From: Nostoc foliaceum FACHB-393
GTDB lineage: Bacteria > Cyanobacteriota > Cyanobacteriia > Cyanobacteriales > Nostocaceae
DNA length: 64,000 nt
Direction of reading: 5' to 3'
Assembly (NCBI RefSeq): GCF_014698505.1
Contig: NZ_JACJTD010000040.1
Coordinates: forward strand, 1 to 64,000
Positions within the stretch are counted from its first letter, which is position 1, and the number at the start of each line of letters is the position of its first letter. The notes under the pieces are model-generated. The model was not told where the DNA came from. It saw only the letters and a list, made by a program, of their open reading frames with translations, and ran no database searches. The position numbers and the translations under genes are program-made. This document shows positions 1 through 64,000 of the stretch, piece after piece.

Positions 1-401
1 GTTTTCTGGCGCTGGCATGTTTCTATCCCGCTTGTGATCTGGGTTTCCGACTCTTGGATTTCCCATCGTTTTTTCCCTTGATGCACCTGTTGACAAGCTT
101 ACCTTTTTCTTAAGTTGTCACCAATAGCCTCTTGCTGGAAACGAGATTTGAAAAGGCTTTTAGCTTAAGTTGACACCAATGGGCACGGCAGTGCCCCTAC
201 GGGTGTACTAAATAGCTCCCCAATTAGACACAAAGAAATGAATTACTCCTTCATTACTCTCACCGATAGCTTTTGAGCTACTTACATTTCACTATTTATT
301 ATACGTAAGCATTTTGTATAATCACTTCGTTAAGGGCAGTTATACGGAATAAGGCTTGATTTTATATAAATGTTTGTGATACTCTGCCTTCATCCATAAA
401 C
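1..401. other. Intergenic region with a 17-base direct repeat
   Basis: No convincing gene. A direct repeat CTTAAGTTG(T/A)CACCAAT occurs at 109-125 and 164-180 with one mismatch. A reading frame open from base 1 to a stop at 112-114 could be the tail of a gene outside the window, but its 37 residues match nothing I recognise. Confidence 0.5.
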
Positions 402-427
402 TACAGCTACTCGATAAGTTAACCGTA
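402..427. promoter_or_regulatory. Island operator-like site 1 (TAC-N20-GTA dyad)
   Basis: A 26-base site beginning TACAG and ending AACCGTA, with central CGATAA. It sits in a wider inverted repeat (396-406 with 423-433, ATAAACTAC against GTAGTTTAT). It lies 42 bases before the methyltransferase start at 470. It is one of 13 similar sites in the first 29 kb. The binding protein is inferred, most simply the Rrf2 regulator at 21444. Confidence 0.55.
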
Positions 428-469
428 GTTTATGATTACACAGTGTGCATCAAACGGGAATAACCCCTT

Positions 470-1126
470 ATGCCAAAAGATTGGTATGAATGGCACGACC
501 TCTACAACACTGAGCCAAAATTGCAGCAGCGTCTAGAAATCGTGCAGGAATATATTGCTTACAGCTTGAATGCCTCACGAAATGGAGCTATCCGAATAGT
601 GAGTGTTTGCGCTGGTGATGGACGAGATTTATTAGGAACTTTAAAAAATCACCCTCGTGCAAAGGATGTTTCTGCACGACTGGTTGAAATAAATTCAAAT
701 TTAGTTGAGCGTGGACGAGCAACTATAGAGTCTTTGGGTTTAGCCAAACAAATTGAGTTTATCAATGGTGATGCAACTCTTGCCACTAACTATCTAGGAG
801 GAGTACCAGCAGATATTGTGATTGTGTGTGGTGTGTTTGGCAATCTGGCACAGGAAGCTGAACTCAATCGCTTACTAGATAACCTGAGTTTTCTGAGTAA
901 ACCCGGTGCTTTTGTTATCTGGACTCGCGGACACTCTAACGGTATTCCCTACTCTGACAATGTGCGGAAAATTTTAAGTGCATCTGGATTTGAGGAAGTG
1001 AACTTCAAACTCACTGATACAAAAGATATGGGTGTTGGTCTCCATCAGTACCTTGGTGAAAACTTTGCTACACCCAAAGAGCAACAGTTATTTGTGTTTT
1101 CTGGCATTCCTAGGAAAGCGAGGTAA
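470..1126 (+). CDS. Class I SAM-dependent methyltransferase family protein
   Basis: A 218-residue soluble protein. The motif I glycine-rich loop is visible as VSVCAGDGRDLLG (about residues 45-57), followed by an acidic strand end (VEIN) and a GDA segment typical of Rossmann-fold methyltransferases. The substrate cannot be told from sequence. It is the first gene after operator-like site 1 and is followed 3 bases later by the GST-like gene, so the two are probably co-transcribed and probably continue into the flavoprotein/ferredoxin pair. This suggests, without proving it, a role in sulfur-compound metabolism. No strong Shine-Dalgarno is seen before the ATG. Confidence 0.75.
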   Translation: MPKDWYEWHDLYNTEPKLQQRLEIVQEYIAYSLNASRNGAIRIVSVCAGDGRDLLGTLKNHPRAKDVSARLVEINSNLVERGRATIESLGLAKQIEFINGDATLATNYLGGVPADIVIVCGVFGNLAQEAELNRLLDNLSFLSKPGAFVIWTRGHSNGIPYSDNVRKILSASGFEEVNFKLTDTKDMGVGLHQYLGENFATPKEQQLFVFSGIPRKAR

Positions 1127-1129
1127 AAA

Positions 1130-2353
1130 ATGTCTATTCAAAACACAGTATCGAGTTGGGAAGAAGTTTTAGAGATTGCTAGAAAAAATACTTCTGCGCG
1201 TAGGGTAAAGAGGCCGGGACAATCTCCTTCTACTGTACCAATACCCAGCAGTTTACAGAAACTTCCCCCAAACACACAACCACCAGTCTTGCTTTATCGA
1301 GATACTAATTCCTGGTGTCCTTTCTGCGAGAGAGTTTGGTTTGCTCTGGAAGAAAAGGAAATTCCCTTTGCAACGGAGTTTATTGATTTAAGTAATAAAC
1401 CCAAATGGTACACTGACTTAGTTCCCACAACCCTTGTCCCAGCAGCAAAAATTAAGGGGAACTTAGTATATGAATCCAAAGATATTCTCTTGGCTTTAGA
1501 AGAAAGGTTTCCACATCCAGCATTACTGCCGGAAAATCCAGAGGAAAACGCTGTTGCTAGGCAGTTGCTTGAGGAGGCTGAGACTAACGGTTTTAGAGAG
1601 ATTGCGTACAAATTCCTGAGAGAAGCACCTGTAGATGCTGATGATTTGGCAAACTTACAAGCAGCATTTGAGGCGAAGTTAGATGAACTTGAGGAAGCTT
1701 TGGCTAAATATTCCAGCCCCTACTTTGTAAGTACATTTAGCTTAGTTGACATTCTGTATAGCCCCCATCTAGATAGATTGGCGGCTAATTTACCTGTATA
1801 TCGGGGATATCACCTCAAAGGAAATCCTCGCTTTCCTCGAATTAATGCTTGGTTTGATGCACTTAATCAGCGTCCTGCTTATCACAGGGTAAAATCGGAT
1901 AATATCACCAACAATTTACTGTTGCGTCGCAGATGGGGTGTAGAACCAATTGGAAATCCTTTACCTCTGGATGTGACAGATAGTGAGAAAATTCAATATC
2001 GCGCAGAAGCCGCTGAGAGATTGAGCGATAATCGGGAAGTTGCGATCGCAGATATTATCAAAAATTCTGGAGTCCAAGCTTTAGCGGCAGACGGTGATTT
2101 TACCACAGTTAAGGACGCTGTTGATTTTCACTTGCGACAACTGGCTGATTATCTCATTCATGGCAATGGCGAAACCTTACCGGGTGGAAGGACTGGTGGT
2201 AAAAATAGTAGTGTTGATCCTATCTTCGCTGCTGTGGGTGCTATTACTTTCGCATATTTGAGAAATCGCATCTGCGCCCCCCGTGATATGAGTGCTGGAG
2301 CAGCAACAGCGTTTCGAGCAGCGATAGATAAATTGTTGACTTCTGTTTATTAA
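1130..2353 (+). CDS. Glutathione S-transferase family protein with extended C-terminus
   Basis: A 407-residue protein. Residues about 50-135 form a thioredoxin-like GST N-terminal domain with a CPFC motif (as in omega/DHAR-type GSTs, where the first Cys is catalytic) and the VPTTLVPA cis-Pro segment plus an ES glutathione-contact pair. A helical GST C-domain follows to about residue 260. The remaining ~145 residues are an extra domain not found in ordinary ~220-residue GSTs. Likely roles are thiol transfer, deglutathionylation or dehalogenation-type chemistry; the substrate is unknown. A GCGAGG ribosome site overlaps the end of the methyltransferase gene, supporting coupled translation. Confidence 0.75.
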   Translation: MSIQNTVSSWEEVLEIARKNTSARRVKRPGQSPSTVPIPSSLQKLPPNTQPPVLLYRDTNSWCPFCERVWFALEEKEIPFATEFIDLSNKPKWYTDLVPTTLVPAAKIKGNLVYESKDILLALEERFPHPALLPENPEENAVARQLLEEAETNGFREIAYKFLREAPVDADDLANLQAAFEAKLDELEEALAKYSSPYFVSTFSLVDILYSPHLDRLAANLPVYRGYHLKGNPRFPRINAWFDALNQRPAYHRVKSDNITNNLLLRRRWGVEPIGNPLPLDVTDSEKIQYRAEAAERLSDNREVAIADIIKNSGVQALAADGDFTTVKDAVDFHLRQLADYLIHGNGETLPGGRTGGKNSSVDPIFAAVGAITFAYLRNRICAPRDMSAGAATAFRAAIDKLLTSVY

Positions 2354-2467
2354 TTTTGTGGGCGTTGCTGATTGAATGGATGAATTTGCCTTATGCAGAG
2401 ACGCAGCGAAAAGTCGGAGCGCTCCTGAATTCTGCTGTACTTTGGAGACTTTATTGAGGAAAGGGAA

Positions 2468-4165
2468 TTGCTAACAGTCCATAGTGAAAATGAACTACAG
2501 TTAACTGCTGATGTACTGGTAATTGGTGGTGGCCCTGCCGCAGCATGGGCAGCCTGGGCAGCCGCATCTCAAGATGCCAAAGTCATCATTGTTGATAAAG
2601 GTTTTCTGGGTACGAGTGGTGCGGCGGCGGCTAGTGGTAACGGCATCATGGCTCCTTCTCCAGAGAATTGGGACAAAGTTTTATCAGAGCGTTATCGCGT
2701 AGGAAAAAACCTCGCTAACTCACGTTGGATCGAGCGTGTTATCGAAAAAACTTGGCTGAGTTTGCCCCTAGTGGAAAGTTGGGGCTATCATTTCCCTAAA
2801 GAAGATGGGGAATCTGTGCGTCAGAGTTATTATGGCCCTGAATATATGCGGGTACTTCGCAAAAACCTTTTGCGTGTAGGTGTGCAGATTCTCGATCAAA
2901 GTCCCGCTCTAGAGCTTTTATTGGCTGACGACGGCTCAGTAGCTGGTGCAAGAGGTGTGCAGAGGCAGCATCATCGTACCTATACCGTTCGTGCTGGTGC
3001 AGTAGTCTTAGCGAATGGCGGTTGTGCATTCTTGAGTAAAGCATTAGGTTGCAATACCAATACAGGTGATGGACTGTTGATGGCAGTGGAAGCTGGTGGA
3101 GAACTTTCTAGTATGGAAGCTTCTAATCACTATGCAATTTCGACGGCTTTCAATGCCACTGTAACTAGGGGTGTTCCCTTTGGCTGGGCTAGTTATAGTG
3201 ATGAAGCAGGCAATGATCTGGGTGGCTATATAAATGGTCGTCGTGATCCATCGTTTCTCCCTAATGCCCTACTGAAAGGCCCCGTTTATGCTCGTTTAGA
3301 TCGAGCCACACCAGAAGTTAAAGCAGTGATTGAAAAGTCTCATTTCATTGCTTTTCTACCTTATACAAAAGCTGGTATTGACCCCTATACAGAACGAGTG
3401 CCTGTGACACTTGTTTTAGAGGGTACAGTCCGTGGTACAGGTGGGATTCGGATTGTGAATGATGATTGCGCTACAAAAGTTCCTGGTCTCTACGCTGCCG
3501 GTGATGCAGCATCGCGGGAGTTTTTAGCCGGTTTAGCTTCTGGGGGTGGTGGTCCCAATGCTGCGTGGGCAATTTCCACAGGGCAATGGGCTGGAGTTGG
3601 GGCAGCGGACTTTGCTAAGAGTTTGGGCGCTCATGCAAATGAACGGGTTGCGCGTCCTGCTGGTAAAGTGGGATTGCGATCAGCTACGCTGGGCAAAACG
3701 CCATCGCCTTTGGCGGGGTGTAGCCCATCATCGCCCTCACCCACTTCTGAAACATTCGATAGTGAAGCGATCGTGCGCGGTGTACAAGCCCAGATGTTAC
3801 CGTTGGAGAAGAATTACTTACGTTCTGAACAGGGACTTTTGGATTCTCTCGCCAAATTAGAAACGCTGTGGCAGCAAGTACAAGAAAACCCGAAACAAGA
3901 TACAGTGCGCGATGTGGAATTTTCTCGTCGAGCAGCGGCTTTAACGGCTGTAGCACGATGGGCATATTTTAGCGCGTTACATCGCACGGAAACGCGCAGC
4001 GAACATATTCGCATAGACTATCCTGAAACCGATCCAAATCAGCGTTATTACCAAGCAACAGGTGGCTTAGATAAGCTTTGGGTGAGGCGTGATTGGATTA
4101 CGGATGCGATTGCTACACCACCAGTAATTACCACTCAAACCACACCTACTGTATCAAAGTTGTAG
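2468..4165 (+). CDS. FAD-dependent oxidoreductase, fumarate reductase / AprA-like flavoprotein
   Basis: A 565-residue protein starting at TTG, chosen because GAGGAAAGG lies just upstream. The FAD-binding dinucleotide motif GGGPAAAWAA is near residues 20-30, followed by a TSGAAAASGNGI segment typical of the fumarate reductase/succinate dehydrogenase/adenylylsulfate reductase flavoprotein family, and GLYAAGDAA near residue 345 closes the FAD domain. The ferredoxin gene 12 bases downstream gives an AprA/AprB-like pair; such pairs are known beside sulfonate-utilisation genes in other bacteria. The actual reaction is unknown. Residues about 400-425 are encoded by a palindromic repeat (3671-3735) and look like an in-frame insertion. 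Confidence 0.8.
   Translation: MLTVHSENELQLTADVLVIGGGPAAAWAAWAAASQDAKVIIVDKGFLGTSGAAAASGNGIMAPSPENWDKVLSERYRVGKNLANSRWIERVIEKTWLSLPLVESWGYHFPKEDGESVRQSYYGPEYMRVLRKNLLRVGVQILDQSPALELLLADDGSVAGARGVQRQHHRTYTVRAGAVVLANGGCAFLSKALGCNTNTGDGLLMAVEAGGELSSMEASNHYAISTAFNATVTRGVPFGWASYSDEAGNDLGGYINGRRDPSFLPNALLKGPVYARLDRATPEVKAVIEKSHFIAFLPYTKAGIDPYTERVPVTLVLEGTVRGTGGIRIVNDDCATKVPGLYAAGDAASREFLAGLASGGGGPNAAWAISTGQWAGVGAADFAKSLGAHANERVARPAGKVGLRSATLGKTPSPLAGCSPSSPSPTSETFDSEAIVRGVQAQMLPLEKNYLRSEQGLLDSLAKLETLWQQVQENPKQDTVRDVEFSRRAAALTAVARWAYFSALHRTETRSEHIRIDYPETDPNQRYYQATGGLDKLWVRRDWITDAIATPPVITTQTTPTVSKL
3671..3735. repeat. Palindromic repeat read in frame inside the flavoprotein gene
   Basis: This stretch contains the arms CGCCA and TGGCG around a short loop and is rich in TACGC/TAGCC words like those of intergenic palindromic repeats elsewhere in the window. 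It encodes a low-complexity Ser/Pro/Gly segment that does not look like part of the flavoprotein fold. Confidence 0.5.
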
Positions 4166-4177
4166 CAGGAGCATATC

Positions 4178-4519
4178 ATGATCGAGCTTGTCAGCCATAA
4201 ACTCTGTATCAATTGCAATTTGTGCGTCCAAGTTTGCCCTACCAATGTCTTTGACTCCGTACCCAACCAGCCACCTGCGATCGCCCGCAAGGAAGACTGT
4301 CAAACTTGTTTCATGTGTGAGGCTTATTGTCCTGCGGATGCACTCTATGTTGCGCCTGAATCTCATACAAGTGTTGCAGTCAATGAGGATGATTTAATTG
4401 AAAGTGGCATCATGGGTGAATATCGTAGCCTCTTGGGTTGGGGATATGGCAGGAAAAACAATAGCGAATTAGATACGGCTCATAAACTGCGTCAATTACC
4501 GCGTCCTTATCAAAGTTAA
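4178..4519 (+). CDS. 4Fe-4S dicluster ferredoxin, AprB-like
   Basis: A 113-residue protein with two complete [4Fe-4S] motifs, CINCNLCVQVCP (residues 9-20) and CQTCFMCEAYCP (about 48-59). AGGAG at 4167 sets the ATG start. It directly follows the flavoprotein gene and is presumably its electron-transfer subunit, as AprB is for AprA. The C-terminal ~50 residues carry no further cysteines. The redox partner role is inferred from adjacency. Confidence 0.85.
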   Translation: MIELVSHKLCINCNLCVQVCPTNVFDSVPNQPPAIARKEDCQTCFMCEAYCPADALYVAPESHTSVAVNEDDLIESGIMGEYRSLLGWGYGRKNNSELDTAHKLRQLPRPYQS

Positions 4520-4529
4520 TTTGGACTCT

Positions 4530-5549
4530 CTAAAGCACTTTTTGTTGTAGTTCTGGAAATACTTTAGAGACTTTATTTAAAAGATAATCGCCATAAGTCC
4601 CGCGAAATTCGTGGACACTGGCTTTATCCCAGCGATCGCTTTTATCATCATTCACTACTACATCCTTCAGTTCAATGGGTTTGACTTCAACGTTGAAATT
4701 GGGATCAAAGAAAAAGGGAAATGACAGGCGATTACTTGTTGATAGGTTCTGAACGCGGTGTGGTGTTGAGCGATACAGTCCTTGCGTCATGCGATCAAGC
4801 ATATCCCCAATGTTGCATATGAATGAACCAGGAATAGGAGGTGCATCTATCCAACCAGACTTTGATTTGACTTGTAATCCACCGACATTATCTTGTTTGA
4901 GTATAGTTAATACACCGTAATCAGTATGTTCGCCAACGCCCCATTCAGATTTAGATAATGATGGATTAGGAGGGTAATTGAAAATCCGAAATAATATCAA
5001 TGGGTCTTTTGTATAACGGTCTGCAAAGTAAGACTTTTCTAAACCTAGACTCAAGGCTATACCAGCCATGAGAATGTGTCCGAGTTTGGCCATTGAGTCT
5101 ATATATTCAAGTACCGTTTCCCTAAATTGGGGAATGTTGGATGGAAAGAGATTGCGACCGTGCATTGGTACACCAGCTTTCACAAGTGGGTGATTTTCTT
5201 CTAGTTCTGTACCGAAGTAAATACCTTCTTTTAAGTCAGGTCTACCTGATGTCAATTCCTTACCCACAGAGAAATATCCTCGCCATGCTTTACCACCAAA
5301 AGCCATACGAATTTTCTGTTTAGTTTCTTCATCCTGCGCGAAGAACTGTTGGCTAAGATTTTCTAGTTTCTCTTGCAATTTTTCATCAACTCCATGTCCG
5401 ACGATATAAAAGAAACCGTAATCTTGGCACGCTTGCCTAATTTGGTCTGCAACTACTTTAGAAGAGTTCCTAGTTTGGGAAATCAGCGCACTAATATCAA
5501 TTATGGGAACTTGTGAAAACTCTTTATCTACATCTTGTAAGATTGTCAT
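4530..5549 (-). CDS. Isopenicillin N synthase-type 2OG-Fe(II) oxygenase
   Basis: A 339-residue protein of the IPNS/2-oxoglutarate oxygenase family. The N-terminal DIOX_N segment (VPIIDISALIS, YGFFYIVGHGV) is followed by the jelly-roll core with iron ligands H208 and D210 (EHTDYG) and H264, and R274 (in SNRLSFP) to bind the 2-oxoglutarate carboxylate. The length is normal. Family members oxidise diverse small molecules, so the substrate is unknown. It is convergent with the ferredoxin gene and divergent from the aldo/keto reductase. Operator-like site 2 lies in the shared upstream region and could serve both. Confidence 0.85.
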   Translation of the reverse strand: MTILQDVDKEFSQVPIIDISALISQTRNSSKVVADQIRQACQDYGFFYIVGHGVDEKLQEKLENLSQQFFAQDEETKQKIRMAFGGKAWRGYFSVGKELTSGRPDLKEGIYFGTELEENHPLVKAGVPMHGRNLFPSNIPQFRETVLEYIDSMAKLGHILMAGIALSLGLEKSYFADRYTKDPLILFRIFNYPPNPSLSKSEWGVGEHTDYGVLTILKQDNVGGLQVKSKSGWIDAPPIPGSFICNIGDMLDRMTQGLYRSTPHRVQNLSTSNRLSFPFFFDPNFNVEVKPIELKDVVVNDDKSDRWDKASVHEFRGTYGDYLLNKVSKVFPELQQKVL

Positions 5550-5699
5550 GCTCAGGTTCTCCTAGTTATGCGTAAACTAATATCTAGGCTACACAGAAAA
5601 TTATATCGGTAACCATAATGTTGGGTATGGCGATCGCTAACTTTAGTCAGGTGCTTAGACAAAAGATTTTGAGTATAAATTTGTAAATTTTATTTTAAA

Positions 5700-5725
5700 T
5701 ACGGTAATTCGATAGAAATAGTGTA
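5700..5725. promoter_or_regulatory. Island operator-like site 2
   Basis: A 26-base dyad TACGGTAATTCGATAG followed by 7 bases and GTA. It lies between the divergent oxygenase (start 5549) and aldo/keto reductase (start 5849). The half TACGGTAA is the same as in sites 4 and 6. Confidence 0.6.
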
Positions 5726-5848
5726 TTATTATCTAAATGATTCTCATTATTTCTGCAAGTAACAATAAATTACTAAACAGTTAGTAATTTATTGTTAAAA
5801 AATTGTGTAAAAATATTGACAATTTAAGAACAAACATAATCCAGATAT

Positions 5849-6886
5849 ATGCGGTACAATCAGCTAGGTAATAGTGACCTAAAAGTTTCAGATATTTGCC
5901 TTGGCACAATGACTTATGGGCAGCAAAATAGTATTGAAGAAGCCCACCAGCAGCTAGATTATGCCACTAAAGAGGGAATCAACTTCATTGATGCAGCTGA
6001 GATGTATCCAGTACCAACCAGTGCTGAAACCTATGGCTTAACCGAAACTTATATTGGAGAATGGTTAAAACATCAACAGCGAGATCAACTAATAATTGCT
6101 ACTAAAATAGCAGGGCCGGGTCGAGGCTTTAAGTGGCTACGTGATGGAGCTAAAGCCATTGATAGAGATAATATCAAACAAGCTGTAGATGATAGTCTGA
6201 AAAGGTTGCAGACAGACTATATTGATTTATATCAAATCCATTGGCCGGATCGTTATGTACCACGTTTTGGACAAACAGTTTTCGACCCTAACCAAGTCGG
6301 GGAAACAGTTCCCATCACTGAACAATTAGAAGTTTTTGCCGATGTCATAAATGCAGGTAAAATTCGCTATATCGGTTTAAGTAATGAAACTCCTTGGGGC
6401 ATTGCACAATTTAGCCATGCAGCTAAACAATTAGGATTACCTAAAGTTGTTTCTATTCAAAATGCTTACAATTTACTCAATCGAGTTTTTGATGGCGCAC
6501 TTGCAGAAGCAGTTTATTACGAAAACGTTCCTTTACTAGCTTACAGCCCTTTGGGATTTGGCTATTTAACTGGTAAATACCTCAACGGTAAACCAGAAAA
6601 AGCAAGAGTTACTTTATTTGAAAACTTTGGTCAGCGATATTTAAAACCAAATGTTAGCAAAGCAGTAGCAGCTTATGTAGAAATTGCCAAACGCCATCAA
6701 CTAAGTCCTGCACAATTAGCGATCGCATTTGTGCGGAGTCGTTGGTTTGTTGCTAGTACGATTATTGGTGCTACCACCCTAGAACAACTCAAAGAGAATA
6801 TAGAAAGCATCAATATAGTTCTTGATAAAGATATCTTGGCTGAATTGGATGCAGTTCACACTCAATATCCAAATCCAGCACCATAG
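5849..6886 (+). CDS. NADP(H)-dependent aldo/keto reductase, Tas-like
   Basis: A 345-residue TIM-barrel aldo/keto reductase. Visible hallmarks are the start MRYNQLGNSDLKVSDICLGT, the active-site Asp and Tyr region (FIDAAEMYP), Lys in IIATKIAG, and DLYQIHWPDRY. The length and the Tas-like insert (YPVPTSAETYGLTE) match bacterial Tas-type reductases. It probably reduces aldehydes or ketones, possibly those released by sulfonate cleavage (inferred). It is preceded by operator-like site 2 and followed by a hairpin at 6912-6943. Confidence 0.88.
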   Translation: MRYNQLGNSDLKVSDICLGTMTYGQQNSIEEAHQQLDYATKEGINFIDAAEMYPVPTSAETYGLTETYIGEWLKHQQRDQLIIATKIAGPGRGFKWLRDGAKAIDRDNIKQAVDDSLKRLQTDYIDLYQIHWPDRYVPRFGQTVFDPNQVGETVPITEQLEVFADVINAGKIRYIGLSNETPWGIAQFSHAAKQLGLPKVVSIQNAYNLLNRVFDGALAEAVYYENVPLLAYSPLGFGYLTGKYLNGKPEKARVTLFENFGQRYLKPNVSKAVAAYVEIAKRHQLSPAQLAIAFVRSRWFVASTIIGATTLEQLKENIESINIVLDKDILAELDAVHTQYPNPAP

Positions 6887-6911
6887 GAGTGCTGATCTAT
6901 CAGAAAACTAT

Positions 6912-6943
6912 AGATCCCCGACTTCTCGAAGAAGTTGGGGATC
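6912..6943 (+). terminator. Hairpin after the aldo/keto reductase
   Basis: The arms AGATCCCCGACTTC and GAAGTTGGGGATCT are complementary apart from a G-T pair around a 4-base loop. There is no long T-run. It may act as a terminator or be a copy of a dispersed repeat. Confidence 0.5.
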
Positions 6944-6969
6944 TGAATAAAGCAAATGTGTAGAAAATT

Positions 6970-8091
6970 ATGACGATCGCAACAGCATCAGTTGACCAAA
7001 ATACTATTCGTCGCCGTGGTACTGGTTTAAGAGCTTATAATCCTGACAAGGTATTCAAGGGTTATACGCTTTTTACACCACTTACAGGTAAGGGAGAAGT
7101 ATATCTTCTGAACCTAGAAGGAGAAGTAGTACATCAATGGAATTTGCCATATTCACCGGGTTTATATGGTTATCTTTTACCCAATGGCAACCTTTTTTAT
7201 AATGGTAAGACGCTAGATATTCCGCCACATTTTCCTTTGTGGGCTGCCTTTAAAGGTGGCGTTGTCTTAGAAGCAGATCCCAAGGGAAATATTATTTGGG
7301 AATATAAACATCCAGATCATCATCACGACGGGCGCAGACTACGCAACGGGAACACGATTTTATTAGCTATTGAAAAGATACCTCAGTCTTTGATTCCCCG
7401 TATCAAAGGCGGTGTACCGGGAACAGAAGCAGACGGTGATATCTATGCTGATGTGCTTTACGAAGTTACTCCTGGGGGTGAGATTGTTTGGACTTGGCAC
7501 GCCCATGAGCACTTAAATCCAGATATTTTTACTATCACTCCCCAAGATCAACGACACGAATGGACTCATGGTAATACTGTAGGCGAACTCGCTGACGGGA
7601 GTATTATAGTCAGCTTCCGTAATATCTCTACCGTCGTAATTATCGATCGCCAAACAGGAGAGATTATCTGGACACTCGGAGATGACGTGTTAGCACAGCA
7701 GCACTTTCCTAACGAATTAGCTAATGGCAATATCCTAATTTTTGACAATGGCGCACATCGTCGTCATACTGCTCTCAATTTCTCTCGTGTGATTGAAGTA
7801 AGCCGTCAAACGAAACAGATAGTTTGGCAATACACTGACAATCCACCTCAAAATTTCTTCAGTTCGTATATATCAGGCGCACAGCGTCTAGCGAATGGCA
7901 ACACTTTAATTACAGAAGGTGCTTTCGGTCGCATATTTGAGGTGACAGTTACAGGAGAGATTGTTTGGGAATATGTCAATCCTCACTTTGCGGCAAGGAA
8001 TCTTGGTGAGAAGTCAGCAGTAGCTAGTGGGGAACAAAATTCAGTCTTCCGTGCCTTTCGTTATGCACCTGAGGAAGTGCCTTGGCTTTAA
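6970..8091 (+). CDS. Arylsulfotransferase (ASST)-like protein
   Basis: A 373-residue beta-propeller protein. Repeated blades of the form G-E-I-V-W-x-W/Y appear many times (GEVVHQWN, GNIIWEYKHPDHHHDG, GEIVWTWHAHEH, GEIIWTLGDD, KQIVWQYTDN, GEIVWEYVNPH), as do the ANGNTLI blade caps typical of ASST. Family members move sulfuryl groups between phenolic sulfates and phenols. Unlike classical periplasmic ASST there is no signal peptide, so it is probably cytoplasmic. Its place between the reductase and a GST fits sulfate-ester or organosulfur metabolism. The catalytic His cannot be assigned with certainty by eye. Confidence 0.78.
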   Translation: MTIATASVDQNTIRRRGTGLRAYNPDKVFKGYTLFTPLTGKGEVYLLNLEGEVVHQWNLPYSPGLYGYLLPNGNLFYNGKTLDIPPHFPLWAAFKGGVVLEADPKGNIIWEYKHPDHHHDGRRLRNGNTILLAIEKIPQSLIPRIKGGVPGTEADGDIYADVLYEVTPGGEIVWTWHAHEHLNPDIFTITPQDQRHEWTHGNTVGELADGSIIVSFRNISTVVIIDRQTGEIIWTLGDDVLAQQHFPNELANGNILIFDNGAHRRHTALNFSRVIEVSRQTKQIVWQYTDNPPQNFFSSYISGAQRLANGNTLITEGAFGRIFEVTVTGEIVWEYVNPHFAARNLGEKSAVASGEQNSVFRAFRYAPEEVPWL

Positions 8092-8166
8092 AAAGGCAGG
8101 GAGCAGCAGGCTTTTGATTCGTAATTCTGCCAATAAACAAGTCTTAATTCATACAGGAACATTAAC

Positions 8167-8832
8167 ATGGCTGAAATCAAGATATATAGTGCGGTTGTTT
8201 GCCCTTATGCTCACCGTTCGCGTTTGGTACTTCAAGAAAAAGGTATCGACTTTGACTTGATTGAGATTAATTTGCAGAACAAGCCGGAGGGATTTACAGA
8301 TATTTCTCCTTATGGAAAAGTGCCTGCGATCGCACATCATAATCACCGAGTTTGGGAATCGGCAGTAATTAACGAATATCTCAACGAAGTATTTCCAAAT
8401 CCGCCGCTTTTGCCTAGCAGTCCCATTGCTAAAGCACAAGCTCGAATCTGGATTGATTTTGCTAATACTCGATTCGTTCCAGCTTTTTCTACTCTCTTGC
8501 GTAGTCCTGAGATCCAACAGCAAGAAGCAGCTAAACAAGAGTTGTACAAACATCTGGAATTTATCGAGAATGAAGCTTTTGGGAAGTTGTCAGGAGACGG
8601 CCCTTACTGGTTTGGCGAATCCGTTAGTTTGGTTGATTTCACATTTTACCCCTGGTTTGAGCGTTGGGCTGCACTGAAGCACCATCGAGGCTTTGCACTA
8701 CCAGAGGAATTTACTCGTCTACGTCAATGGAAAAAGGCTTTAAAACAACGTGATTCTGTGGTGGCGATCGCTAATAGTAAGGAGTTTTACATAGAGCGAT
8801 ATGCTAGATTTGCTACCCCTGTTGCTGCCTAG
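8167..8832 (+). CDS. Glutathione S-transferase family protein
   Basis: A 221-residue protein of standard GST length. The N-terminal thioredoxin fold has CPYAHRSRLVLQEKG (residues 12-26) with Cys in the active-site position, PYGKVPA with the cis-Pro, and WESAVINEYL with the glutathione-contacting ES. The all-helical C-domain follows. The CPYA motif suggests a thiol-transferase-like omega/beta-type enzyme. It follows the ASST-like gene by 75 bases on the same strand. A strong hairpin at 8875-8909 ends the transcript. Confidence 0.88.
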   Translation: MAEIKIYSAVVCPYAHRSRLVLQEKGIDFDLIEINLQNKPEGFTDISPYGKVPAIAHHNHRVWESAVINEYLNEVFPNPPLLPSSPIAKAQARIWIDFANTRFVPAFSTLLRSPEIQQQEAAKQELYKHLEFIENEAFGKLSGDGPYWFGESVSLVDFTFYPWFERWAALKHHRGFALPEEFTRLRQWKKALKQRDSVVAIANSKEFYIERYARFATPVAA

Positions 8833-8874
8833 TACTGCTTTTTGGTAGTCACAATAATTGTATCTTTCCCTAAG

Positions 8875-8909
8875 TTTTCGCCGCTCAAAATCTTTTTGGG
8901 CGGCGAAAA
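8875..8909. terminator. Bidirectional terminator between the GST and DUF326 genes
   Basis: A perfect 10-base stem TTTTCGCCGC (8875-8884) / GCGGCGAAAA (8900-8909) with A/T runs at the outer ends, placed between two convergent genes. Confidence 0.75.
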
Positions 8910-8990
8910 ACCAAAGATACTGGAGAAACTATGAATTTAGGTATAATCGCAAGTCTGCTATAAATTGGGCAACTTAATCCTGGCGGAAAA

Positions 8991-9398
8991 TTAGCTAGAT
9001 AGTAGTGAATCTTCTGTCACCAAGCTTGATCTGCGGAAATAGGAAGCAGAGTTGAGTCCCATTGCGTTGCAATGTTGAGCGCACTTGCGGCAAATAGTGG
9101 CACAGAACATCATTGTGGCATCGCTGCTCATTTGTTCACAAGCTAGGGCGGTGCGATCGCAAATTTGGGCGCACAAACTACAGGTGTTTCCCATAAACTC
9201 AGAGCCGTCATTAATCATGTTGACGCACATCATGCACATTTCTGCACAGTCCCGCAACATGGACATCATAGTCATATCCATGTATTTACCACCCTGACTC
9301 TTGCAGTATTTGAGGGTATCAATGCAAGTAGTTTGGCATTCAATAGAGATTTGTTTGCAAGCTTCCATTTCAGTGAGTATAGATTCGGTTGTCATCAT
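8991..9398 (-). CDS. Four-helix bundle copper-binding protein (DUF326/Csp-like)
   Basis: A 135-residue helical protein with about fifteen Cys, mostly as CxxxC/CxxC pairs along predicted helices (CADC-like spacing such as CAEMCMMC, CSLCAQIC, CATICRKCAQHC), and many Met. This is the pattern of cytosolic Csp copper-storage proteins, whose four-helix bundle is lined with Cys that hold Cu(I). There is no signal peptide. It probably stores or buffers copper, and possibly other soft metals given the CadD-like genes nearby. It stands alone on the minus strand. Confidence 0.85.
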   Translation of the reverse strand: MMTTESILTEMEACKQISIECQTTCIDTLKYCKSQGGKYMDMTMMSMLRDCAEMCMMCVNMINDGSEFMGNTCSLCAQICDRTALACEQMSSDATMMFCATICRKCAQHCNAMGLNSASYFRRSSLVTEDSLLSS

Positions 9399-10137
9399 AG
9401 AAATAGTCTCCTTGTTGTCGCTGTTAGTGGTGTGGCTGACTTAATTAGCAAGGTAAAACTTTATTTTTGAGAAATCAATAGATTCTGGAGTTCTAGCAAT
9501 TTGAATGCCCCTATACCTATATACTTGACGTAAATTAAGCGTCTTTTCATATTTAATGGGGAGCTACTTGGCTAAAATCCTTATTTATTAAGGGCTGAGA
9601 CTCTTTTGTTAGTTATGGCGAATTACTTAATTGAAGTCAGCTATTCCTTAATATCCAGAATTGACTGTCAGTTTATTTGATTTGTCTGCCTACAAGATCA
9701 AAAAACAGTTGATAGATAATGCCGTTTTTATTTCCTAGATACTAAACCGTCAAAGCCTTGTCTAGTAAAGATTATAGCTATATTCTTCATTGAAAAAACT
9801 CATTAATTGAAAAAATGCTATGAGTATATTTTCTTATATTTCAGTAATGTCAAATTTTCATGACTTTATTAAGCCATAGTTCATCATGTAGTGGTGGTTT
9901 TGGGAATCCGAAGGGCATTCTGACTGAACTTAATTGAATTAAGGATGTTGCTGAATTTGAATATGATCAGGACTTACGCAAACCACAGCCGAAACCCTTA
10001 TTCTCTGGTAGGGGCAATTCATGTAGCCAAAGGCTATTGCCCCTACAGCGTATAGTTTTTCGTAAGCCCTAATGATTTTCCAAAATGTACTTGCCTTTTA
10101 CAGTTAACCATGCAACACTGCTATACTATGAGTAAAC
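9399..10137. other. Long intergenic region with a palindromic repeat
   Basis: No gene is supported. A dispersed-repeat-like inverted pair GTAGGGGCAA (10008-10017) / TTGCCCCTAC (10037-10046) is nested between GGACTTACGCA (about 9970) and its near-complement around 10058, giving a MITE-like outline. Confidence 0.45.
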
Positions 10138-10163
10138 TACTAAATGTCTACCGATTTGTAGTA
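10138..10163. promoter_or_regulatory. Island operator-like site 3
   Basis: A 26-base dyad TACTAAATGTCTACCGAT followed by 5 bases and GTA. The 38 bases 10134-10171 match site 5 (18460-18497) at about 31 positions, far beyond the dyad itself. It lies 108 bases before the Cys-rich leader ORF. Confidence 0.6.
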
Positions 10164-10270
10164 GTTAGTTTAGGCTAATCTTGCCACTACTAAGATAGTT
10201 TTTTTGTAAAAGTGCTTGCTCAGTAAGGATTTAAGATTAAGCAGACTCTAACAGAACTTAAGGAGAAGCA

Positions 10271-10306
10271 GTGTTAATTCAAAAATGTTGTTGCCCATCT
10301 AACTGA
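10271..10306 (+). CDS. Putative cysteine-attenuation leader peptide (11 codons)
   Basis: A short frame GTG...TGA encoding MLIQKCCCPSN, with AAGGAG at 10260-10265 and a 5-base spacer. Three consecutive Cys codons (10286-10294) in an isolated, well-started mini-ORF in front of an organosulfur gene resemble the polycysteine leader peptides known in mycobacteria and other bacteria, where ribosome stalling reports cysteine supply. A 9-base inverted repeat (10387-10395 / 10446-10454) follows, with ACCTCCT in its loop. The function is inferred from this layout only. Confidence 0.45.
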   Translation: MLIQKCCCPSN

Positions 10307-10386
10307 AAAATCACTGAATTTAAGCTCTTACTCTCTGCGCGAGACTAGCTCATGTTTTCAATCAGCAATGCCAAGGATTAAATCTT

Positions 10387-10454
10387 GGGAATTGGGCGAA
10401 CTATACCTCCTCGTGTCGCAACGGAATCCTAACTTTCGCCATGTTCCAATTCCC
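10387..10454 (+). promoter_or_regulatory. Leader stem-loop with possible anti-Shine-Dalgarno
   Basis: GGGAATTGG (10387-10395) pairs perfectly with CCAATTCCC (10446-10454), extended inward by GCGAA / TTCGC. The loop carries ACCTCCT (10405-10411), complementary to most of the AAGGAG (10478-10483) before the next gene. It could switch that gene's translation in response to the Cys leader; this is a proposal. Confidence 0.35.
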
Positions 10455-10494
10455 ATTTCCTCATCCATACTCACCATAAGGAGAAAAATAGATA

Positions 10495-10890
10495 ATGGTG
10501 CAACTATTAGTTAAAGAAGAATCCAAACATTGGATCAATGTTGCTACTTCTTTATCTACGGAATTGGCAGCCACCGCAGTGGAAAGAGATAACAAAGCAG
10601 GGCTGCCAGATATAGAAATCCAACGGTTGCGAGAAACTTTTAAAGAAAGGGGAGAAGTAGCAGTTTCTGTTTTTGCAGCCAAGGCTTTTGCTACTCGCGT
10701 TGGTTTGAATCTCACCACAGGTATTTTTGAAGTTATGGGAACTCGTTCTACGGGGAGTAAATACGGCTTTGACCGTTACTGGCGAGATTTACGTACTTTC
10801 ACGCTTCATGACCCTGTAGATTATAAGCTGCGCGATATTGGCAATTGGGTACTGAATGAACAATTACCCATAATCACGCAATATTCCTAA
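10495..10890 (+). pseudogene. Internally deleted acyl-CoA dehydrogenase-like (SfnB/DszC type) gene
   Basis: An open frame of 131 codons with a good ribosome site (AAGGAG, 10478). Its first ~48 residues (LAATAVERDNKAGLP, IQRLRETF) resemble the N-terminus, and its last ~83 (RGEVAVSVFAAKAF, IFEVMGTRST, KYGFDRYWRDLRTFTLHDP, DYKLRDIGNWVLN) the C-terminus, of the SfnB/DszC group of acyl-CoA-dehydrogenase-like flavin monooxygenases of about 400 residues. The middle, including the flavin and substrate domains, is missing, consistent with a large in-frame deletion near codon 50. It is unlikely to be catalytic. The ancestral role would have been organosulfur (sulfone or sulfonate) oxidation. Confidence 0.7.
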
Positions 10891-11144
10891 AGTTTCCGCC
10901 ACAGTAGACCTCAAATCGGTTGCTTAAGGTGGGTAAAACCACCTTAATTCCTTTTTTTCAATTGCGGATGTAGTTAAGTAAATAGATCAAATCTCATGCA
11001 TTCGCCATTAGGCCCAAAAAACTTGTAGAGACGGCGATTTATCGCGTCTCGAAAACCCAAAATTTTGTACCATTAGCCCGTATTGCATTAGGCGGTAGCG
11101 TTGCGTAGCAAAGAGTAGGCGCAGAAGCGCAGAGATATACAGTT

Positions 11145-12890
11145 ATGAATCAGAGAAAATCCAAGGTTATTGTGAGTGCAGCTAGTAGACGATCTTTTTT
11201 GTTACACACTGGTATCTTTACTGCAAGTGGTGTTGTAGCAGGGGCAGTGGGTTTAAAGTTTTCTGCTCAAAAAGGTCAGGCACAAGAGCAGGTATCTTCT
11301 GCTAAAAACAAGTTTACAGAAAAGGCTTATCGCATACGTATTGCCTCAGCCGAGGCTAATCGTCAAATTCCCATTGCGTCTAATCCTACTAATGGCGATG
11401 AGGAACGGTATCCTAATAAGATTGGTTCTGATACTAGGGGACTACCACACAATAAACAGGGTGAAGTTGATCTCAAAGCCTATGACTCTTTAACTAAAGC
11501 AGTAACAACCCATGATCATGATGACTTTGAAAAGGTCATTTTGGGTGGCACCAGAAAATTGGTTAATACTCAGGGGCCTCTCGCGGTCAGTTTAGAAGGA
11601 TGTCATGGGGTGCAGGTAGCAGTACCGCCGCCACCAACTCTAGCTAGTTCAGAACGGGCTGTAGAAGCTGTTGAACTGTATTGGCAAGCCCTATTGCGGG
11701 ACGTACCTTTTCATAAACTACAGAACAACACCGACGATCCTTTGGTATTGGCAGCGGTTGAGGAACTTAATCAGCTTTCAACGTTCAAAGGGCCAAAACA
11801 AAATGGACGTGTCACTCCCCAAACCCTGTTTCGTGGTAGTGTCACCTACGTTGATCAAAGTGACAAATCTGGCAGGACAGCAAAACACGTAACTCCGCCA
11901 GGGATATTAGTTGGCCCTTACATCTCCCAATTTGCATTGCTAAATATTCCTTGGGGCGTTCAGTTTATTCCGCCTGTGATTCGGACGGCTTTACCTGGTA
12001 ATGATTTCCTCACTGATTATGAAGAATGGCTGAATGTACAGAATGGCGGTACTCCTAGAGCTATTAAGTATGACCCAGTACGCCGTTACATATCGACAAT
12101 TCGTGACTTATCAGAATTTTCCCATGCACCAGGCGCAGCATTTTCTGGTGCTGCTCTCATTTTGGGTAGTAGTCGCAAAGCTAACGACCCTTTAAGTAGT
12201 GGAATTGGCGCACCCTTTAATTCAGGTAATCCCTTTGTTAAATCAAAAACCCAACAGGGGGGCAATGGATCATTTGCTCTCGGACATTTAGAAGCCTTAG
12301 TGTACTTGGGTAGATCCCGCGCTATTAGAGCTGCATACTGGCAGAAGTTTTATGTACACCGCACTCTGCGTCCAGAAGCTTATGGTGGGCTAGTTCATAA
12401 CAACATTGTCAATAAAACCAAATATCCGACTCATAGAGATATATTAAATTCCCAAGCTTTAGCTCGGAGTTTTAGTAAATTTGGTTCCTATCTCTTACCG
12501 CATGGATACCCAGAAGGCGCACCCATTCATTCATCTTACGTTGGTGGTGCAGCTGCGATCGCTGGTGTTAGTGCCACAATTTTAAAAGCATACTTTGACG
12601 AAGATTTTGTCATCCCCAATCCCGTAGTCCCCGATCCTAATGACCCCACTAAGGTGATTCCCTACAAAGGAGAGCCTTTAACCGTGGGTGGAGAATTGAA
12701 CAAACTAGCAGCTAATTACACCCTTGGCCGTGGTCATGGTGGTATTCACTGGCGTACAGATGGTTCTGCTGGCATAGCTTTGGGTGAAGCAATTGCTATT
12801 AGTATCTTGAAAGATGAGAGGTTAGGTTACAACGAAAAATTCAATGGCTTCACATTCACAAAATTTGATGGGACAAAAGTCACAGTTTAA
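11145..12890 (+). CDS. Vanadium haloperoxidase-like protein lacking the catalytic His
   Basis: A 581-residue protein with a Tat signal (SRRSFLL near residue 15, then a hydrophobic stretch), so probably exported folded. The PAP2/vanadium-bromoperoxidase core is visible: K401 and R409 (in KFYVHRTLRP), and R529 with H535 (LGRGHGGIHWRTD), all vanadate contacts in the Corallina-type enzymes. The SGH motif position reads VGGAA (466-470), so the Ser is Gly and the acid-base His is Ala469. Halide oxidation may therefore be lost. It follows the deleted dehydrogenase gene and precedes the sulfonate-binding protein. Confidence 0.8.
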   Translation: MNQRKSKVIVSAASRRSFLLHTGIFTASGVVAGAVGLKFSAQKGQAQEQVSSAKNKFTEKAYRIRIASAEANRQIPIASNPTNGDEERYPNKIGSDTRGLPHNKQGEVDLKAYDSLTKAVTTHDHDDFEKVILGGTRKLVNTQGPLAVSLEGCHGVQVAVPPPPTLASSERAVEAVELYWQALLRDVPFHKLQNNTDDPLVLAAVEELNQLSTFKGPKQNGRVTPQTLFRGSVTYVDQSDKSGRTAKHVTPPGILVGPYISQFALLNIPWGVQFIPPVIRTALPGNDFLTDYEEWLNVQNGGTPRAIKYDPVRRYISTIRDLSEFSHAPGAAFSGAALILGSSRKANDPLSSGIGAPFNSGNPFVKSKTQQGGNGSFALGHLEALVYLGRSRAIRAAYWQKFYVHRTLRPEAYGGLVHNNIVNKTKYPTHRDILNSQALARSFSKFGSYLLPHGYPEGAPIHSSYVGGAAAIAGVSATILKAYFDEDFVIPNPVVPDPNDPTKVIPYKGEPLTVGGELNKLAANYTLGRGHGGIHWRTDGSAGIALGEAIAISILKDERLGYNEKFNGFTFTKFDGTKVTV

Positions 12891-12936
12891 ATCTTTTGTT
12901 TGACAACCTGTTTAATAATTCAATGTGGATTAATTC

Positions 12937-14037
12937 ATGAAAGATTTCAAAAAAAATTTTGCATCCTGGAAAAACCAACGCATCACTCGTCGTCACGCTT
13001 TATTTGCTTTTGGCTACAGTTTAGTATTATCTACCACAGTATTTAGTTGTAGTAATTCACCAAATAATTCTCAGCAACAATCAGCTTCACCGGCTTCTAA
13101 TGTAGCTAGTAGTAATACTACTGCCAATAAAGTAATTAGAATTGTCCGCTCTAAACAACTGACTGCCCTAGCTGTCTTAGAAGAAAAAGGTATTCTAGCA
13201 GAACGATTAAAACCTTTAGGGTATAGGGTAGAGTGGCCAGAATTTGCTGCCGGGCCACAACAATTAGAAGCTTTAAATGCAGGCGCACTTGATATTGCCT
13301 CTACAGCAGAATCTCCTCCTGTTTTCTCTCAAGCAGCCGGCGCACCTCTTGTATATCTAGCGGCTAACTCTTCTGATGGGCAAGCAGTTTCACTGTTAGT
13401 TCCTAAAAACTCTCCTATTCAAAGTGTCAAAGATTTAAAAGGAAAAAAAGTAGCTTTTCAAAAAGCATCAATTGGTCATTATCTTATACTTAGAGCCTTA
13501 GAAAAAGAAGGTTTAAAGCTCAGTGATATAGAATCAGTTGGTCTAGCGCCTCCAGATGCTAATGTAGCATTTAGCCAAGGGAAAGTAGATGCTTGGTTTA
13601 TTTGGGAACCATTTGTTACAAGAAATGTCCAAAATAACACGGCGCGGGTTTTAACTCATGGTGGTAATGGCTTGCGAGATACTAACAACTTTTTCTCTAC
13701 AAATCGTAAATTCTATGAAGAAAACAGAGAAGTAATCAAGGTCGTTTTAGAAGAACTGCAAAAAGCCCAAAATTGGGCTAAGAATAATCCTAAAGAACTT
13801 TCCCAATTGCTCTCTGGTACAACTCAACTTGATCCACCTACATTAGAGATTATGCACAAAAAGTATGATTTCACGCTTATACCAATTACCGAAAAAATTA
13901 TTAATAAACAACAAGAAGTTGCAGATAAATGGTACAGTTTGGGATTGATACCTAAGAAGGTAAATGTGAGAGATGGTTTCTTGACTCCTGAACAATATGC
14001 CGAAATCACTCCTCAAGAAGTGCTTGCAAAACAATAA
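12937..14037 (+). CDS. Sulfonate-type ABC transporter substrate-binding lipoprotein (SsuA-like)
   Basis: A 366-residue binding protein. The N-terminus has TRR plus a hydrophobic segment ending in VFSC, a lipobox-like site. The mature part has the type II periplasmic fold features of SsuA/TauA proteins: LTALAVLEEKGILAERL, GPQQLEALNAGALDIAS, the loop KDLKGKKVAFQKASIGHYLILRAL, and WFIWEPFVTRN. It probably captures aliphatic sulfonates. It is followed 61 bases later by the TauD-type gene. No permease or ATPase of this system lies in the window. Confidence 0.85.
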   Translation: MKDFKKNFASWKNQRITRRHALFAFGYSLVLSTTVFSCSNSPNNSQQQSASPASNVASSNTTANKVIRIVRSKQLTALAVLEEKGILAERLKPLGYRVEWPEFAAGPQQLEALNAGALDIASTAESPPVFSQAAGAPLVYLAANSSDGQAVSLLVPKNSPIQSVKDLKGKKVAFQKASIGHYLILRALEKEGLKLSDIESVGLAPPDANVAFSQGKVDAWFIWEPFVTRNVQNNTARVLTHGGNGLRDTNNFFSTNRKFYEENREVIKVVLEELQKAQNWAKNNPKELSQLLSGTTQLDPPTLEIMHKKYDFTLIPITEKIINKQQEVADKWYSLGLIPKKVNVRDGFLTPEQYAEITPQEVLAKQ

Positions 14038-14098
14038 TATTTGGAGCGTGAATTACTAGTTGTTATTCGGAAATTGTGGAAAATTTTAATAGTTGATT

Positions 14099-14962
14099 AT
14101 GTCTACACTCACCTTAAATAACTTTCAAATTACTGAAATTAATGCACCTCTAGGCGTTGTAGTCACTGGACTTAATGCTAGTCAGCCAATTAAACCTGAA
14201 GTTATCTTACAACTGAAACAAGCATTACTTGAACATCACATCCTTATCTTCAAAAATCAAAATCTGACTGATGAGCAATTCTTAAACTTTGCTTTTCATT
14301 TTGGTTCTCTATTTGTCCCGCCAGATGACATCCCAGTTCTTGCTTCTCAGCCAGGAGCCACACCCGTAATAATTCCCGTTTCTAATGTTGATGGCGGCTA
14401 TACTGGAACTGCTGAACTAAGTTTTCATTCTGATCATAAGTGGACTCCTTATCCTTCCAGTGGTTCTTTACTCTATGCTTTGGAAGTACCCAGCGAAGGT
14501 GGAGATACTTACTGGTTAAATCTGAATTTAGCCTATGAAACTCTGGATGAGTTTACAAAGCGTCGGATTGCAGATTTGCAGTTAATTACATACAATCCCT
14601 TTTTATATAAACCAAATACACCTCGTTCTAAATACCGTCTAGACAAGAGTATTCCCCTAATTAGTCCTGTATTTCCTCACCCACTAGTACGGACACATCC
14701 AGAAAGTGGAAAAAAGATTTTATATTTAGATTACGCCACAGAAGTAGAAATTGTTGGTCTAGATCCGCAAGAAGGATCTGAATTAATTGAACAGCTGCGA
14801 TCGCATTTACATCAACCTCGGTTTTATTATCAACACAAATGGTCTGTAGGCGATATTGTCTATTGGGATAATCAAGCAACTTTGCATTATCGTCAAGCAT
14901 TTAATCCCAATCAGCGCCGGGTGATGAAACGGATAAGTTTAGCGGGTAGCCGTCCATTTTGA
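14099..14962 (+). CDS. TauD/TfdA family 2OG-Fe(II) dioxygenase
   Basis: A protein of 287 residues from the ATG at 14099; a TTG two codons upstream is possible, but neither start has a clear ribosome site. Iron ligands are H110 and D112 (FHSDHKW) and H263 (ATLHYRQ), and R278, 15 residues after H263 exactly as in E. coli TauD (H255/R270), should bind 2-oxoglutarate. TauD-type enzymes oxidise the carbon bearing the sulfonate so that sulfite is released. The position next to the sulfonate-binding protein and in the ssuDE island supports alkylsulfonate or sulfate-ester oxidation. A hairpin terminator follows at 15004. Confidence 0.87.
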   Translation: MSTLTLNNFQITEINAPLGVVVTGLNASQPIKPEVILQLKQALLEHHILIFKNQNLTDEQFLNFAFHFGSLFVPPDDIPVLASQPGATPVIIPVSNVDGGYTGTAELSFHSDHKWTPYPSSGSLLYALEVPSEGGDTYWLNLNLAYETLDEFTKRRIADLQLITYNPFLYKPNTPRSKYRLDKSIPLISPVFPHPLVRTHPESGKKILYLDYATEVEIVGLDPQEGSELIEQLRSHLHQPRFYYQHKWSVGDIVYWDNQATLHYRQAFNPNQRRVMKRISLAGSRPF

Positions 14963-15003
14963 GAAAAATCCTATTTATTTGAAAAAATAAGTTGACATAG
15001 AAT

Positions 15004-15034
15004 AACCCCGGTTCCTTGAATAAACTGGGGTTTT
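15004..15034 (+). terminator. Rho-independent terminator after the TauD-type gene
   Basis: AACCCCGGTT (15004-15013) pairs with AACTGGGGTT (15023-15032), and further T residues follow. Confidence 0.75.
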
Positions 15035-15149
15035 GTACTTTATGATGGTTTAAGTTTTATTGATTGAGAATATATAAATTTTATCTCCAAACTTATTAAC
15101 GTCAATTATTTATATTTTTTGACGAACTTAGATAATATATATTATAATC

Positions 15150-15175
15150 TACATTAAGATTATCGGGTTACCGTT
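15150..15175. promoter_or_regulatory. Island operator-like site 13 (imperfect)
   Basis: TACATTAAGATTATCGGG followed by TTACCGTT. It fits the 26-base pattern except that the last base is T instead of A. It lies 30 bases before the ATG at 15205. Confidence 0.4.
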
Positions 15176-15204
15176 CTTTGTTTTAATTGAAGGCAGAAAT
15201 CGAA

Positions 15205-15450
15205 ATGGCATTAGCTCAACACATCAATATCCAAGACGCTAAAAAAGTAAATGATTATTTCTTGTGGAAGATATTACTACTTAGTACAGATTTGTTAAAG
15301 CAGCTATGGTGGCACACTAAAGCATACATAACAGTTTTGGGTATTATGTTATTGACTTTTGCCAGTCTCGGATTTGTATATATACATTATTTATCTGGAA
15401 AAAGTTTAAGTCGATTTTTTCAACATGAAACTGTTATAGAACAAAAATGA
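15205..15450 (+). CDS. Small single-span membrane protein, function unknown
   Basis: Translated from the ATG at 15205 it has 81 residues; a TTG at 15187 would add six. One hydrophobic span lies near residues 43-63 (ITVLGIMLLTFASLGFVYIH), with a charged C-terminal tail. I do not recognise the family. Its stop overlaps the next gene's start as ATGA (15447-15450), so the two are translationally coupled. It might be a membrane partner for the downstream PhnD-like protein, which has no signal peptide. It lies behind operator-like site 13. Confidence 0.6.
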   Translation: MALAQHINIQDAKKVNDYFLWKILLLSTDLLKQLWWHTKAYITVLGIMLLTFASLGFVYIHYLSGKSLSRFFQHETVIEQK

Positions 15451-16253
15451 GTATATATAACAGATTGCAAATTACATCTTATCTAGCTCCCAATTGGTTC
15501 GGATTTTATCAAGCGATCGCAGCTTATTTAGATCGTGTTTTAAAAATAGAATTCCAACTACAACAAGGTGAATATGATCCCCTAGAAGATGAGCTATTAT
15601 TCCAAGACCAGATAGACTTAGCTTTTATTTGTGGATTGCCACTAATTCGCTATAGTCAAATAGTTTCAAACCAATTTCAGACTTTAGTTGCGCCAGTAAT
15701 GCAATCATCACGATATAGCAACTGCCCTGTTTACTATGCAGATGTTATTGTCAATGCTAATAGTAATATCAAAAAGTTTACAGATTTAGCAGGAAAAACA
15801 TTTTGTTATAATGATCTAGGTTCTAATAGTGGTTATAATTTACTTTCTCATAAATTAGTTCCAGAAAAATATCCTGAAAATTTCTTTGGCAAAACGGTAA
15901 AATCAGGTTCACATCAGCGTTCAATTCGCTGGGTAGTTGAGGGATTGGCAGATTGTGCAACGATTGATAGTGTGGTGCTAGAACAGGAATTAAAGGACTT
16001 CCCTGAATTATCACAGCATTTGCGTGTGGTGGAAGTCCTGGGGCCTTCTCCAATGCCACCATTGGTAGTAGCACAGCGTTTAGGTATATCTTTAATTCAG
16101 CAAATGCAGTTGGCATTACTCCAACCAGATGCAGAGTTACAAAAAGTGATGAAACAGTTCGGAGTCAGACGTTTTGCCGCAGTGAGATTGGAAGATTATC
16201 AGATATTAAATCAGATTTATAAAGACCGCTCTTGTGTTAGCTTGTCTAGGTAA
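15447..16253 (+). CDS. PhnD/SsuA-like substrate-binding protein without signal peptide
   Basis: A 268-residue protein with the type II binding-protein fold of the PhnD/SsuA/transferrin superfamily: a lobe start SYLAPNWFGFYQAIAAYL, the hinge loop IKKFTDLAGKTFCYNDLGSNSGYN and GSHQRSIRWVVEGLADCATIDSVVLE. The first residues are not hydrophobic, so it is probably cytoplasmic, or anchored through the upstream small membrane protein with which it overlaps by 4 bases. It may be a ligand sensor or an atypical transporter component. The ligand is unknown. Confidence 0.72.
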   Translation: MSIYNRLQITSYLAPNWFGFYQAIAAYLDRVLKIEFQLQQGEYDPLEDELLFQDQIDLAFICGLPLIRYSQIVSNQFQTLVAPVMQSSRYSNCPVYYADVIVNANSNIKKFTDLAGKTFCYNDLGSNSGYNLLSHKLVPEKYPENFFGKTVKSGSHQRSIRWVVEGLADCATIDSVVLEQELKDFPELSQHLRVVEVLGPSPMPPLVVAQRLGISLIQQMQLALLQPDAELQKVMKQFGVRRFAAVRLEDYQILNQIYKDRSCVSLSR

Positions 16254-16307
16254 GAAATAAAAGAAAAGCTCAAGCAGAGGCACAAAGAGAAGGAGAGGGG
16301 TTCTCAA

Positions 16308-16712
16308 TTATCTATCTCCCAATCTTTCAGTAAGCAAATTATTAACGCGCTTGAACTCCCTGGTGTTATGGGTGACGAGGGTTAAGTTATTTGTCAGTGC
16401 GATAGCGGCAATTTGTAAATCATAAGCTCCAATTGGAGTGCCTAATGTTTCTAGTTGAGAGCGAATCGTTCCAAAAATCATTGTTGCTAGGTCGTCAAAA
16501 GCTAATGATGTAAATTGAGCTAAAAATTCTTGTTGTAAGGTAAGATTAAGTACTGGATTGGCACTTTTCATTGCGCCATAAAATAGTTCAGCTTTGACGA
16601 TTGAGCAAACGGCAATATCTTTAGTTGCAGTGGATTCTAGTTTCTGCTTTAAGGTGGAATTTTTTCCACGCATATAAATAATGCAAGTGTTAGTATCTAG
16701 CAGGAATTTCAC
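16308..16712 (-). CDS. VapC-type PIN domain toxin
   Basis: A 134-residue PIN-domain ribonuclease. It begins MKFLLDTNTCIIYMRG with the first conserved Asp at residue 6, has a central Glu (VKAELFYGA) and a GAYDLQIAAIAL segment with the later acidic residue, then LVTHNTREF. The catalytic set looks complete. Its start overlaps the antitoxin stop by 4 bases (16709-16712), the usual VapBC layout. Confidence 0.88.
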   Translation of the reverse strand: MKFLLDTNTCIIYMRGKNSTLKQKLESTATKDIAVCSIVKAELFYGAMKSANPVLNLTLQQEFLAQFTSLAFDDLATMIFGTIRSQLETLGTPIGAYDLQIAAIALTNNLTLVTHNTREFKRVNNLLTERLGDR

Positions 16713-17059
16713 AGGATGGGTTCACGTTCTTGTTGTTGTCCTTGAGGATGGCGAAAGAATGTTTCATCTTGGATACATCCATAAAATTGAGGAAGGGGAT
16801 ATTCTGGGGTTTCAGTTTTGGTTTCTGGTTGTAAAGACTCAATCAGAGTTTTTAGTAATACCAAGCCTCGGTTAATATCTAATTCTTCAGTGAGTTCAGC
16901 CAAAGGAGATTCACGGAAAAAGTCTGAGAGTTTGCTTGGTTGGTCTGGGTGGGTGTTGTTATTGTGTGTGGTTAAGCTTTGAGCAAGAAGTTGGATAATA
17001 TACAGTTTATCATTGGGCGAAAGCTGAAGGAGTTGTTGTTCGAGTTCTTGAATAGCCAT
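16709..17059 (-). CDS. Antitoxin partner of the PIN toxin, with extended C-terminus
   Basis: The start at 17059 (MAIQELEQQLLQLSP) is preferred over the ATG at 17092, because such antitoxins begin with this helix. The N-terminal ~70 residues (LIQLLAQSL-type helix, then LSDFFRESPLAELTEELDINR) resemble cyanobacterial addiction-module antitoxins that normally end near that point. About 47 more residues follow, ending in CIQDETFFRHPQG, which looks like the toxin-binding tail of another antitoxin type. It should neutralise VapC and repress the operon. Confidence 0.7.
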   Translation of the reverse strand: MAIQELEQQLLQLSPNDKLYIIQLLAQSLTTHNNNTHPDQPSKLSDFFRESPLAELTEELDINRGLVLLKTLIESLQPETKTETPEYPLPQFYGCIQDETFFRHPQGQQQEREPIL

Positions 17060-17098
17060 GATGAGGGTGTGGAGGATAATTTTATTTTGCACTAGTTT

Positions 17099-18346
17099 TT
17101 AAGACACGGCATAATCCCAACTCTGTTGTTGTGCCGACAACACCGCATCTTGATAAACTTGCCCAAACAATACTCGCTGTGCATGACTCCCTCCAATCTC
17201 ATGCAAACGTGGTAAAACAGGTTTCAGTTCTGCAACAGTTGTGTTGAAATCACCTTTGGCATGAGCTACCATTCCTCTAGCTGCGGGAATTGCTAACTCT
17301 ACCCAACTCCGTCGCAGGAAAGGATTAATACTCAAAGTGTGATACTGCATACTCTGAAGCATTTGGTTCACCCAATCATGGTGTCCGGCTTTGGCAAGGG
17401 CATAGACATAATGCAAATCCTGAAATGGTAATGCGTGTTCATCAATCCGGCTGTAAAGATAAGGACTGATGTCTTGCCAACGGTTCTCCACATTTACACC
17501 GCGCAATTCTAGGCGCAATAATAATGAAATTGCTCCTACTTGGTCTTTAGGAGATTGTTTGTTAGCACGTTCCCAAATATGCGTATCGTAGAGTTTGAGA
17601 ACTTTTTGGTAGTTTCCTAACTGCAAATAATATAGTGCAATGTGCCACCAGTTATGAGTGTAAAGCATGGAGTTGCAGTCTTCCCAGGTATCTGCAAAAC
17701 TCTCCATCCAAGCTATTCCCTCATCGACTCTTCCCTGAGTTTCCATGACATGAGCGATCGCATGATGCGCCCAAGGATCATATCTATTCAATGCGATCGC
17801 TTTACGAGCTATCTTTTCTGCTGCTTTGAGTTGGTGACATTGTTCTAATCCAAAGGCCACCATGCCATATAAATAATGTTGTTGGGGATTGCTAGGTAAA
17901 ACCTTCTGGGCAATTTCTAGTAATTTTTCTTTATTGCCTGTATAAAAATAGTGATACTGCCCCTGCTGCACAGATATTAAATCACGGGGAAATTGATTGG
18001 CAATCTCTTCATGAGTGGCGATCGCTACATCAATTTCTTGATTTGCCCAAGCTAAAATTGCCTGCACATATAGCTGTTCTCTGACGGTAACCTTGGTGCA
18101 ATACTGTTGTGCAGTTTGTAGATATGGTAGAGCTACCTGCCAAGCTTTACGATTTTCTTGGGTGAGATAATAAGCAGCCGCATAAGCATAAGCTAATGCA
18201 CAAGTGGGATCTGCTGCAATTGCTTGTAAAACTGCTGTTTCTGCATCCTTACCATAACCAAGCATCTGATCGATAAAACGGTTAATGGCTGCGATCGCAT
18301 CGGCTGAATCTGTTGTAACTACTAGTCCTTGGGCATCTTTAAGCAT
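17099..18346 (-). CDS. TTC38-like tetratricopeptide repeat protein
   Basis: A 415-residue soluble all-helical protein. Helix pairs with TPR spacing run throughout, and the central block (LYGMVAFGLEQCHQ, IALNRYDPWAHHAIAHVME, then THNWWHIALYYLQLG) is characteristic of the TTC38 family. The biochemical role of that family is not established. It is divergent from ssuD; three operator-like sites fill the 279-base gap and site 4 lies 42 bases from its start, so it probably belongs to the sulfonate regulon. It ends 7 bases from the antitoxin gene start region. Confidence 0.78.
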   Translation of the reverse strand: MLKDAQGLVVTTDSADAIAAINRFIDQMLGYGKDAETAVLQAIAADPTCALAYAYAAAYYLTQENRKAWQVALPYLQTAQQYCTKVTVREQLYVQAILAWANQEIDVAIATHEEIANQFPRDLISVQQGQYHYFYTGNKEKLLEIAQKVLPSNPQQHYLYGMVAFGLEQCHQLKAAEKIARKAIALNRYDPWAHHAIAHVMETQGRVDEGIAWMESFADTWEDCNSMLYTHNWWHIALYYLQLGNYQKVLKLYDTHIWERANKQSPKDQVGAISLLLRLELRGVNVENRWQDISPYLYSRIDEHALPFQDLHYVYALAKAGHHDWVNQMLQSMQYHTLSINPFLRRSWVELAIPAARGMVAHAKGDFNTTVAELKPVLPRLHEIGGSHAQRVLFGQVYQDAVLSAQQQSWDYAVS

Positions 18347-18387
18347 GATTAATTCTTTGCAGCAGATTTGTGAAGCAAACTATAAAC

Positions 18388-18413
18388 TACGGTAAGTCTA
18401 TAGGAATAATGTA
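18388..18413. promoter_or_regulatory. Island operator-like site 4
   Basis: TACGGTAAGTCTATAGG followed by 6 bases and GTA. It lies 42 bases upstream of the TTC38-like gene (minus strand), in the TTC38/ssuD divergent region. Confidence 0.6.
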
Positions 18414-18463
18414 TTTACAAGCTCAAGTATGTCATAGCTACTGTAAAACCGCAAGTATTAAAC

Positions 18464-18489
18464 TACTAAAACTCTACCGACTAATAGTA
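18464..18489. promoter_or_regulatory. Island operator-like site 5
   Basis: TACTAAAACTCTACCGAC followed by 5 bases and GTA. The flanks (AAAC before, TTTAGTTT after) also match site 3. It lies midway between the divergent TTC38-like gene and ssuD. Confidence 0.6.
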
Positions 18490-18555
18490 TTTAGTTTTGT
18501 AAAGGTATTGCTTTGCTTAACTGGCTGTGCGATAGTCTAAAAGTGAATTAAATAA

Positions 18556-18581
18556 TACGGTAAATTGATAAAATTACCGTA
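18556..18581. promoter_or_regulatory. Island operator-like site 6 before ssuD
   Basis: The most symmetrical copy: TACGGTAAATT against AATTACCGTA around a GATAA centre, flanked by AA and CTTAA. It ends 44 bases before the ssuD start, where it would overlap a promoter. Confidence 0.65.
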
Positions 18582-18625
18582 CTTAAAGACCAGGAAATAT
18601 TGCAGCTACTCTGACTATACATATC

Positions 18626-19771
18626 ATGCAGCTACTTTGGTTTATTCCAACTCACGGTGAAGGGCGCTATCTTGGTACTGCCATAGGTGGGCGGGCAGTC
18701 AACTTTGATTACTGGCGGCAGATAGCCCAAGCAGTAGATCATTTAGGTTTTACAGGGGCATTACTACCTACAGGTCGTTCATGTGAAGATGCCTGGATTT
18801 TGGCATCAACTTTGGTGACACACACCAAGCGGATGAAGTTTTTGGTGGCTATTCGTCCGGGGTTGATGTCGCCGGGAGTAGCAGCACGAATGGCAGCAAC
18901 CTTTGATCGCATTTCTGGTGGAAGGTTATTGATTAACGTCGTCACCGGTGGCGATCCAGTGGAATTGGCGGGAGATGGATTGCATCTTTCCCATGATGAT
19001 CGCTACAGATTAACAGATGAATTTTTGGCAGTGTGGCGAGAGATTGCAGCTGGAGAAACTGCTGATTTTCAGGGAGATTATCTGAATATCCAAAGTGGTA
19101 GGCTATTATTTCCCACAATCCAGAAACCTCATCCGCCTCTGTGGTTTGGAGGTTCTTCCCCGATTGCTCAAGAAATTGCAGCCAAACATGTAGATGTATA
19201 TTTAACTTGGGGCGAACCACCAGAACAAGTTGCCCAAAAGATTGCCTCTGTACGTCGGTTAGCAGCAGCCCAAGGAAGAACATTACGTTTTGGGATTCGT
19301 CTCCACGTGATTGTGCGAGAGACAGAAAGCCAAGCCTGGGATGCAGCTAACAATTTGATTCGCTACGTAGATGAAGATGCGATCGCCAAAACGCAACAAG
19401 CCTACGCCCGCATGGATTCCGAAGGACAACGCCGGATGAAAGAATTACACAACGGCTCTCGTGAAGCCTTAGAAATTAGCCCGAATTTATGGGCAGGAAT
19501 TGGTTTAGTCCGTGGTGGTGCTGGCACAGCTTTAGTAGGCGATCCCGATACCGTTGCTCAGAGAATGCTGGAATATCAAGAAATAGGTATCGATACTTTT
19601 ATCTTCTCTGGTTATCCTCATCTAGAAGAAGCATATCGGGTAGCAGAATTACTTTTCCCTCGTTTACCCCTAGACAATCAGCCAATAGTAGAACCGCAAC
19701 TATTGAGTCCCTTTGGCGAGGTTGTAGCCAACCAAGAATTCCCCAAACAGCAAATCGCCACCGTAGATTAA
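18626..19771 (+). CDS. ssuD: FMNH2-dependent alkanesulfonate monooxygenase
   Basis: A 381-residue protein, the same length as E. coli SsuD, with the bacterial luciferase-like TIM barrel. It starts [17 protein letters not shown] and has [16 protein letters not shown] holding the active-site-region Cys (Cys54 in E. coli), [25 protein letters not shown] and the [17 protein letters not shown]-terminal loop. It uses reduced FMN and O2 to convert alkanesulfonates into aldehyde and sulfite. The reductase gene ssuE follows 52 bases later. Three operator-like sites lie upstream, so expression is probably released on sulfate limitation. Confidence 0.95.
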
Positions 19772-19823
19772 AAAACACTCTGCGTACCTCTGCGTTTAAA
19801 AACCTCAAAGCCTCTTATCTAAC

Positions 19824-20390
19824 ATGACAAATATATTAGCGATCGCCGGCAGCCCCTCTCACCCCTCCAGAACCTACGCCATTCTTGAACACGCTGCTAA
19901 AACTCTATCGCAGCAAGGATTAAATCTAGATATAATCTCAGTGCGAGATATACCTGCCGAAGACTTAGCTTATGGACGTTACGATAGTCTCGCGTTAGAA
20001 AAACCAAAAGCCCTCCTAGAAAAAGCAAGCGGTGTAATTATTGCAACTCCCATTTATAAAGCAGCCTACACAGGTGTACTGAAAGCATTTCTAGATTTAT
20101 TACCCCAGAAAGCTTTGGCAGGGAAAGTTGTGCTACCTATAGCTACAGGTGGGACAATCGCTCATTTATTATCAGTAGAGTATGCCTTAAAACCTGTGCT
20201 ATCTGAATTAGGCGCACGCCATATATTGAGTACAGTGTACGCAGTCGATAAGCAAATTCAAATCCAGCCAGATGGTAGCGTGCAACTCGATGAGGAAATA
20301 AACCAAAGATTGCAAGATGTCCTCAAAGAGTTTGCTCTAGCGGTGAATCATTCCCAGAATGCTGCCAAAGAATTTGTCCATGCTGGCTAG
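19824..20390 (+). CDS. ssuE: NAD(P)H-dependent FMN reductase
   Basis: A 188-residue flavodoxin-like reductase. The phosphate-binding loop is AGSPSHPSRTYAIL near the start, and ATPIYKAAYTGVLKAFLDLLP with ATGGTIAHL are signatures of the SsuE/MsuE group. It supplies FMNH2 to SsuD. The length is close to E. coli SsuE (191). It is co-directional with ssuD and almost certainly in the same transcript. Confidence 0.94.
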   Translation: MTNILAIAGSPSHPSRTYAILEHAAKTLSQQGLNLDIISVRDIPAEDLAYGRYDSLALEKPKALLEKASGVIIATPIYKAAYTGVLKAFLDLLPQKALAGKVVLPIATGGTIAHLLSVEYALKPVLSELGARHILSTVYAVDKQIQIQPDGSVQLDEEINQRLQDVLKEFALAVNHSQNAAKEFVHAG

Positions 20391-20709
20391 TTAATCAGAG
20401 TTATCGTTACTCCCTTCTCACTAGCAGCTGGGTGATTTCCATCCATCTGCTATTTTTTATTCCCCACGCCATCCCTGGTTATAGATAAAATTTAAAAATT
20501 TTCCAGGTACGCCCCACCGTAGGCAATCGCAGATGCTGAATCATCCACTGCGATCGCTTTTTTATGCCTTTAAGTGCAACTCCTTTGTCTAAAGATATTT
20601 AGTGGCATTCTTAAAAATCATGAAATTAACACATTCTTGACCGGGATTATGGTGTTTACTATTGCTATTTCATCTAGATATCTGTAGTATCTAGTACTAA
20701 ACCTCTAAA
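20391..20709. other. Intergenic region after ssuE
   Basis: No gene is seen. GCGATCGC occurs near 20551, and a further partial operator-like stretch (TAGTATCTAGTACTAAACC, about 20685) lies just before site 7. Confidence 0.4.
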
Positions 20710-20735
20710 TACTAAATTTAGATCGACTAACTGTA
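20710..20735. promoter_or_regulatory. Island operator-like site 7
   Basis: TACTAAATTTAGATCGAC followed by 5 bases and GTA. It ends 26 bases before the ATG at 20762, just ahead of the AAGGAG ribosome site, in front of the decayed SBP/NIL remnant. Confidence 0.55.
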
Positions 20736-20761
20736 GATTAAACCAAGGAGTCCAAAGTCAT

Positions 20762-20905
20762 ATGTGGACGGATATCTGGAATCGATGGAAACACACTTCT
20801 TTGAGAAGCTTTGTGTCACTGTTTTTAATGGGAGTCATTTTGAGTGTAGCGATCGCAGAATATTCTTATGCCACAACAGAAGTTTCTTCAACTCACCCCA
20901 ATTGA
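20762..20905 (+). pseudogene. Remnant of a secreted protein gene (signal peptide only)
   Basis: An open frame of 47 codons with a strong AAGGAG before the ATG. It encodes a basic start (WNRWKHTSLR), a hydrophobic core (FVSLFLMGVILSVAIA) and about 14 further residues, then a stop. This is an export signal with almost no mature protein. The most likely origin is the 5' end of a sulfonate-type binding protein gene whose body was lost. It overlaps the start of the NIL-domain remnant in another frame and lies behind operator-like site 7. Confidence 0.5.
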
Positions 20906-21144
20906 TAGCCGCATTCGTATACCTCAGCATTACCAGCGTCAACCTTTGATTTCTGGTTTGGTGTCCCGCTACAGTCACGGTCAACATCACCGCAGCGATG
21001 CTCACGCCAACAGAAAACTATGGTTGGTTTGATTTAGACCTTTGGGGTAAACCACAGCAACTTTTTTCTAGTTTCAATCACTTAAAAACGCTACAGTTAC
21101 CACCGTGGTTAGATGCATCTTCTTTGCATGGACATCTCATTTAA
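20868..21144 (+). pseudogene. Frameshifted NIL-domain protein gene
   Basis: From the ATG at 20868 one frame encodes PIDSRIRIPQHYQRQPLISG and LVSRYSHG, then leaves the family and stops at 21030. From about 20980 the +1 frame continues VNITAAMLTPTENYGWFDLDLWG to a stop at 21142. Joined, they make a typical NIL domain (the ligand-sensing ACT-like domain of MetN-type ABC ATPases), so one base appears to be missing near 20980. Single-domain NIL proteins are common beside cyanobacterial ABC transporter genes. This copy is broken unless the shift is a sequencing error. Confidence 0.7.
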
Positions 21145-21412
21145 ATAAAGCGAATGTTTGTCTATGATTTTATTTATTAATCAATGTAGCAGAATGAATC
21201 AACTGCGGGTGCGTTTATATATTCCTCAATATTACAGATAAGAATGCGTATTTTAGTTGAAAATGTTTCTAAGCACTATTGTTTCTCCGAGTGAAAAAGT
21301 ATTTCTGCGCCCATACCATATCTTGATTAGGAAGAATCCCGACGAGGATACAACTGCTGCGACCGTTGACTTGGTTGGTAGATAGATGAAAATCAACGTC
21401 TAACTGCTAAAA

Positions 21413-21438
21413 TACAATAAATTTATCAATTTACAGTA
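21413..21438. promoter_or_regulatory. Island operator-like site 8 before the Rrf2 gene
   Basis: TACAATAAATTTATCAAT followed by TTACAGTA. It ends only 5 bases before the ATG of the Rrf2 regulator, where binding would block its own expression. No Shine-Dalgarno fits in the gap. Confidence 0.6.
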
Positions 21439-21443
21439 GTATT

Positions 21444-21911
21444 ATGACAAATAGCTTAAAAAAACAAAACTATACGCTCTTGGATCTGTCTGCGAAAGTG
21501 GAATATGCGCTATTGGCACTTTTAGAACTAGCCAACCATTATGTTCACAAAACACCCACAACTATGAGTGACATATCTGCCAAGCATCCAATACCAGAGC
21601 GTTATCTAGAGCAGATACTTTCCAGTTTGCGGCGGGCGGGTGTTGTACAGAGTCAACGTGGCTCTAAAGGTGGTTTTGTTTTAGCGCGTGAACCTCGCCA
21701 ATTAACGTTATTAGAGGTCGTGATTATGTTGGATGGAGAACAGAAAGAAAAAGAGTCTCCTTCTGAAGAAAATTTGGAAAAAATTTTGGTGTCGGAGATT
21801 TGGCAGCAAGCAGATGTTGCCGCACAAACTATTTTGAGTCAATATACCATCCAAGACTTGTGTGACCAGCGCGAAGCACGTTTACAGAAGAGTCAGATGT
21901 ATTACATTTAG
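21444..21911 (+). CDS. Rrf2-family transcriptional regulator
   Basis: A 155-residue protein with the Rrf2 winged helix-turn-helix: DLSAKVEYALLALLELA (helix 1), then TMSDISAKHPIPERYLEQILSSLRRAGVVQSQRGSKGGFVLAREPRQLTLLEVV, with the wing motif RGxxGGF. The three-Cys cluster of IscR/NsrR is absent (a single Cys near the C-terminus, DLCDQ), as in CymR, the cysteine-metabolism repressor of Firmicutes. Operator-like site 8 abuts its start codon, consistent with autoregulation, which makes it the best candidate for the protein that binds the 13 island sites. Its ligand or partner is unknown. Confidence 0.88.
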   Translation: MTNSLKKQNYTLLDLSAKVEYALLALLELANHYVHKTPTTMSDISAKHPIPERYLEQILSSLRRAGVVQSQRGSKGGFVLAREPRQLTLLEVVIMLDGEQKEKESPSEENLEKILVSEIWQQADVAAQTILSQYTIQDLCDQREARLQKSQMYYI

Positions 21912-22090
21912 CAACATACTAGGTCAAAGTCTAAATCCCGCAAGGGAACAACTAGGAAATCTAAAAAGTGATTTTTAGAGAGCTTTCGTCCTTGAGGGCA
22001 AAGAGATGTCACCAGAGTTGGAAATAACTGCATTCAATTAGAAACTTCCAAATTCAAAAATATTCAACAGACATAGGAGTGAAAAATAAC

Positions 22091-22119
22091 TTAGAGACGT
22101 AGCAGTGCTAAGTCTCTAA
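22091..22119. terminator. Hairpin between the Rrf2 and DUF202 genes
   Basis: TTAGAGAC (22091-22098) pairs perfectly with GTCTCTAA (22112-22119), between convergent genes. Confidence 0.55.
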
Positions 22120-22139
22120 AAGGATTACAGGTAAATCTT

Positions 22140-22565
22140 TCACTCCAGAATATAACTACTCAAATAATCTAGAGGAACTGTGAACACATAGTATAGTACG
22201 CCCCCACCGAGGAGAACCACAGCTAGACTCGCCATAAGTATCCAACGGTCTGGCGGTTGATAGGTATCCTCATCAATATCTCGACGAACAGCGAAATAAT
22301 GCTGAGTTGAAAGTAATACTGTTAACACACCAACTAAGGCAAATGCTAAACCTAACTTCCAACCATTACCAGGAGGTTGTGGTGCTAATGGAGGTCTAAT
22401 GATTCGCAATCGCACAATCAAAACACCAAAACCCATGAGCGCAATACCACTTCGCATCCATGCCAGATAGGTACGTTCATTTGCTAAGTGATCCCGAATT
22501 CGGTCTGACCTATACTTCTTTTTTTCTAAATTCTTCACTTCTAATTTTTCTGCTTCTATCTTCAT
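22140..22565 (-). CDS. DUF202 (YidH-like) small membrane protein
   Basis: A 141-residue protein. The N-terminus is charged, followed by the family signature RIRDHLANERTYLAWMRSGIALMGFG. Three hydrophobic spans are visible (about 40-60, 80-98, 112-133). The function of DUF202/YidH proteins is not established. It stands alone on the minus strand, facing the Rrf2 gene. Confidence 0.85.
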   Translation of the reverse strand: MKIEAEKLEVKNLEKKKYRSDRIRDHLANERTYLAWMRSGIALMGFGVLIVRLRIIRPPLAPQPPGNGWKLGLAFALVGVLTVLLSTQHYFAVRRDIDEDTYQPPDRWILMASLAVVLLGGGVLYYVFTVPLDYLSSYILE

Positions 22566-22793
22566 GCAATTTATGTGTTCAAATAGTTATTCAAGATTTT
22601 CAATGTTTAATTTATTTTACAAAAAATAACAACATTAAAAAAATAATGTGGACTTCTTTCTCAAAAGTTTACATCTAAGTAATTGATTTGCTTAAATTAT
22701 TTGATAAATTGTTTTTATTGAATCACCAGTAATTAATATATTACTTACTTGCCTATGTCTTTAAACATATAATAATATAAATTGAAAACAAAA

Positions 22794-22814
22794 GAGCCAG
22801 AACAATTCTGACTC
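22794..22814 (-). terminator. Terminator of the 22870-23493 gene
   Basis: On the minus strand GAGTCAGAA and TTCTGGCTC form a stem with one mismatch and are followed by a T-rich run. Confidence 0.6.
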
Positions 22815-22869
22815 ATAGTTTTTATTCAAGATTCTAGCTGAATTTACCTATTCCATCTGTACTAGTCAC

Positions 22870-23493
22870 TTAATCCTCAATTTTCGCAGTAGTAATTCCA
22901 GCATCTAGTGCGGCTTTCAAATTTTCAGGAATAACCCAGTTAACTTCACCTGATTGAAAAACTTTCGCAGGTGGAAGATTGAATTCAATTTCTCCAGTTT
23001 CGGGGTTGGTTGTCGCAACTAAACGAGTTCCATGAACAATCTTAAAAGCTTGAGCAGGTGTGGCTGCTTGTTCTTCTGTAGCAGCTTGTCCAGGAATATA
23101 AACACCTTGACAGTCCCACTCGTCATCCGTTTCTGCGCCACTAGGGAGCAGATATAATTCGTTGTCGTAGGTTGAGGTAGATTTTTTGGGCTTCTCACCG
23201 TATATTAACAGTGTTTTATCGGTTTCATTGCGACAAATTCCTACAGGATCTTCACTATTTTCCAAAATATACTTTTGGTATTTCAAATTAGTAATTTTTT
23301 GCTCAATTTCTGGTGTAACTCCTTGGGCTTGTTTATCCTGTAAAGCAGATTCTAATGATTTGGTAATTTCTATATAGTCTGGATCATTAGCTAATTTTTT
23401 TCCTGCCCAAGATGGTTGAGCAATCATCAAGTTTACTAGTAGCAATAAGCAAACAAGCGTAATTTTAACAAGAGAGCTTTTGAAAAATTTCAT
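22870..23493 (-). CDS. Secreted protein of unknown function
   Basis: A 207-residue protein with a clear signal peptide (KFFKSSLVKITLVCLLLLVN, cleavage near AQPSWAG, residues ~31-32). The mature part has a helical region rich in charged residues, then two Cys (in ICRNET and WDCQGVY) that may form a disulfide, and a C-terminal domain with FKIVHGTRLVATTNPETGEI. I do not recognise the family. It is upstream of, and co-directional with, nothing obvious; a terminator follows it. Confidence 0.65.
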   Translation of the reverse strand: MKFFKSSLVKITLVCLLLLVNLMIAQPSWAGKKLANDPDYIEITKSLESALQDKQAQGVTPEIEQKITNLKYQKYILENSEDPVGICRNETDKTLLIYGEKPKKSTSTYDNELYLLPSGAETDDEWDCQGVYIPGQAATEEQAATPAQAFKIVHGTRLVATTNPETGEIEFNLPPAKVFQSGEVNWVIPENLKAALDAGITTAKIED

Positions 23494-23600
23494 GTGTTTC
23501 TCCTAAGAAATTATTTTTTTCGGATACTAACTACCTAATTTAAGGTATTAATTGAGCATTATTTCATCTGTCTGTTGATGCAGTTTACACGTATAAAAGC

Positions 23601-24353
23601 TCATTTTTGTCTAACTCCAGGTATAACTTCGGCTTCAGATGATCCCAAAGAAAATCCATAATTTTCTCGCCAAATGTTATTGCCTAAAATTAACAGGTAA
23701 GAACCAATACTTACACAGGTAGCGACAACTAAGGCTGGAGTTTCTAACGTTTGGCTTTCTATTAAAATAGAAACACCTAATCCCATTAAAATAAAGGGAA
23801 CTAAAGAATTACCATAGCGAGTAATTGCAGAAGCGATCGCCTTGATCTGAGTTAAGTGATAGGCTGTATAACACCACACACCTACCATCACGAAGAAAAC
23901 TACCAAAATCACAAGTAAGTTATCCCATGTATTGGTAGCAAACATTGGCATATAAATACTGATATTGTCACTACCATTGGCGATGGTAACTGCTGCTACA
24001 CCATAGGTTTGGGGTGAAAGGAAATTGCTCCACCAAGCTTGCGAAGATTCAAGAGGATTTAAATCCTCTGTATCGCTAGTCTCTTGATTTAGTAAACGAT
24101 TGATGCCAATCATGATTGGAACAATACCGAGTAGACCAATCCAAGATTCTGGTAGGATAAACTTGCCAAAGAAGCTGGGTAAACTGGCGACTACTAACGC
24201 ACTAAAACCTAAATACTGACCGATAACGATGTGACGTCGGCGAAAGCAAGTATTTACCTGTGAGAAAAACAGCGACAGAACAATGATATCGTCGAGATTG
24301 GTAGCAGCAAAAGCTGTGAGTCCTGTAGGAATAGCAGTCAGTAGTTCGCTCAT
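23601..24353 (-). CDS. CadD-like cadmium resistance / cation transporter family protein
   Basis: A 250-residue membrane protein with about six hydrophobic spans. Family signatures are the start GLTAFAATNLDDIIVLSLFFSQV, RRRHIVIGQYLGF, and TYGVAAVTIANGSDNISIYMPMF with its conserved Asn-Gly-Ser-Asp. CadD proteins confer cadmium resistance in staphylococci; in cyanobacteria the substrate is untested. A paralogue at 25753 lies on the other side of the LysR gene. Confidence 0.82.
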   Translation of the reverse strand: MSELLTAIPTGLTAFAATNLDDIIVLSLFFSQVNTCFRRRHIVIGQYLGFSALVVASLPSFFGKFILPESWIGLLGIVPIMIGINRLLNQETSDTEDLNPLESSQAWWSNFLSPQTYGVAAVTIANGSDNISIYMPMFATNTWDNLLVILVVFFVMVGVWCYTAYHLTQIKAIASAITRYGNSLVPFILMGLGVSILIESQTLETPALVVATCVSIGSYLLILGNNIWRENYGFSLGSSEAEVIPGVRQK

Positions 24354-24740
24354 CGGTGCGTCGTTTCTCCTAAATGGTAGTGACTCTCAAGCATCTATAT
24401 CGGTGAGATAGAGGTTGCGAGTGGTGAAAATTCGGAATTTCAGAAAATCATTAGTGTAGTTAGCACTTTCGCTAAAGGCATAGTTTCAGTAATCAAAAAC
24501 CTAACCCCCCGGTCTTTCTCTTGTAGGCAAGAGGGGAAGCTAAACTCCCCTCTCCTCGTAGGAGAGGGGTAGGGGGAGAGGTTCTTCCAGAATTACTGAA
24601 TTGGTGTTCTAGAGGCATAGTTTCACTCTATGGCTACTTATCAATAAGAGCAAACAGTCTTTTTTGTTATATCCATAAACTGAGTTGATGGATATGCCGA
24701 TATAACTGCAACCACGTAATTGAGGACATTGAGAGCTATC
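24354..24740. other. Intergenic region with a dispersed palindromic repeat
   Basis: It contains a perfect hairpin CCCCTCTCCT (24547-24556) / AGGAGAGGGG (24560-24569) inside a C/G-run-rich dispersed repeat. No gene is seen. Confidence 0.5.
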
Positions 24741-24766
24741 TACAGTTTTCCGCTAAGTTTACCGTA
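24741..24766. promoter_or_regulatory. Island operator-like site 9
   Basis: TACAGTTTTCCGCTAAG followed by TTTACCGTA. It lies 54 bases before the LysR start, in the region divergent from the CadD-like gene at 23601. Confidence 0.5.
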
Positions 24767-24820
24767 TAATTCTTTCAGGGTGTTCAAAATCACTACTATA
24801 CAACCCTGTACATATTCCAA

Positions 24821-25756
24821 ATGACGCTGGAACAGTTGCGAATTTTTTTAGCCGTGGCGGAAATGCTGCACTTTACCCGTGCAGCGGAAGCACTTTATAT
24901 TACTCAACCAGCAGTCAGTGCTGCTATTCAAACTTTAGAGACAGAATATGGTGTCAGGTTATTTCATCGCATCGGTCGTCATATTGAAATCACAGATGCT
25001 GGCAAATTATTACAAGGTGAGGCGCAAAAAATTCTTGATCATGTACAGTTAACAGAACGTGGCTTGAAGGAATTAAATAATCTGCAACGGGGGGAATTGA
25101 AGATAGGTGCAAGTCTCACGGTTGGTAACTATTGGCTACCCGAAAAAATTAGCCAGTTTAAGCAGTTATATCCAGGCATTTTTATAAATTGTCAGTTGGG
25201 AAATGCGGAAGAAATTTGTGAAGGAACTGCTGTAGGTATGTATGATTTGGGTTTGGTTACAGGGGATATTAAACCATCGTTACAGCAATCTTTAGAGCAA
25301 GACGAAGTAGGAAGCGATCGCCTGCAAATTGTTGTAGGTAAATCTCACCCTTGGTATCAAAGTGCGGAGATTTATTTAGATGAATTATTCAGCACAAGTT
25401 GGGTGATGCGTGAATCTGGTTCTGGTGCACAGCAGATGTTTGAACAAGCCTTACAAAGTTGGGGAATTGAACCTAGTAACCTGGATGTTGTACTTAACCT
25501 CAACACTAGTGAAATGGTAAAAGCAGTTGTAGAAAGTGGTGTTGGTGCAGCTGCACTTCCAGAATCAATGGTGAAAAAAGAATTACAACTAGGAACATTA
25601 CACGCTGTACAAATTACCAACCCCAAAAAACAATCTAAAAAAGAATTAGAAATTCTCCAGCCAATTTGGAAACTAAAACACCGTCAACGTTTTCATACAC
25701 GAGTCATGATAGCTTTTGAAAATATGCTTATGCAAAAGAATGTACAAGCGGCTTAG
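24821..25756 (+). CDS. LysR-family transcriptional regulator
   Basis: A 311-residue regulator. The N-terminal winged HTH (MTLEQLRIFLAVAEMLHFTRAAEALYITQPAVSAAIQTLE, ending RLFHRIGRHIEITDAG) is followed by a LysR substrate-binding domain from about residue 90 (LKIGASLTVGNYWLP). The domain ends normally; the last ~30 residues are basic. It is flanked by two CadD-like transporter genes, and its 3' end overlaps the second by 4 bases (convergent). It may regulate those transporters or sulfur genes; the effector is unknown. Confidence 0.88.
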   Translation: MTLEQLRIFLAVAEMLHFTRAAEALYITQPAVSAAIQTLETEYGVRLFHRIGRHIEITDAGKLLQGEAQKILDHVQLTERGLKELNNLQRGELKIGASLTVGNYWLPEKISQFKQLYPGIFINCQLGNAEEICEGTAVGMYDLGLVTGDIKPSLQQSLEQDEVGSDRLQIVVGKSHPWYQSAEIYLDELFSTSWVMRESGSGAQQMFEQALQSWGIEPSNLDVVLNLNTSEMVKAVVESGVGAAALPESMVKKELQLGTLHAVQITNPKKQSKKELEILQPIWKLKHRQRFHTRVMIAFENMLMQKNVQAA

Positions 25757-26439
25757 TTTGATAATGGTTGCTTTTTTACTAAAATTGCTAAACAAATACA
25801 ACTTGCTAATAGCTTTATCAGGCTTAAAGCTTCTGTTTTTAAAATAATTATTCCACCCACTATTATTAATACAAAAGGTAAAATATAGCTGCTATACTGA
25901 CTTAACTGATACACTATTTTTGTTTGATAAGTAAATTTATAAGCTAGATAGCAGCAAATTGCTATTAATATAAAAAACACTCCAATAATAATTATAAAAT
26001 CAACTATATTACTACTAGCAAATAATGGCACATAGACGCTGATATTATCACTACCATTGGCGATGGTGATGGCTGCAACATTGTAAGTCCTTGCATTGAA
26101 AAAACTTGTAATGTTTGCATCTTGATATTCTGCTGATGCGAACGCCACCTCTAAAGTTTGATTTTCCTCTCGATTGATCAAACTACTGATACCTATCGTC
26201 ATCGGTATTAATCCCAGCAGTCCAATCCAGTTGGGTGGTATGATTAATCCACCAAATAACCCAGGAAGACTAGCAATAATTAACACTGTAAAGCCCAAGT
26301 ATTGACCAGCAACAATGTGCCGAGACTTGAAGCTAGAATTTAGCTGAGAAAACAGCAGTAATAAAATAACGATATCATCAATATTAGTGGCAAAGAAGGC
26401 TGAGATTCCTACTAAGAGTGTAGTAATTAACTCACTCAT
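25753..26439 (-). CDS. Second CadD-like cadmium resistance transporter family protein
   Basis: A 228-residue paralogue of the protein at 23601 with the same signatures: GISAFFATNIDDIVILLLLFSQL, KSRHIVAGQYLGF, TYNVAAITIANGSDNISVYVPLF. About six membrane spans. It is slightly shorter at the C-terminus and more AT-rich at codon level. The pair probably arose by an old duplication around the LysR gene. Confidence 0.82.
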   Translation of the reverse strand: MSELITTLLVGISAFFATNIDDIVILLLLFSQLNSSFKSRHIVAGQYLGFTVLIIASLPGLFGGLIIPPNWIGLLGLIPMTIGISSLINREENQTLEVAFASAEYQDANITSFFNARTYNVAAITIANGSDNISVYVPLFASSNIVDFIIIIGVFFILIAICCYLAYKFTYQTKIVYQLSQYSSYILPFVLIIVGGIIILKTEALSLIKLLASCICLAILVKKQPLSN

Positions 26440-26678
26440 TACAGAGTATCCTGATTTGTTTGCTGAATTTTAATTAGTTAATCATTATTTTTGATCATCC
26501 CACATGAGTAATATTATCACAACTATTACAGATGGGATTGTTGCTTTTACTGTCACAAATATTGATAATATTGTTTCCTAATGCTGTTAGGATTATCTAT
26601 ATTGATGAGAAGTGAAACGTATCTGCTATTACCTAGCATTGCCATGTTTTCTAATTAGACAAATGTGAAGCTCTTAGT

Positions 26679-27470
26679 CTAATAAACCAACTTTAAGCTC
26701 ACCATCATTAATATAAAGTAAACCATAAACCGCAGTGGTTTTTGCGGCGCAATTTGACAGATTTTAGATCCTAGCAATACTCCTGGTACTGAGCCGAGCC
26801 ATATCGGTAGTACTAAACTCCAATCAACTGTTCCCAAGGTGAGATGTCCAACAGCAGTAAATAGTAAGAGAATTGCGGCTTGGGAAATATCTGTACCAAC
26901 TAACTTACGTGCATCCAAACGAAAAAATGCAATCAGCGCCAAAGCAAACATTGAACCAGAAGCAACACTTGTTAGACCCACAATACAGCCTAAAAATGCT
27001 CCTACACTTACTGTCTGCAAACGTCCTAGTTGAGTGTTTAAGTCAAATTTGGGTAGTTCAGGTAGTTGTAATTGAGGAAAGAAGGTCAATAGCAGCATTT
27101 GCACTAATGCCAAAAGAGTGACTGATAAAATCGTCATACCCAACAAATGCAGCATAACGCTGTTCAGGTTATGCTCGGACTTGAGTTTAATCAAGTGCAG
27201 TATCCCTACTCCCAACAAAGAACCGGGAACACTCCCTAAAGCCAGCCACTTCACTACTTCTCTATCGAGGGTTTGTTGCTGCCAATGTTTGATGCTACCA
27301 ACGACTTTCATTAATGTCGCCGCCACCACATCAGAACTTATTGCTACGGCAGGTGGTACTTGAAAAACAAAAATTAACATTGGGGTGATGAGAGAAGCAC
27401 CACCAATTCCTGTCAAACCAACAACAATACCAACTAGAAAGCTGAAGAGAGGCAATAATAAAAAATCCAT
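26679..27470 (-). CDS. Sulfite exporter TauE/SafE family protein
   Basis: A 263-residue membrane protein with about eight hydrophobic segments. The two TauE/SafE half-repeats start LVGIVVGLTGIGGASLITPMLIFV and VGAFLGCIVGLTSVASGSMFALALIAF. Family members export sulfite, sulfoacetate or related organosulfur anions. In an ssuDE/TauD island, a role in removing toxic sulfite is plausible. It is divergent from the PAP2 gene, with operator-like sites 10 and 11 between them. Confidence 0.85.
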   Translation of the reverse strand: MDFLLLPLFSFLVGIVVGLTGIGGASLITPMLIFVFQVPPAVAISSDVVAATLMKVVGSIKHWQQQTLDREVVKWLALGSVPGSLLGVGILHLIKLKSEHNLNSVMLHLLGMTILSVTLLALVQMLLLTFFPQLQLPELPKFDLNTQLGRLQTVSVGAFLGCIVGLTSVASGSMFALALIAFFRLDARKLVGTDISQAAILLLFTAVGHLTLGTVDWSLVLPIWLGSVPGVLLGSKICQIAPQKPLRFMVYFILMMVSLKLVY

Positions 27471-27603
27471 ACTCCTGTCCTTAACCGGGGTTTTGCGAAT
27501 GCAGGTTGGTTTAGCTGAAACTAAAAGACTGCTTGTAACGCTGGTGTGCAGAACCTTTCATGTAACTACAAGTTTTGAATGACTGCTGAAAAAACTCAAA
27601 AAG

Positions 27604-27629
27604 TACTAAAGACTGATCGACTTACCGTA
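27604..27629. promoter_or_regulatory. Island operator-like site 10
   Basis: TACTAAAGACTGATCGAC followed by TTACCGTA. It combines the left half of sites 3/5/7 with the right half of site 6, which is the strongest sign that both variants belong to one motif. It lies in the TauE/PAP2 divergent region. Confidence 0.6.
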
Positions 27630-27784
27630 TTTTAAAATTAAAAGGAGTAAAAGTCCATGTTTTAGTAAAGCCGTACAAATTTCCTGTATTAATAAATACA
27701 ACTAGGAAAAGATTTTTTTATAAAAACGTCTAATAACAAACATTTTGACTTCAGTAACAAAATTATAATAGTATTTTAAAAAAC

Positions 27785-27810
27785 TACATTAATTGCACCG
27801 TACTACCGTA
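27785..27810. promoter_or_regulatory. Island operator-like site 11
   Basis: TACATTAATTGCACCG followed by TACTACCGTA. It ends 6 bases before the ATG at 27817. Confidence 0.45.
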
Positions 27811-27816
27811 TTTGAC

Positions 27817-28581
27817 ATGCCAGAGTTAGAAAAAGTCAACAATGAAAATCAACAAACACCAAAGCAGCGTTCGCCCATTGGGTTTGTGCAAAAATTGTTA
27901 ATTACCTATTGGCGTTCTTTGTTGCTGCTGTTCGTAGGAATATATTTACCCCTGCAAATTTTTGGACTGCTGGCGTTAGAGGTGCGGTACAACGAGGGTG
28001 GTTTTCCTTGGGATTTACCGATTCTGGTGAAGGTTCACTCTCTAGCACAGCCACAGTTAGATGTATTCGCCACGATTGTGACAAAGTTGGGTTCTTTTTG
28101 GATTGTGTTACCTGTTCTGAGTGCGATCGCACTTATTTTACTAGTGCAACGTCGCTGGCGATCGCTCACATATTTACTGATTACTGCTGCTGGTAGTGCT
28201 ACGATCAACCGCACAGCCAAAGAATTTTGGCACAGAGTACGTCCTGATTTGTGGACTTCAGCTGCTCCAGAGTTTGATTATTCATTCCCCAGTGGTCATG
28301 CTATGACGAGTATGACCTTGATTGCTCTTTTGATAGTTTTAACTTGGGGTAGTATTTGGTGCTGGTTAACGGTGATTTTGGGTAGTGTGTATATCTTGGT
28401 CATTGGCTGGACACGCCTATACTTGGGAGTACACTTTCCCAGTGACATTATTGCAGGTTGGATGGTAGCGATCGCTTGGGCAATTGGCGTGAGTTTAATT
28501 ATTCGACCATTATCACAGTCAGCAAATATTACCAGTGGAAAACCAGTGAGTGAAACGAAGTTACTTCCTGAAGAACAGTAA
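27817..28581 (+). CDS. PAP2-family membrane phosphatase
   Basis: A protein of 254 residues from the ATG at 27817. A TTG at 27793 is in frame but lies inside operator-like site 11, so the ATG is preferred. Five to six membrane spans. The acid phosphatase motifs are present: KEFWHRVRP (K-x6-RP type), PSGHAMTS and SRxxLGVHFPSD-type (TRLYLGVHFPSDIIAG). It probably dephosphorylates lipid phosphates such as undecaprenyl diphosphate or phosphatidate. Its link to the sulfur island rests only on the upstream sites. Confidence 0.87.
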   Translation: MPELEKVNNENQQTPKQRSPIGFVQKLLITYWRSLLLLFVGIYLPLQIFGLLALEVRYNEGGFPWDLPILVKVHSLAQPQLDVFATIVTKLGSFWIVLPVLSAIALILLVQRRWRSLTYLLITAAGSATINRTAKEFWHRVRPDLWTSAAPEFDYSFPSGHAMTSMTLIALLIVLTWGSIWCWLTVILGSVYILVIGWTRLYLGVHFPSDIIAGWMVAIAWAIGVSLIIRPLSQSANITSGKPVSETKLLPEEQ

Positions 28582-28715
28582 CTGCTCAATAAAGAATAAA
28601 AATTTTCAGTTGTGCATATAGAGTTAATTCATACAAAAAATTTACGTATAATTAAGTATTTTTGTGATTCAAACTTTTGTCTGGCTCTAGACTTTTTGGA
28701 ATTTTTATTCTAAAG

Positions 28716-28741
28716 TACGGTTAGTGGATAGAATTACCGTA
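28716..28741. promoter_or_regulatory. Island operator-like site 12
   Basis: TACGGTTAGTGGATAGAA followed by TTACCGTA. It ends 4 bases before the ATG at 28746. It is the last copy seen in the window. Confidence 0.6.
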
Positions 28742-28745
28742 AAAC

Positions 28746-29177
28746 ATGAATGAGATCAAAAAGAGTGATCAAGAGTTGCTATCACAAAGTCCAGAAAATT
28801 TACCCAAAACTTTATTGCAGAAGCTCAGAGGTGGATTTTTCTTAGTGATTGGATATTTATTATCACCATTATGCTGGTGGAATGATCTAGTATTCAATTT
28901 ACCAATTGCTTATTTTTTCGGTTATATTTGTAGTCTTTTTGCTCCTAAATTACTTATGCCTTGCGTCATCATTGGTTACTGGTTATCTAACATTATTGGT
29001 ATTCTGTTGATGCAAGCAGGTGCAATTGATGTATTACAGAAACAAACTCAAGAGCGTAATGTCAAAAAAGAACTATTGACAGGCTTAGTTTCTTCAACTG
29101 CCTATACCTTTTTAATTCTGGCATTAATCCATTTTAAAATTCTCGACACTCCTAGCTTTTTTACGGTAGTTAATTAA
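28746..29177 (+). CDS. Membrane protein of unknown function in the island regulon
   Basis: A 143-residue protein. A charged N-terminus is followed by hydrophobic segments around residues 30-60, 62-95 and 113-135, with a Trp-rich turn (LCWWNDLVF). I do not recognise the family. It directly follows operator-like site 12 and is closed by a terminator, so it is a single-gene unit probably controlled with the sulfonate genes. Confidence 0.65.
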   Translation: MNEIKKSDQELLSQSPENLPKTLLQKLRGGFFLVIGYLLSPLCWWNDLVFNLPIAYFFGYICSLFAPKLLMPCVIIGYWLSNIIGILLMQAGAIDVLQKQTQERNVKKELLTGLVSSTAYTFLILALIHFKILDTPSFFTVVN

Positions 29178-29182
29178 ATAAA

Positions 29183-29209
29183 AACCCAGTTCTCAAGACT
29201 GGGTTAATT
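29183..29209 (+). terminator. Rho-independent terminator of the 28746 gene
   Basis: AACCCAGT (29183-29190) pairs with ACTGGGTT (29198-29205) around 7 bases, followed by AATTT. Confidence 0.75.
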
Positions 29210-29321
29210 TAGAGAAATCCTATTTGAGGTTAAAAAAATAGTACACCTTGGTTTCTGCTTGCTTATTTCTACTTCATTAAAGTATTCTAGAAATTAAAAC
29301 GGATTACTATATCATAGTCAA

Positions 29322-30134
29322 TTATTTTAATTTTAAAATATCATTTATATTTAAAAGTTTAGGAGCATCCTTAGTCATAATCAAAGGTAATCTGCCATCC
29401 CATTTTTCTATTGCCTGCCTTTCTAAAATCTCATTAGTCAAACTATCATGCAGTAATCTATTTATTTCTGCTTCTCCCTTAGCCAAATTAACCTTAGCTT
29501 CTGCTTCTTTAGCAGCTTTTATTGCTATAAAATCTGCTCGTTTGGCATCTTGTTTTGCAATTTGTTTGGACTCGACTGCTTCACTGAACTTATCCGAAAA
29601 ATTGACATTAACCAATGAAATATCATCAACTGCAATATGGTACTCATGCAATCTCGCTGTTAATGTATCATCAATTCCAGATTTTACTTCTCCTCGTTTA
29701 GTAACTATTTCTTCTGCGGTATACCTTGCTATAATTGCTTTTAAAACTTCTTCTACCGCAGGATTTATAATTTTATCAACTATATCTTTTTCATCACCAA
29801 TTTCTTGAAACATTATATTGGTTTCTTCAGGAATAACGTGCCAATTTAATGCTATATCTGTAAAAATATCTTGCAAATCTTTAGAAGAGGCTTCAGCAGA
29901 TAGTTCTTGTTTTTGGACTCTCACACTGATTTTTTTGACTGTATTTAAAATGGGAACTATGATATGTATTCCTTCGCTTAATACTGTTTCTTGTACCTCG
30001 CCAAACTGCATTAACACCCCGCGTTCACCAGCATTTACAACCACAAAAGGTGTCAGTAAAATTGTAATTAAAAATAAAAATGCAGTTATTTTCCCAGCAT
30101 TATTTGTAAATTTAATTTGTTTCATATTTACCAA
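29322..30134 (-). CDS. SPFH/prohibitin family membrane protein
   Basis: A 270-residue protein. One N-terminal span (KITAFLFLITILLTPFVVVNAGERGVLMQFG) is followed by the SPFH/band 7 domain (VRVQKQELSAEASSKDLQDIFTDIALNWHV, EEIVTKRGEVKSGI) and an Ala/Glu/Lys-rich coiled coil (AIKAAKEAEAKVNLAKGEAEINRL). This is the prohibitin layout: scaffolding of membrane complexes and quality control, probably facing the periplasm or thylakoid lumen. It is monocistronic. Confidence 0.88.
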   Translation of the reverse strand: MVNMKQIKFTNNAGKITAFLFLITILLTPFVVVNAGERGVLMQFGEVQETVLSEGIHIIVPILNTVKKISVRVQKQELSAEASSKDLQDIFTDIALNWHVIPEETNIMFQEIGDEKDIVDKIINPAVEEVLKAIIARYTAEEIVTKRGEVKSGIDDTLTARLHEYHIAVDDISLVNVNFSDKFSEAVESKQIAKQDAKRADFIAIKAAKEAEAKVNLAKGEAEINRLLHDSLTNEILERQAIEKWDGRLPLIMTKDAPKLLNINDILKLK

Positions 30135-30315
30135 GACAATGGCTATACTATTTTGGTAATTTATTCATGAGTATGAATTATACTACATTAAATCGATAAA
30201 GATAGTCAAATTTATAAAAAAATATATGAATATGTCATATTGCCCAAGTGTAAATGCTTGGATTACTTGTAATTGTAATTAAAATTTATAGTATATATTC
30301 AAATACTTCTGAGTC

Positions 30316-30469
30316 ATATAGGAATCATATTTGATTTCTGAAAAAATCTAAGTATTTGTAGGGTGTGTTAGGCGTAAGCCGTAACGCACCAAAGCCTTAA
30401 GAATGGTGCGTTACGCTGTCGCTAACGCACCCTACGTATCTTTTCAAAAATCAAATACTAGTCCTATAT
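30316..30469. mobile_element. MITE-like palindromic element A
   Basis: 154 bases with terminal inverted repeats ATATAGGA...TCCTATAT, extended by TTTGATTT / AAATCAAA. Nested inside are GTAGGGTG / CACCCTAC (30358 / 30435) and the perfect pair GTAACGCACC (30381-30390) / GGTGCGTTAC (30405-30414). It has no coding capacity. The same kind of ends occur at 55443-55542. Confidence 0.6.
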
Positions 30470-30725
30470 CTAAAATAAAACAACCATAGATAAATTATGG
30501 GGCAGTATCATCTAGTCTTCTTTGGATAATAATTTCTATCCTGAATCAGCGCATCATTCAGCCATTTCCTAATGGACTAAAAGTGGTAATGGCATCCAAT
30601 GACTATTGAGAAAGGGGAGGCTGATTTACAGAGACGGTTTGGACAGAAAGCTAGTTAAATAATTGATTGTCGGTGAAACTTCACTGAAATTAAGTGATGT
30701 GTTCACCGACAGCTTGTGAAGAAAA
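30470..30725. other. Intergenic region downstream of element A
   Basis: No gene or clear structure apart from a short repeat-like CACCGAC / GTGAACACATC stretch near 30670-30720, which may end the GH10-like gene transcript. Confidence 0.35.
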
Positions 30726-31988
30726 TTAACTGAACGGTTTCCAACCTGCTAGCAAATTCGGGTAAGCTGTTGGTGTGGGGAAAATTTTCTGGAAGCCAGT
30801 TTGACGCTCTTGGGGCTTTTCTTTGCTCATATTCCAGAGGGTTTCATAGAAAAAGAAAGAGACTCCGGCAAACTTGCGATCGCGTACTTTTTGCACTTGT
30901 GTCTGAATTTGTTGCATCGGCACAGATCGATTTTTCAACCCAGCCAAAATGCCCACACTCACAGGAATATGGCTTTTTGCCGCTTTCACTTCTGGATACT
31001 CTAATTCGCTGATAAAAACATTCAAGTCATCCCGATATATCTGCAAAACTAAATCTTCAATGATTCCTAGCCGTTCCCACTTCTGCCAGTCTGCTAAAAA
31101 GTAGTCATAGGAAAAACGTTGAGGATTAGGAGCAACAGAAACGAGGCAATCTTTTTTAGTAGCTTTAATGGCTGTAAATACCCGCTTCATAAACTCGGTG
31201 ATTTTATTAGCTCTCCAGCGTACCCATTCTGGATCTTTAGAGTTTTTAGAAGGAGCTTTACCACGGTGTTCTTTTTTGTAAAGTGCGACTGTGTAAGCAT
31301 CGTACCCTAACTCTGATGGTAAGCCAAAATGGTCATCAAATTGAATACCGTCAATATTGTAGTTTCTAACAATTTCAACGATTAAATCTTGAATGAACTG
31401 TTGTACTTCTGGGCGAAAGGGATTTAGCCAAACGCGATTATGTGTGCCTTCTTTGACAATCCGAGTTCCATCACTGCGACTCGTGAGCCATTGCGGACGA
31501 TTTTTAGCTAATAAAGAATCCGCTGGTGCCATAAAGCCAAATTCAAACCAGGGAATCACTGTTAACCCTTTTTGATGTCCCACATCCACAATTTCTTTGA
31601 GAATATCTCGTCCTTTTAGCCCGGGTGTAGGATCGAGCGATCGCCCAATAACTTTTTGGGCAACTTTGCTGGGATACAATGTATATCCCCAATTCCAAAC
31701 CGCCGGATATATGGTGTTAAAATTGAGTTCATCAAGGCGTTGCAAAGATCCCTTGAGGCGATCGCGCTCGAATAACACATCACTATCAATATTCGTTAAC
31801 CACACTCCCCTTAACTCAGATGCTGGCGTTCGAGGCAGATTAGTTTGAGCGTTCAAGGGAAACGATAGCATCACCGTAGCTACCACGCTCAAGGTAACGA
31901 TAACGGCAAACAAAAGAGACTTTCTGCTTTGGCGAATATTCCACCAAGAAAGAAACTCAACACACCACTTTACAAACCTTTTCATCAT
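30726..31988 (-). CDS. Family 10-like glycosyl hydrolase (GHL10/DUF187), secreted
   Basis: A 420-residue protein. A long N-terminal signal/anchor (residues ~22-48, SLLFAVIVTLSVVATVMLSFPLNAQ) precedes a TIM-barrel start ELRGVWLTNIDSDVLF, then NTIYPAVWNWGYTLYPS, GLTVIPWFEFGFM and NYNIDGIQFDDHFG with acidic residues placed as in GHL10 enzymes, and LVSVAPNPQRF. Family members are predicted to act on cell-wall or extracellular glycans; the substrate is unproven. Confidence 0.85.
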   Translation of the reverse strand: MMKRFVKWCVEFLSWWNIRQSRKSLLFAVIVTLSVVATVMLSFPLNAQTNLPRTPASELRGVWLTNIDSDVLFERDRLKGSLQRLDELNFNTIYPAVWNWGYTLYPSKVAQKVIGRSLDPTPGLKGRDILKEIVDVGHQKGLTVIPWFEFGFMAPADSLLAKNRPQWLTSRSDGTRIVKEGTHNRVWLNPFRPEVQQFIQDLIVEIVRNYNIDGIQFDDHFGLPSELGYDAYTVALYKKEHRGKAPSKNSKDPEWVRWRANKITEFMKRVFTAIKATKKDCLVSVAPNPQRFSYDYFLADWQKWERLGIIEDLVLQIYRDDLNVFISELEYPEVKAAKSHIPVSVGILAGLKNRSVPMQQIQTQVQKVRDRKFAGVSFFFYETLWNMSKEKPQERQTGFQKIFPTPTAYPNLLAGWKPFS

Positions 31989-32094
31989 TTGGTTACAAAC
32001 ATCATCATCAAATTATGAACAATCAGCATGAATAGCGATCGTTTCGATTGTAAGCGCTAAAACAATCGCTATTTAATCTCATAGCTGAGGTTTA

Positions 32095-33237
32095 TTATTG
32101 AGCGCTTGCTATCAGTTGATTCCAGGCTTTGACTGCTGCTTGTAAATTCGTTGGCAGGTTATTTTGAGAAATATCGTTGTATTGAACCGTACCCTCTTGA
32201 CTGGTGAGGGTGTAGGTGATATAGTCAGCGGCACCACTGGGGGCTGGGTAGCTCAAATTTTGGAATTTACTAAATTTAGAACGTTCTAGCGATCGCACAA
32301 ATTGTTGCACCTGTTGCACAGAAACGCTACGAACACTACGTTCAGAATCATTGGCATCACCAATCCGCACGCGAATCAATCGCCCATCTTTGAGTAAAAC
32401 AGTCTCGTAGGTTCTGCCAGCAAAGCCACCACTGGAGATTTGCCGAAATACTATATCTCGGTCTAACGGTGATGGTAACTCGCTGGCTGGAATTTGCACA
32501 GGAGCTAGTGTAGTGTTGCTAGCTTTTTCATTTAGCCTGACTGCGGAACCTGTCTGATTGGTATGATAAACCAAAGTTTGGTCAACTGCACCGACAACCA
32601 CCCGCCAGCCTGATACCAAAGCTTGGGTACAGAATTCATCAGCATTAGCTAATTCTAAACAGCCATCTTTCCAAGTTTGCTGTTGAGCTTGAATGATGGT
32701 TAGCTGAGAAATTGGCTGTTGCAAACGTCTGGATGCAGCTTGCAAAACAGCATTTTTTACAGATGCAGGTAATTTATCTGGCAGATTTTCTGAGGGAGTG
32801 TTTGCCGAAGCTAAACGTAGCGATCGCCCATTGTTATTGGTATGATAAATCCACTTTTGTTTGCCATTAGACACCACAATCCGCCAACCAGGAACTAACG
32901 CTTGGGTACAGAATTCATCAGGTTGAGGCAGTTCTAAGCAACCATCGCGCCAAGTCTGTTGATTATGATCAATAATTTGCAGTTGTCTAATAAAAATTCC
33001 CTGTCTGCGGGCTAAATCTCGCAGCACCGCATTAGCTACTGGACGTGGCAAGCGGTTTCGTTTAACATTGTCTTTGAGAACTTCATTGCTTGTTTCTAGG
33101 GAGAAGTTGTTAGAAGCACCCGTAGCACCTTTGATAAGTGTTAAACCGCTAGCAACAGATAAAATTCCAGTCAAAATCAAAGCAGTGAAAATTCGCCTTT
33201 GATTGGTGTTAAAGTAGTTTTTCAGCATGATTTTCAT
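32095..33237 (-). CDS. Secreted protein with two tandem ~80-residue repeats
   Basis: A 380-residue protein with an N-terminal signal-like span (residues ~17-38). Residues about 64-143 and 157-236 are homologous repeats, each with QQTW(R/K)DGCLEL, DEFCTQALV and GWR(I/V)VV, with two Cys per repeat that probably form a disulfide. A different C-terminal domain (about 245-380) begins LPSPLDRDIVFRQISSGGFAG. I know similar repeats as uncharacterised cyanobacterial exported domains; the function is unknown. Confidence 0.72.
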   Translation of the reverse strand: MKIMLKNYFNTNQRRIFTALILTGILSVASGLTLIKGATGASNNFSLETSNEVLKDNVKRNRLPRPVANAVLRDLARRQGIFIRQLQIIDHNQQTWRDGCLELPQPDEFCTQALVPGWRIVVSNGKQKWIYHTNNNGRSLRLASANTPSENLPDKLPASVKNAVLQAASRRLQQPISQLTIIQAQQQTWKDGCLELANADEFCTQALVSGWRVVVGAVDQTLVYHTNQTGSAVRLNEKASNTTLAPVQIPASELPSPLDRDIVFRQISSGGFAGRTYETVLLKDGRLIRVRIGDANDSERSVRSVSVQQVQQFVRSLERSKFSKFQNLSYPAPSGAADYITYTLTSQEGTVQYNDISQNNLPTNLQAAVKAWNQLIASAQ

Positions 33238-33810
33238 AGTAATATAATGATGTTAGTCGGGAGTGATACAACTCAGAAATAATATCCAGCGACTAACAGA
33301 CAATAAAGCATATAATTCTCGAACTTCACCATTTGGAATCAATTTAGTATCTATTTTCTGAAACAGATATAAAGACAGACGATAATGTACTGATTGTTTG
33401 TTCCTTATAGCGATTCCCATGTGAATGGGGGCACAGCATTACCATGTTCCTATAACTATCTGTATTCATCTGTGGTTAATTATTTTTTCTATACCTTACC
33501 CATGCAATAACAGCTATATAGAAATTTTGGATGAAAATTCACTCAATCAAAACGTCCTATAGTCCTATTGCAATCAAGTAAAAACTCAGAAGCTCAGGCT
33601 TTATTAGATGAAAAGTTCCTTAGAGAAGGTAATCCACCCGCTCTCTGGGAAAATCGCTTGCGAAGAAAGCTTGCAATATTCTTTGCCTCACCTTCGTCAG
33701 CGAGGGTTCAACAAAATTAATTTTAGAAAAGAATGCGACAGAATGGTAGTTTAAGTATTGCTCGGTTCAACCTAGCGTATACAATATTTTTAAATTAATC
33801 TTAGGCAATA
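33238..33810. other. Intergenic region, no gene seen
   Basis: It contains a short inverted pair GAAAATCGCTTGCGAAG / CTTGCAATATTC near 33650-33690 and otherwise AT-rich sequence without a supported gene. Confidence 0.35.
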
Positions 33811-34314
33811 TTACGCGCTGATGGCTTGTTGTTCAGCTTCAACTAACTGATTGTGAGGTATATCAAATCTAATAGTACTGGCTGCCCAGTCTTTGAAATC
33901 GGGTGCTAGCCAGACTAGCTTGCACAGAATTTCATCATTCACCCACAACACTAACGGAAACCGGAACTGTTTCCGAAACTCATCTCGCATGATGTTGGTA
34001 CTGATGATTAGTTCGTTAATTTCCACTACAGATTCTAAACCCCGTACCATCAAAGCTTCGGGTTGAGTAGCACCAATTGCAGTTGTAATAGCTGTATACA
34101 ATGTGTCTGCCGCAGGTGAGAGCAGGATTTCGTGGATGTCTGCTGATGAAAATTCTGTTAACACATTCAGCACTTGCTGTTGCCTTTCAACAGAGTTACA
34201 ACAAGCTAATAATAGTGAAAACTCCCCAGCAGAAACCATCATCGCCCTTGCTAGCCTCTTAGTGGCTGCTGTGCTGCTAGCTGTGCCGTTTTCCGAATTA
34301 CTTAGGCTGATCAT
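33811..34314 (-). CDS. Stand-alone N-terminal domain of a cyanobacterial TPR/NTPase-type protein
   Basis: A 167-residue protein. The block SAGEFSLLLACCNSVERQQQVLNVL, then QPEALMVRGLESVVEINELIISTNIMRDEFRKQF and FPLVLWVNDEILCKLVWLAPDFKDWA is the N-terminal domain found in long cyanobacterial proteins that continue into NTPase and TPR regions. Here it stops after FDIPHNQLVEAE with nothing similar downstream. It may be a truncated gene or a genuine single-domain version. Confidence 0.65.
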   Translation of the reverse strand: MISLSNSENGTASSTAATKRLARAMMVSAGEFSLLLACCNSVERQQQVLNVLTEFSSADIHEILLSPAADTLYTAITTAIGATQPEALMVRGLESVVEINELIISTNIMRDEFRKQFRFPLVLWVNDEILCKLVWLAPDFKDWAASTIRFDIPHNQLVEAEQQAISA

Positions 34315-35134
34315 TAAAAAATCCTGCTTTTAATTTTAAAAATATCTGAGCAATATTCAGTTATTCTACCCTATGAATTTTTACTTAAAAGTGTTAAGTG
34401 GGGAATTTGGATGAGGTTTTTCCTTTATAGCAAGCATAATACTACGTATTGTCTAACGAAGGAGGATATCATGTATTATCCCACACTTACAATTAAAGGA
34501 TAATGTAAAGGTAGTATCAAAATCATGTAAGCAAAAGATAATGCAAGCAAAAGGAAGCAGTTAGAGAATTAGAAAGTTAATTATCACTGTATTTTCATAG
34601 ATTGATTTTGGCATCTTCCATTGGTTAAGTAATTAAAATTTAATATAAAGTTAAAAAAATGCTCAGTATAAAATTAGCAACAGACATTGGGAATTAAGCT
34701 CATCCCAACCCTAAAAGGGGATGGGATTTCATATTGACTGATGACTGTGAACCGTCATCAGTCAAGAGTTAACGGCGGGGCGGCTATCCCAGACACCTCT
34801 TGTTCGCACAGTGTAGAGAAGAAGTGGGCTTCGCGCCGTCTTGGTGAGAGAAAACTTAACTGGCTACTGGTTTACTGTTGCCTACGGTAAGCTGGCTACA
34901 AATCATTTTCCCTTTAACCATTTCGGGGCGGGTGTAGAGTCTGGAGTATTGAAATCGGATCAGCCCAAGATGCGACAATCTCCATCCATCAAAATTAACT
35001 CATCCGTTTGATAGAACTGTAGATCGAAGATGTCGCCTCGTTAGTCAGAGGGCGCAGAATTTTTAGCTTTCTAAGATCAGTTCAGAACATCTGAAATATA
35101 ACAAGTCATGCATTAAGAAAAATCTGGAGGGAAA
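34315..35134. other. Long intergenic region with hairpins and a 10-codon ORF
   Basis: A mini-ORF ATG...TAA at 34471-34503 (MYYPTLTIKG) follows a consensus AAGGAGG (34459-34465). A strong hairpin TTGACTGATGAC (34734-34745) / GTCATCAGTCAA (34754-34765) is followed by about 280 bases of GC-richer sequence without a gene. The latter could be a non-coding RNA or 5' leader of the DUF2267 gene; I cannot decide. Confidence 0.4.
34734..34765 (+). repeat. Perfect 12-base inverted repeat
   Basis: The arms TTGACTGATGAC and GTCATCAGTCAA are separated by 8 bases. There is no T-run, so the role (RNA hairpin or protein site) is open. Confidence 0.6.
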
Positions 35135-35542
35135 ATGCAACACGATGAGTTTATTGGACAGGTGCAAAATCGCGCCCGTCTCAGTTCGCGTGGTGATGCA
35201 GAACTCGCAACCCGTGCTACTTTGGAGACATTGGCAGAACGCCTCGCTGGAGGTGAACCTTTCAATGCTGCTGCCCAACTGCCAAGAGGTATTGCAGAAT
35301 ATCTGCGACATGAATATGCAGGATCTGGAGAACGCTTCTCTCTAGATGAGTTTTTTAGGCGAGTCAGCCAAAGAGAAAGTGTAGACCTTCCAAATGCTGT
35401 TCACCATGCCCGTGTAGTCATTGAGGTATTGAGTGAAGCGATTAGCAGTGGCGAAATCAATGATATTCGCTCTCAACTCCCATCGGAATTCGATCCATTG
35501 TTTGAGGCGGGCAGCCAAGGACGAATGCGTGTAAATACTTAA
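35135..35542 (+). CDS. DUF2267 domain-containing protein
   Basis: A 135-residue helical protein. GGAGGG at 35126 fixes the ATG. The DUF2267 pattern is clear: FIGQVQNRARLSSRGDAELATRATLETLAERLAGGEPFNAAAQLPRGI, then FSLDEFFRRVSQRESVD. The domain's function is not known; it is often beside stress and phosphoribosyltransferase genes. It is followed 32 bases later by the phosphoribosyltransferase gene, probably in one operon. Confidence 0.85.
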   Translation: MQHDEFIGQVQNRARLSSRGDAELATRATLETLAERLAGGEPFNAAAQLPRGIAEYLRHEYAGSGERFSLDEFFRRVSQRESVDLPNAVHHARVVIEVLSEAISSGEINDIRSQLPSEFDPLFEAGSQGRMRVNT

Positions 35543-35574
35543 TTTATTTGGAAAATAATCAGGAGTGTCACACC

Positions 35575-36240
35575 ATGTTATTCAAAGACCGGAGGTTTGC
35601 GGGTCAAGTTTTAGCTAAGGAGTTAGCCGCTTATACTAACCGCCCAGATGTTGTAGTATTAGGGCTACCAAGGGGTGGGGTACCCGTTGCCTTTGAAGTT
35701 GCCGAAGCGTTAAATGCTCCCTTAGATGTTTTGGTGGTACGTAAATTGGGTGTGCCCGATCAAGAGGAATTAGCTATGGGAGCGATCGCTTCTGGTGGTG
35801 TGCGGATAGTCAACGAATATATTCTCAGCCTAGTGAAGGTATCCGACGAAGTAATTGCCAGGGTTGCGCTGCAAGAAGAACGCGAGTTAGAACGGCGGGA
35901 ACGGCTTTATCGAGGCAATCGTCCCTTAAGAGATTTACAGGGACGCACCGTTATCTTGGTAGATGATGGTTTAGCCACGGGTGCAACTATGTGGGCTGCT
36001 GTCGTGGCTGTGCGAAAACAGCAACCCGCTCAGATTGTGATTGCTGTACCTGTGGCCGCACCCGAAACTTGCCATGAGTTAGAAACTGAGGTGGATAAAA
36101 TTGTTTGCGTCTCGACACCCAGCCCTTTCCACAGCGTTGGTCTTTGGTACGAAAACTTTCCCCAAACTACAGATGAAGAAGTCTGTGACTTACTTGCAAA
36201 AACTGCAAAGAACGGTGAAGCAATATCTTTCGGCATGTAG
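35575..36240 (+). CDS. Phosphoribosyltransferase family protein
   Basis: A protein of 221 residues from the ATG at 35575, preceded by AGGAG; a TTG at 35548 lacks a ribosome site. The type I PRTase PRPP loop VILVDDGLATGATM (about residues 125-138) and the GLPRGGVPVAFEVA loop are present. The group is annotated as putative phosphoribosyltransferase and the base it acts on is unknown. It is paired with the DUF2267 gene. Confidence 0.85.
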   Translation: MLFKDRRFAGQVLAKELAAYTNRPDVVVLGLPRGGVPVAFEVAEALNAPLDVLVVRKLGVPDQEELAMGAIASGGVRIVNEYILSLVKVSDEVIARVALQEERELERRERLYRGNRPLRDLQGRTVILVDDGLATGATMWAAVVAVRKQQPAQIVIAVPVAAPETCHELETEVDKIVCVSTPSPFHSVGLWYENFPQTTDEEVCDLLAKTAKNGEAISFGM

Positions 36241-36445
36241 ATAAGCTTTGATGCTTGGGAATGGCAAGATTAAGTTTCTGATTTTATGTCCGCTTAAATA
36301 AGCATAAGAGCAATAGCAGAAAGACTACAACAAATTATCTGTGATGTCTCGTAATGAAAACAGATGGCGAATCTGGCTCATGGAAATTATGCCTAATCAT
36401 ATTGTCCGATTCGTTTAGACATACACTTAAGCCTAAAAGCCTTAA

Positions 36446-36700
36446 ATATTTAGCTTTGATTATAGCCGTATGCCTGTTGAACTGAGGTTGCCTTCTAATA
36501 ACCTCCAACCCTTGAAGAAAAAAATGGAGAAATATATGAGGGAACCAGGAATACAGCTAGGCTTACTAATTGACCACAAGCATCGCCGAGTCTATATTTA
36601 TCGTCCTGATGTACCAGAGGAATGTCTGGAAAATCCCGCGGCTATTCACGGTGAATCAGTATTACCTGGGTTTATTTTGAATATGAGTAAAGTTTGGTAG
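36446..36700 (+). pseudogene. C-terminal fragment of a Uma2-family (DUF820) gene
   Basis: An ATG at 36470 gives 76 residues. They match the second half of Uma2 proteins (~190 residues): the E-R-PSNNLQPLKKKMEKYM helix, IQLGLLIDHKHRRVYIYRP, and VLPGFILNMSKVW at the end. The N-terminal ~110 residues with the first catalytic acidic residue are missing. Uma2 genes are highly multiplied in Nostocales and fragments are common. It is unlikely to be functional. Confidence 0.7.
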
Positions 36701-36794
36701 TGTAGGCATCGTAGGATTTTAGGCAAATCAGATGTGAATCATGCCACCGCTATAAGCCAAAATTTTGATAGATACTCACACAGGTACAGTCCAA

Positions 36795-37769
36795 ATGGAT
36801 ATTAAAAATGGCTTCGTCGGCGCTGTTGGCAACACACCTCTGATTCGCTTAAACAGCTTCAGCGAAGAAACAGGTTGTGAAATCCTTGCTAAAGCAGAAT
36901 TTCTTAATCCTGGCGGTTCCGTCAAAGACCGCGCCGCACTTTATATCATTGAAGATGCAGAAGAGAAAGGTCTACTCAAACCCGGTGGTACTGTTGTAGA
37001 AGGAACTGCTGGTAATACTGGCATTGGACTGGCGCATATTTGCAACGCTAAAGGCTACAAATGCCTAATTATTATTCCCGATACTCAGTCCCAAGAAAAA
37101 ATAGACGCACTGACAGCACTCGGCGCAGAAGTCCGTCCCGTCCCTGCTGTACCCTACAAAGACCCAAACAACTACGTCAAGCTATCTGGCAGAGTCGCTG
37201 CTGAGTTGGAAAACGCTATTTGGGCAAATCAGTTTGATAACTTAGCCAACCGCCGCGCCCACTACGAAACCACAGGGCCAGAAATTTGGAAACAGACAGA
37301 TGGTAAAATAGATGCATGGACAGCTGCAACTGGTACTGGTGGTACTTATGCTGGTGTGGCGTTGTACTTGAAAGAACAAAATCCGGCAATTAAATGCATT
37401 GTAGCCGATCCACTAGGTAGTGGACTTTATAGCTATGTCAAAACCGGCGAAATCAACATAGAAGGAAATTCTATCACCGAAGGCATCGGTAATGGTCGTG
37501 TCACAGCCAATATGGAAGGCGCGCCTGCTGATGATGCCATCCAAATAGATGACCAAGAAGCTTTGCGGGTAGTTTACCAACTACTGAGGAAAGATGGGCT
37601 GTTAATGGGCGGTTCAACGGGTATTAATGTTGGCGCAGCTGTTGCCTTAGCGAAGCAGTTGGGGCCAGGACATACCATTGTCACCATCTTGTGTGATAGT
37701 GGTTCCCGGTATCAGTCGCGGATATTCAACCGTGAATGGCTAGCCTCAAAAGGACTTTCAATAGATTAG
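36795..37769 (+). CDS. cysK: Cysteine synthase A (O-acetylserine sulfhydrylase)
   Basis: A protein of 324 residues from the ATG at 36795 (MDIKNGFVGAVGNTPLIRL); the TTG at 36765 would add ten residues not usual in the family. The PLP lysine is in NPGGSVKDRAA, the phosphate loop in TGTGGT, and the substrate loop reads EGTAGNTGIG (the common S/T-SGNTG site). It joins sulfide to O-acetylserine to make cysteine in the cytoplasm. No island operator-like site was seen upstream, so it is probably regulated separately. Confidence 0.92.
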   Translation: MDIKNGFVGAVGNTPLIRLNSFSEETGCEILAKAEFLNPGGSVKDRAALYIIEDAEEKGLLKPGGTVVEGTAGNTGIGLAHICNAKGYKCLIIIPDTQSQEKIDALTALGAEVRPVPAVPYKDPNNYVKLSGRVAAELENAIWANQFDNLANRRAHYETTGPEIWKQTDGKIDAWTAATGTGGTYAGVALYLKEQNPAIKCIVADPLGSGLYSYVKTGEINIEGNSITEGIGNGRVTANMEGAPADDAIQIDDQEALRVVYQLLRKDGLLMGGSTGINVGAAVALAKQLGPGHTIVTILCDSGSRYQSRIFNREWLASKGLSID

Positions 37770-37877
37770 TGATGGGTTATTGGGATGGGGCATGGGTTAT
37801 TTATTTATTCTCCCTCATCTCCCTCATCTCCCCTCTCTCCCCTCTGTGTCCTCTGCGCCTCTGTGGTTCGTTAAAAA

Positions 37878-38210
37878 ATGTCAAACATAACTCAATCATC
37901 AAACTTCCCCACAATAGACCAACCCTCTTCTCCTAGATGTGTGCGGGTTTGTCAAAATCGTACCTGTAAAAAGCAAGGTGCAGTCAAGGTTTTAGCAGCT
38001 TTTGCGGCTTTGCCAATCCCTGGTGTAACGGTAACGGCTAGCAGCTGTTTGGGACAATGTGGCAATGGGCCGATGGTACTGATATTACCCGATATGGTCT
38101 GGTATAGCGGCGTTAAACCTGATGAAGTATCTCTACTGGTAGAAGATCATTTGCTAGGTGGTCAAAAAGTCAAACAGATGCTCTATTATCGGTTTCATCC
38201 CCAGAAATAA
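37878..38210 (+). CDS. Thioredoxin-like [2Fe-2S] ferredoxin domain protein
   Basis: A 110-residue protein. Four Cys spaced as in thioredoxin-like [2Fe-2S] ferredoxins are visible: C-x4-C (CQNRTCK) and, about 35 residues later, C-x3-C (CLGQC), followed by NGPMVLILPDMVWYSGVKPDEV. It probably carries a [2Fe-2S] cluster for electron transfer. It lies 108 bases after cysK on the same strand. Confidence 0.85.
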   Translation: MSNITQSSNFPTIDQPSSPRCVRVCQNRTCKKQGAVKVLAAFAALPIPGVTVTASSCLGQCGNGPMVLILPDMVWYSGVKPDEVSLLVEDHLLGGQKVKQMLYYRFHPQK

Positions 38211-38265
38211 AGCTAAATTTTCAATATCAGGGTCTGCAATCTTGTTGACTGAAGTGAGGCATCCA

Positions 38266-39174
38266 ATGAATATCCAGCAGTTGCGTCAATCCTTAAAACA
38301 AAAGTGGCTGATTTACTACGAGCAAAATATTACTTGGCTGGTCAAAATGCGAATTTGGGGCACTTACGATGGTCTGCGGCGTCCTTTGTCCGGTTTTATT
38401 TTGGCAACACTCTCTGTTTTAGAACCCCAGTTTGATGAAATACTTTCTTTTATGCTGGATCTGAATAACGATCCAGATAAAATAGTCGCTGCTTTAGGTC
38501 TTAACTTCAATCCTGATGAAGAGTTACGTTTAATAAAATCAGAATATTCTATGGCTGCAAGCCAAATTGAAAGCGAGTCGCTAGATGAGAAGCATTCTGA
38601 GGATAAACATTTGTCATCGGCTGTAACTACCAGCGAGATTGCGCTTCATTCTCTTGCCAAGACTCTAGACTCCAACTTGTCACGCGCCGATCAACTTGTG
38701 CCATCGATTACAGCTACTGCTGAGGTAGTTCGCACACGCAAACCTGAGTTGGTAGTAGCAAATGCAACTAAAATTGCTCCAGATACTCCGGCAAAAACAC
38801 CATCCTCCGGTTTTCTAAGGGAATATCAACCAATAGGATCGCACTCTGCCCTGACAATGACTGCTGAGGTTAATAGCAAAGCCAAGACTATGCCATCTAT
38901 GGCGTTAGCTACCGAGGTTAAGAACAACGCACTATCTGTCCGAATCCCTGTAGGCGCATTGCTGGCAATTACTACTGAGATTAACAGTAATGGCAAACCA
39001 GTGCGATCGCTAGCAATTACTACTGAGGTTAAAAGCAATGGCAAACAACCGAATATTCAACCACAAAATGTTAAAAGCAAAGTAAATTTACCAACCACGA
39101 ATGCCCGCAGTCTAGCTTCTTGGGTAGATGAATTTTGTTACGGCGCTAGGAATAAAGAAGATGTTTTGACTTGA
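38266..39174 (+). CDS. DUF5331-like cyanobacterial protein with Ala/Thr-rich tail
   Basis: A protein of 302 residues from the ATG at 38266; an earlier ATG at 38158 overlaps the ferredoxin gene and gives an unlikely leader. The first ~100 residues (LRQSLKQKWLIYYEQNITWLVKMRIWGTYDG, SGFILATLSVLEPQF) form a conserved cyanobacterial domain that I believe is DUF5331. The rest is low-complexity with a degenerate repeat of the type (A/I)TTE(V/I)(K/N)SNGKP (about residues 200-265). Function unknown. Confidence 0.68.
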   Translation: MNIQQLRQSLKQKWLIYYEQNITWLVKMRIWGTYDGLRRPLSGFILATLSVLEPQFDEILSFMLDLNNDPDKIVAALGLNFNPDEELRLIKSEYSMAASQIESESLDEKHSEDKHLSSAVTTSEIALHSLAKTLDSNLSRADQLVPSITATAEVVRTRKPELVVANATKIAPDTPAKTPSSGFLREYQPIGSHSALTMTAEVNSKAKTMPSMALATEVKNNALSVRIPVGALLAITTEINSNGKPVRSLAITTEVKSNGKQPNIQPQNVKSKVNLPTTNARSLASWVDEFCYGARNKEDVLT

Positions 39175-39179
39175 ATTGC

Positions 39180-40175
39180 TTACGGGTACTCGTGAGAAAC
39201 AAAGGGAATTTCTACTATTTCACCTTCAGTTTCTCCCACTTTAACTTTTAAGCCTACGCCACCAGCTTTGGTGCGAATGTAACCTAGTCCAAAATAACCA
39301 TCAGCCGTTTCTGTGTAGCTGGTAAGTTTGCCGACCTTTTCATCTCCAACTGCGATCGCACTTCCAACTGACGCAGGAGCACTAAGGCGGATACCCAAAA
39401 GGTGTTGTTTTACACCTTTATATGTATTTAACCGAGCGATGGTTTCTTGCCCAATATAGCAACCTTTATTAAAAGAAATTGTTTGCCATAAACCAACTTC
39501 CAGAGGATTGTAATCATCTGTGAGTTCCGAATCTGGGGCGGGGCGACCTTGTAAGATTCGTAAAGCATCCCAAGCGCGATCGCTCATCTCTACCGCCCCA
39601 GCTTCTAATAGTTTGTTCCACACTGTTGCTTTGTCAGTATGGGGGAAAGTAAAGGTGTATCCAGGAGCAGCTAACCCACTACCCACAGCAATCCGCACTC
39701 CTTCAGCTGGAGCGATCGTGTATACTTTGTGACTACCGTAAGGTTGCCCGATGAGTTCGCCAATACCCAACTTTTCTAAAACAGCGTCACTTTCTGGGCC
39801 AATCAGGCTAAAGGTGTTGGTGTATTCGGTGATATCAGATAATTCCACCTTGTCGGCAAAGAAAATATATTTATCCAGCCATTCCATGAGAAGCTGGCGG
39901 CGGTTGGGTGAAACTAGCAAGATTACTGCATCTTCTCTAACGTAGGCGGTTGCTAAATCAATTGTTCTGGCTGTGGAAGTAACGAAAACTGTATCACAAC
40001 CTTGTCCAGGCTTGAGTATTTGGAAATTGTTAGTACTTTGGTTGTGTAAGAAGTTGAGGCGATCGTCGCCAGACACTTTGATGCGTCCCCAGGCGGTGCG
40101 ATCGCATATTGCAACCCCTTCTTTTGCGGCTTGGATAGCTGCTGCGTCTTTATCGTCAATTGTAGATGTTGGCAT
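39180..40175 (-). CDS. ygfZ: YgfZ-type folate-binding protein
   Basis: A 331-residue protein of the GcvT-like folate-binding family. It has the diagnostic KGCYIGQETIARLNTYKGV motif with the reactive Cys, the AWGRIKVSGDDRLNFLHNQSTNNF N-terminal block and a C-terminal beta-barrel. YgfZ proteins use tetrahydrofolate and help assemble or repair Fe-S clusters, for example in MiaB. It is convergent with the preceding gene. Confidence 0.87.
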   Translation of the reverse strand: MPTSTIDDKDAAAIQAAKEGVAICDRTAWGRIKVSGDDRLNFLHNQSTNNFQILKPGQGCDTVFVTSTARTIDLATAYVREDAVILLVSPNRRQLLMEWLDKYIFFADKVELSDITEYTNTFSLIGPESDAVLEKLGIGELIGQPYGSHKVYTIAPAEGVRIAVGSGLAAPGYTFTFPHTDKATVWNKLLEAGAVEMSDRAWDALRILQGRPAPDSELTDDYNPLEVGLWQTISFNKGCYIGQETIARLNTYKGVKQHLLGIRLSAPASVGSAIAVGDEKVGKLTSYTETADGYFGLGYIRTKAGGVGLKVKVGETEGEIVEIPFVSHEYP

Positions 40176-40462
40176 GGTGATGAGAAGTTGCCCTGTTTCA
40201 ATGTTGTCGCACTGAAAATATTAGCAAATAAGCGTTTGCGGCTTCAATGCACCTCCGATTTTCTTCTAGCGTAGAATCCAATCAAGAGGCAGTGGTGAAT
40301 AATAAAGACCTATTAGATACAGCAGTTTACAAGTAAGTGAAGTACAAAATGCAGAACTCAAAATCAGAAGTTTATACCAGAATATATCAGTATTTTAACT
40401 GTTGTCTTATCCGTTAATACTTACTTAGGATGTAGCACAATATTTTTATTATCTCAGCCATT

Positions 40463-40756
40463 GTGAAATCTCTTCTACAGACTTACCTAGAACAAGAAAT
40501 CTGGATACTAGTACGAGATAAGTGGTATTTTGCCACAGTTATTGGAGTTTGGGATGATTTGTTGTGGTTTAAACATAGAACTTACAACAAAGATACAGAA
40601 GAGGATACTCTCTGGGAAATGGTTGTCAAAATCGGTGAAGTAATTGCTATTGATAAAGTGAGGTCTGTTATTAGTAGAAAACCAGAGGTGCTTATTTCAC
40701 GCTTACTAGAAACTGATCAAGGCAGAAGCGATCATCATCTTGATGATGAACATTAA
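40463..40756 (+). CDS. Small protein of unknown function
   Basis: 97 residues starting at GTG. The N-terminal ~60 residues look like a small beta-barrel (EIWILVRDKWYFATVIGVWDDLLWFKHRTY), followed by a helix ending in basic residues and a His/Asp-rich tail (DHHLDDEH). I do not recognise the family. No operon partner. Confidence 0.55.
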   Translation: MKSLLQTYLEQEIWILVRDKWYFATVIGVWDDLLWFKHRTYNKDTEEDTLWEMVVKIGEVIAIDKVRSVISRKPEVLISRLLETDQGRSDHHLDDEH

Positions 40757-41091
40757 TTAGCTCAATAGTGAAGTATCTACACTAACCTTTGCTGTAGAAT
40801 ACTACTGCGAACGGTATAGTGTAGGCTTCCCATCTCATCTGCCATTGCCATATTAGGGACACCACAAAGGTATTTGGGACTTATAGCTATTATTGTATTA
40901 ACTACCCTCAAGAGAGGCCATCCCTTCTCTACGAGACGCTACGCGTAGCTTGCTTCCTCGTAAGGGTACAATGAGCTACGCCTACGCTAAGACAATGAAG
41001 ATGTTCGCACAATAGAGGTCTAATATTAATCTGATAGACTATCTTAAATTTGAAATTATAAAAGCTGGTAGCTCAGGGCTGATAACTAATT
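40757..41091. repeat. Intergenic region with TACGC-type palindromic repeat
   Basis: Around 40930-40990 lies a palindromic repeat built of GAGACGCTACGCGTAGC and GAGCTACGCCTACGC words, the same class that is found in frame inside three genes of this window. No gene is seen. Confidence 0.5.
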
Positions 41092-42762
41092 ATGAGTGAA
41101 GCCTTATTCTGTATCGAAAATCTACGAGTTGCCTATCCTGGGCGGAGCGGAGAAGAAGCAACCTGGGCGGTTGATGATGTATCTTTTACCTTGCAACCAG
41201 GTGAAAGAATGGGATTGGTGGGAGAATCGGGTTGTGGTAAGTCAACTATAGGACGGGCAGTAATGCGTTTACTACCAGCCTCTAGCCGGGTTGAGGGACG
41301 GGTAACGTTTCAAGGACAATCGGTATTTGACTTGATGCCTAACCAGTTGCGGAAATTTCGCGGAGAAGCGATCGCCTTAATTTTTCAAGATCCCATGACA
41401 CGCCTCGATCCGTTGATGACGATTGGTAAGCATTGTATCGAAACCCTTCAGGCGCACTCACCAGAATTATCAACGCGGGAAGCCAAAAAAAAAGCACTTG
41501 CTACCTTGGCAAAGGTGAATATTCCAGCCAGTCGCTGGAATCAGTATCCTCATGAGTTTAGTGGTGGAATGCGCCAAAGGGTAGCGATCGCTTTAGCTTT
41601 ACTCCTCAACCCCAAGTTGATTGTTGCCGATGAACCCACCACCAGTTTAGATGTCACCGTTTCCGCGCAGATATTGAAAGAATTAACTCGCCTGTGCGGT
41701 GAAGAAAACATGGGATTGTTGCTGATTTCTCATGATTTAGCAATGGTGGCTGAGTATTGCGATCGCATTGGCGTTATGTATAACGGCAAAATGGTCGAAA
41801 TGGGTGCTACAGAAACCGTATTTAGGCAACCTCAACATGAATACACGCGATCGCTCTTAAAAGCAGCTTTACACATTCAAGCAGTAAATGATGATGGAGA
41901 ATTGATAATTGCCAATGATTCAGAAAAGCAATTACCGATTATTAACGATAAATCCCCAATTTTGAGTGTTACAGAACTAAAGCAACACTATACCATTGAA
42001 CCTAACTTTATCGAACGACTGTTTAAGACAGAAGCGCAGACAATTAAAGCAGTAGATGGTATTAACCTGAATCTGTATCCAGGAGAAATTCTCGGTTTAG
42101 TCGGGGAATCGGGTTGTGGTAAAAGTACGCTATCACGAACAATCTTGCAACTAATTCGTCCCACTAGTGGCAAAGTAGAGTTTTTAGGACAGGATTTAAC
42201 TACACTGTCGCGTCAAGAAATTCGCTCCTCACGGCGACAAATACAAATGATTTTTCAAGATCCCCATGCTTGTCTCAATCCAGCGATGACAGTGGGACAA
42301 AGTATCGCCGACCCTTTATTTATCCACAATCTAGCAGATCCTGTTAAGGCAAAAGAACAGGTTTTGTGGATGCTAGAGAAAGTTGGGTTAACACCGCCAG
42401 AAGTGTATTATGAGCGTTACCCATCAGATTTGTCTGGTGGACAACAGCAAAGAGTTGCGATCGCTCGTGCTTTGATTACTCACCCTAAACTTTTAATCTG
42501 CGATGAACCCGTAAGTATGTTAGACGCTAGCGTGCAGTCGCAAGTGCTGGATTTGATGTTGCAATTAAAGGAAGAGTTTGAGTTAACTTATCTGTTCATC
42601 ACTCATGATCTTTGGTTAGCTCGATTTTTGTGCGATCGTATTGCCGTAATGAATGGCGGTAAAATTGTTGAACTTGGACTTACAAAAACTATTTTTGCTA
42701 ATCCTCAGCACCCTTATACCAAAACCTTACTAGCTGCTGCTCCCTTACTAGCACGCGCTTAA
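41092..42762 (+). CDS. Fused dipeptide-type ABC transporter ATPase (DppD-DppF/YejF-like)
   Basis: A 556-residue protein with two complete ABC ATPase halves. Each has a Walker [10 protein letters not shown] (about residues 42-50 and 340-348), a signature ([16 protein letters not shown]) and a Walker B with Glu (ADEP, CDEP). An oligopeptide-type HPYT motif ends each half. It powers uptake of peptides, nickel or glutathione-like solutes with permeases encoded elsewhere. No cognate binding protein or permease is adjacent. Confidence 0.9.
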
Positions 42763-42799
42763 CCAAACAAAATCAGGAGTTATGAATTATAAAATTCTT

Positions 42800-42840
42800 A
42801 ACTCCTAACTCCTAACTCCTAACTCCTAACTCCTAACTCT
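42800..42840. repeat. Short tandem heptanucleotide repeat (AACTCCT)n
   Basis: Five consecutive AACTCCT units (42800-42834) plus a partial sixth. Such short tandemly repeated heptamers are typical of heterocystous cyanobacteria. It runs into the last codons of the minus-strand gene ending at 42833. Confidence 0.9.
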
Positions 42841-43774
42841 CTTCCCTTCCCTCAAGTAATTTAGTTGGTTCACCACTCGAACCATATAGCTCAACAAATC
42901 TTTTAAACAGCAACGCAGTCTCATTATTTGAAGTCCTGTTTAAGTTGAATAAACGCCCTATATTTTTCTCAGCTAAAGCTCTCAGATATGGTAAATCTTC
43001 AAATAGTGTCAAACAAGAAGCAAAATGCAAGATTATTTGTAATAATGGCTTTGGCCACTCTAGATCACTATAAATATCAATAAAGAACTGATGTTCTGAG
43101 TCATTTAACGGGAAAGCATGAAATATCACAATTATCCTTTTGTTATTGTAGACTGGAATACTCAGTTCAACTGTGTAGGGAGTATGTAATATTAAATCCA
43201 CCTCTACAATCGGTTGTCGCCAAATTCTTAAAGGATTAGCTGGCGAGTCTAATATTGTTTGGAATTTGATTATTCCACCAGTATTTGTCGGCTGAAAGTG
43301 GCTAATTTGAAAAATTTTCAGGTTATTAAGGCTAAAGTTATGAACTGTTTCCAAATGCCTTAAGTTCAATAGATGATAAATTTGGCAAATATAAGGAAAC
43401 GGTAAAATGTACTCCTGGCTAATCATGTGCAGCTTCTTAACTTGAAGTTTATTAGCTTGAGTACGAGCGAGATATTCTTGATATTGGCTGGGCCCTAGAT
43501 CATTGCTGTTGAAGCTTTCATCAGGCTTGAGATATAGCCAACTTATAAAAAAGAAAGAGGCTGTAAATAGCTGAAATATTTCTATGGGAGATAAGTAACC
43601 ATCAGCAAATGCAGCGATACTTCTATCTGTTATTCCAAAAAGCCAAGATGGAATACCAAATAGCCAGATATTACTTTTGATTTGATCTATTAAAAGTGCT
43701 AGATCAACATTTGAGACATTACTATTTTTATTTATACTTAATTTATCATTTTTTTTTAAACAATTATTAAACAT
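42833..43774 (-). CDS. Protein of unknown function
   Basis: 313 residues, AT-rich and Asn/Leu-rich. There is a hydrophobic patch near residues 60-80 (YLSPIEIFQLFTASFFFISWLYL), and the central part is rich in predicted beta strands (VEVDLILHTPYTVELSIPVYNNKRIIVIFHAF). I do not recognise the family. The stop codon lies within the heptamer repeat, so the last residues may be repeat-derived. Codon use is more AT-rich than its neighbours. Confidence 0.55.
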   Translation of the reverse strand: MFNNCLKKNDKLSINKNSNVSNVDLALLIDQIKSNIWLFGIPSWLFGITDRSIAAFADGYLSPIEIFQLFTASFFFISWLYLKPDESFNSNDLGPSQYQEYLARTQANKLQVKKLHMISQEYILPFPYICQIYHLLNLRHLETVHNFSLNNLKIFQISHFQPTNTGGIIKFQTILDSPANPLRIWRQPIVEVDLILHTPYTVELSIPVYNNKRIIVIFHAFPLNDSEHQFFIDIYSDLEWPKPLLQIILHFASCLTLFEDLPYLRALAEKNIGRLFNLNRTSNNETALLFKRFVELYGSSGEPTKLLEGREES

Positions 43775-44491
43775 AAGATTATGATTTTACTTAATATTAG
43801 TAATCGATAAAGAAGGTTTATATTAATCTTAAATACCAATATATAGTCACAACCTCTATCTTGAGCTGTATATACAAGTTTGATTTATTCATATCCACTT
43901 AGAATAAGTTCTCATGAGTCTGGCTCAAAAATTCAAGGCATTGTTACACATAATCCTAAATCCTATGCATAATATCCAGCCATCATAAAATTCTTTGTAA
44001 GCTTTGCCATTAAAGAATTTCATATTGTATTCTCTGATGCATAACCTAAAAGTAACAACTTTGCTAAAATCTTTCTGCTTGCTGAGTGCCAAAATTGAAA
44101 TTATCTAATTTTTACAAAAGTCGTATATAAATAATCTAGATAAAAAGTTGATTTTTCCTGACATGATAAAATTATCTAAGTAGGGAAGCATCAAAAAATC
44201 AAACTATGTAAATAGGAATAAATAAAATTGCTATATCTACAGAGGTAACTCAGATATAGGCTATCGTATATCAAAAGGTTAGCAAGACAAAATACTGTTG
44301 AACCTGAGAATTGCGGATATAGCACAGAAAGTTGCTAAATCGAATCAGGAGGAATAATTTGTTCTGCGTTAGCTCCTACCAGTTTCGCTTGAGAACTTTT
44401 AATGCTCAGTATCCGAAAAATAAAATATTTTATCTTGTTTGATGCCAAGCTATCTGAGGAGAATATGTCGAAACTCCAGTGAGGTTAAGCG
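43775..44491. other. AT-rich intergenic region
   Basis: 717 bases with frequent stops in all frames. I see no gene, strong hairpin or repeat. It separates two divergent genes and presumably holds their promoters. Confidence 0.4.
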
Positions 44492-46390
44492 ATGGTTAAT
44501 CAGACATACACAGCTGATGTCTTAGTTGTTGGTGGGGGAACCGGAGGCACTGCCGCTGCTATCCAAGCGGCGCGACGGGGAGCCAAAACGATTCTGGTGA
44601 GTGAATTTCCTTGGTTAGGGGGAATGCTGACTTCGGCTGGAGTATCTGCACCCGATGGCAATGAATTAGAAGCCTTTCAAACAGGATTATGGGGTGCGTT
44701 TTTGCAGAAATTGCGACAACGACAGCCAGGTGGATTAGATAACAGTTGGGTAAGCTTTTTTAGTTACGATCCTCAGATTGGAGCAGAGATTTTTGCCGAT
44801 TGGGTGCGCGAATTACCAAATTTGCACTGGATTTCTGGAGAAGTGCCAATAGAAGTGTTCCGTCAGGGTGATTCTATTACTGGTGTGCGCTTTGCTGATT
44901 TTGCTGTCATGGCCAAGATTATTCTCGACGGCACAGAATTGGGAGATTTATTGGCTTTAGGTGAGATACCTTACCGCTGGGGCTGGGAATTGCAATCTGA
45001 GTGGGGAGAACCCAGCGCCCCAGTCTCTTTTAACTCTCTAACCAAGAGATATCCGGTGCAAGCGCCCACTTATGTAGTGATTATGCAAGATTTTGGTGAA
45101 ACGATGTCTACGACGGGCGTAGCTGCGACACCAGAAATTCCGGCTGCGCCTAACTATAATCCATCCCAGTTTACAGATGCTTGGGATAGCTATGGAGCAG
45201 AGACGTTTTTGAACTATGGACGTTTGCCTGGTGGCCGATTCATGATTAATTGGCCAATCTGTGGCAATGACTACGGCGAAGGAGTAGGGCGGTTGATAGA
45301 GTCAGGTGTAACCAGAGGTGAATTCATCCAAGAATCTCGCTGGCATAGCCAAAATTTTGCCCATTTTATCCAAAATCAGCTTGGTCGTCGCTATGGTTTA
45401 GCAGAAAAAGTATTTCCTCACGCCCCTACTGCTTTTGCACTACATCCCTATTACCGGGAAAGCCGTCGCTTAGTAGGGCTAACTACTGTCCGAGAACAGG
45501 ATATTTTGCCGATTGCTGGAGGCAGGGTTGCATCTATATTTAATGATGCGAGGTTTTGCGTACCACTTCGTGGAAGTAAGCTACGCGAAGCGTCTCCGAT
45601 AGGAGAAGCGTTCGCCCTACAGCCCTTTGGGCATCCTACGGCAGGCGTTTGCGAAGCGATCGCTGTTGGTAACTATGCTAATGACCATCATTATCCTGGT
45701 GTTCAGTTCCCACTGCAAACTAAATCTATCCGATGGGGGGGACGTTGGACTGGAACTCCCTTTACAATTCCCTACAGTTCCTTAATTCCAGCCACAACAG
45801 ATGGTTTCTTGGTTTGTGAAAAAAATATTTCTGTCTCCCACATTGCCAATGGGGCCACCAGATTACAACCCGTGGTTATGGGCATTGGTCAAGCAGCAGG
45901 GATGGCAGCAGCGATGTGTGTTGAGTTAAACTGCCAGCCAAGGGATTTACCTGTTAGGGCGCTGCAAACAGCTTTATTGCAAGATAATCGCTCAAAAACA
46001 GCAATTATTCCTTTGTTTAATCTTCCACCCAATCGTTCGGATTGGCTGCATTGGCAACTGTATTACTTAAATAACCCACAAGCCTATCCAGCTAATGGTA
46101 ATTGCCCTTGCCCATCGTGGGATGAGAACCCTGACTCTGCTTGTGGCAAGGTATTAATTCAGGAAAGTAACTGTTTCAAAGGCATTTTTTACCGCTTAGA
46201 TCAGCAGGAATACAGATTCACTGTCACAGCACCAACCGCATATCAAGGGCAAAATTGGCAGCTTGTGACTTTGCGATCGCATATCGACGAGCAATTACGC
46301 GCTTATCCTCACGAACAATTAGTTACATTGTGGGGTCGTCAGAACCACTTTGGTAATTGGTTATTAGTCGAACATTTAAACGGAGGATAA
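44492..46390 (+). CDS. FAD-dependent oxidoreductase (PF12831-type) with repeat insertion
   Basis: A 632-residue protein. The Rossmann dinucleotide motif VVGGGTGGTAAAIQAAR is at residues ~12-28, followed by SEFPWLGGMLTSAG; later IRWGGRWTGTPF, ISVSHIANGATRLQPVVMGIGQAAGMAAA match the FAD-dependent oxidoreductase (xanthan lyase-like) family. No signal peptide. Residues about 352-392 are encoded by palindromic repeats (45545-45668) and interrupt the expected run into AIAVGNYANDHHYPG. The substrate is unknown. Confidence 0.8.
   Translation: MVNQTYTADVLVVGGGTGGTAAAIQAARRGAKTILVSEFPWLGGMLTSAGVSAPDGNELEAFQTGLWGAFLQKLRQRQPGGLDNSWVSFFSYDPQIGAEIFADWVRELPNLHWISGEVPIEVFRQGDSITGVRFADFAVMAKIILDGTELGDLLALGEIPYRWGWELQSEWGEPSAPVSFNSLTKRYPVQAPTYVVIMQDFGETMSTTGVAATPEIPAAPNYNPSQFTDAWDSYGAETFLNYGRLPGGRFMINWPICGNDYGEGVGRLIESGVTRGEFIQESRWHSQNFAHFIQNQLGRRYGLAEKVFPHAPTAFALHPYYRESRRLVGLTTVREQDILPIAGGRVASIFNDARFCVPLRGSKLREASPIGEAFALQPFGHPTAGVCEAIAVGNYANDHHYPGVQFPLQTKSIRWGGRWTGTPFTIPYSSLIPATTDGFLVCEKNISVSHIANGATRLQPVVMGIGQAAGMAAAMCVELNCQPRDLPVRALQTALLQDNRSKTAIIPLFNLPPNRSDWLHWQLYYLNNPQAYPANGNCPCPSWDENPDSACGKVLIQESNCFKGIFYRLDQQEYRFTVTAPTAYQGQNWQLVTLRSHIDEQLRAYPHEQLVTLWGRQNHFGNWLLVEHLNGG
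45545..45668. repeat. Palindromic repeat cluster in frame within the oxidoreductase gene
   Basis: GCGAAGCGTCTCC (45585-45597) and GGAGAAGCGTTCGC (45602-45615) form a hairpin with a 4-base loop and a single mismatch/G-U. Further TACGG / GCGTTTGCGAAGCGATCGC words follow. The sequence is of the dispersed intergenic type, but the frame stays open through it. Confidence 0.7.
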
Positions 46391-46434
46391 GAAGAGTTTA
46401 TTTTCAGTAAAACACAATACTTTTTGGTGAATTG

Positions 46435-46461
46435 TCCGGATATTAATCAAAAAGCTAAGTA
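46435..46461 (+). promoter_or_regulatory. DIF1-type (TCCGGA) promoter of patX
   Basis: TCCGGA at 46435-46440 is followed after 15 bases by a -10-like TAAGTA (46456-46461). TCCGGA in the -35 position is the DIF1 motif of cyanobacterial genes switched on in differentiating cells. It lies 57 bases before the patX start. Confidence 0.6.
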
Positions 46462-46497
46462 TCAGTGAAGTGGAGAGTTCCAAAATAGACATCTGCT

Positions 46498-46725
46498 ATG
46501 CGTGCTGCCATTTCACTTTTAGTCTCGAGTCTGGTGTTCGGCCCCTTAGCTTCTAACTACCAAGCAATGGTCAATCACTTATCCTATGGGCTGCTTTCCA
46601 CGCCTGCTTCGGAACAGTGGCTCTCGGCGGCATCTGAACAAAATCCAGATGATGCGCCACGTCATCGCGGTAGTGGACGCAGAGAAGTGACGCAAAAATC
46701 CGGAAATATCTATGCTGTGGTTTAA
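46498..46725 (+). CDS. patX: PatX-like heterocyst pattern peptide precursor
   Basis: A 75-residue protein. The N-terminus looks like an export signal (MRAAISLLVSSLVFGPLASN). The C-terminal part carries HRGSGRR (residues 56-62; RGSGR encoded at 46666-46680), the pentapeptide shared with PatS that inhibits HetR, in the PatX-type context, followed by a short tail. PatX proteins are exported precursors whose peptide restrains heterocyst differentiation in neighbouring cells. The DIF1-type promoter box upstream supports the call. There is no good ribosome site close to the ATG. Confidence 0.8.
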   Translation: MRAAISLLVSSLVFGPLASNYQAMVNHLSYGLLSTPASEQWLSAASEQNPDDAPRHRGSGRREVTQKSGNIYAVV

Positions 46726-47581
46726 CTACCCTAGGGTAATGCCTTTTTTTTCAAAGGAACCAAATTACCAGAAAACACGATGTTGTGCTAACATCTTTTG
46801 CACAGCTTTTCTGGCAGAGATATATACAGTTGACACACGAAAATCTTCAGCGATCGCTTAGTATTTCAACTGCAAGCTTTGTATATCATAAGTTGGTCTC
46901 AATCCTAGCGATCAAAACGCAAATTAAATTAAGTGTCTTGATCAACAGCATTACCAACTCCTCAAAAGCTACACAGCTGTTGCTCATATTCCTGAGAAGC
47001 TCTGTGTCTCAATCCTCAACGGCTTTAGAAATAGATGTTACTTAGGCTATCAGTTAATCTAAAGCACATCTAATTCAAACATTTTGCTTGTTGAGGAAAC
47101 AGCCTTAAGCCAACTCCACTTTATTCCCCAATAGGTTTTCTCATACATTAAGTAGCTGATTATCTACATCAGCAACTAATTAATCTTCACTCCGACACCT
47201 GTTTAGCGTCTTTTACCGAAGCATAAAATCCCTTTCGTTTCATCTGAGCTTATCTAGGGCATAGATTCGCATAAGTAGTACAAGTTTATTGCATTTGGCA
47301 ACGAATCTTACTATTCTTGACCTACTCTTACACCCTGCTTCGTTCTCCTCGTAGATGGCTCCCGACAAAATAAATATTAAGAGGGATCTACTAGATTATC
47401 TTAGTCATCTTTATTATTCTACACCCAAGGGCAGATGCAAAATTTTGCATTTGCCCTTTTTAGATGAATTTTATTTAAAGAAAAGGGAATGGGGAATTTT
47501 AAGAGGCAGAGGGGAAGGAGGCAACGAGCAGGGGGAATTGACACTCTCTCCTGCTTCTTCTTTCCCAATGCCCAATTTATT
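46726..47581. other. Long intergenic region with an orphan terminator
   Basis: No protein gene is supported; small frames here lack ribosome sites and family likeness. A strong hairpin with a T-run at 47427-47461 faces right, without a nearby gene on the plus strand. Confidence 0.4.
47427..47461 (+). terminator. Strong orphan rho-independent terminator
   Basis: AAGGGCAGATGCAAAA (47427-47442) pairs with TTTTGCATTTGCCCTT (47443-47458) with one mismatch, followed by further Ts. It points to a plus-strand transcript ending here. Confidence 0.6.
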
Positions 47582-48481
47582 TCATACAGATGTTTTCTTG
47601 CGGTTATTTTCTCTTCCCTGGATGCCGTTGAGGAACATCGGCACAAACTTCTCAATAAACATCTGTGGATCGCGCTGCCAAGCCTTTTGTGCAGCCTGCA
47701 TCCTAGTAAATTGCAACTCAGGTGCTAGCAAAGTCTGGGGTAAGCGTTCCATCAGGTACTGGGGACGTTGCCAAAGCGGCATAGTATTTGCCACTTCCAC
47801 CAGGTTGGCAACTCGTCGCAGTTCTGCACCCAAGGTGATATCCATTCCAGCTTCAAAAGCCGCTTGTTCAATTGCAGTATATTTTTGCTTGGCTTGCTCT
47901 ACTTTCTGCCGATGTTCTGGACTCTTACGTGCAAGTTCTCCTAGCCAGCGATTACCCCACCGGACATGTCCTGCTTCCTCCGGGAGAATTTTTTCAATCG
48001 TTTCCCGAATTTTGATGTTTTCTTCTGTCTCCGGTGCTTGCTTGAGTGCATAAATGTGGGCAGAAAAATACTCACAGCCCCGTTTTTCTGTGGCATTAAT
48101 TGCAGCAAGGGAAGAAATCACAAAATCTTCAAGGTTTTGGACTGGATCTTGTTGTTCGTGGTCGAGCAGGCGTTCAAATTCATTGATATAGGAAGAACCG
48201 GGCGGCTTACCAATATCTGCTCCCAGTTCTGCCAACAAGTCAGTCAGCCACATGGCATGACGAGCTTCATCCGAAATGTGATGAGACAAATCCCGCACCA
48301 GTTCCCGTGGCTGTCCATTCAGTTTTTCAATTAGGTCAGTCAGGTCTTTGCAACTGCGTTGTTCACTGTAACGGTAGCGGTTGAGGGTAATTAGATGGAT
48401 TTCGCGATCGCATACTACCCGTTTCAATACCTCTCTGGCACCCAAAACATTCTGAAATTTACGTGGGTAGGTAACTGTCAT
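47582..48481 (-). CDS. Ferritin-like diiron domain protein
   Basis: A 299-residue helical protein. Two (D/E)E-x2-H type motifs (SDEARHAMW near residue 72, PEEAGHVRWG near 170) and earlier Glu residues match a ferritin-like diiron four-helix bundle. Basic and hydrophobic C-terminal helices follow. It resembles uncharacterised cyanobacterial ferritin-like proteins; the substrate (iron oxidation, hydroxylation or desaturation) cannot be told. Confidence 0.72.
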   Translation of the reverse strand: MTVTYPRKFQNVLGAREVLKRVVCDREIHLITLNRYRYSEQRSCKDLTDLIEKLNGQPRELVRDLSHHISDEARHAMWLTDLLAELGADIGKPPGSSYINEFERLLDHEQQDPVQNLEDFVISSLAAINATEKRGCEYFSAHIYALKQAPETEENIKIRETIEKILPEEAGHVRWGNRWLGELARKSPEHRQKVEQAKQKYTAIEQAAFEAGMDITLGAELRRVANLVEVANTMPLWQRPQYLMERLPQTLLAPELQFTRMQAAQKAWQRDPQMFIEKFVPMFLNGIQGRENNRKKTSV

Positions 48482-48883
48482 AGATTATGTAAATTTTTGT
48501 AAATATGTATTTGATCGTAACTTAATTTTTTGCAACTACTGTATTTGTGCCGCGTCAGTGAAAAAAAAAGAGTAAAGGTTACACAAACTAATCACTTGAG
48601 TTGCACTTAAGTCTCAGACCTTTTAAGTGTAAATAAAAGTAACGAATAAACGTTCAGTCTTCGGAGAGGTGTGTTTTTTGAGGTGAGATAAATCCGAAGT
48701 CAGATGTTTTTAGCCATTAAAGGTAGATTAGGGAAGATTTTTCCAGCTTTGGGAAAAAATATCTGATATTGTCAACAAAAGCAAATGTAAATTTATTTAA
48801 AAAGTAGCCTATGTTACAGAATTTTTGTTATAGTAGTTTATAGAAAGAACAAAAAAATATATATTCACGAAATAGAGAGGACT
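48482..48883. other. Divergent promoter region
   Basis: 402 AT-rich bases between the ferritin-like gene and the small gene at 48884. No repeat or clear box was identified. Confidence 0.4.
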
Positions 48884-49090
48884 ATGGTTATGTCTATTGC
48901 AGATAAATCTCGTGCATTAATGGTGCGTGAACATCAACAAGTCAAGAATCGCCAACAATCAATGCTGATGCGTGCGGCACAAGAACTTGGTCTTCCTGAA
49001 GAAGTATCTCACTACTGGAACCCAATTCAAGGGAAGGTAGATGCTAGCAGTCGGATGATTTATGGCCCCAGCCATGCTTCTATGAGCTAA
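48884..49090 (+). CDS. Small conserved-looking protein of unknown function
   Basis: A 68-residue protein. GAGAGG lies just before the ATG at 48884; an ATG two codons in is also possible. It is hydrophilic with a long helix (SRALMVREHQQVKNRQQSMLMRAAQELGLP) and a tail HYWNPIQGKVDASSRMIYGPSHASM. No membrane span or metal motif. I do not recognise a family. The terminator at 49154 closes it and glnA. Confidence 0.6.
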   Translation: MVMSIADKSRALMVREHQQVKNRQQSMLMRAAQELGLPEEVSHYWNPIQGKVDASSRMIYGPSHASMS

Positions 49091-49153
49091 GTTTCAGGAG
49101 TCATAAGTTGGATTTTTTGATTGAATGTCTCAACTGACAAGTCTGGAAAAAAA

Positions 49154-49180
49154 GCCACCCTCTACTTTAGGGTGGCAAAA
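49154..49180. terminator. Bidirectional terminator between the 48884 gene and glnA
   Basis: GCCACCCT (49154-49161) pairs perfectly with AGGGTGGC (49169-49176), flanked by A-runs on both sides so that each strand has a T-run. Confidence 0.8.
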
Positions 49181-49212
49181 CTTATTACTTTTTACTTAGA
49201 TACGACTCTTCA

Positions 49213-50634
49213 TTAAGCATCGTAGTAGAGGTAAAACTCGTAGGGATGAGGACGCAGCTGCAACTGCTTGGCTTCGTTAAGCTTGTAGTCAATCCAATTT
49301 TCGATAAAGTCTTCCGTGAATACGCCTGATTCTGTCAAGAAACCGTGATCGTTTTCTAGTGCTTGCAATGCCAGTTCTAAAGAACTTGGAGTTGAGGGAA
49401 CCTTTGCAAGCTCCTCTGGAGAGAGTTCATAGATATTCTTATCTAAGGGTTCACCAGGATGTATTTTGTTCTTGATGCCATCGATACCAGCACAAAGCAT
49501 TGCAGCAAATGCCAAGTAGGGATTAGATGTAGCATCTGGACAACGGAATTCTAAACGCTTGGCTTTGGGGTTCTTACCAGATAGAGGAATACGGATAGAA
49601 GCAGAACGGTTCCCTTCGGAGTAAGCCAAGTTAACAGGAGCTTCATAACCAGGTACTAAGCGCTTGTATGAGTTGGTACTAGGATTGGTAATTGCCAAGA
49701 GCGCTGGTGCGTGTTTGAGAAGACCACCAATGTAGTACAACGCCATATCGCTCAAACCAGCATACTTATCACCTGCAAACAGAGGTTTGCCATCCTTCCA
49801 AATAGACTGGTGACAGTGCATTCCCGAACCGTTATCGCCAAAAATCGGTTTTGGCATGAAGGTGACAGTTTTGCCGTATTTCTTGGCAACGTTCTTGATG
49901 ACATATTTGTAAATCATCAACCAGTCAGCCGCTTCGATCAATTTACCAAAACGAAAACCTAGTTCGCACTGACCACCAGTAGCAACTTCGTGGTGATGCT
50001 TTTCAATGGGCACACCTAATTCTGCCATTGTCAACAGCATCTCTGTACGGATATCTTGGAAAGAATCCGTTGGTGAAACTGGGAAATAACCTTCTTTGAA
50101 GCGTGGTTTGTAACCCAAGTTGGGTTTTTCATCTGTACCGGCTTTACCGGAATTCCAAGCACCTTCTTCGGAGTCTAAGAAGTAATAGCCTTCGTTAGCA
50201 GTTTGGGCAAACCTAGCACTATCAAAGATAAAGAACTCAGCTTCAGGGCCAAAGAAGGCTGTATCACCAAGACCACTGGAAACCAGGTAATCTATTGCTT
50301 TTTGGGCAATAACGCGTGGGCAACGGTTGTACGGTTCACCCGTGCGGGGGTCTTTAATACTACAAATTATACTTAGTGTGGGGACTTCCATAAATGGGTC
50401 GATCCAAGCAGTGTTGGGGTCGAGTACCATCGTCATGTCCGATTCGTTGATCGCTTTCCAACCCCGAATGCTGGAACCGTCAAAAGCTACGCCATCAGTG
50501 AATGCAGTCTCATCGATTTGATTTTGGTACAGTGTGAGGTGCTGCCAAGTCCCTACTGTATCGATGAATTTGAGATCAATCAGCTGAATTTTTTCATCTT
50601 GAATTTTCTTCAAGAGTTCTTGTGGTGTTGTCAT
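49213..50634 (-). CDS. glnA: Type I glutamine synthetase
   Basis: A 473-residue protein, the standard GSI length. Signatures are the N-terminal [33 protein letters not shown] (latch region), [11 protein letters not shown], the glutamate/ammonium site NGSG-type [11 protein letters not shown], and the ATP-binding [27 protein letters not shown]. It condenses glutamate and ammonium and is the main entry of nitrogen in cyanobacteria. An NtcA-type box lies 127 bases upstream, so it is probably nitrogen-controlled. Confidence 0.97.
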
Positions 50635-50760
50635 TGTTACTCCTTCTCTACCAATTTCCTAAAGTAAACCCAGAATCTTACATTGCATCCTAACCCTGCT
50701 GATCTCAATCAGACCGTGACACACCAGAAATATCTTAAATACTAGACATTAGCTGATTTT

Positions 50761-50774
50761 GTAGTTTGTGCTAC
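50761..50774 (-). promoter_or_regulatory. NtcA-type box upstream of glnA
   Basis: GTAGTTTGTGCTAC fits the NtcA consensus GTA-N8-TAC exactly. Read towards glnA, a -10-like TAGTAT follows after 16 bases, an arrangement close to class II NtcA-activated promoters. NtcA control of glnA is well established in Anabaena. Confidence 0.75.
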
Positions 50775-50992
50775 AGATATCTGGATTATCAGGTTATATT
50801 AACCTTTCAGGGATCATCTGTACAAAACTGGAAAGTTCATCATATAGGGGTCAACTTTGGCATAGAATCCATAGATAGTGGATAAATTGTTTTTGTGCCG
50901 AATCTATTTTTAATAGCACAAAAATTTACTGGTGCATAAGTGCAGCCAAATAAATATCAAACCATAAATAGTAATGATTGGGAGAAGAAGGA

Positions 50993-51502
50993 ATGCGCGA
51001 TGCGGTAACAAGTTTAATTAAGAATTATGACTTAGCTGGTCGGTATTTTGACCGGAATGCGATCGATAGCCTGAAGTCTTACTTTGACAGTGGTACAGCA
51101 CGAGTACAAGCGGCGGCGGCGATAAATTCTAATGCGGCTGCACTTGTCAAGCAAGCTGGTTTGAGGTTATTTGAAGAACTGCCAGAATTGATTCGCCCTG
51201 GTGGAAATGCTTATACAACTCGTCGTTATGCAGCTTGTCTGCGGGATATGGAGTACTATCTGCGCTACGCCACCTATGCGCTAGTTGCAGGAAATACAAA
51301 TGTGTTGGATGAACGAGTGCTACAAGGGCTACGAGAAACTTACAATTCTTTAGGAGTACCTATTGGGCCTACGGTTCGCGGTATCCAGATTCTCAAGGAT
51401 CTGATTAAGGAGCAAGTAGCAGCAGCAGGTGTGGTTAATACTGCTTTTGTGGATGAACCATTCGATCACATCACACGTGAGTTGAGCGAGCAGGATATTT
51501 AG
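50993..51502 (+). CDS. apcF: Allophycocyanin beta-18 type subunit
   Basis: A protein of 169 residues from the ATG at 50993 (MRDAVTSLIKNYD), with GGGAGAAGAAGGA just upstream; a TTG at 50978 is less likely. The phycobilin-binding motif RYAACLRDMEYYLRYATYALVAGNTNVLDERVL has the chromophore Cys, and NAYTTRRYAACLRD and GVPIGPTVRGIQILKD are typical of allophycocyanin beta-like chains. Because ApcB lies elsewhere with apcA, a solitary gene points to ApcF, the core subunit that pairs with the linker ApcE in energy transfer. ApcB/ApcF cannot be fully separated by eye. Confidence 0.85.
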   Translation: MRDAVTSLIKNYDLAGRYFDRNAIDSLKSYFDSGTARVQAAAAINSNAAALVKQAGLRLFEELPELIRPGGNAYTTRRYAACLRDMEYYLRYATYALVAGNTNVLDERVLQGLRETYNSLGVPIGPTVRGIQILKDLIKEQVAAAGVVNTAFVDEPFDHITRELSEQDI

Positions 51503-51800
51503 ATTTTAAGTGGGCAAGGTGTCTGCCCCGATATATATAAATAGCGATCGCACTTTTGTCTGTGTTGGGAAAAGAGCGATCGCTATTTTATGAACCCTAC
51601 TAGGCTTTGAAAAGGGCTTTATTTAAGTTTTCGCCGCCAGATGGTAACATCGCGCCTCTGTCAAATAACTTTGCTAAATTAAAGCTGTGTTTTTGGAACT
51701 ATCTTGCGATCGCTCCTAGATGAAACGCATTAGCCTATCTTATCTAGACTAGAACCGCTATAAGCCACAATAGAAGTTGCCGATGTTTGAGGCGCTGATT

Positions 51801-52235
51801 ATGGAAGAATTATTAACTCTGAAAGACTTGCTTGTTAAGGGCGATGTTCAAGGAGCATTGATTATAGTTGAAGAATTAGAGGAAATGAGCCGAAATGATA
51901 TCATCAAGACGATTCGTAGCTATGCAGTGATTTTGCTGTTGCATCTGATTAAACAACAAGCTGAAAATCGCACGACTCGCTCTTGGGAAGTCTCTATTCG
52001 GAATTCGGTTCGGGAAATTCAGCGCGAAAACAAGCGTTGCAAAGCTGGAGGCTATTATCTTACACCAGAAGAATTATTAGAAATTTTAGCAGAAGCTTAT
52101 TTAAATGCCATTGATCAGGCTTCCCTTGAAGTAGAAGAAGGTCGTTATGAAGCACAAGAATTAGAAAAGCTGGTTAATCAAGAAGAAATTATCAATCGTG
52201 CTTTGGCTTTAATCTTACCAGGAGAGTCTAATTAA
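51801..52235 (+). CDS. DUF29 family protein
   Basis: A protein of 144 residues from the ATG at 51801 (GAGG nine bases upstream); an ATG at 51777 would add eight. The DUF29 pattern is clear: EELLTLKDLLVKGDVQGALIIVEELEEMSRNDIIKTIRSYAVILLLHLIKQQAE, then TTRSWEVSIRNSVREIQ. Helical, soluble; function unknown. Its stop codon abuts the tlyA start without a gap, so the two are coupled. Confidence 0.78.
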   Translation: MEELLTLKDLLVKGDVQGALIIVEELEEMSRNDIIKTIRSYAVILLLHLIKQQAENRTTRSWEVSIRNSVREIQRENKRCKAGGYYLTPEELLEILAEAYLNAIDQASLEVEEGRYEAQELEKLVNQEEIINRALALILPGESN

Positions 52236-53054
52236 TTGGCTAAACAGCGACTCGATACACTATTAGTAGAGTTAAATTTATGTTCTTCTCGTGCCTTGGC
52301 ACAGCGGTTAATTCAGGCGGGGGAAGTTACTGTTAATCAGCAGTTAGTTGATAAACCTGGTACAGAAGTTGATATTGCTGCTCAAATAAATATTAAAGAG
52401 CGATCGCCTTTTGTTTCTAGAGGCGGTGAAAAACTCTCTAAAGCTTTGTCAGTATTTGCCATTCCCGTAGCAGAACGGATTTGTTTAGATGGTGGAATTT
52501 CTACTGGTGGTTTTACTGATTGCCTCTTACAAGCTGGAGCCAAACAAGTTTACGGTATTGATGTCGGTTACGGGCAAGTTGACTGGCGGTTACGAAATGA
52601 TTCGCGAGTGATTTTGCGGGAACGCACCAATTTACGGCAACTACGACCAGATGAGCTATATGGTGAAAATGACCCGATTCCTGATTTGGCGGTGGTCGAT
52701 GTATCGTTTATTTCTTTAACCAAGATTCTGCCTGCTTTATGGCAACTAACTCAAGCTAACCGGGAAGCTGTGTTGTTAGTCAAGCCGCAGTTTGAAGTTG
52801 GCAGATCCCGTGTGGGTAAAAAAGGCGTTGTGCGTGATCCAAACGACCAAGCTGATGCCATTTTCCAGGTGTTGCAAGCAGCGCACCAATTAGGATGGAA
52901 ATACAAAGGCTTAACTTGGTCGCCGATCACTGGCCCGGCTGGGAATATTGAATATCTTTTGTGGTTAGGAATGGAAAGTGAAACACCACTACCTGATTTA
53001 GAAGCAATTAAGCAAATAACGCAGTCAGCAACAACTGATTTACGGAAAAGTTAA
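52236..53054 (+). CDS. tlyA: TlyA-family rRNA 2'-O-methyltransferase
   Basis: A 272-residue protein starting at TTG, with AGGAGA about 10 bases upstream inside the DUF29 gene. Residues 1-60 are an S4 RNA-binding domain (RLDTLLVELNLCSSRALAQRLIQAGEVTVNQQ), then an FtsJ-like methyltransferase with the SAM loop LDGGISTGGFTDCLLQ and the catalytic Lys regions (VVDVSFISLTK, LLVKPQFE). TlyA methylates ribosomal RNA cytidines. Its end overlaps the convergent CP12 gene by 4 bases. Confidence 0.9.
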   Translation: MAKQRLDTLLVELNLCSSRALAQRLIQAGEVTVNQQLVDKPGTEVDIAAQINIKERSPFVSRGGEKLSKALSVFAIPVAERICLDGGISTGGFTDCLLQAGAKQVYGIDVGYGQVDWRLRNDSRVILRERTNLRQLRPDELYGENDPIPDLAVVDVSFISLTKILPALWQLTQANREAVLLVKPQFEVGRSRVGKKGVVRDPNDQADAIFQVLQAAHQLGWKYKGLTWSPITGPAGNIEYLLWLGMESETPLPDLEAIKQITQSATTDLRKS

Positions 53055-53311
53055 ACGTCATAAATTAGACATTCTACGGAATCTGGATGGCGATCGCAAT
53101 AATTATCCAAAGAGGTTTTCTTTGATTTTGCTTGCTGTTGATCAGCTTTTTCAGCTTGTAATTCTTCCACAATATCCCAGGCTACGGCACAACCAGCAGA
53201 ATCACTGCCATTTAGCTCACAAGTTGTCCGGGCTTCAGTAATGGCTTCAGTAATAGCTTCTTCAAGATTTGTCGCCCCAGCAGTTTCAAATGAGTTTAGG
53301 GTAGTTGTCAT
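53051..53311 (-). CDS. CP12 protein
   Basis: An 86-residue protein, largely disordered. Both CP12 Cys pairs are present: CELNGSDSAGCAVAWDIVEELQAEKAD and the C-terminal CDRHPDSVECLIYDV. CP12 binds GAPDH and phosphoribulokinase under oxidising conditions and shuts down the Calvin cycle in the dark. All four Cys and the AWDxVEEL core are intact, so it should be functional. Confidence 0.92.
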   Translation of the reverse strand: MTTTLNSFETAGATNLEEAITEAITEARTTCELNGSDSAGCAVAWDIVEELQAEKADQQQAKSKKTSLDNYCDRHPDSVECLIYDV

Positions 53312-53643
53312 GATACTTTTACCTTTAATTTACAGAGTATAGATATTCACTGTGAGCTTTCAATGACCCCAGGAACCTCACATTTCCAGTTTAGATAGGC
53401 TGACCATAAGAGGTGGTGGTAAACACCGTCATCTTTTTAGGTAATTTGAGTGGGAATTGCCCTCTTGTCACTTTTGATTTAAAAAGCTAAGGGAATTCCA
53501 CTAATTGGAATCACTAGTAGAGGTGGTCATCTTTTCAGTCTTGCATTCCAAATTCGGAATGTCAGTCAATTGTCAGAAGAGTTTGATAGAAGTTGATAAT
53601 CACTTATAAACGGCAACAAAAGGGAAACAATTTTTATTTATTC
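53312..53643. other. Intergenic region, no gene seen
   Basis: Contains two similar GAGGTGGT words (about 53411 and 53520) but no hairpin or gene that I can support. Confidence 0.35.
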
Positions 53644-55008
53644 TCAATATTTTATGCCTAACTCTTGTCGCAAGCGATACAGAATTGTATTTTGGTCAAC
53701 TTGAGAGAGAATTTCTTGAATGACGCTGCTAGCGCCCAACTGTCCCCAAGTGCAGCCTTTTTCGAGATACACCTGAGCGGCTTTGCCAACGGAGTATGCA
53801 CCATAACCAGCGATACCAGCTTGAGCGATCGCACTGCCAGCAAAGGCAGTAATATTGCTGGGATTGTCACCACTAGTTATTGCAGCCGTACTTTTACCTA
53901 AACCCAAAAACAAACTGCTACCTAATTCTCCCAGTAGCAAGCCACCAGAACTAAATAAAATCGTTTTTAAAATTTTCCCGGCTTCGTAGCTAGTCATCGG
54001 CAAACCATACAATCTAGCTAGAGCGCGAATTAAAGCCAAATCGGCGACAGTCCCGCCAAGAATATCTAAGAAAGCGATGGGATTGAGCATTACTGCCAAA
54101 GCTTTGTATTTGGTAAATTGCCAAATGATATTTTCAGCTTCTTGTTCGCGTAAGTCGATGGTTTTTTGAGCGATCGCGGCTTCTGCATCCCGTGCTTGAA
54201 TGAGTGCATTTAAAGCCAGCAGCGATCGCCCTTCTCGATTGAGAATATTCAGAATTGTCTCCTTGAGTTCGTCTACTTGTGGCGGTGGTGTCTCCCATTC
54301 ATAACTAACACGCCCATCAGCCCATTCAACCCGTACTTCCATTGGTGCTGGTTCCGCCGCCACCATCACAATTTCATCCGGTAGTAGAGGTTTTGCTTCA
54401 GGATGTCCAGCACCCAGTTGTTGCAAATTTTGATAAATTGCTCCCTGGTCTGTATCTGGGTAAAGGTCAATTTTGTTAAACACCAAAATCAGAGGTTTTT
54501 GTGCTTGCCTTAATTCCAGGAGTGCTTGATACTCAGTGCGCGTGATATCACCAGACACAACAAACAAAATCAAATCAGCCTGATGCACGACTTCTCGTGC
54601 CATGTCCGCCCGTGACTCACCCTCAATTTCATCTAATCCTGGGGTATCAATTAACTCTACTAGTACCTTACCTCCTGGCTGCCAACGGACGGAACGGGGC
54701 CATTGAGTGACACCGTTCAGAGGCCCAGTTTGCAGAATCTTATCTCCCAGCAAGGCATTTAAAACTGCTGACTTTCCCCGACTCACCAAGCCAAAAGCGG
54801 CAATTCTAATGACGTTAGAATCCAGTTTGTTTAGTGTGGAATTCAAAGCTTCCAATTCTGGTTTCATCAAACCTACTAATTCTGGGTTAGATGACAACTG
54901 CCCTGACTTGCGAAGATATCCATACCAAGACAGCGCTTGTCTGAGACTGGCGCGGGCACGATTTAAATGAGTTTCTTGCAGATTGCGCACGAAGTTAGGT
55001 TGATTCAA
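53644..55008 (-). CDS. Dynamin/Era-like GTPase with C-terminal membrane domain
   Basis: A 454-residue protein. G1 is GLVSRGKSAVLNALLG (about residues 72-87), G3 DTPGLDEIEGE, G4 NKID. The last ~170 residues are hydrophobic with Gly/Ala-rich segments (LAVMLNPIAFLDILGGTVADLALI, GLLLGELGSSLFLGLG) resembling DUF697-type tails of membrane-associated GTPases. The role is unknown; related proteins act in membrane remodelling or ribosome assembly. Confidence 0.8.
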   Translation of the reverse strand: MNQPNFVRNLQETHLNRARASLRQALSWYGYLRKSGQLSSNPELVGLMKPELEALNSTLNKLDSNVIRIAAFGLVSRGKSAVLNALLGDKILQTGPLNGVTQWPRSVRWQPGGKVLVELIDTPGLDEIEGESRADMAREVVHQADLILFVVSGDITRTEYQALLELRQAQKPLILVFNKIDLYPDTDQGAIYQNLQQLGAGHPEAKPLLPDEIVMVAAEPAPMEVRVEWADGRVSYEWETPPPQVDELKETILNILNREGRSLLALNALIQARDAEAAIAQKTIDLREQEAENIIWQFTKYKALAVMLNPIAFLDILGGTVADLALIRALARLYGLPMTSYEAGKILKTILFSSGGLLLGELGSSLFLGLGKSTAAITSGDNPSNITAFAGSAIAQAGIAGYGAYSVGKAAQVYLEKGCTWGQLGASSVIQEILSQVDQNTILYRLRQELGIKY

Positions 55009-55110
55009 GGTTGGACAAACAACAGGCTACATATCCATTTTGATCTAATTCCTCGGCTGTTTGCCTGTTTTGTCAAATTAGGCAATTGTCAAAAGAGTTT
55101 GTATGTCATT

Positions 55111-55416
55111 TTAGTACATGGGATTATGTTGATGATCCCAACACTTGCGATCGCGCCAGTTTCTGCCAGTATGTTCACATTCAGATGCATCATCTATCCA
55201 AGGAATCGATGTAGAGTGGTGCGAGGTTCCAATGGGAGCGAATAAGCTAGCAGTTAATAAGGGCAATAATAAGGATAAAGTTAATAATGTACAAATCGGT
55301 AAAGTGATTAAATATCCAGTGAGCAGCACAATGTTACTATGAGTCCAAAAACTTCTGCATATTCTATTGTTTTTTTGGCTAGTTTTTAAGCTAGTTGGTG
55401 AATTTAAAAAAAGCAT
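55111..55416 (-). CDS. Small membrane protein with Cys/Trp-rich tail
   Basis: A 101-residue frame. A hydrophobic segment of about 30 residues (IVLLTGYLITLPICTLLTLSLLLPLL) is followed by a hydrophilic tail IDDASECEHTGRNWRDRKCWDHQHNP with two Cys and three His, which looks like a conserved ligand-binding or disulfide-bonded end. I do not recognise the family. The protein-like tail, rather than length, argues that it is real. Confidence 0.45.
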   Translation of the reverse strand: MLFLNSPTSLKTSQKNNRICRSFWTHSNIVLLTGYLITLPICTLLTLSLLLPLLTASLFAPIGTSHHSTSIPWIDDASECEHTGRNWRDRKCWDHQHNPMY

Positions 55417-55442
55417 AATGCAACCCTATTAATGCCAATTGA

Positions 55443-55542
55443 TATAGCAATCTCATTTGATTTATAAAAGCCAAGCTGACTGAGAGCTAGCCGGGGTTTT
55501 AACTCTCAGTATATTTAGCAAAAATCAAATAGGATTCTTATA
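55443..55542. mobile_element. MITE-like palindromic element B
   Basis: 100 bases with ends TATAGCAATCTCATTTGATTT and a right end whose complement is TATAAGAATCCTATTTGATT, closely alike. CTGAGAG (55480-55486) / CTCTCAG (55503-55509) form an inner stem. The ends resemble those of element A (30316-30469). No coding capacity. Confidence 0.55.
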
Positions 55543-55845
55543 CGAGTATGGATTTTTACGTAAAAACATTATTGAAGCTATATATTCTGATGTCAAATGT
55601 GCAAGTGACGACTTCTTAAAAGTTTTAATATTTGGGCGCTAAAAACTATTTTTCATGAAAATATGTTGAAGTTGTAGCAATCTACCTTGCGTAAATTCTG
55701 GCAAATTTAACTCACAGCTTTCCAGTAACGATGCTGCTTCGTTTTATTGCGATCGCTAGAGACGATAGATCCGAAGCAGCACAAAGGGGTGCATCTGCGA
55801 TCGTCGGCTATGAAGATTTTTTCAGTTAATTAAACTAAATATTGT

Positions 55846-56613
55846 TTAAGAGCTTTTATTTACAGCCTTCTGTCGCTGATGCCGTAAAAACCACTCATAC
55901 AACTCTGGATTATTATATGTCTGCGTCCACGAGTCGTGATTGGCTTCTGGGTAAACTGTAAATTTTACATTCCCGTTATGGACTTTGAGTGCAGAAACCA
56001 TGATTTCTGACTCACTTAAGGGAACTACATTATCTTTGGCTCCGTGAAACGCCCACACAGGAAGATTTTTCAGTTTACGTGCTGCTTGTGGATTACCACC
56101 GCCACAGATAGGCGCGATCGCAGCAAAACGTTCTGGCTGAACTGCTGCTAAATGCCATGTTCCGTAACCACCCATGCTCAAGCCGGTTAGGTAAACTCGA
56201 TTTGGATCAACAGGATAGGATGCAATAACCTCATCCAGAAGGATACCTAATCGCTTTACATTCCAATATTCACCCTGCGGACATTGGGGTGAAATGACAA
56301 TAAAGGGGAAATCCGGCTGTTGTTCTACAATCTTGGCGACACCGTGCCTTTTCACATTATCTAAGTTAGAACCTCTCTCACCTGCGCCATGTAAAAACAG
56401 GATCGTTGGCAAAAGTAGCTCTTGTGTTTCGTTGCGTAGGCGTAGCCCGTCGTAGACATCGCCTACGGTGGGCGGAACGCCATCGCCTCCGTCTGGATGT
56501 ACCCCACCGGGCAAGAATAGCAGGTAGTTATAGCTGTCGCTAGAAGTAACTTGTCGTTGTAGTGGTGGCATAGCATTAAAAAATTTTGTTAGTTCAACGT
56601 TTGCGAACAGCAA
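55846..56613 (-). CDS. Alpha/beta hydrolase (phospholipase/carboxylesterase, PHB depolymerase-like)
   Basis: A 255-residue protein. PTILFLHGAGERGSN carries the oxyanion-hole region, YLTGLSMGGYGTWHLA the nucleophile Ser elbow (GLSMGG), VWAFHGAKDNVVP the Asp and YPEANHDSWTQ the His. There is no signal peptide. Residues about 38-59 derive from a palindromic repeat (56436-56500) inserted between two strands of the core. It overlaps the next upstream gene by 20 bases. Confidence 0.82.
   Translation of the reverse strand: MLFANVELTKFFNAMPPLQRQVTSSDSYNYLLFLPGGVHPDGGDGVPPTVGDVYDGLRLRNETQELLLPTILFLHGAGERGSNLDNVKRHGVAKIVEQQPDFPFIVISPQCPQGEYWNVKRLGILLDEVIASYPVDPNRVYLTGLSMGGYGTWHLAAVQPERFAAIAPICGGGNPQAARKLKNLPVWAFHGAKDNVVPLSESEIMVSALKVHNGNVKFTVYPEANHDSWTQTYNNPELYEWFLRHQRQKAVNKSS
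56436..56500. repeat. Palindromic repeat in frame within the esterase gene
   Basis: GTAGGCG (56436-56442) pairs with CGCCTAC (56460-56466); GCGGAACGCCATCGCC follows. It is the same TACGCC-rich class as intergenic repeats nearby and encodes Gly/Asp/Val-rich residues not expected in the fold. Confidence 0.65.
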
Positions 56614-57337
56614 TGGTATAACTTGGCCGCTGTGTTGCTTCTCGTTGACTCTTAACTAACCGAAAGTCATTATCTATATATATATGCTCTAAAAAAGAAG
56701 TAGCTAGGTAAGCTTTTTCAAATTTTTTGACAGTATTTCTGTCCATATCTTTTAATTTGAGTTCTTGCTGTAAGTCTATATTTGGTGTTGCTTCCTTAAA
56801 TTTCGATTCGACAATTGTCGTAAACCATTCGTCTGCATCGTCAATTGTCAATGGAATCTCTCTATTCTTCAATGCCTGGAATATACCAACATTTTTAATA
56901 TCCCATTGATCATCTTGAACTGAATATCTTTGCAACACCATTAAGTCATAAGCTGGTAGTCTTGATACAAATTTTTGCCAAAAACCAGACTGATATCCTG
57001 GTGCATAACGGGCAATATTTGCATAGTAACCATCATTATGAAAAATTTGGTAAGACTGATCGTGTATCCTACCAAGTAAAATATCTTGATAAGGTATTGT
57101 AGACCATATTGGCACCCATACTCCCGTGACGATCGCCACTTGCTCTGCAACCTTATCAAACTGGTTACGTCTGCTCAACTCTGTAAAATATGGTGCTAAT
57201 TCATTTTTATAAAATTCTACTTTAACTTTTAACGGCTCTGCATTGTGGCCCTTAACAAGTTCTAAAATTTTATTTTTAATTTCTGGCGTACTCCAATATT
57301 TCAACTCTTTGGTAGTTGTGACATTTGCCATCACCAT
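56594..57337 (-). CDS. Protein of unknown function, possibly fibrillin/PAP-like
   Basis: A 247-residue soluble protein. The stretch VTGVWVPIWSTIPYQDILLGRIHDQSYQIFHNDGYYANIARYAPG has the look of the plastid lipid-associated (PAP/fibrillin) domain, but I am not certain. The N-terminal part is helical and charged. Its last 20 bases overlap the esterase gene, so the two form an operon. Confidence 0.6.
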   Translation of the reverse strand: MVMANVTTTKELKYWSTPEIKNKILELVKGHNAEPLKVKVEFYKNELAPYFTELSRRNQFDKVAEQVAIVTGVWVPIWSTIPYQDILLGRIHDQSYQIFHNDGYYANIARYAPGYQSGFWQKFVSRLPAYDLMVLQRYSVQDDQWDIKNVGIFQALKNREIPLTIDDADEWFTTIVESKFKEATPNIDLQQELKLKDMDRNTVKKFEKAYLATSFLEHIYIDNDFRLVKSQREATQRPSYTIAVRKR

Positions 57338-57467
57338 CCATCCTGGCAGAATTTCCAGATTTTGTTTGCTTCACTAAATAGACTAACTTGCTCAAAAAAG
57401 ACAGATACGGGGACGCAAAGAACTCTCCGTGTCCCCATTTCGATTCAATGAAGGGCTACCAGAAGGG

Positions 57468-57803
57468 CTACCACCAAATTCGATTTCCATTTTCGTCAAC
57501 TCGTGCTTGCCGAATTACGTCAGAAATCTCTTCAGCATCTTTAACGTGGTGGAGTGCTTTCTTTTCGCCGTCGGGTTCATCTACAACGAAATAAGTTGGG
57601 ACTGTAATCTTGTCGCCTGTAATGTCTGGTACATCATCCACAGCTACCTGTTGAGCCTTTTCTTCAATAGATTGAGACTCATCAGCGATTCTATCTCCTG
57701 GATTCGCTGTTAAGTTTCTTTCTTTGACGTTCGGTTCTTCTCGTAAATGTGTATCTTCACTTACTGGTTGATTAATTTGATTTTCTTGATTTTTATCAGT
57801 CAT
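57468..57803 (-). CDS. Small acidic protein of unknown function
   Basis: A 111-residue hydrophilic protein. The N-terminal half is disordered (Asn/Gln/Glu-rich); the C-terminal half ITGDKITVPTYFVVDEPDGEKKALHHVKDAEEISDVIRQARVDENGN looks folded, with a beta strand and a helix. No membrane span or metal motif. I do not recognise it. Confidence 0.6.
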   Translation of the reverse strand: MTDKNQENQINQPVSEDTHLREEPNVKERNLTANPGDRIADESQSIEEKAQQVAVDDVPDITGDKITVPTYFVVDEPDGEKKALHHVKDAEEISDVIRQARVDENGNRIWW

Positions 57804-57943
57804 GGTTTTTCAGGTATTCAACAATGTAGCTTTACTAATAACACTGTAGAAAATCGAAGTTACAAATAGTTCTTTCTCTGGAGAGACTTTGAGAAGAGAT
57901 TTGAGCAAAACATGTCTTAGGTTAGATATTAATTCTGATGAAT

Positions 57944-58900
57944 TTACTTCTTTAGTTGAAATGGCGTATATTTTCCCCCCAATGCTTCTACAATTGTGCG
58001 GGTATTCGCCTCCATCATTTTGATGTAAGAATCTCCTGGACTTACCTTGGCACCAATTGAATCAGAATAGAGTTGATTTGGCGCTAATTTCACCCCTGCT
58101 TCTTGGGCAACAGTTTTAATTAAAGCGGGGTTAATTGTAGTCTCAGCAAAAATTGCAGAAACACCGATTTTTTTAATTGACTCTACCAATCGCTGGACTG
58201 TTTGAGCGCTTGGTTGTTCTTCGGTACTAATGCCAATTAAAGTACCTGCGATCGCAATCCCATAAGCACGTCCATAATATTGGAATGCATCATGGGTTGT
58301 CACTAGTTTCCGCTTATCTGTGGGGATAGTTTGAATCTGTTGATTTATCCAGCTATGCAACTGTTTTAATTCATTAGTAAGTTGCGATGCCTTTTGAGTA
58401 AATTTTTCTCTATCTTCAGGTGATAACTCAATCAACCCATCCCGAATCGCATTCGTCATTGCGATCGCATTTTCTGCACTACCCCAAACGTGCGGATCTG
58501 GCACAACTTCTCCTTTACCTTTATCAAGCTGCAAAGATTTGACAGCTTCCCCCACAGCTAATTTTTGCGCCTTACCACCAGAAGCATTCATTAATTTAAT
58601 CAGCCCAGGTTCCAGGTTGTAGCCGTTATATAAAATCAAGTCAGCTTCTTCCAAAACTCTACTGTCTGCTGGTACTGGTTCGTAAACATGAGGATCAGTA
58701 CCCGGTTTCAAGATTGCACTTAGTTGAATTTCATCTCCTGCAACCTCTTGTGCCAAATCAGCAATGATGGTACTAGTTGCAACTACTCGCGGCTTATCTC
58801 CCTTGGCAGTGTTGAAGTTAGAGTCTTTCTGGGTACAACTGAGTAATGCCAAAGGCATAAGTATTCCCAAACAAAGCCGGAAAAGAATTTTTCCCTTCAT
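57944..58900 (-). CDS. mntC: Manganese/zinc-type ABC transporter binding lipoprotein
   Basis: A protein of 318 residues from the start at 58900, where AGCAGG touches the ATG; an upstream ATG at 58960 would add 20 hydrophilic residues before the signal. The lipobox is LALLSC. The cluster A-I metal ligands are visible: His in DPHVYEP, His in DPHVWGS, Glu in FAETTINP and Asp in LYSDSIG. The long His-rich loop of ZnuA is absent, which favours Mn (or Fe) as in Synechocystis MntC. It is divergent from mntA/mntB. Confidence 0.87.
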   Translation of the reverse strand: MKGKILFRLCLGILMPLALLSCTQKDSNFNTAKGDKPRVVATSTIIADLAQEVAGDEIQLSAILKPGTDPHVYEPVPADSRVLEEADLILYNGYNLEPGLIKLMNASGGKAQKLAVGEAVKSLQLDKGKGEVVPDPHVWGSAENAIAMTNAIRDGLIELSPEDREKFTQKASQLTNELKQLHSWINQQIQTIPTDKRKLVTTHDAFQYYGRAYGIAIAGTLIGISTEEQPSAQTVQRLVESIKKIGVSAIFAETTINPALIKTVAQEAGVKLAPNQLYSDSIGAKVSPGDSYIKMMEANTRTIVEALGGKYTPFQLKK

Positions 58901-59049
58901 CCTGCTGATTATTTCCTTGCCGTAAGGATTAGTGGTGTCTATCTCTAGTATTAGTTTCATTTATCTTGGATATTACATCTAATTATAGATTTTTTCATAT
59001 TTCTCTCATTTTTATAGTAAGCTCAAGAAATAAATATTTAAACTAGATT

Positions 59050-59877
59050 ATGAAAAACGTCTCTTTTCCTGCAAAATCTCGCTTATCCCAGACAAAAATA
59101 GAGGAAATGCCTGCAAAAACTATTAAAGCTTTTGATATGAGTTCCAAAGCAGCAATTAGCGTTGCCCATCTAGGGGTATACTACCGGACACAAGAAGCCT
59201 TAAGGGACGTTAACTGTATCGTCAAACCTGGAAAACTGACGGGTATTTTTGGCCCCAACGGTGCCGGTAAAAGTACGCTGATGAAAGCAATGTTAGGCTT
59301 GGTTCCTGTCAGTAGTGGTACGGTGCTATGCCAAGGCAAACCCTTGATGCAACAACTAGAGAAAGTTGCTTATGTACCACAACGTAGCCAAATTGACTGG
59401 ACTTACCCCGCCACCGTCTGGGATGTAGTCATGATGGGACGAGTAAAGAAAACAGGCTGGTTGCGTAGCTTCTCGGCAGTTAGTCGCCAAGTAGCAAAAA
59501 ATGCCATAGAAAGAGTTGGAATGAGCGAATATTGCGATCGCCCCATTGGACAATTATCAGGAGGACAACAACAACGGGTATTTTTAGCCCGTGCTTTAAC
59601 ACAGCAAGCAGAAATCTTCTGCTTTGATGAACCTCTAGTAGGTATTGATCAAAAAACCCAGTCAGTGATTTTTGAAGTGTTCCATGAACTCGCCGCCGAT
59701 AACAAAATCGTGCTAGTAGTCAACCATGACTTAGGGGAATCAATCGCTCACTTCGATGACTTAATATTATTAAATCGTGAATTAATCGCCACAGGTTCAC
59801 GGCAACAAGTACTCACAGAAGAGAATGTACATCGTGCTTATAGCGGTAAAGTAATGTACTTTTCGGATGCTGCATAA
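59050..59877 (+). CDS. mntA: Manganese-type ABC transporter ATPase
   Basis: 275 residues from the first ATG; the true start may be the Met at residue 20 or 30, because the ABC domain begins only at ISVAHLGVYYR. Walker A is GPNGAGKST, the signature [15 protein letters not shown] and Walker B FCFDEPLVG. It energises the transporter with MntB and MntC. It is divergent from mntC across a 149-base region. Confidence 0.9.
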   Translation: MKNVSFPAKSRLSQTKIEEMPAKTIKAFDMSSKAAISVAHLGVYYRTQEALRDVNCIVKPGKLTGIFGPNGAGKSTLMKAMLGLVPVSSGTVLCQGKPLMQQLEKVAYVPQRSQIDWTYPATVWDVVMMGRVKKTGWLRSFSAVSRQVAKNAIERVGMSEYCDRPIGQLSGGQQQRVFLARALTQQAEIFCFDEPLVGIDQKTQSVIFEVFHELAADNKIVLVVNHDLGESIAHFDDLILLNRELIATGSRQQVLTEENVHRAYSGKVMYFSDAA

Positions 59878-59909
59878 ATAATTCGTAATTCGTAATTTAA
59901 GACATTTTT

Positions 59910-60761
59910 ATGTTACAAGCATTAATTGAGCCGTTGCAGTATGGCTTTATGCAGCGATCGCTCGTGATTGCGATTTTAGTTGGGATGTTGTGTGCAGTTG
60001 TAGGCAGCTACTTGATGGTGCAACGACTAGCATTGCTGGGTGATGCTATTAGTCACTCAGTTTTGCCTGGACTAGCGATCGCTTTTATGGTAGGAGCAAA
60101 TATATATGTTGGGGCATTTATTGCCGGAGTTTTGAGTACAATGGCGATCGCTTGGATTAGAGTGCGATCGCCAATCAAAGAAGATGCGGCAATGGGCATA
60201 GTATTTTCAGCATTCTTTGCCCTGGGCATTACCCTAATTACTGTTATTCAAAAAGATAACAAAATAGACTTAAATCACTTCCTTTTTGGTAATATTCTCG
60301 GCGTCACCATTGATGAAGTGCGCGATACTGCTATTATTGCCGCTATTGTTTTAATAGTTGTTGTTTTATTATATAAAGAACTTTTATTTTACACCTTTGA
60401 TCCTTTAGGCGCTCAAGCCGCAGGTTTGCCCGTCAATCGGCTGAACTTTGGGCTTATGGTGCTAATAGCTTTAACAATAGTCGCCAGCATGAAAGCTGTA
60501 GGTGTAATTTTAGTATTATCACTTTTGATTACACCAGGAGCAACCGCCTATTTATTAGTTAAACGTCTCAACTATGTAATGATTTTGGGGGCGGTAATTG
60601 GCGTAATTTCTAGTATTAGCGGGATGTACCTCAGCTACTTTTATAACTTGCCCTCTGGCCCTGCGATCGTTTTAGTAGTATCGGGATTCTTTATTTTGGC
60701 GTTATTATTCAGTCCTAGATACGGTATTTTTACTTTGAGCAACAGAAAGCTCACACCATAA
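59910..60761 (+). CDS. mntB: Manganese-type ABC transporter permease
   Basis: A 283-residue protein with about eight to nine hydrophobic spans. The family signature region VVGSYLMVQRLALLGDAISHSVLPGLAIAF and the ISPG-like turn (LLITPGATAYLLV) identify the ZnuB/MntB group. It follows mntA by 32 bases. A strong hairpin at 60788 ends the unit. Confidence 0.92.
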   Translation: MLQALIEPLQYGFMQRSLVIAILVGMLCAVVGSYLMVQRLALLGDAISHSVLPGLAIAFMVGANIYVGAFIAGVLSTMAIAWIRVRSPIKEDAAMGIVFSAFFALGITLITVIQKDNKIDLNHFLFGNILGVTIDEVRDTAIIAAIVLIVVVLLYKELLFYTFDPLGAQAAGLPVNRLNFGLMVLIALTIVASMKAVGVILVLSLLITPGATAYLLVKRLNYVMILGAVIGVISSISGMYLSYFYNLPSGPAIVLVVSGFFILALLFSPRYGIFTLSNRKLTP

Positions 60762-60787
60762 TCTTTGAATTACAGTGATTTTTCGGC

Positions 60788-60820
60788 GTGTAGAGACTTT
60801 GTATTGGAAAGTCTCTACAC
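60788..60820. terminator. Bidirectional terminator between mntB and the peroxidase gene
   Basis: GTGTAGAGACTTT (60788-60800) pairs perfectly with AAAGTCTCTACAC (60808-60820). It may also be a copy of a dispersed repeat (compare about 11025). Confidence 0.75.
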
Positions 60821-60857
60821 ACATTTGCTAACTATGAGGCGCTGCGTTATTCAGTAC

Positions 60858-62582
60858 TTAACAAGACGATGCTGGCAGCACTCCGGCAAACTTCAGGAAA
60901 TCACTAATCACACGAATTTCACCACCATTTGCTAGCTTGACACCTTTGGAGGGGTTCCAAACCCGATCATACTTGTGAGCAAATTCGTGCTCATGGTCAT
61001 GCCCATGCTCACGCTCATTGAGGTAGGAAGATCGGTCGTTCTTAATTAAGCCGATGATGGTTTCAGCAACAATGCGGCTACCAACTTCGCCCAAAGAGTC
61101 ACCCTTTGCACGAACTTCGGATTCCTTGAGGACGTAATACCACGCTGGAGTCTTTTCTAGGAAAGGTTCGAGGGCTTGATTCAATTCTGCTGAATTACCT
61201 TGTTTAAGTTCCTCCACTGTCAGTTTTTTGATACCTAGTTTTTTAGCTAGGCTCTGTCCGGTGGGAATGCTGAGGAAATATCCACGTAAGAGGTTCCGTT
61301 TAGCAAGGTGCTTCAGAAGTTGTTGAATAGGAGGTTGTGCATCATTGCCTTCATTAAGTAGTTCTGACAAAGGAAATGCAAGATGCGTGTCGATTTTTCG
61401 TGCAGAATTTCTCTGCCTTTTGGCAGCGCTTTCTTTGTCAACAAAGCGATCCCACTCAATAATCCAGTTAAAAGGTAGAGTATTGGATGGGCCAGGGCCT
61501 GGCGGGCCGCCTATATCACGTTTTCCCGTAAAAGCAAAAAGTAAAACAAACGTTGCATCTGTCAGCGCTCCCGGTTGGTCTGTAAAATTGCGGTTGTAGT
61601 CATAAGCAGCCCGCACCATACTGTGTCCAAAACGGTAAGCTGCAACGGAAAATTCTAGAGGCATGAAAAGATTTCCATGCCGGGGATGGTAGAATTTCAG
61701 CCCATCGCGGAGGATGCTATCTACTGTCCCTTTTGCAGTCACTGTTTTAAGGAAATCATTGACGACAAGCCACTGGTAGTGCCAACGAACTAGAGTCTGC
61801 GCCCGAACAAATAATTTTTTATTGTCTTTGGCATTCTTCGGTTCGTTCTTCCTTACCCAGTCAACTACTGCGTTGTGGAAACGCAGAAAGGCAGTGTGGA
61901 ACTGTGCCACAATCAGATTTTCGTCGTTGCGACTGTCGGCGATCGCAGCTATTCTGTTATTACGTGGCAGGTCGCGCGATAAATCGTTTTCTGGCGGAAT
62001 TTTGGCACCAGGAATCGGGTCGCCGTTAGCATTTTGTTCAGCGTTTTGCCCAACTTTCAGTTTTACTGGGTCGTCTTCTTGATAAAAGTCTTTTGCTTCC
62101 GTGGGGTTTTTAGGGTCTAGAGTTGGCCCGTCACCATAAACACTGTCAAGATCGAAAGTGGGACGACGCAGATTCTTGAGTTTATCGGTTATGAAATCGG
62201 GTGACAGAGGCTTGAAATCGTCTTTGGTAATATCAGTTTGGAGGTCTGTAACAGCCCGATCAGTGTTGGCAGTAATATCATGATCGATAAATTGTCCCCA
62301 GTAAGTATAAACCGGAGGTATTTTTGAGTTAGCGTCCTCAAGCTCAGGGCCTTCTCTGTCAATTATTGCATCGCCTAGCTCTTTGAGTTTTTTAATAATA
62401 TCTTGGTTATTGTCTGCCGGAAGCAGACTATTTGGATCTCTGGCAATATCTGGGAAGAGATAATCGAAATCTGTCTCCACATCAATCGCCTCAGTCGTTG
62501 GCGGACGTAAGGCTATTCTCTGTTGCACAGTCTCTTCCTTGATATATCCGCCGTGGCTAAATTCAAAAGGGAGATTTTGCAT
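60858..62582 (-). CDS. Animal-type haem peroxidase family protein
   Basis: A 574-residue protein. The distal-His region TYWGQFIDHDITAN (about residues 94-107) and the proximal-His region SVAAYRFGHSMVRAAYDYNRNF are those of the peroxidase-cyclooxygenase superfamily, and RIAAIADSRNDENLIVAQFHTAFLRFHNAV is typical of its core helices. There is no obvious signal peptide. Bacterial members oxidise halides or lipids; the substrate here is unknown. A His-rich stretch (HGHDHEHEFAHKYD) lies near residue 530. Confidence 0.87.
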   Translation of the reverse strand: MQNLPFEFSHGGYIKEETVQQRIALRPPTTEAIDVETDFDYLFPDIARDPNSLLPADNNQDIIKKLKELGDAIIDREGPELEDANSKIPPVYTYWGQFIDHDITANTDRAVTDLQTDITKDDFKPLSPDFITDKLKNLRRPTFDLDSVYGDGPTLDPKNPTEAKDFYQEDDPVKLKVGQNAEQNANGDPIPGAKIPPENDLSRDLPRNNRIAAIADSRNDENLIVAQFHTAFLRFHNAVVDWVRKNEPKNAKDNKKLFVRAQTLVRWHYQWLVVNDFLKTVTAKGTVDSILRDGLKFYHPRHGNLFMPLEFSVAAYRFGHSMVRAAYDYNRNFTDQPGALTDATFVLLFAFTGKRDIGGPPGPGPSNTLPFNWIIEWDRFVDKESAAKRQRNSARKIDTHLAFPLSELLNEGNDAQPPIQQLLKHLAKRNLLRGYFLSIPTGQSLAKKLGIKKLTVEELKQGNSAELNQALEPFLEKTPAWYYVLKESEVRAKGDSLGEVGSRIVAETIIGLIKNDRSSYLNEREHGHDHEHEFAHKYDRVWNPSKGVKLANGGEIRVISDFLKFAGVLPASSC

Positions 62583-62881
62583 CGTTTTTTCCTTTAGGAG
62601 TCCGGTAATTCCCTCTGATATGTCAGTGGAGTTCCACTGAGAAATCTGAATTTAAATAATGACATTGCGGATTATCAAAGTAATAGTACCCGCAGGGGTA
62701 CCATTGGCAAGCAAAAGGTCGAGGCAATTTGGAATCATGAATGCGATCAAGAGTTACTCACTTAAGAGTGGTAGAGCGATTGCCTGCAATCATCCAGACT
62801 ATTTTTCCTGCTTACAGTTCTGATACAACAAATCATTGCTAGTTCAGTTAAGCTGGCAACAGCAGTTTCATCCTCAAAACA
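62583..62881. other. Divergent promoter region
   Basis: 298 bases between the peroxidase and HAD genes. A small hairpin-like CCCGCAGGGG word occurs near 62690; nothing else stands out. Confidence 0.35.
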
Positions 62882-63667
62882 ATGACAGCAGGTAGTCCCA
62901 CAATTTTAGCCCTAGACTTTGATGGAGTCATTTGCGATGGACTAATTGAATATTTTGAGGTAGCATGGCGTACCTACTGTGAAATTTGGTCTCCTGCTAA
63001 CGATGCACCACCAGATGATTTAGCGTTGAGATTCTATCGCCTACGACCTGTAATTGAAACAGGTTGGGAAATGCCTGTTTTAATCAAAGCGTTGGTAGAT
63101 GGAATTCCTGATGAAAAAATTCTTCATGAATGGGTAAGCATCGCCCCACAACTTTTGTTAACTGACAAGATACAAGCAAGAGAAATTGGTGCAAAGCTAG
63201 ATAAACAACGGGATGAATGGATTACCACCGATTTGGACGGTTGGCTAAGTCTGCATAGATTTTATCCAGGTGTCATAGAAAAAATCAAATTAACTCTTGA
63301 CAGTGGGGTTAAGCTATATATTGTGACAACTAAAGAAGGGCGTTTTGTACAGCAGTTGTTGCAACAAGAAGGAGTGAACTTAGCACCAGCAGCAATTTTT
63401 GGTAAAGAAGTCAAGCGTCCTAAATATGAAATTCTGCGAGAATTAATTCAGGCAGCAGGAGATAACCAAGTTAGTCTTTGGTTTGTAGAAGATAGACTCA
63501 AGACTTTGCAGTTAGTCCAACAGCAATCAGACCTTGAAAATGTGAAACTCTTTCTTGCTGACTGGGGTTATAATACCCAAGCAGAACGGGAAGCCGCCCA
63601 AAATGATCCACGAATTCATCTGGTATCACTGTCTCAGTTTGCCAAAGATTTCTCTGCTTGGCATTGA
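62882..63667 (+). CDS. HAD-superfamily hydrolase
   Basis: A 261-residue protein. Motif I is LALDFDGVICDG with the nucleophile Asp near residue 12; motif II is the Thr of YIVTTKEGRF; motif III the Lys in GKEVKRPKYEIL; motif IV VSLWFVEDRLKTL. The cap is of the small helical type (residues ~25-110). It is a probable phosphatase with unknown substrate. It is followed 123 bases later by the nurA-like gene. Confidence 0.88.
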   Translation: MTAGSPTILALDFDGVICDGLIEYFEVAWRTYCEIWSPANDAPPDDLALRFYRLRPVIETGWEMPVLIKALVDGIPDEKILHEWVSIAPQLLLTDKIQAREIGAKLDKQRDEWITTDLDGWLSLHRFYPGVIEKIKLTLDSGVKLYIVTTKEGRFVQQLLQQEGVNLAPAAIFGKEVKRPKYEILRELIQAAGDNQVSLWFVEDRLKTLQLVQQQSDLENVKLFLADWGYNTQAEREAAQNDPRIHLVSLSQFAKDFSAWH

Positions 63668-63790
63668 AAAATAAAGATAATCTCACGCCAGGCATAGAAG
63701 TACAAAGACGCAGAGGTTATCTTTGCGTCTTTGTGTGAGATTTAAACGCCGAAATTTGCAATTTTATCTTAATATTAAATTTAAAATCCT

Positions 63791-64000
63791 ATGCTTGACC
63801 TGACAAAACTGGCCCGACAGATGCAGGGTTTAAGTCAGCATCTTACCTTAGAAGCTGCTGCCAGTCGCCAGCGTTTAGAATTGGCGCAACAACATCTCAA
63901 AAATGCTTACGAGTCTCAACAAGATTTAATCGATCGCCAAGAAAAATGGCGCGATCGCATTCTCTTTGCTAATGCTACCCCAATTGAGCCGCTAGAAACC
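63791..64000 (+). CDS. Start of a NurA-like nuclease gene (runs off the window)
   Basis: A frame open from the ATG at 63791 to the end (70 codons). It begins MLDLTKLARQMQGLSQHLTLE and continues as a charged helix (RQRLELAQQHLKNAYESQQDLIDRQEKWRDRILFANATP), which resembles the N-terminus of cyanobacterial NurA-domain DNA repair nucleases. The catalytic residues would lie beyond the window, so the call is tentative. Confidence 0.55.
   Translation, partial: MLDLTKLARQMQGLSQHLTLEAAASRQRLELAQQHLKNAYESQQDLIDRQEKWRDRILFANATPIEPLET

Follow-up and report, generated by a model that had tools for sequence, protein, structure and literature searches.

CymR of Bacillus subtilis and Staphylococcus aureus is an Rrf2-family master repressor of cysteine metabolism. 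IscR, of the same family, recognizes an operator of ~26 bp and ligates an Fe-S cluster through three cysteines. In Synechococcus elongatus, CysR, a regulator of the Crp family, acts in sulfur starvation, and an Rrf2 protein reportedly regulates psaAB in Synechocystis. CymR is described as controlling cysK and ssu genes (PMC3828012, PMC2940859), and peptides with a C-terminal isoleucine, including that of CymR, are described as CysK ligands (PMC12895370), CymR and CysE both binding CysK through this residue. The consensus operator given for NsrR is 23 bp long (PMC9338935), and srpI has been linked to sulfur starvation in S. elongatus (PMC8049743). We searched the open-licence literature and found no cyanobacterial sulfur switch of the Rrf2/CymR kind described.

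The window analysed here, a 64-kb stretch of the Nostoc foliaceum FACHB-393 genome, encodes a 155-residue Rrf2-family regulator with the C-terminus MYYI (RrfW, 21444–21911, plus strand), the proposed binder of a repeated DNA dyad. RrfW matches Pfam PF02082 (E = 3.1e-32) and scores 108.3 bits against TIGR00738 (cut-off 73.3), and its structure model (mean pLDDT 86.8) consists of helices and a two-strand wing. CymR is its top NCBIfam equivalog match, and B. subtilis CymR is the second-best match in a PDB search, behind an unnamed BadM/Rrf2 protein. The relatives of RrfW form two groups, RrfC and a cysK-linked type. Against the CymR equivalog NF047409, RrfW, RrfC and the cysK-linked type score 94.8, 96.5 and 100.2 bits, below the cut-off of 195, and we therefore file them as CymR-like, not as CymR.

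Like CymR, the Nostoc proteins belong to the Rrf2 family and carry a C-terminal isoleucine tail, from which CysK binding is predicted; cysK is a frequent neighbour in two of the three cyanobacterial Rrf2 lineages, and cysK and ssu genes are among the predicted targets. Unlike CymR, they come from another phylum, have a predicted 36-bp operator of their own and occur as several paralogues, two of which are preceded by a site, and their predicted targets include the sulfate permease and Crp-family CysR. The dyad is similar in length to the operators of IscR and NsrR, but RrfW scores lower against the IscR model than against the CymR model, and its single cysteine means that it has no three-cysteine cluster site. 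The CysR system of S. elongatus shares a sulfur-starvation regulon with srp, cysK, cysE and sulfate permease genes; here, by contrast, CysR itself lies behind a site, and sites remain where CysR was not found.

Results

A 26-bp dyad recurs in the window

Thirteen 26-base sites had been claimed in the first-pass annotation, and a direct check located every one of the 26-mers. The outer GTA is kept at 12 of the 13 sites, the sole exception being 15150, which ends in GTT. These outer triplets are weak on their own, because TAC-N20-GTA occurs 30 times in the window. We built a strand-symmetric matrix from the 13 sites and also scored each site left out of training. Even so, none ranked lower than 13th in the window, the lowest held-out score being 12.7 versus 11.4 for the best non-site, the latter with the full matrix. 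The conserved unit spans ~36 bp, the 26-bp dyad plus A/T wings: taaanTACGGTAAnTCGATCGAnTTACCGTAnttta. As a whole, the site set is symmetric; half-sites occur in many versions, from GGTAA, GGTTA, GATAA, ATTAA and TATAA to TAAAA, and the two arms vary independently. What had been read as two variants looks like a continuum instead, and because the half-sites grade into one another we dropped the idea of two operator classes.

The sites, listed here without a strand, begin at 402–427, 42 bp upstream of methyltransferase/GST/AprAB-like genes (470–4519, Pfam). The next lies at 5700–5725, between divergent genes for a 2OG-Fe oxygenase (4530–5549, minus strand) and an aldo/keto reductase (5849–6886, plus strand), followed by 10138–10163, 331 bp upstream of a C-terminal fragment of an acyl-CoA dehydrogenase (10495–10890), and 15150–15175, 271 bp upstream of a phosphonate-type binding protein gene (15447–16253). 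Three sites (18388–18413, 18464–18489 and 18556–18581) share the intergenic region between a TPR gene (17099–18346, minus strand) and ssuD (from 18626, plus strand); the third has the top score of the window with the 26-bp matrix and lies 44 bp upstream of ssuD. The genes ssuD (alkanesulfonate monooxygenase, above the NCBIfam TIGR03565 cut-off) and ssuE (FMN reductase) occupy 18626–20390 on the plus strand (Pfam). Another site (20710–20735) falls between ssuE and the Rrf2 gene, whose own site (21413–21438) is 5 bp before its ATG. Further along, 24741–24766 precedes a LysR-family gene (24821–25756, plus strand) by 54 bp, and 27604–27629 separates tauE (TauE/SafE sulfite exporter, 26679–27470, minus strand), which lies downstream of it, from a PAP2 gene on the plus strand. 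The site at 27785–27810 coincides with the start of this PAP2 ORF (27793–28581, TTG start), and that at 28716–28741 is 4 bp before a small ORF (28746–29177), which has no Pfam match and was labelled a membrane protein in the first reading.

Twelve of the 13 sites are clear of any ORF of at least 90 aa; the one at 27785 overlaps the PAP2 ORF, whose true start probably lies further into the ORF than the TTG. That most sites lie within 130 bases of a start holds up, with nine of 13 at most 130 bp from a labelled gene start; the distance is 133 bp for 27604 and greater for 15150 and 10138, and around 20710 no start is labelled within 600 bp. The description of the last 35 kb as free of sites is not quite right, because a weaker fourteenth site (30184–30209, score 16.1 with a 36-bp window matrix) precedes an SPFH/Band-7 gene (29322–30134, minus strand) by ~50 bp. 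Apart from this site, nothing in the window past 28716 scores above 15 with that matrix.

The sites extend to other contigs and other cyanobacteria

In 117.6 kb from other contigs of the same genome, stretches picked because a looser pattern matched there, the 13-site matrix found 17 sites above 20 and none in the reversed control. Among 80 Rrf2 loci of other records (1.41 Mb), it found 233 sites above 20 bits, compared with one in reversed sequence. A degenerate pattern allowing up to two mismatches matched the Nostoc genome (G000) 23 times and its control not once; 11 of these matches are in the window, eight on contig C167 and two each on C100 and C2, so the motif is not equally common elsewhere in the genome. 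A loose first pattern, with one mismatch allowed, did not discriminate genome-wide (658 forward matches versus 741 in the control) and was discarded. A set of 33 sites used below left out four matches scoring 8.4–12.1 (L028, L031, L034) and a fifth that scored 17.9 in L007 (contig C68).

Regulators and sites occur together on a Pseudanabaena plasmid, and on the S. elongatus plasmid with srpI, cysK and serine acetyltransferase the best site (20.1) lies 35 bp before the Rrf2 gene, compared with a maximum of 13.2 in 200 shuffles. A plasmid of Nostoc sp. UHCC 0302 has an MYYI-Rrf2 in a sulfonate cluster, but across 24 kb no site there scored more than 9.

In the N. foliaceum genome, the sites mark a second organosulfur cluster and a sulfate-uptake/cysK/cysE/CysR cluster. 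Together, the site-bearing clusters hold SsuA/B/C/D/E, TauD, TauE, OprB porin and AhpC genes, as well as those for a sulfate-binding protein, NIL, cysK, cysE and CysR. Other genomes, several with the cysK-linked type as their sole Rrf2, have sites ahead of sbpA, cysA, cysK, cysR, tauE or ssuD; the labels come from BLAST to the N. foliaceum proteins, with cysA confirmed by NCBIfam for four proteins. By computational analysis the sites are real and conserved, and in many cyanobacteria they precede genes for sulfate uptake, cysteine synthesis, sulfonate/taurine use and Rrf2 proteins; the predicted regulon reaches other contigs and distant cyanobacteria. The proposed organosulfur regulon survives as one regulon that includes organosulfur genes, but not as one limited to them. 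Judged by its sites, the predicted regulon serves sulfur acquisition in general (sulfate permease genes, cysK, cysE, CysR, tauE) as well as organosulfur use, and the combination of cysteine and sulfonate genes typical of CymR is predicted from the site-bearing promoters.

RrfW/RrfC-type genes are preceded by a site

At 78 of 80 RrfW/RrfC-type genes a site immediately precedes the start, most commonly at -31. Of the 31 cysK-linked Rrf2 loci, none shows a site scoring above 14 in the stretch analysed. Among the matches listed, 135 of 136 Rrf2 proteins end in MYYI, the exception being a distant outlier (L159); on three plasmids the tails are MFYI (two) and MYYI (one). A cysK homologue lies within 6 kb at 30 of 31 cysK-linked, 67 of 79 RrfC and 7 of 12 RrfW loci and at none of six second copies, some loci being short; in the window, no cysK homologue was found within 6 kb of RrfW. 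The recognition region is near-identical between the two Rrf2 clades, and RrfW may share the site with two other Rrf2 lineages. The tail and, more tentatively, the cysK neighbourhood point to CymR; with the own-promoter sites, they uphold the autoregulated Rrf2 protein as the best candidate binder. A search of the Rrf2 promoters for a shared -10 element found nothing more than TAnnnT matches (at most 46 of 79 at any one place), and a sigma-70 scan near ssuD and the Rrf2 gene gave 10 sites versus 7.8 in shuffles, nothing usable.

Candidate binders of the dyad

We counted pattern matches by the presence of MYYI-type Rrf2 and of CysR in an order-wide sample of 148 genomes. The 94 genomes with this Rrf2 contain 322 matches versus 19 in the control, and the 54 without it contain 33 versus 23; at least two matches occur in 54 of 94 and 9 of 54, respectively (p = 1e-6). 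Sites therefore co-occur with Rrf2, as had been anticipated, but imperfectly and more loosely than with CysR, for which the corresponding fractions are 43 of 54 where it is present and 20 of 94 where it is absent (p = 3e-12). Matches are zero in 26 of the 94 Rrf2-positive genomes, although the pattern misses some sites (G066 has none, yet a site scoring 20.7 precedes its sbpA). Conversely, 21 of the 54 Rrf2-negative genomes have a match, and 5 of 19 with strings examined (G051, G097, G130, G168, G186) hold a site of at least 22.

These counts make CysR a serious rival, as an activator that is encoded in the regulon and binds the sites, with Rrf2 a mere target. CysR predicts site number more strongly than Rrf2 does, also within Rrf2-positive genomes, where at least two matches occur in 41 of 49 with CysR and 13 of 45 without. 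The effect of Rrf2 is not significant among CysR-negative genomes (13 of 45 with, 7 of 49 without; p = 0.13) and stands at 41 of 49 versus 2 of 5 among CysR-positive ones (p = 0.05). The cysR gene also has a site ahead of it, with gaps to the start of 10 bp in L032 (inferred start), 8 bp in G042 and 96 bp in G060. Sites are not confined to genomes with CysR, however: G048, G064 and G072, in which CysR was not found at E ≤ 1e-20, still have them upstream of sbpA, cysA or tauE, and 12 of 14 Rrf2-positive, CysR-negative genomes with strings available (9 of the 22 such genomes of the order with matches, plus five from a phylum sample) hold a site of at least 22. Two genomes with CysR (54%) and no MYYI-type Rrf2, G095 and G097, have no site above 15 around cysR and sbpA, although only five genomes of the order sample have this combination and G097 has a strong site elsewhere. 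In its recognition helix CysR is similar to NtcA, which has a box (GTAN8TAC) much shorter than the dyad; this box occurs four times in 4.25 kb around sites and 22 times in 64 kb, counts too small to weigh either way. Binding by CysR is, in our estimate, unlikely.

Other explanations fare worse. Sulfur metabolism is often under LysR control (CysB, Cbl), and the LysR gene of the window has its own site, making its product, or another LysR, an alternative candidate. Orthologues (E ≤ 1e-80) occur in just 13 of 117 genomes and are missing at this threshold from site-rich G022, G103, G087, G074 and G078; because of this rarity we rejected LysR as a general binder, a role we regard as highly improbable, and the protein is likely a target. 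The inverted symmetry and many copies would also suit an RNA hairpin or small MITE-like repeat instead of a protein operator. We rejected this reading as the least probable of all: on average, the sequences flanking the 33 sites are 28% identical, the arms do not covary (2927 dyad matches observed versus 3077 in column shuffles, 297 sites), the first 31 kb of the window has no Rfam match at the gathering score, and sites precede genes on both strands. The imperfect co-occurrence with Rrf2 leaves room for another regulator common to these genomes, which we consider improbable given that, among the regulators examined, the own-promoter site of Rrf2 is the most constant and the dyad length suits its family (NsrR site of 23 bp, PMC9338935).

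Discussion

Our analysis suggests that sulfur acquisition in cyanobacteria is probably controlled by CymR-like Rrf2 repressors that have the 26-bp dyad (36 bp including the A/T wings) as their operator. We propose a CymR-like Rrf2-CysK switch, with binding by Rrf2 and sensing by CysK inferred. Binding as a dimer, RrfW, RrfC or the cysK-linked Rrf2 would occupy the dyad over or beside the transcription or translation start and repress while sulfur is plentiful. During sulfur shortage, O-acetylserine would accumulate and displace the tail, and the regulon would open. In Nostocales, two duplicated, autoregulated copies would serve an enlarged organosulfur regulon, RrfC beside cysK/cysE/CysR and RrfW in the organosulfur cluster.

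A more far-reaching reading, whose parts taken jointly have in our judgment slightly under an even chance of being right, makes this switch ancient, convergent on or homologous to Bacillus CymR, and the main sulfur sensor of cyanobacteria. The MYYI-tailed cysK-linked Rrf2 would read O-acetylserine through CysK and stand above CysR, and the Nostocales duplication would have produced two self-repressing copies that use the same operator in a multi-cluster regulon for organosulfur scavenging. The gain is a predicted operator, a candidate sensor with a four-residue tail and a list of targets from S. elongatus to Nostoc. If the proposal is true, sulfate uptake, cysteine synthesis and organosulfur scavenging would be joined in a single circuit.

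Predicted operator sites in the window

All 13 copies of the 26-base TAC-N20-GTA dyad that the first-pass annotation had listed between 402 and 28741 are present as written. A symmetric matrix sets them apart from all other window sequence; each site, when left out, still ranks within the top 13. The dyad itself has the 26-base length assigned to it, but the pattern is longer, with A-rich wings that bring the total to 36 bp and a centre resembling GATA or GATC. The two arms vary independently, as would be expected of an operator bound by protein, in which each half can decay on its own; the lack of compensatory changes makes an RNA hairpin unlikely. The last 35 kb, previously thought to be free of sites, contains a 14th, weaker operator-like site at 30184-30209, ~50 bp ahead of an SPFH/Band-7 gene. 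Genes of the prohibitin type are also found within sulfur clusters of genome G033 (locus L180) and a Pseudanabaena plasmid (L226). Two Cad-family (cadmium resistance transporter) genes, at 23601-24353 and 25753-26439, lie on either side of the LysR gene in the regulon; in other genomes, too, sulfur clusters include Cad genes (L180, L184 and L197). An acyl-CoA dehydrogenase-like fragment at 10495-10890 retains the C-terminal domain only and is perhaps a decayed desulfurization gene; the operator site ahead of it looks intact.

A predicted sulfur regulon across the genome

In the 8.87-Mb genome of which the window forms contig C113, the pattern is far from evenly spread: with up to two mismatches, it matches 23 times, against 0 for the control, in four contigs only (C113, 11; C167, 8; C100, 2; C2, 2). 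Allowing three mismatches yields 39 matches and 11 in the control. Twenty further sites from stretches of C167, C100, C107 and C2, the weakest three scoring 14.6 to 17.1, were added to form a 33-site matrix. Excluded from this set were matches of 8.4 to 12.1 in those stretches and an operator-like match on C68 (L007 1501, C68:138739) that scores 17.9 with the 13-site matrix. Seven of the 33 sites overlap ORFs of 90 aa or longer: in four cases the site is at the start of an ORF that is probably too long (PAP2, SbpA, the Crp-family sulfur regulator homologue CysR and the second Rrf2 protein RrfC), in two it falls in a small unlabelled ORF and in the last (L030 9636) within a HAD gene.

C167 encodes SsuA-type binding proteins, SsuB/C, a luciferase-like monooxygenase, TauD, an OprB porin, AhpC and a second AprA-like protein, in keeping with the organosulfur regulon originally proposed. 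The restriction to organosulfur does not hold, as C100 adds cysteine synthase, serine acetyltransferase, CysR, a NIL protein, a permease and a sulfate-binding protein; together, the two contigs point to a regulon for sulfur acquisition in general. The C167 stretches L028-L031 (100-170 kb) form another large organosulfur cluster, which holds 12 of the 33 sites and several SsuA-type binding proteins. Members on C107 and C2 are less clear-cut: one site (L033 7770) lies ahead of FAD/Fe-S genes resembling glycolate oxidase or of MgtC, and two (L034 7028 and 7070) lie ahead of DJ-1/PfpI genes, with an acetyltransferase also on C2.

Sites accompany Rrf2 genes in other genomes

RrfW, the Rrf2-family protein encoded at 21444-21911 on the forward strand, is 98% identical to a Nostoc flagelliforme protein. 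At the 80 loci of other records that hold the best of 143 RrfW relatives (1.41 Mb; three from one N. flagelliforme record set), the 33-site matrix finds 283 sites above 16 versus 4 in reversed sequence, and the 13-site matrix 233 above 20 versus 1, counts that are not independent because many of the genomes are closely related. A site lies within 60 bp ahead of the Rrf2 match start at 78 of these 80 loci (exceptions, L037 and L101), most commonly at −31; many loci have a second near −122.

On the plasmid of Synechococcus elongatus PCC 7942, cysK and serine acetyltransferase genes adjoin srpI, which is reported to be upregulated on sulfur starvation (PMC8049743), and an Rrf2 gene lies 4 kb away. 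Of the 46.4 kb, 30.4 kb were scanned; the top-scoring site there (20.1) lies 35 bp before Rrf2 (maximum of 200 mononucleotide shuffles, 13.2); weaker sites lie ahead of other genes (14.4, 10.9 and 10.2) and within a gene (9.4). The Pseudanabaena plasmid (ABRG53c) has six sites above 15 and groups PAP2, TauE, MgtC, prohibitin-family, cysA, Crp-family, cysK, cysE, Rrf2, porin and ssu genes. Its sites keep the TAC...GTA arms, several with a CATGTA-like centre in place of GATCGA, a possible case of operator/regulator co-divergence. The absence of any site above 9 in 24 kb of the Nostoc sp. UHCC 0302 plasmid, which carries Rrf2, sulfonate-binding and Cad genes, counts against a simple model.

Rrf2 or CysR as the binder

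We classified 148 genomes of the order by MYYI-type Rrf2 (named for its four C-terminal residues; E ≤ 1e-25) and CysR (alignment extending to at least residue 194). With kinship uncorrected, pattern matches (control) number 267 (13) in 49 genomes with both, 55 (6) in 45 with Rrf2 only, 6 (4) in 5 with CysR only and 27 (19) in 49 with neither, so that the excess is largely limited to Rrf2-positive genomes, far more of it accompanying CysR. The expected co-occurrence with Rrf2 is seen overall, at least two matches being found in 54/94 Rrf2-positive versus 9/54 Rrf2-negative genomes (p 1e-6, kinship ignored), but not significantly among CysR-negative genomes (13/45 versus 7/49, p 0.13); among CysR-positive genomes it is borderline (41/49 versus 2/5, p 0.05). 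CysR is the stronger predictor, both overall (43/54 versus 20/94, p 3e-12, kinship ignored) and within Rrf2-positive genomes (41/49 versus 13/45).

CysR is therefore a credible rival as the operator's binder, and it may instead be a co-regulator or a mere marker of genomes with larger sulfur regulons. G097, which has CysR and no MYYI-type Rrf2, has a strong site before a porin gene, yet the stretches around cysR and sbpA in this genome and in G095, of the same class, have no site. Conversely, G048, G064 and G072 lack CysR at E ≤ 1e-20 and nonetheless have sites ahead of sbpA, cysA or tauE. In G042, with CysR and only a cysK-linked Rrf2, a site lies 8 bp before cysR. After re-scoring, sites of at least 22 occur in 12 of 14 Rrf2-positive, CysR-negative genomes (9 from the order, where 22 such genomes have matches, plus G064, G072, G085, G089 and G091 from a phylum sample) and in 5 of 19 Rrf2-negative genomes (from 21 with matches, of 54).

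Rrf2 lineages and a proposed CymR-type circuit

RrfW belongs to the Rrf2 family. It falls short of the curated CymR cut-off, so we term it CymR-like, and its single cysteine leaves it without the ligands of an IscR-type cluster. A 132-protein tree recovers RrfW as its own group (support 100/93). A branch with support 97/81 places 93 rows, namely RrfW, RrfC and the proteins of G085, G027, G039, G099, G060 and G014, opposite the cysK-linked Rrf2 proteins, several linking rows being long branches flagged as unsure. RrfC genes often neighbour cysK, cysE, CysR and tauE genes; 67/79 RrfC, 7/12 RrfW and 30/31 cysK-linked genes have a cysK homologue no more than 6 kb away. None of the 31 cysK-linked loci yielded a site above 14. 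Between the two Rrf2 clades the recognition region hardly differs, so all of these lineages may read one operator. In G027 (L146) and on the Pseudanabaena plasmid, Rrf2, CysR-like or cysK/cysE genes are grouped near operator sites in distant cyanobacteria, which hints at a regulatory module that is ancestral or mobile.

MYYI ends 135 of 136 Rrf2 proteins, a count that describes the subfamily rather than all Rrf2 because the proteins were collected by similarity to RrfW; the exception (L159, 32% identical to RrfW) ends in SFVV, and two plasmid homologues end in MFYI. In Bacillus, a CymR-CysK complex is reported to repress cysK, ssu and other genes and to be dissociated by O-acetylserine (PMC3828012, PMC2940859). 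CysK recognises partner proteins through a C-terminal isoleucine, and CymR is listed as one of them (PMC12895370, PMC4961446). Sites lie 5 bp ahead of the RrfW start and 4 to 54 bp ahead of several other window genes, positions that suggest repression. Judging by the MYYI tail, by cysK as a neighbour and by the set of targets, a circuit of the CymR-CysK type would most likely operate in these cyanobacteria as well.
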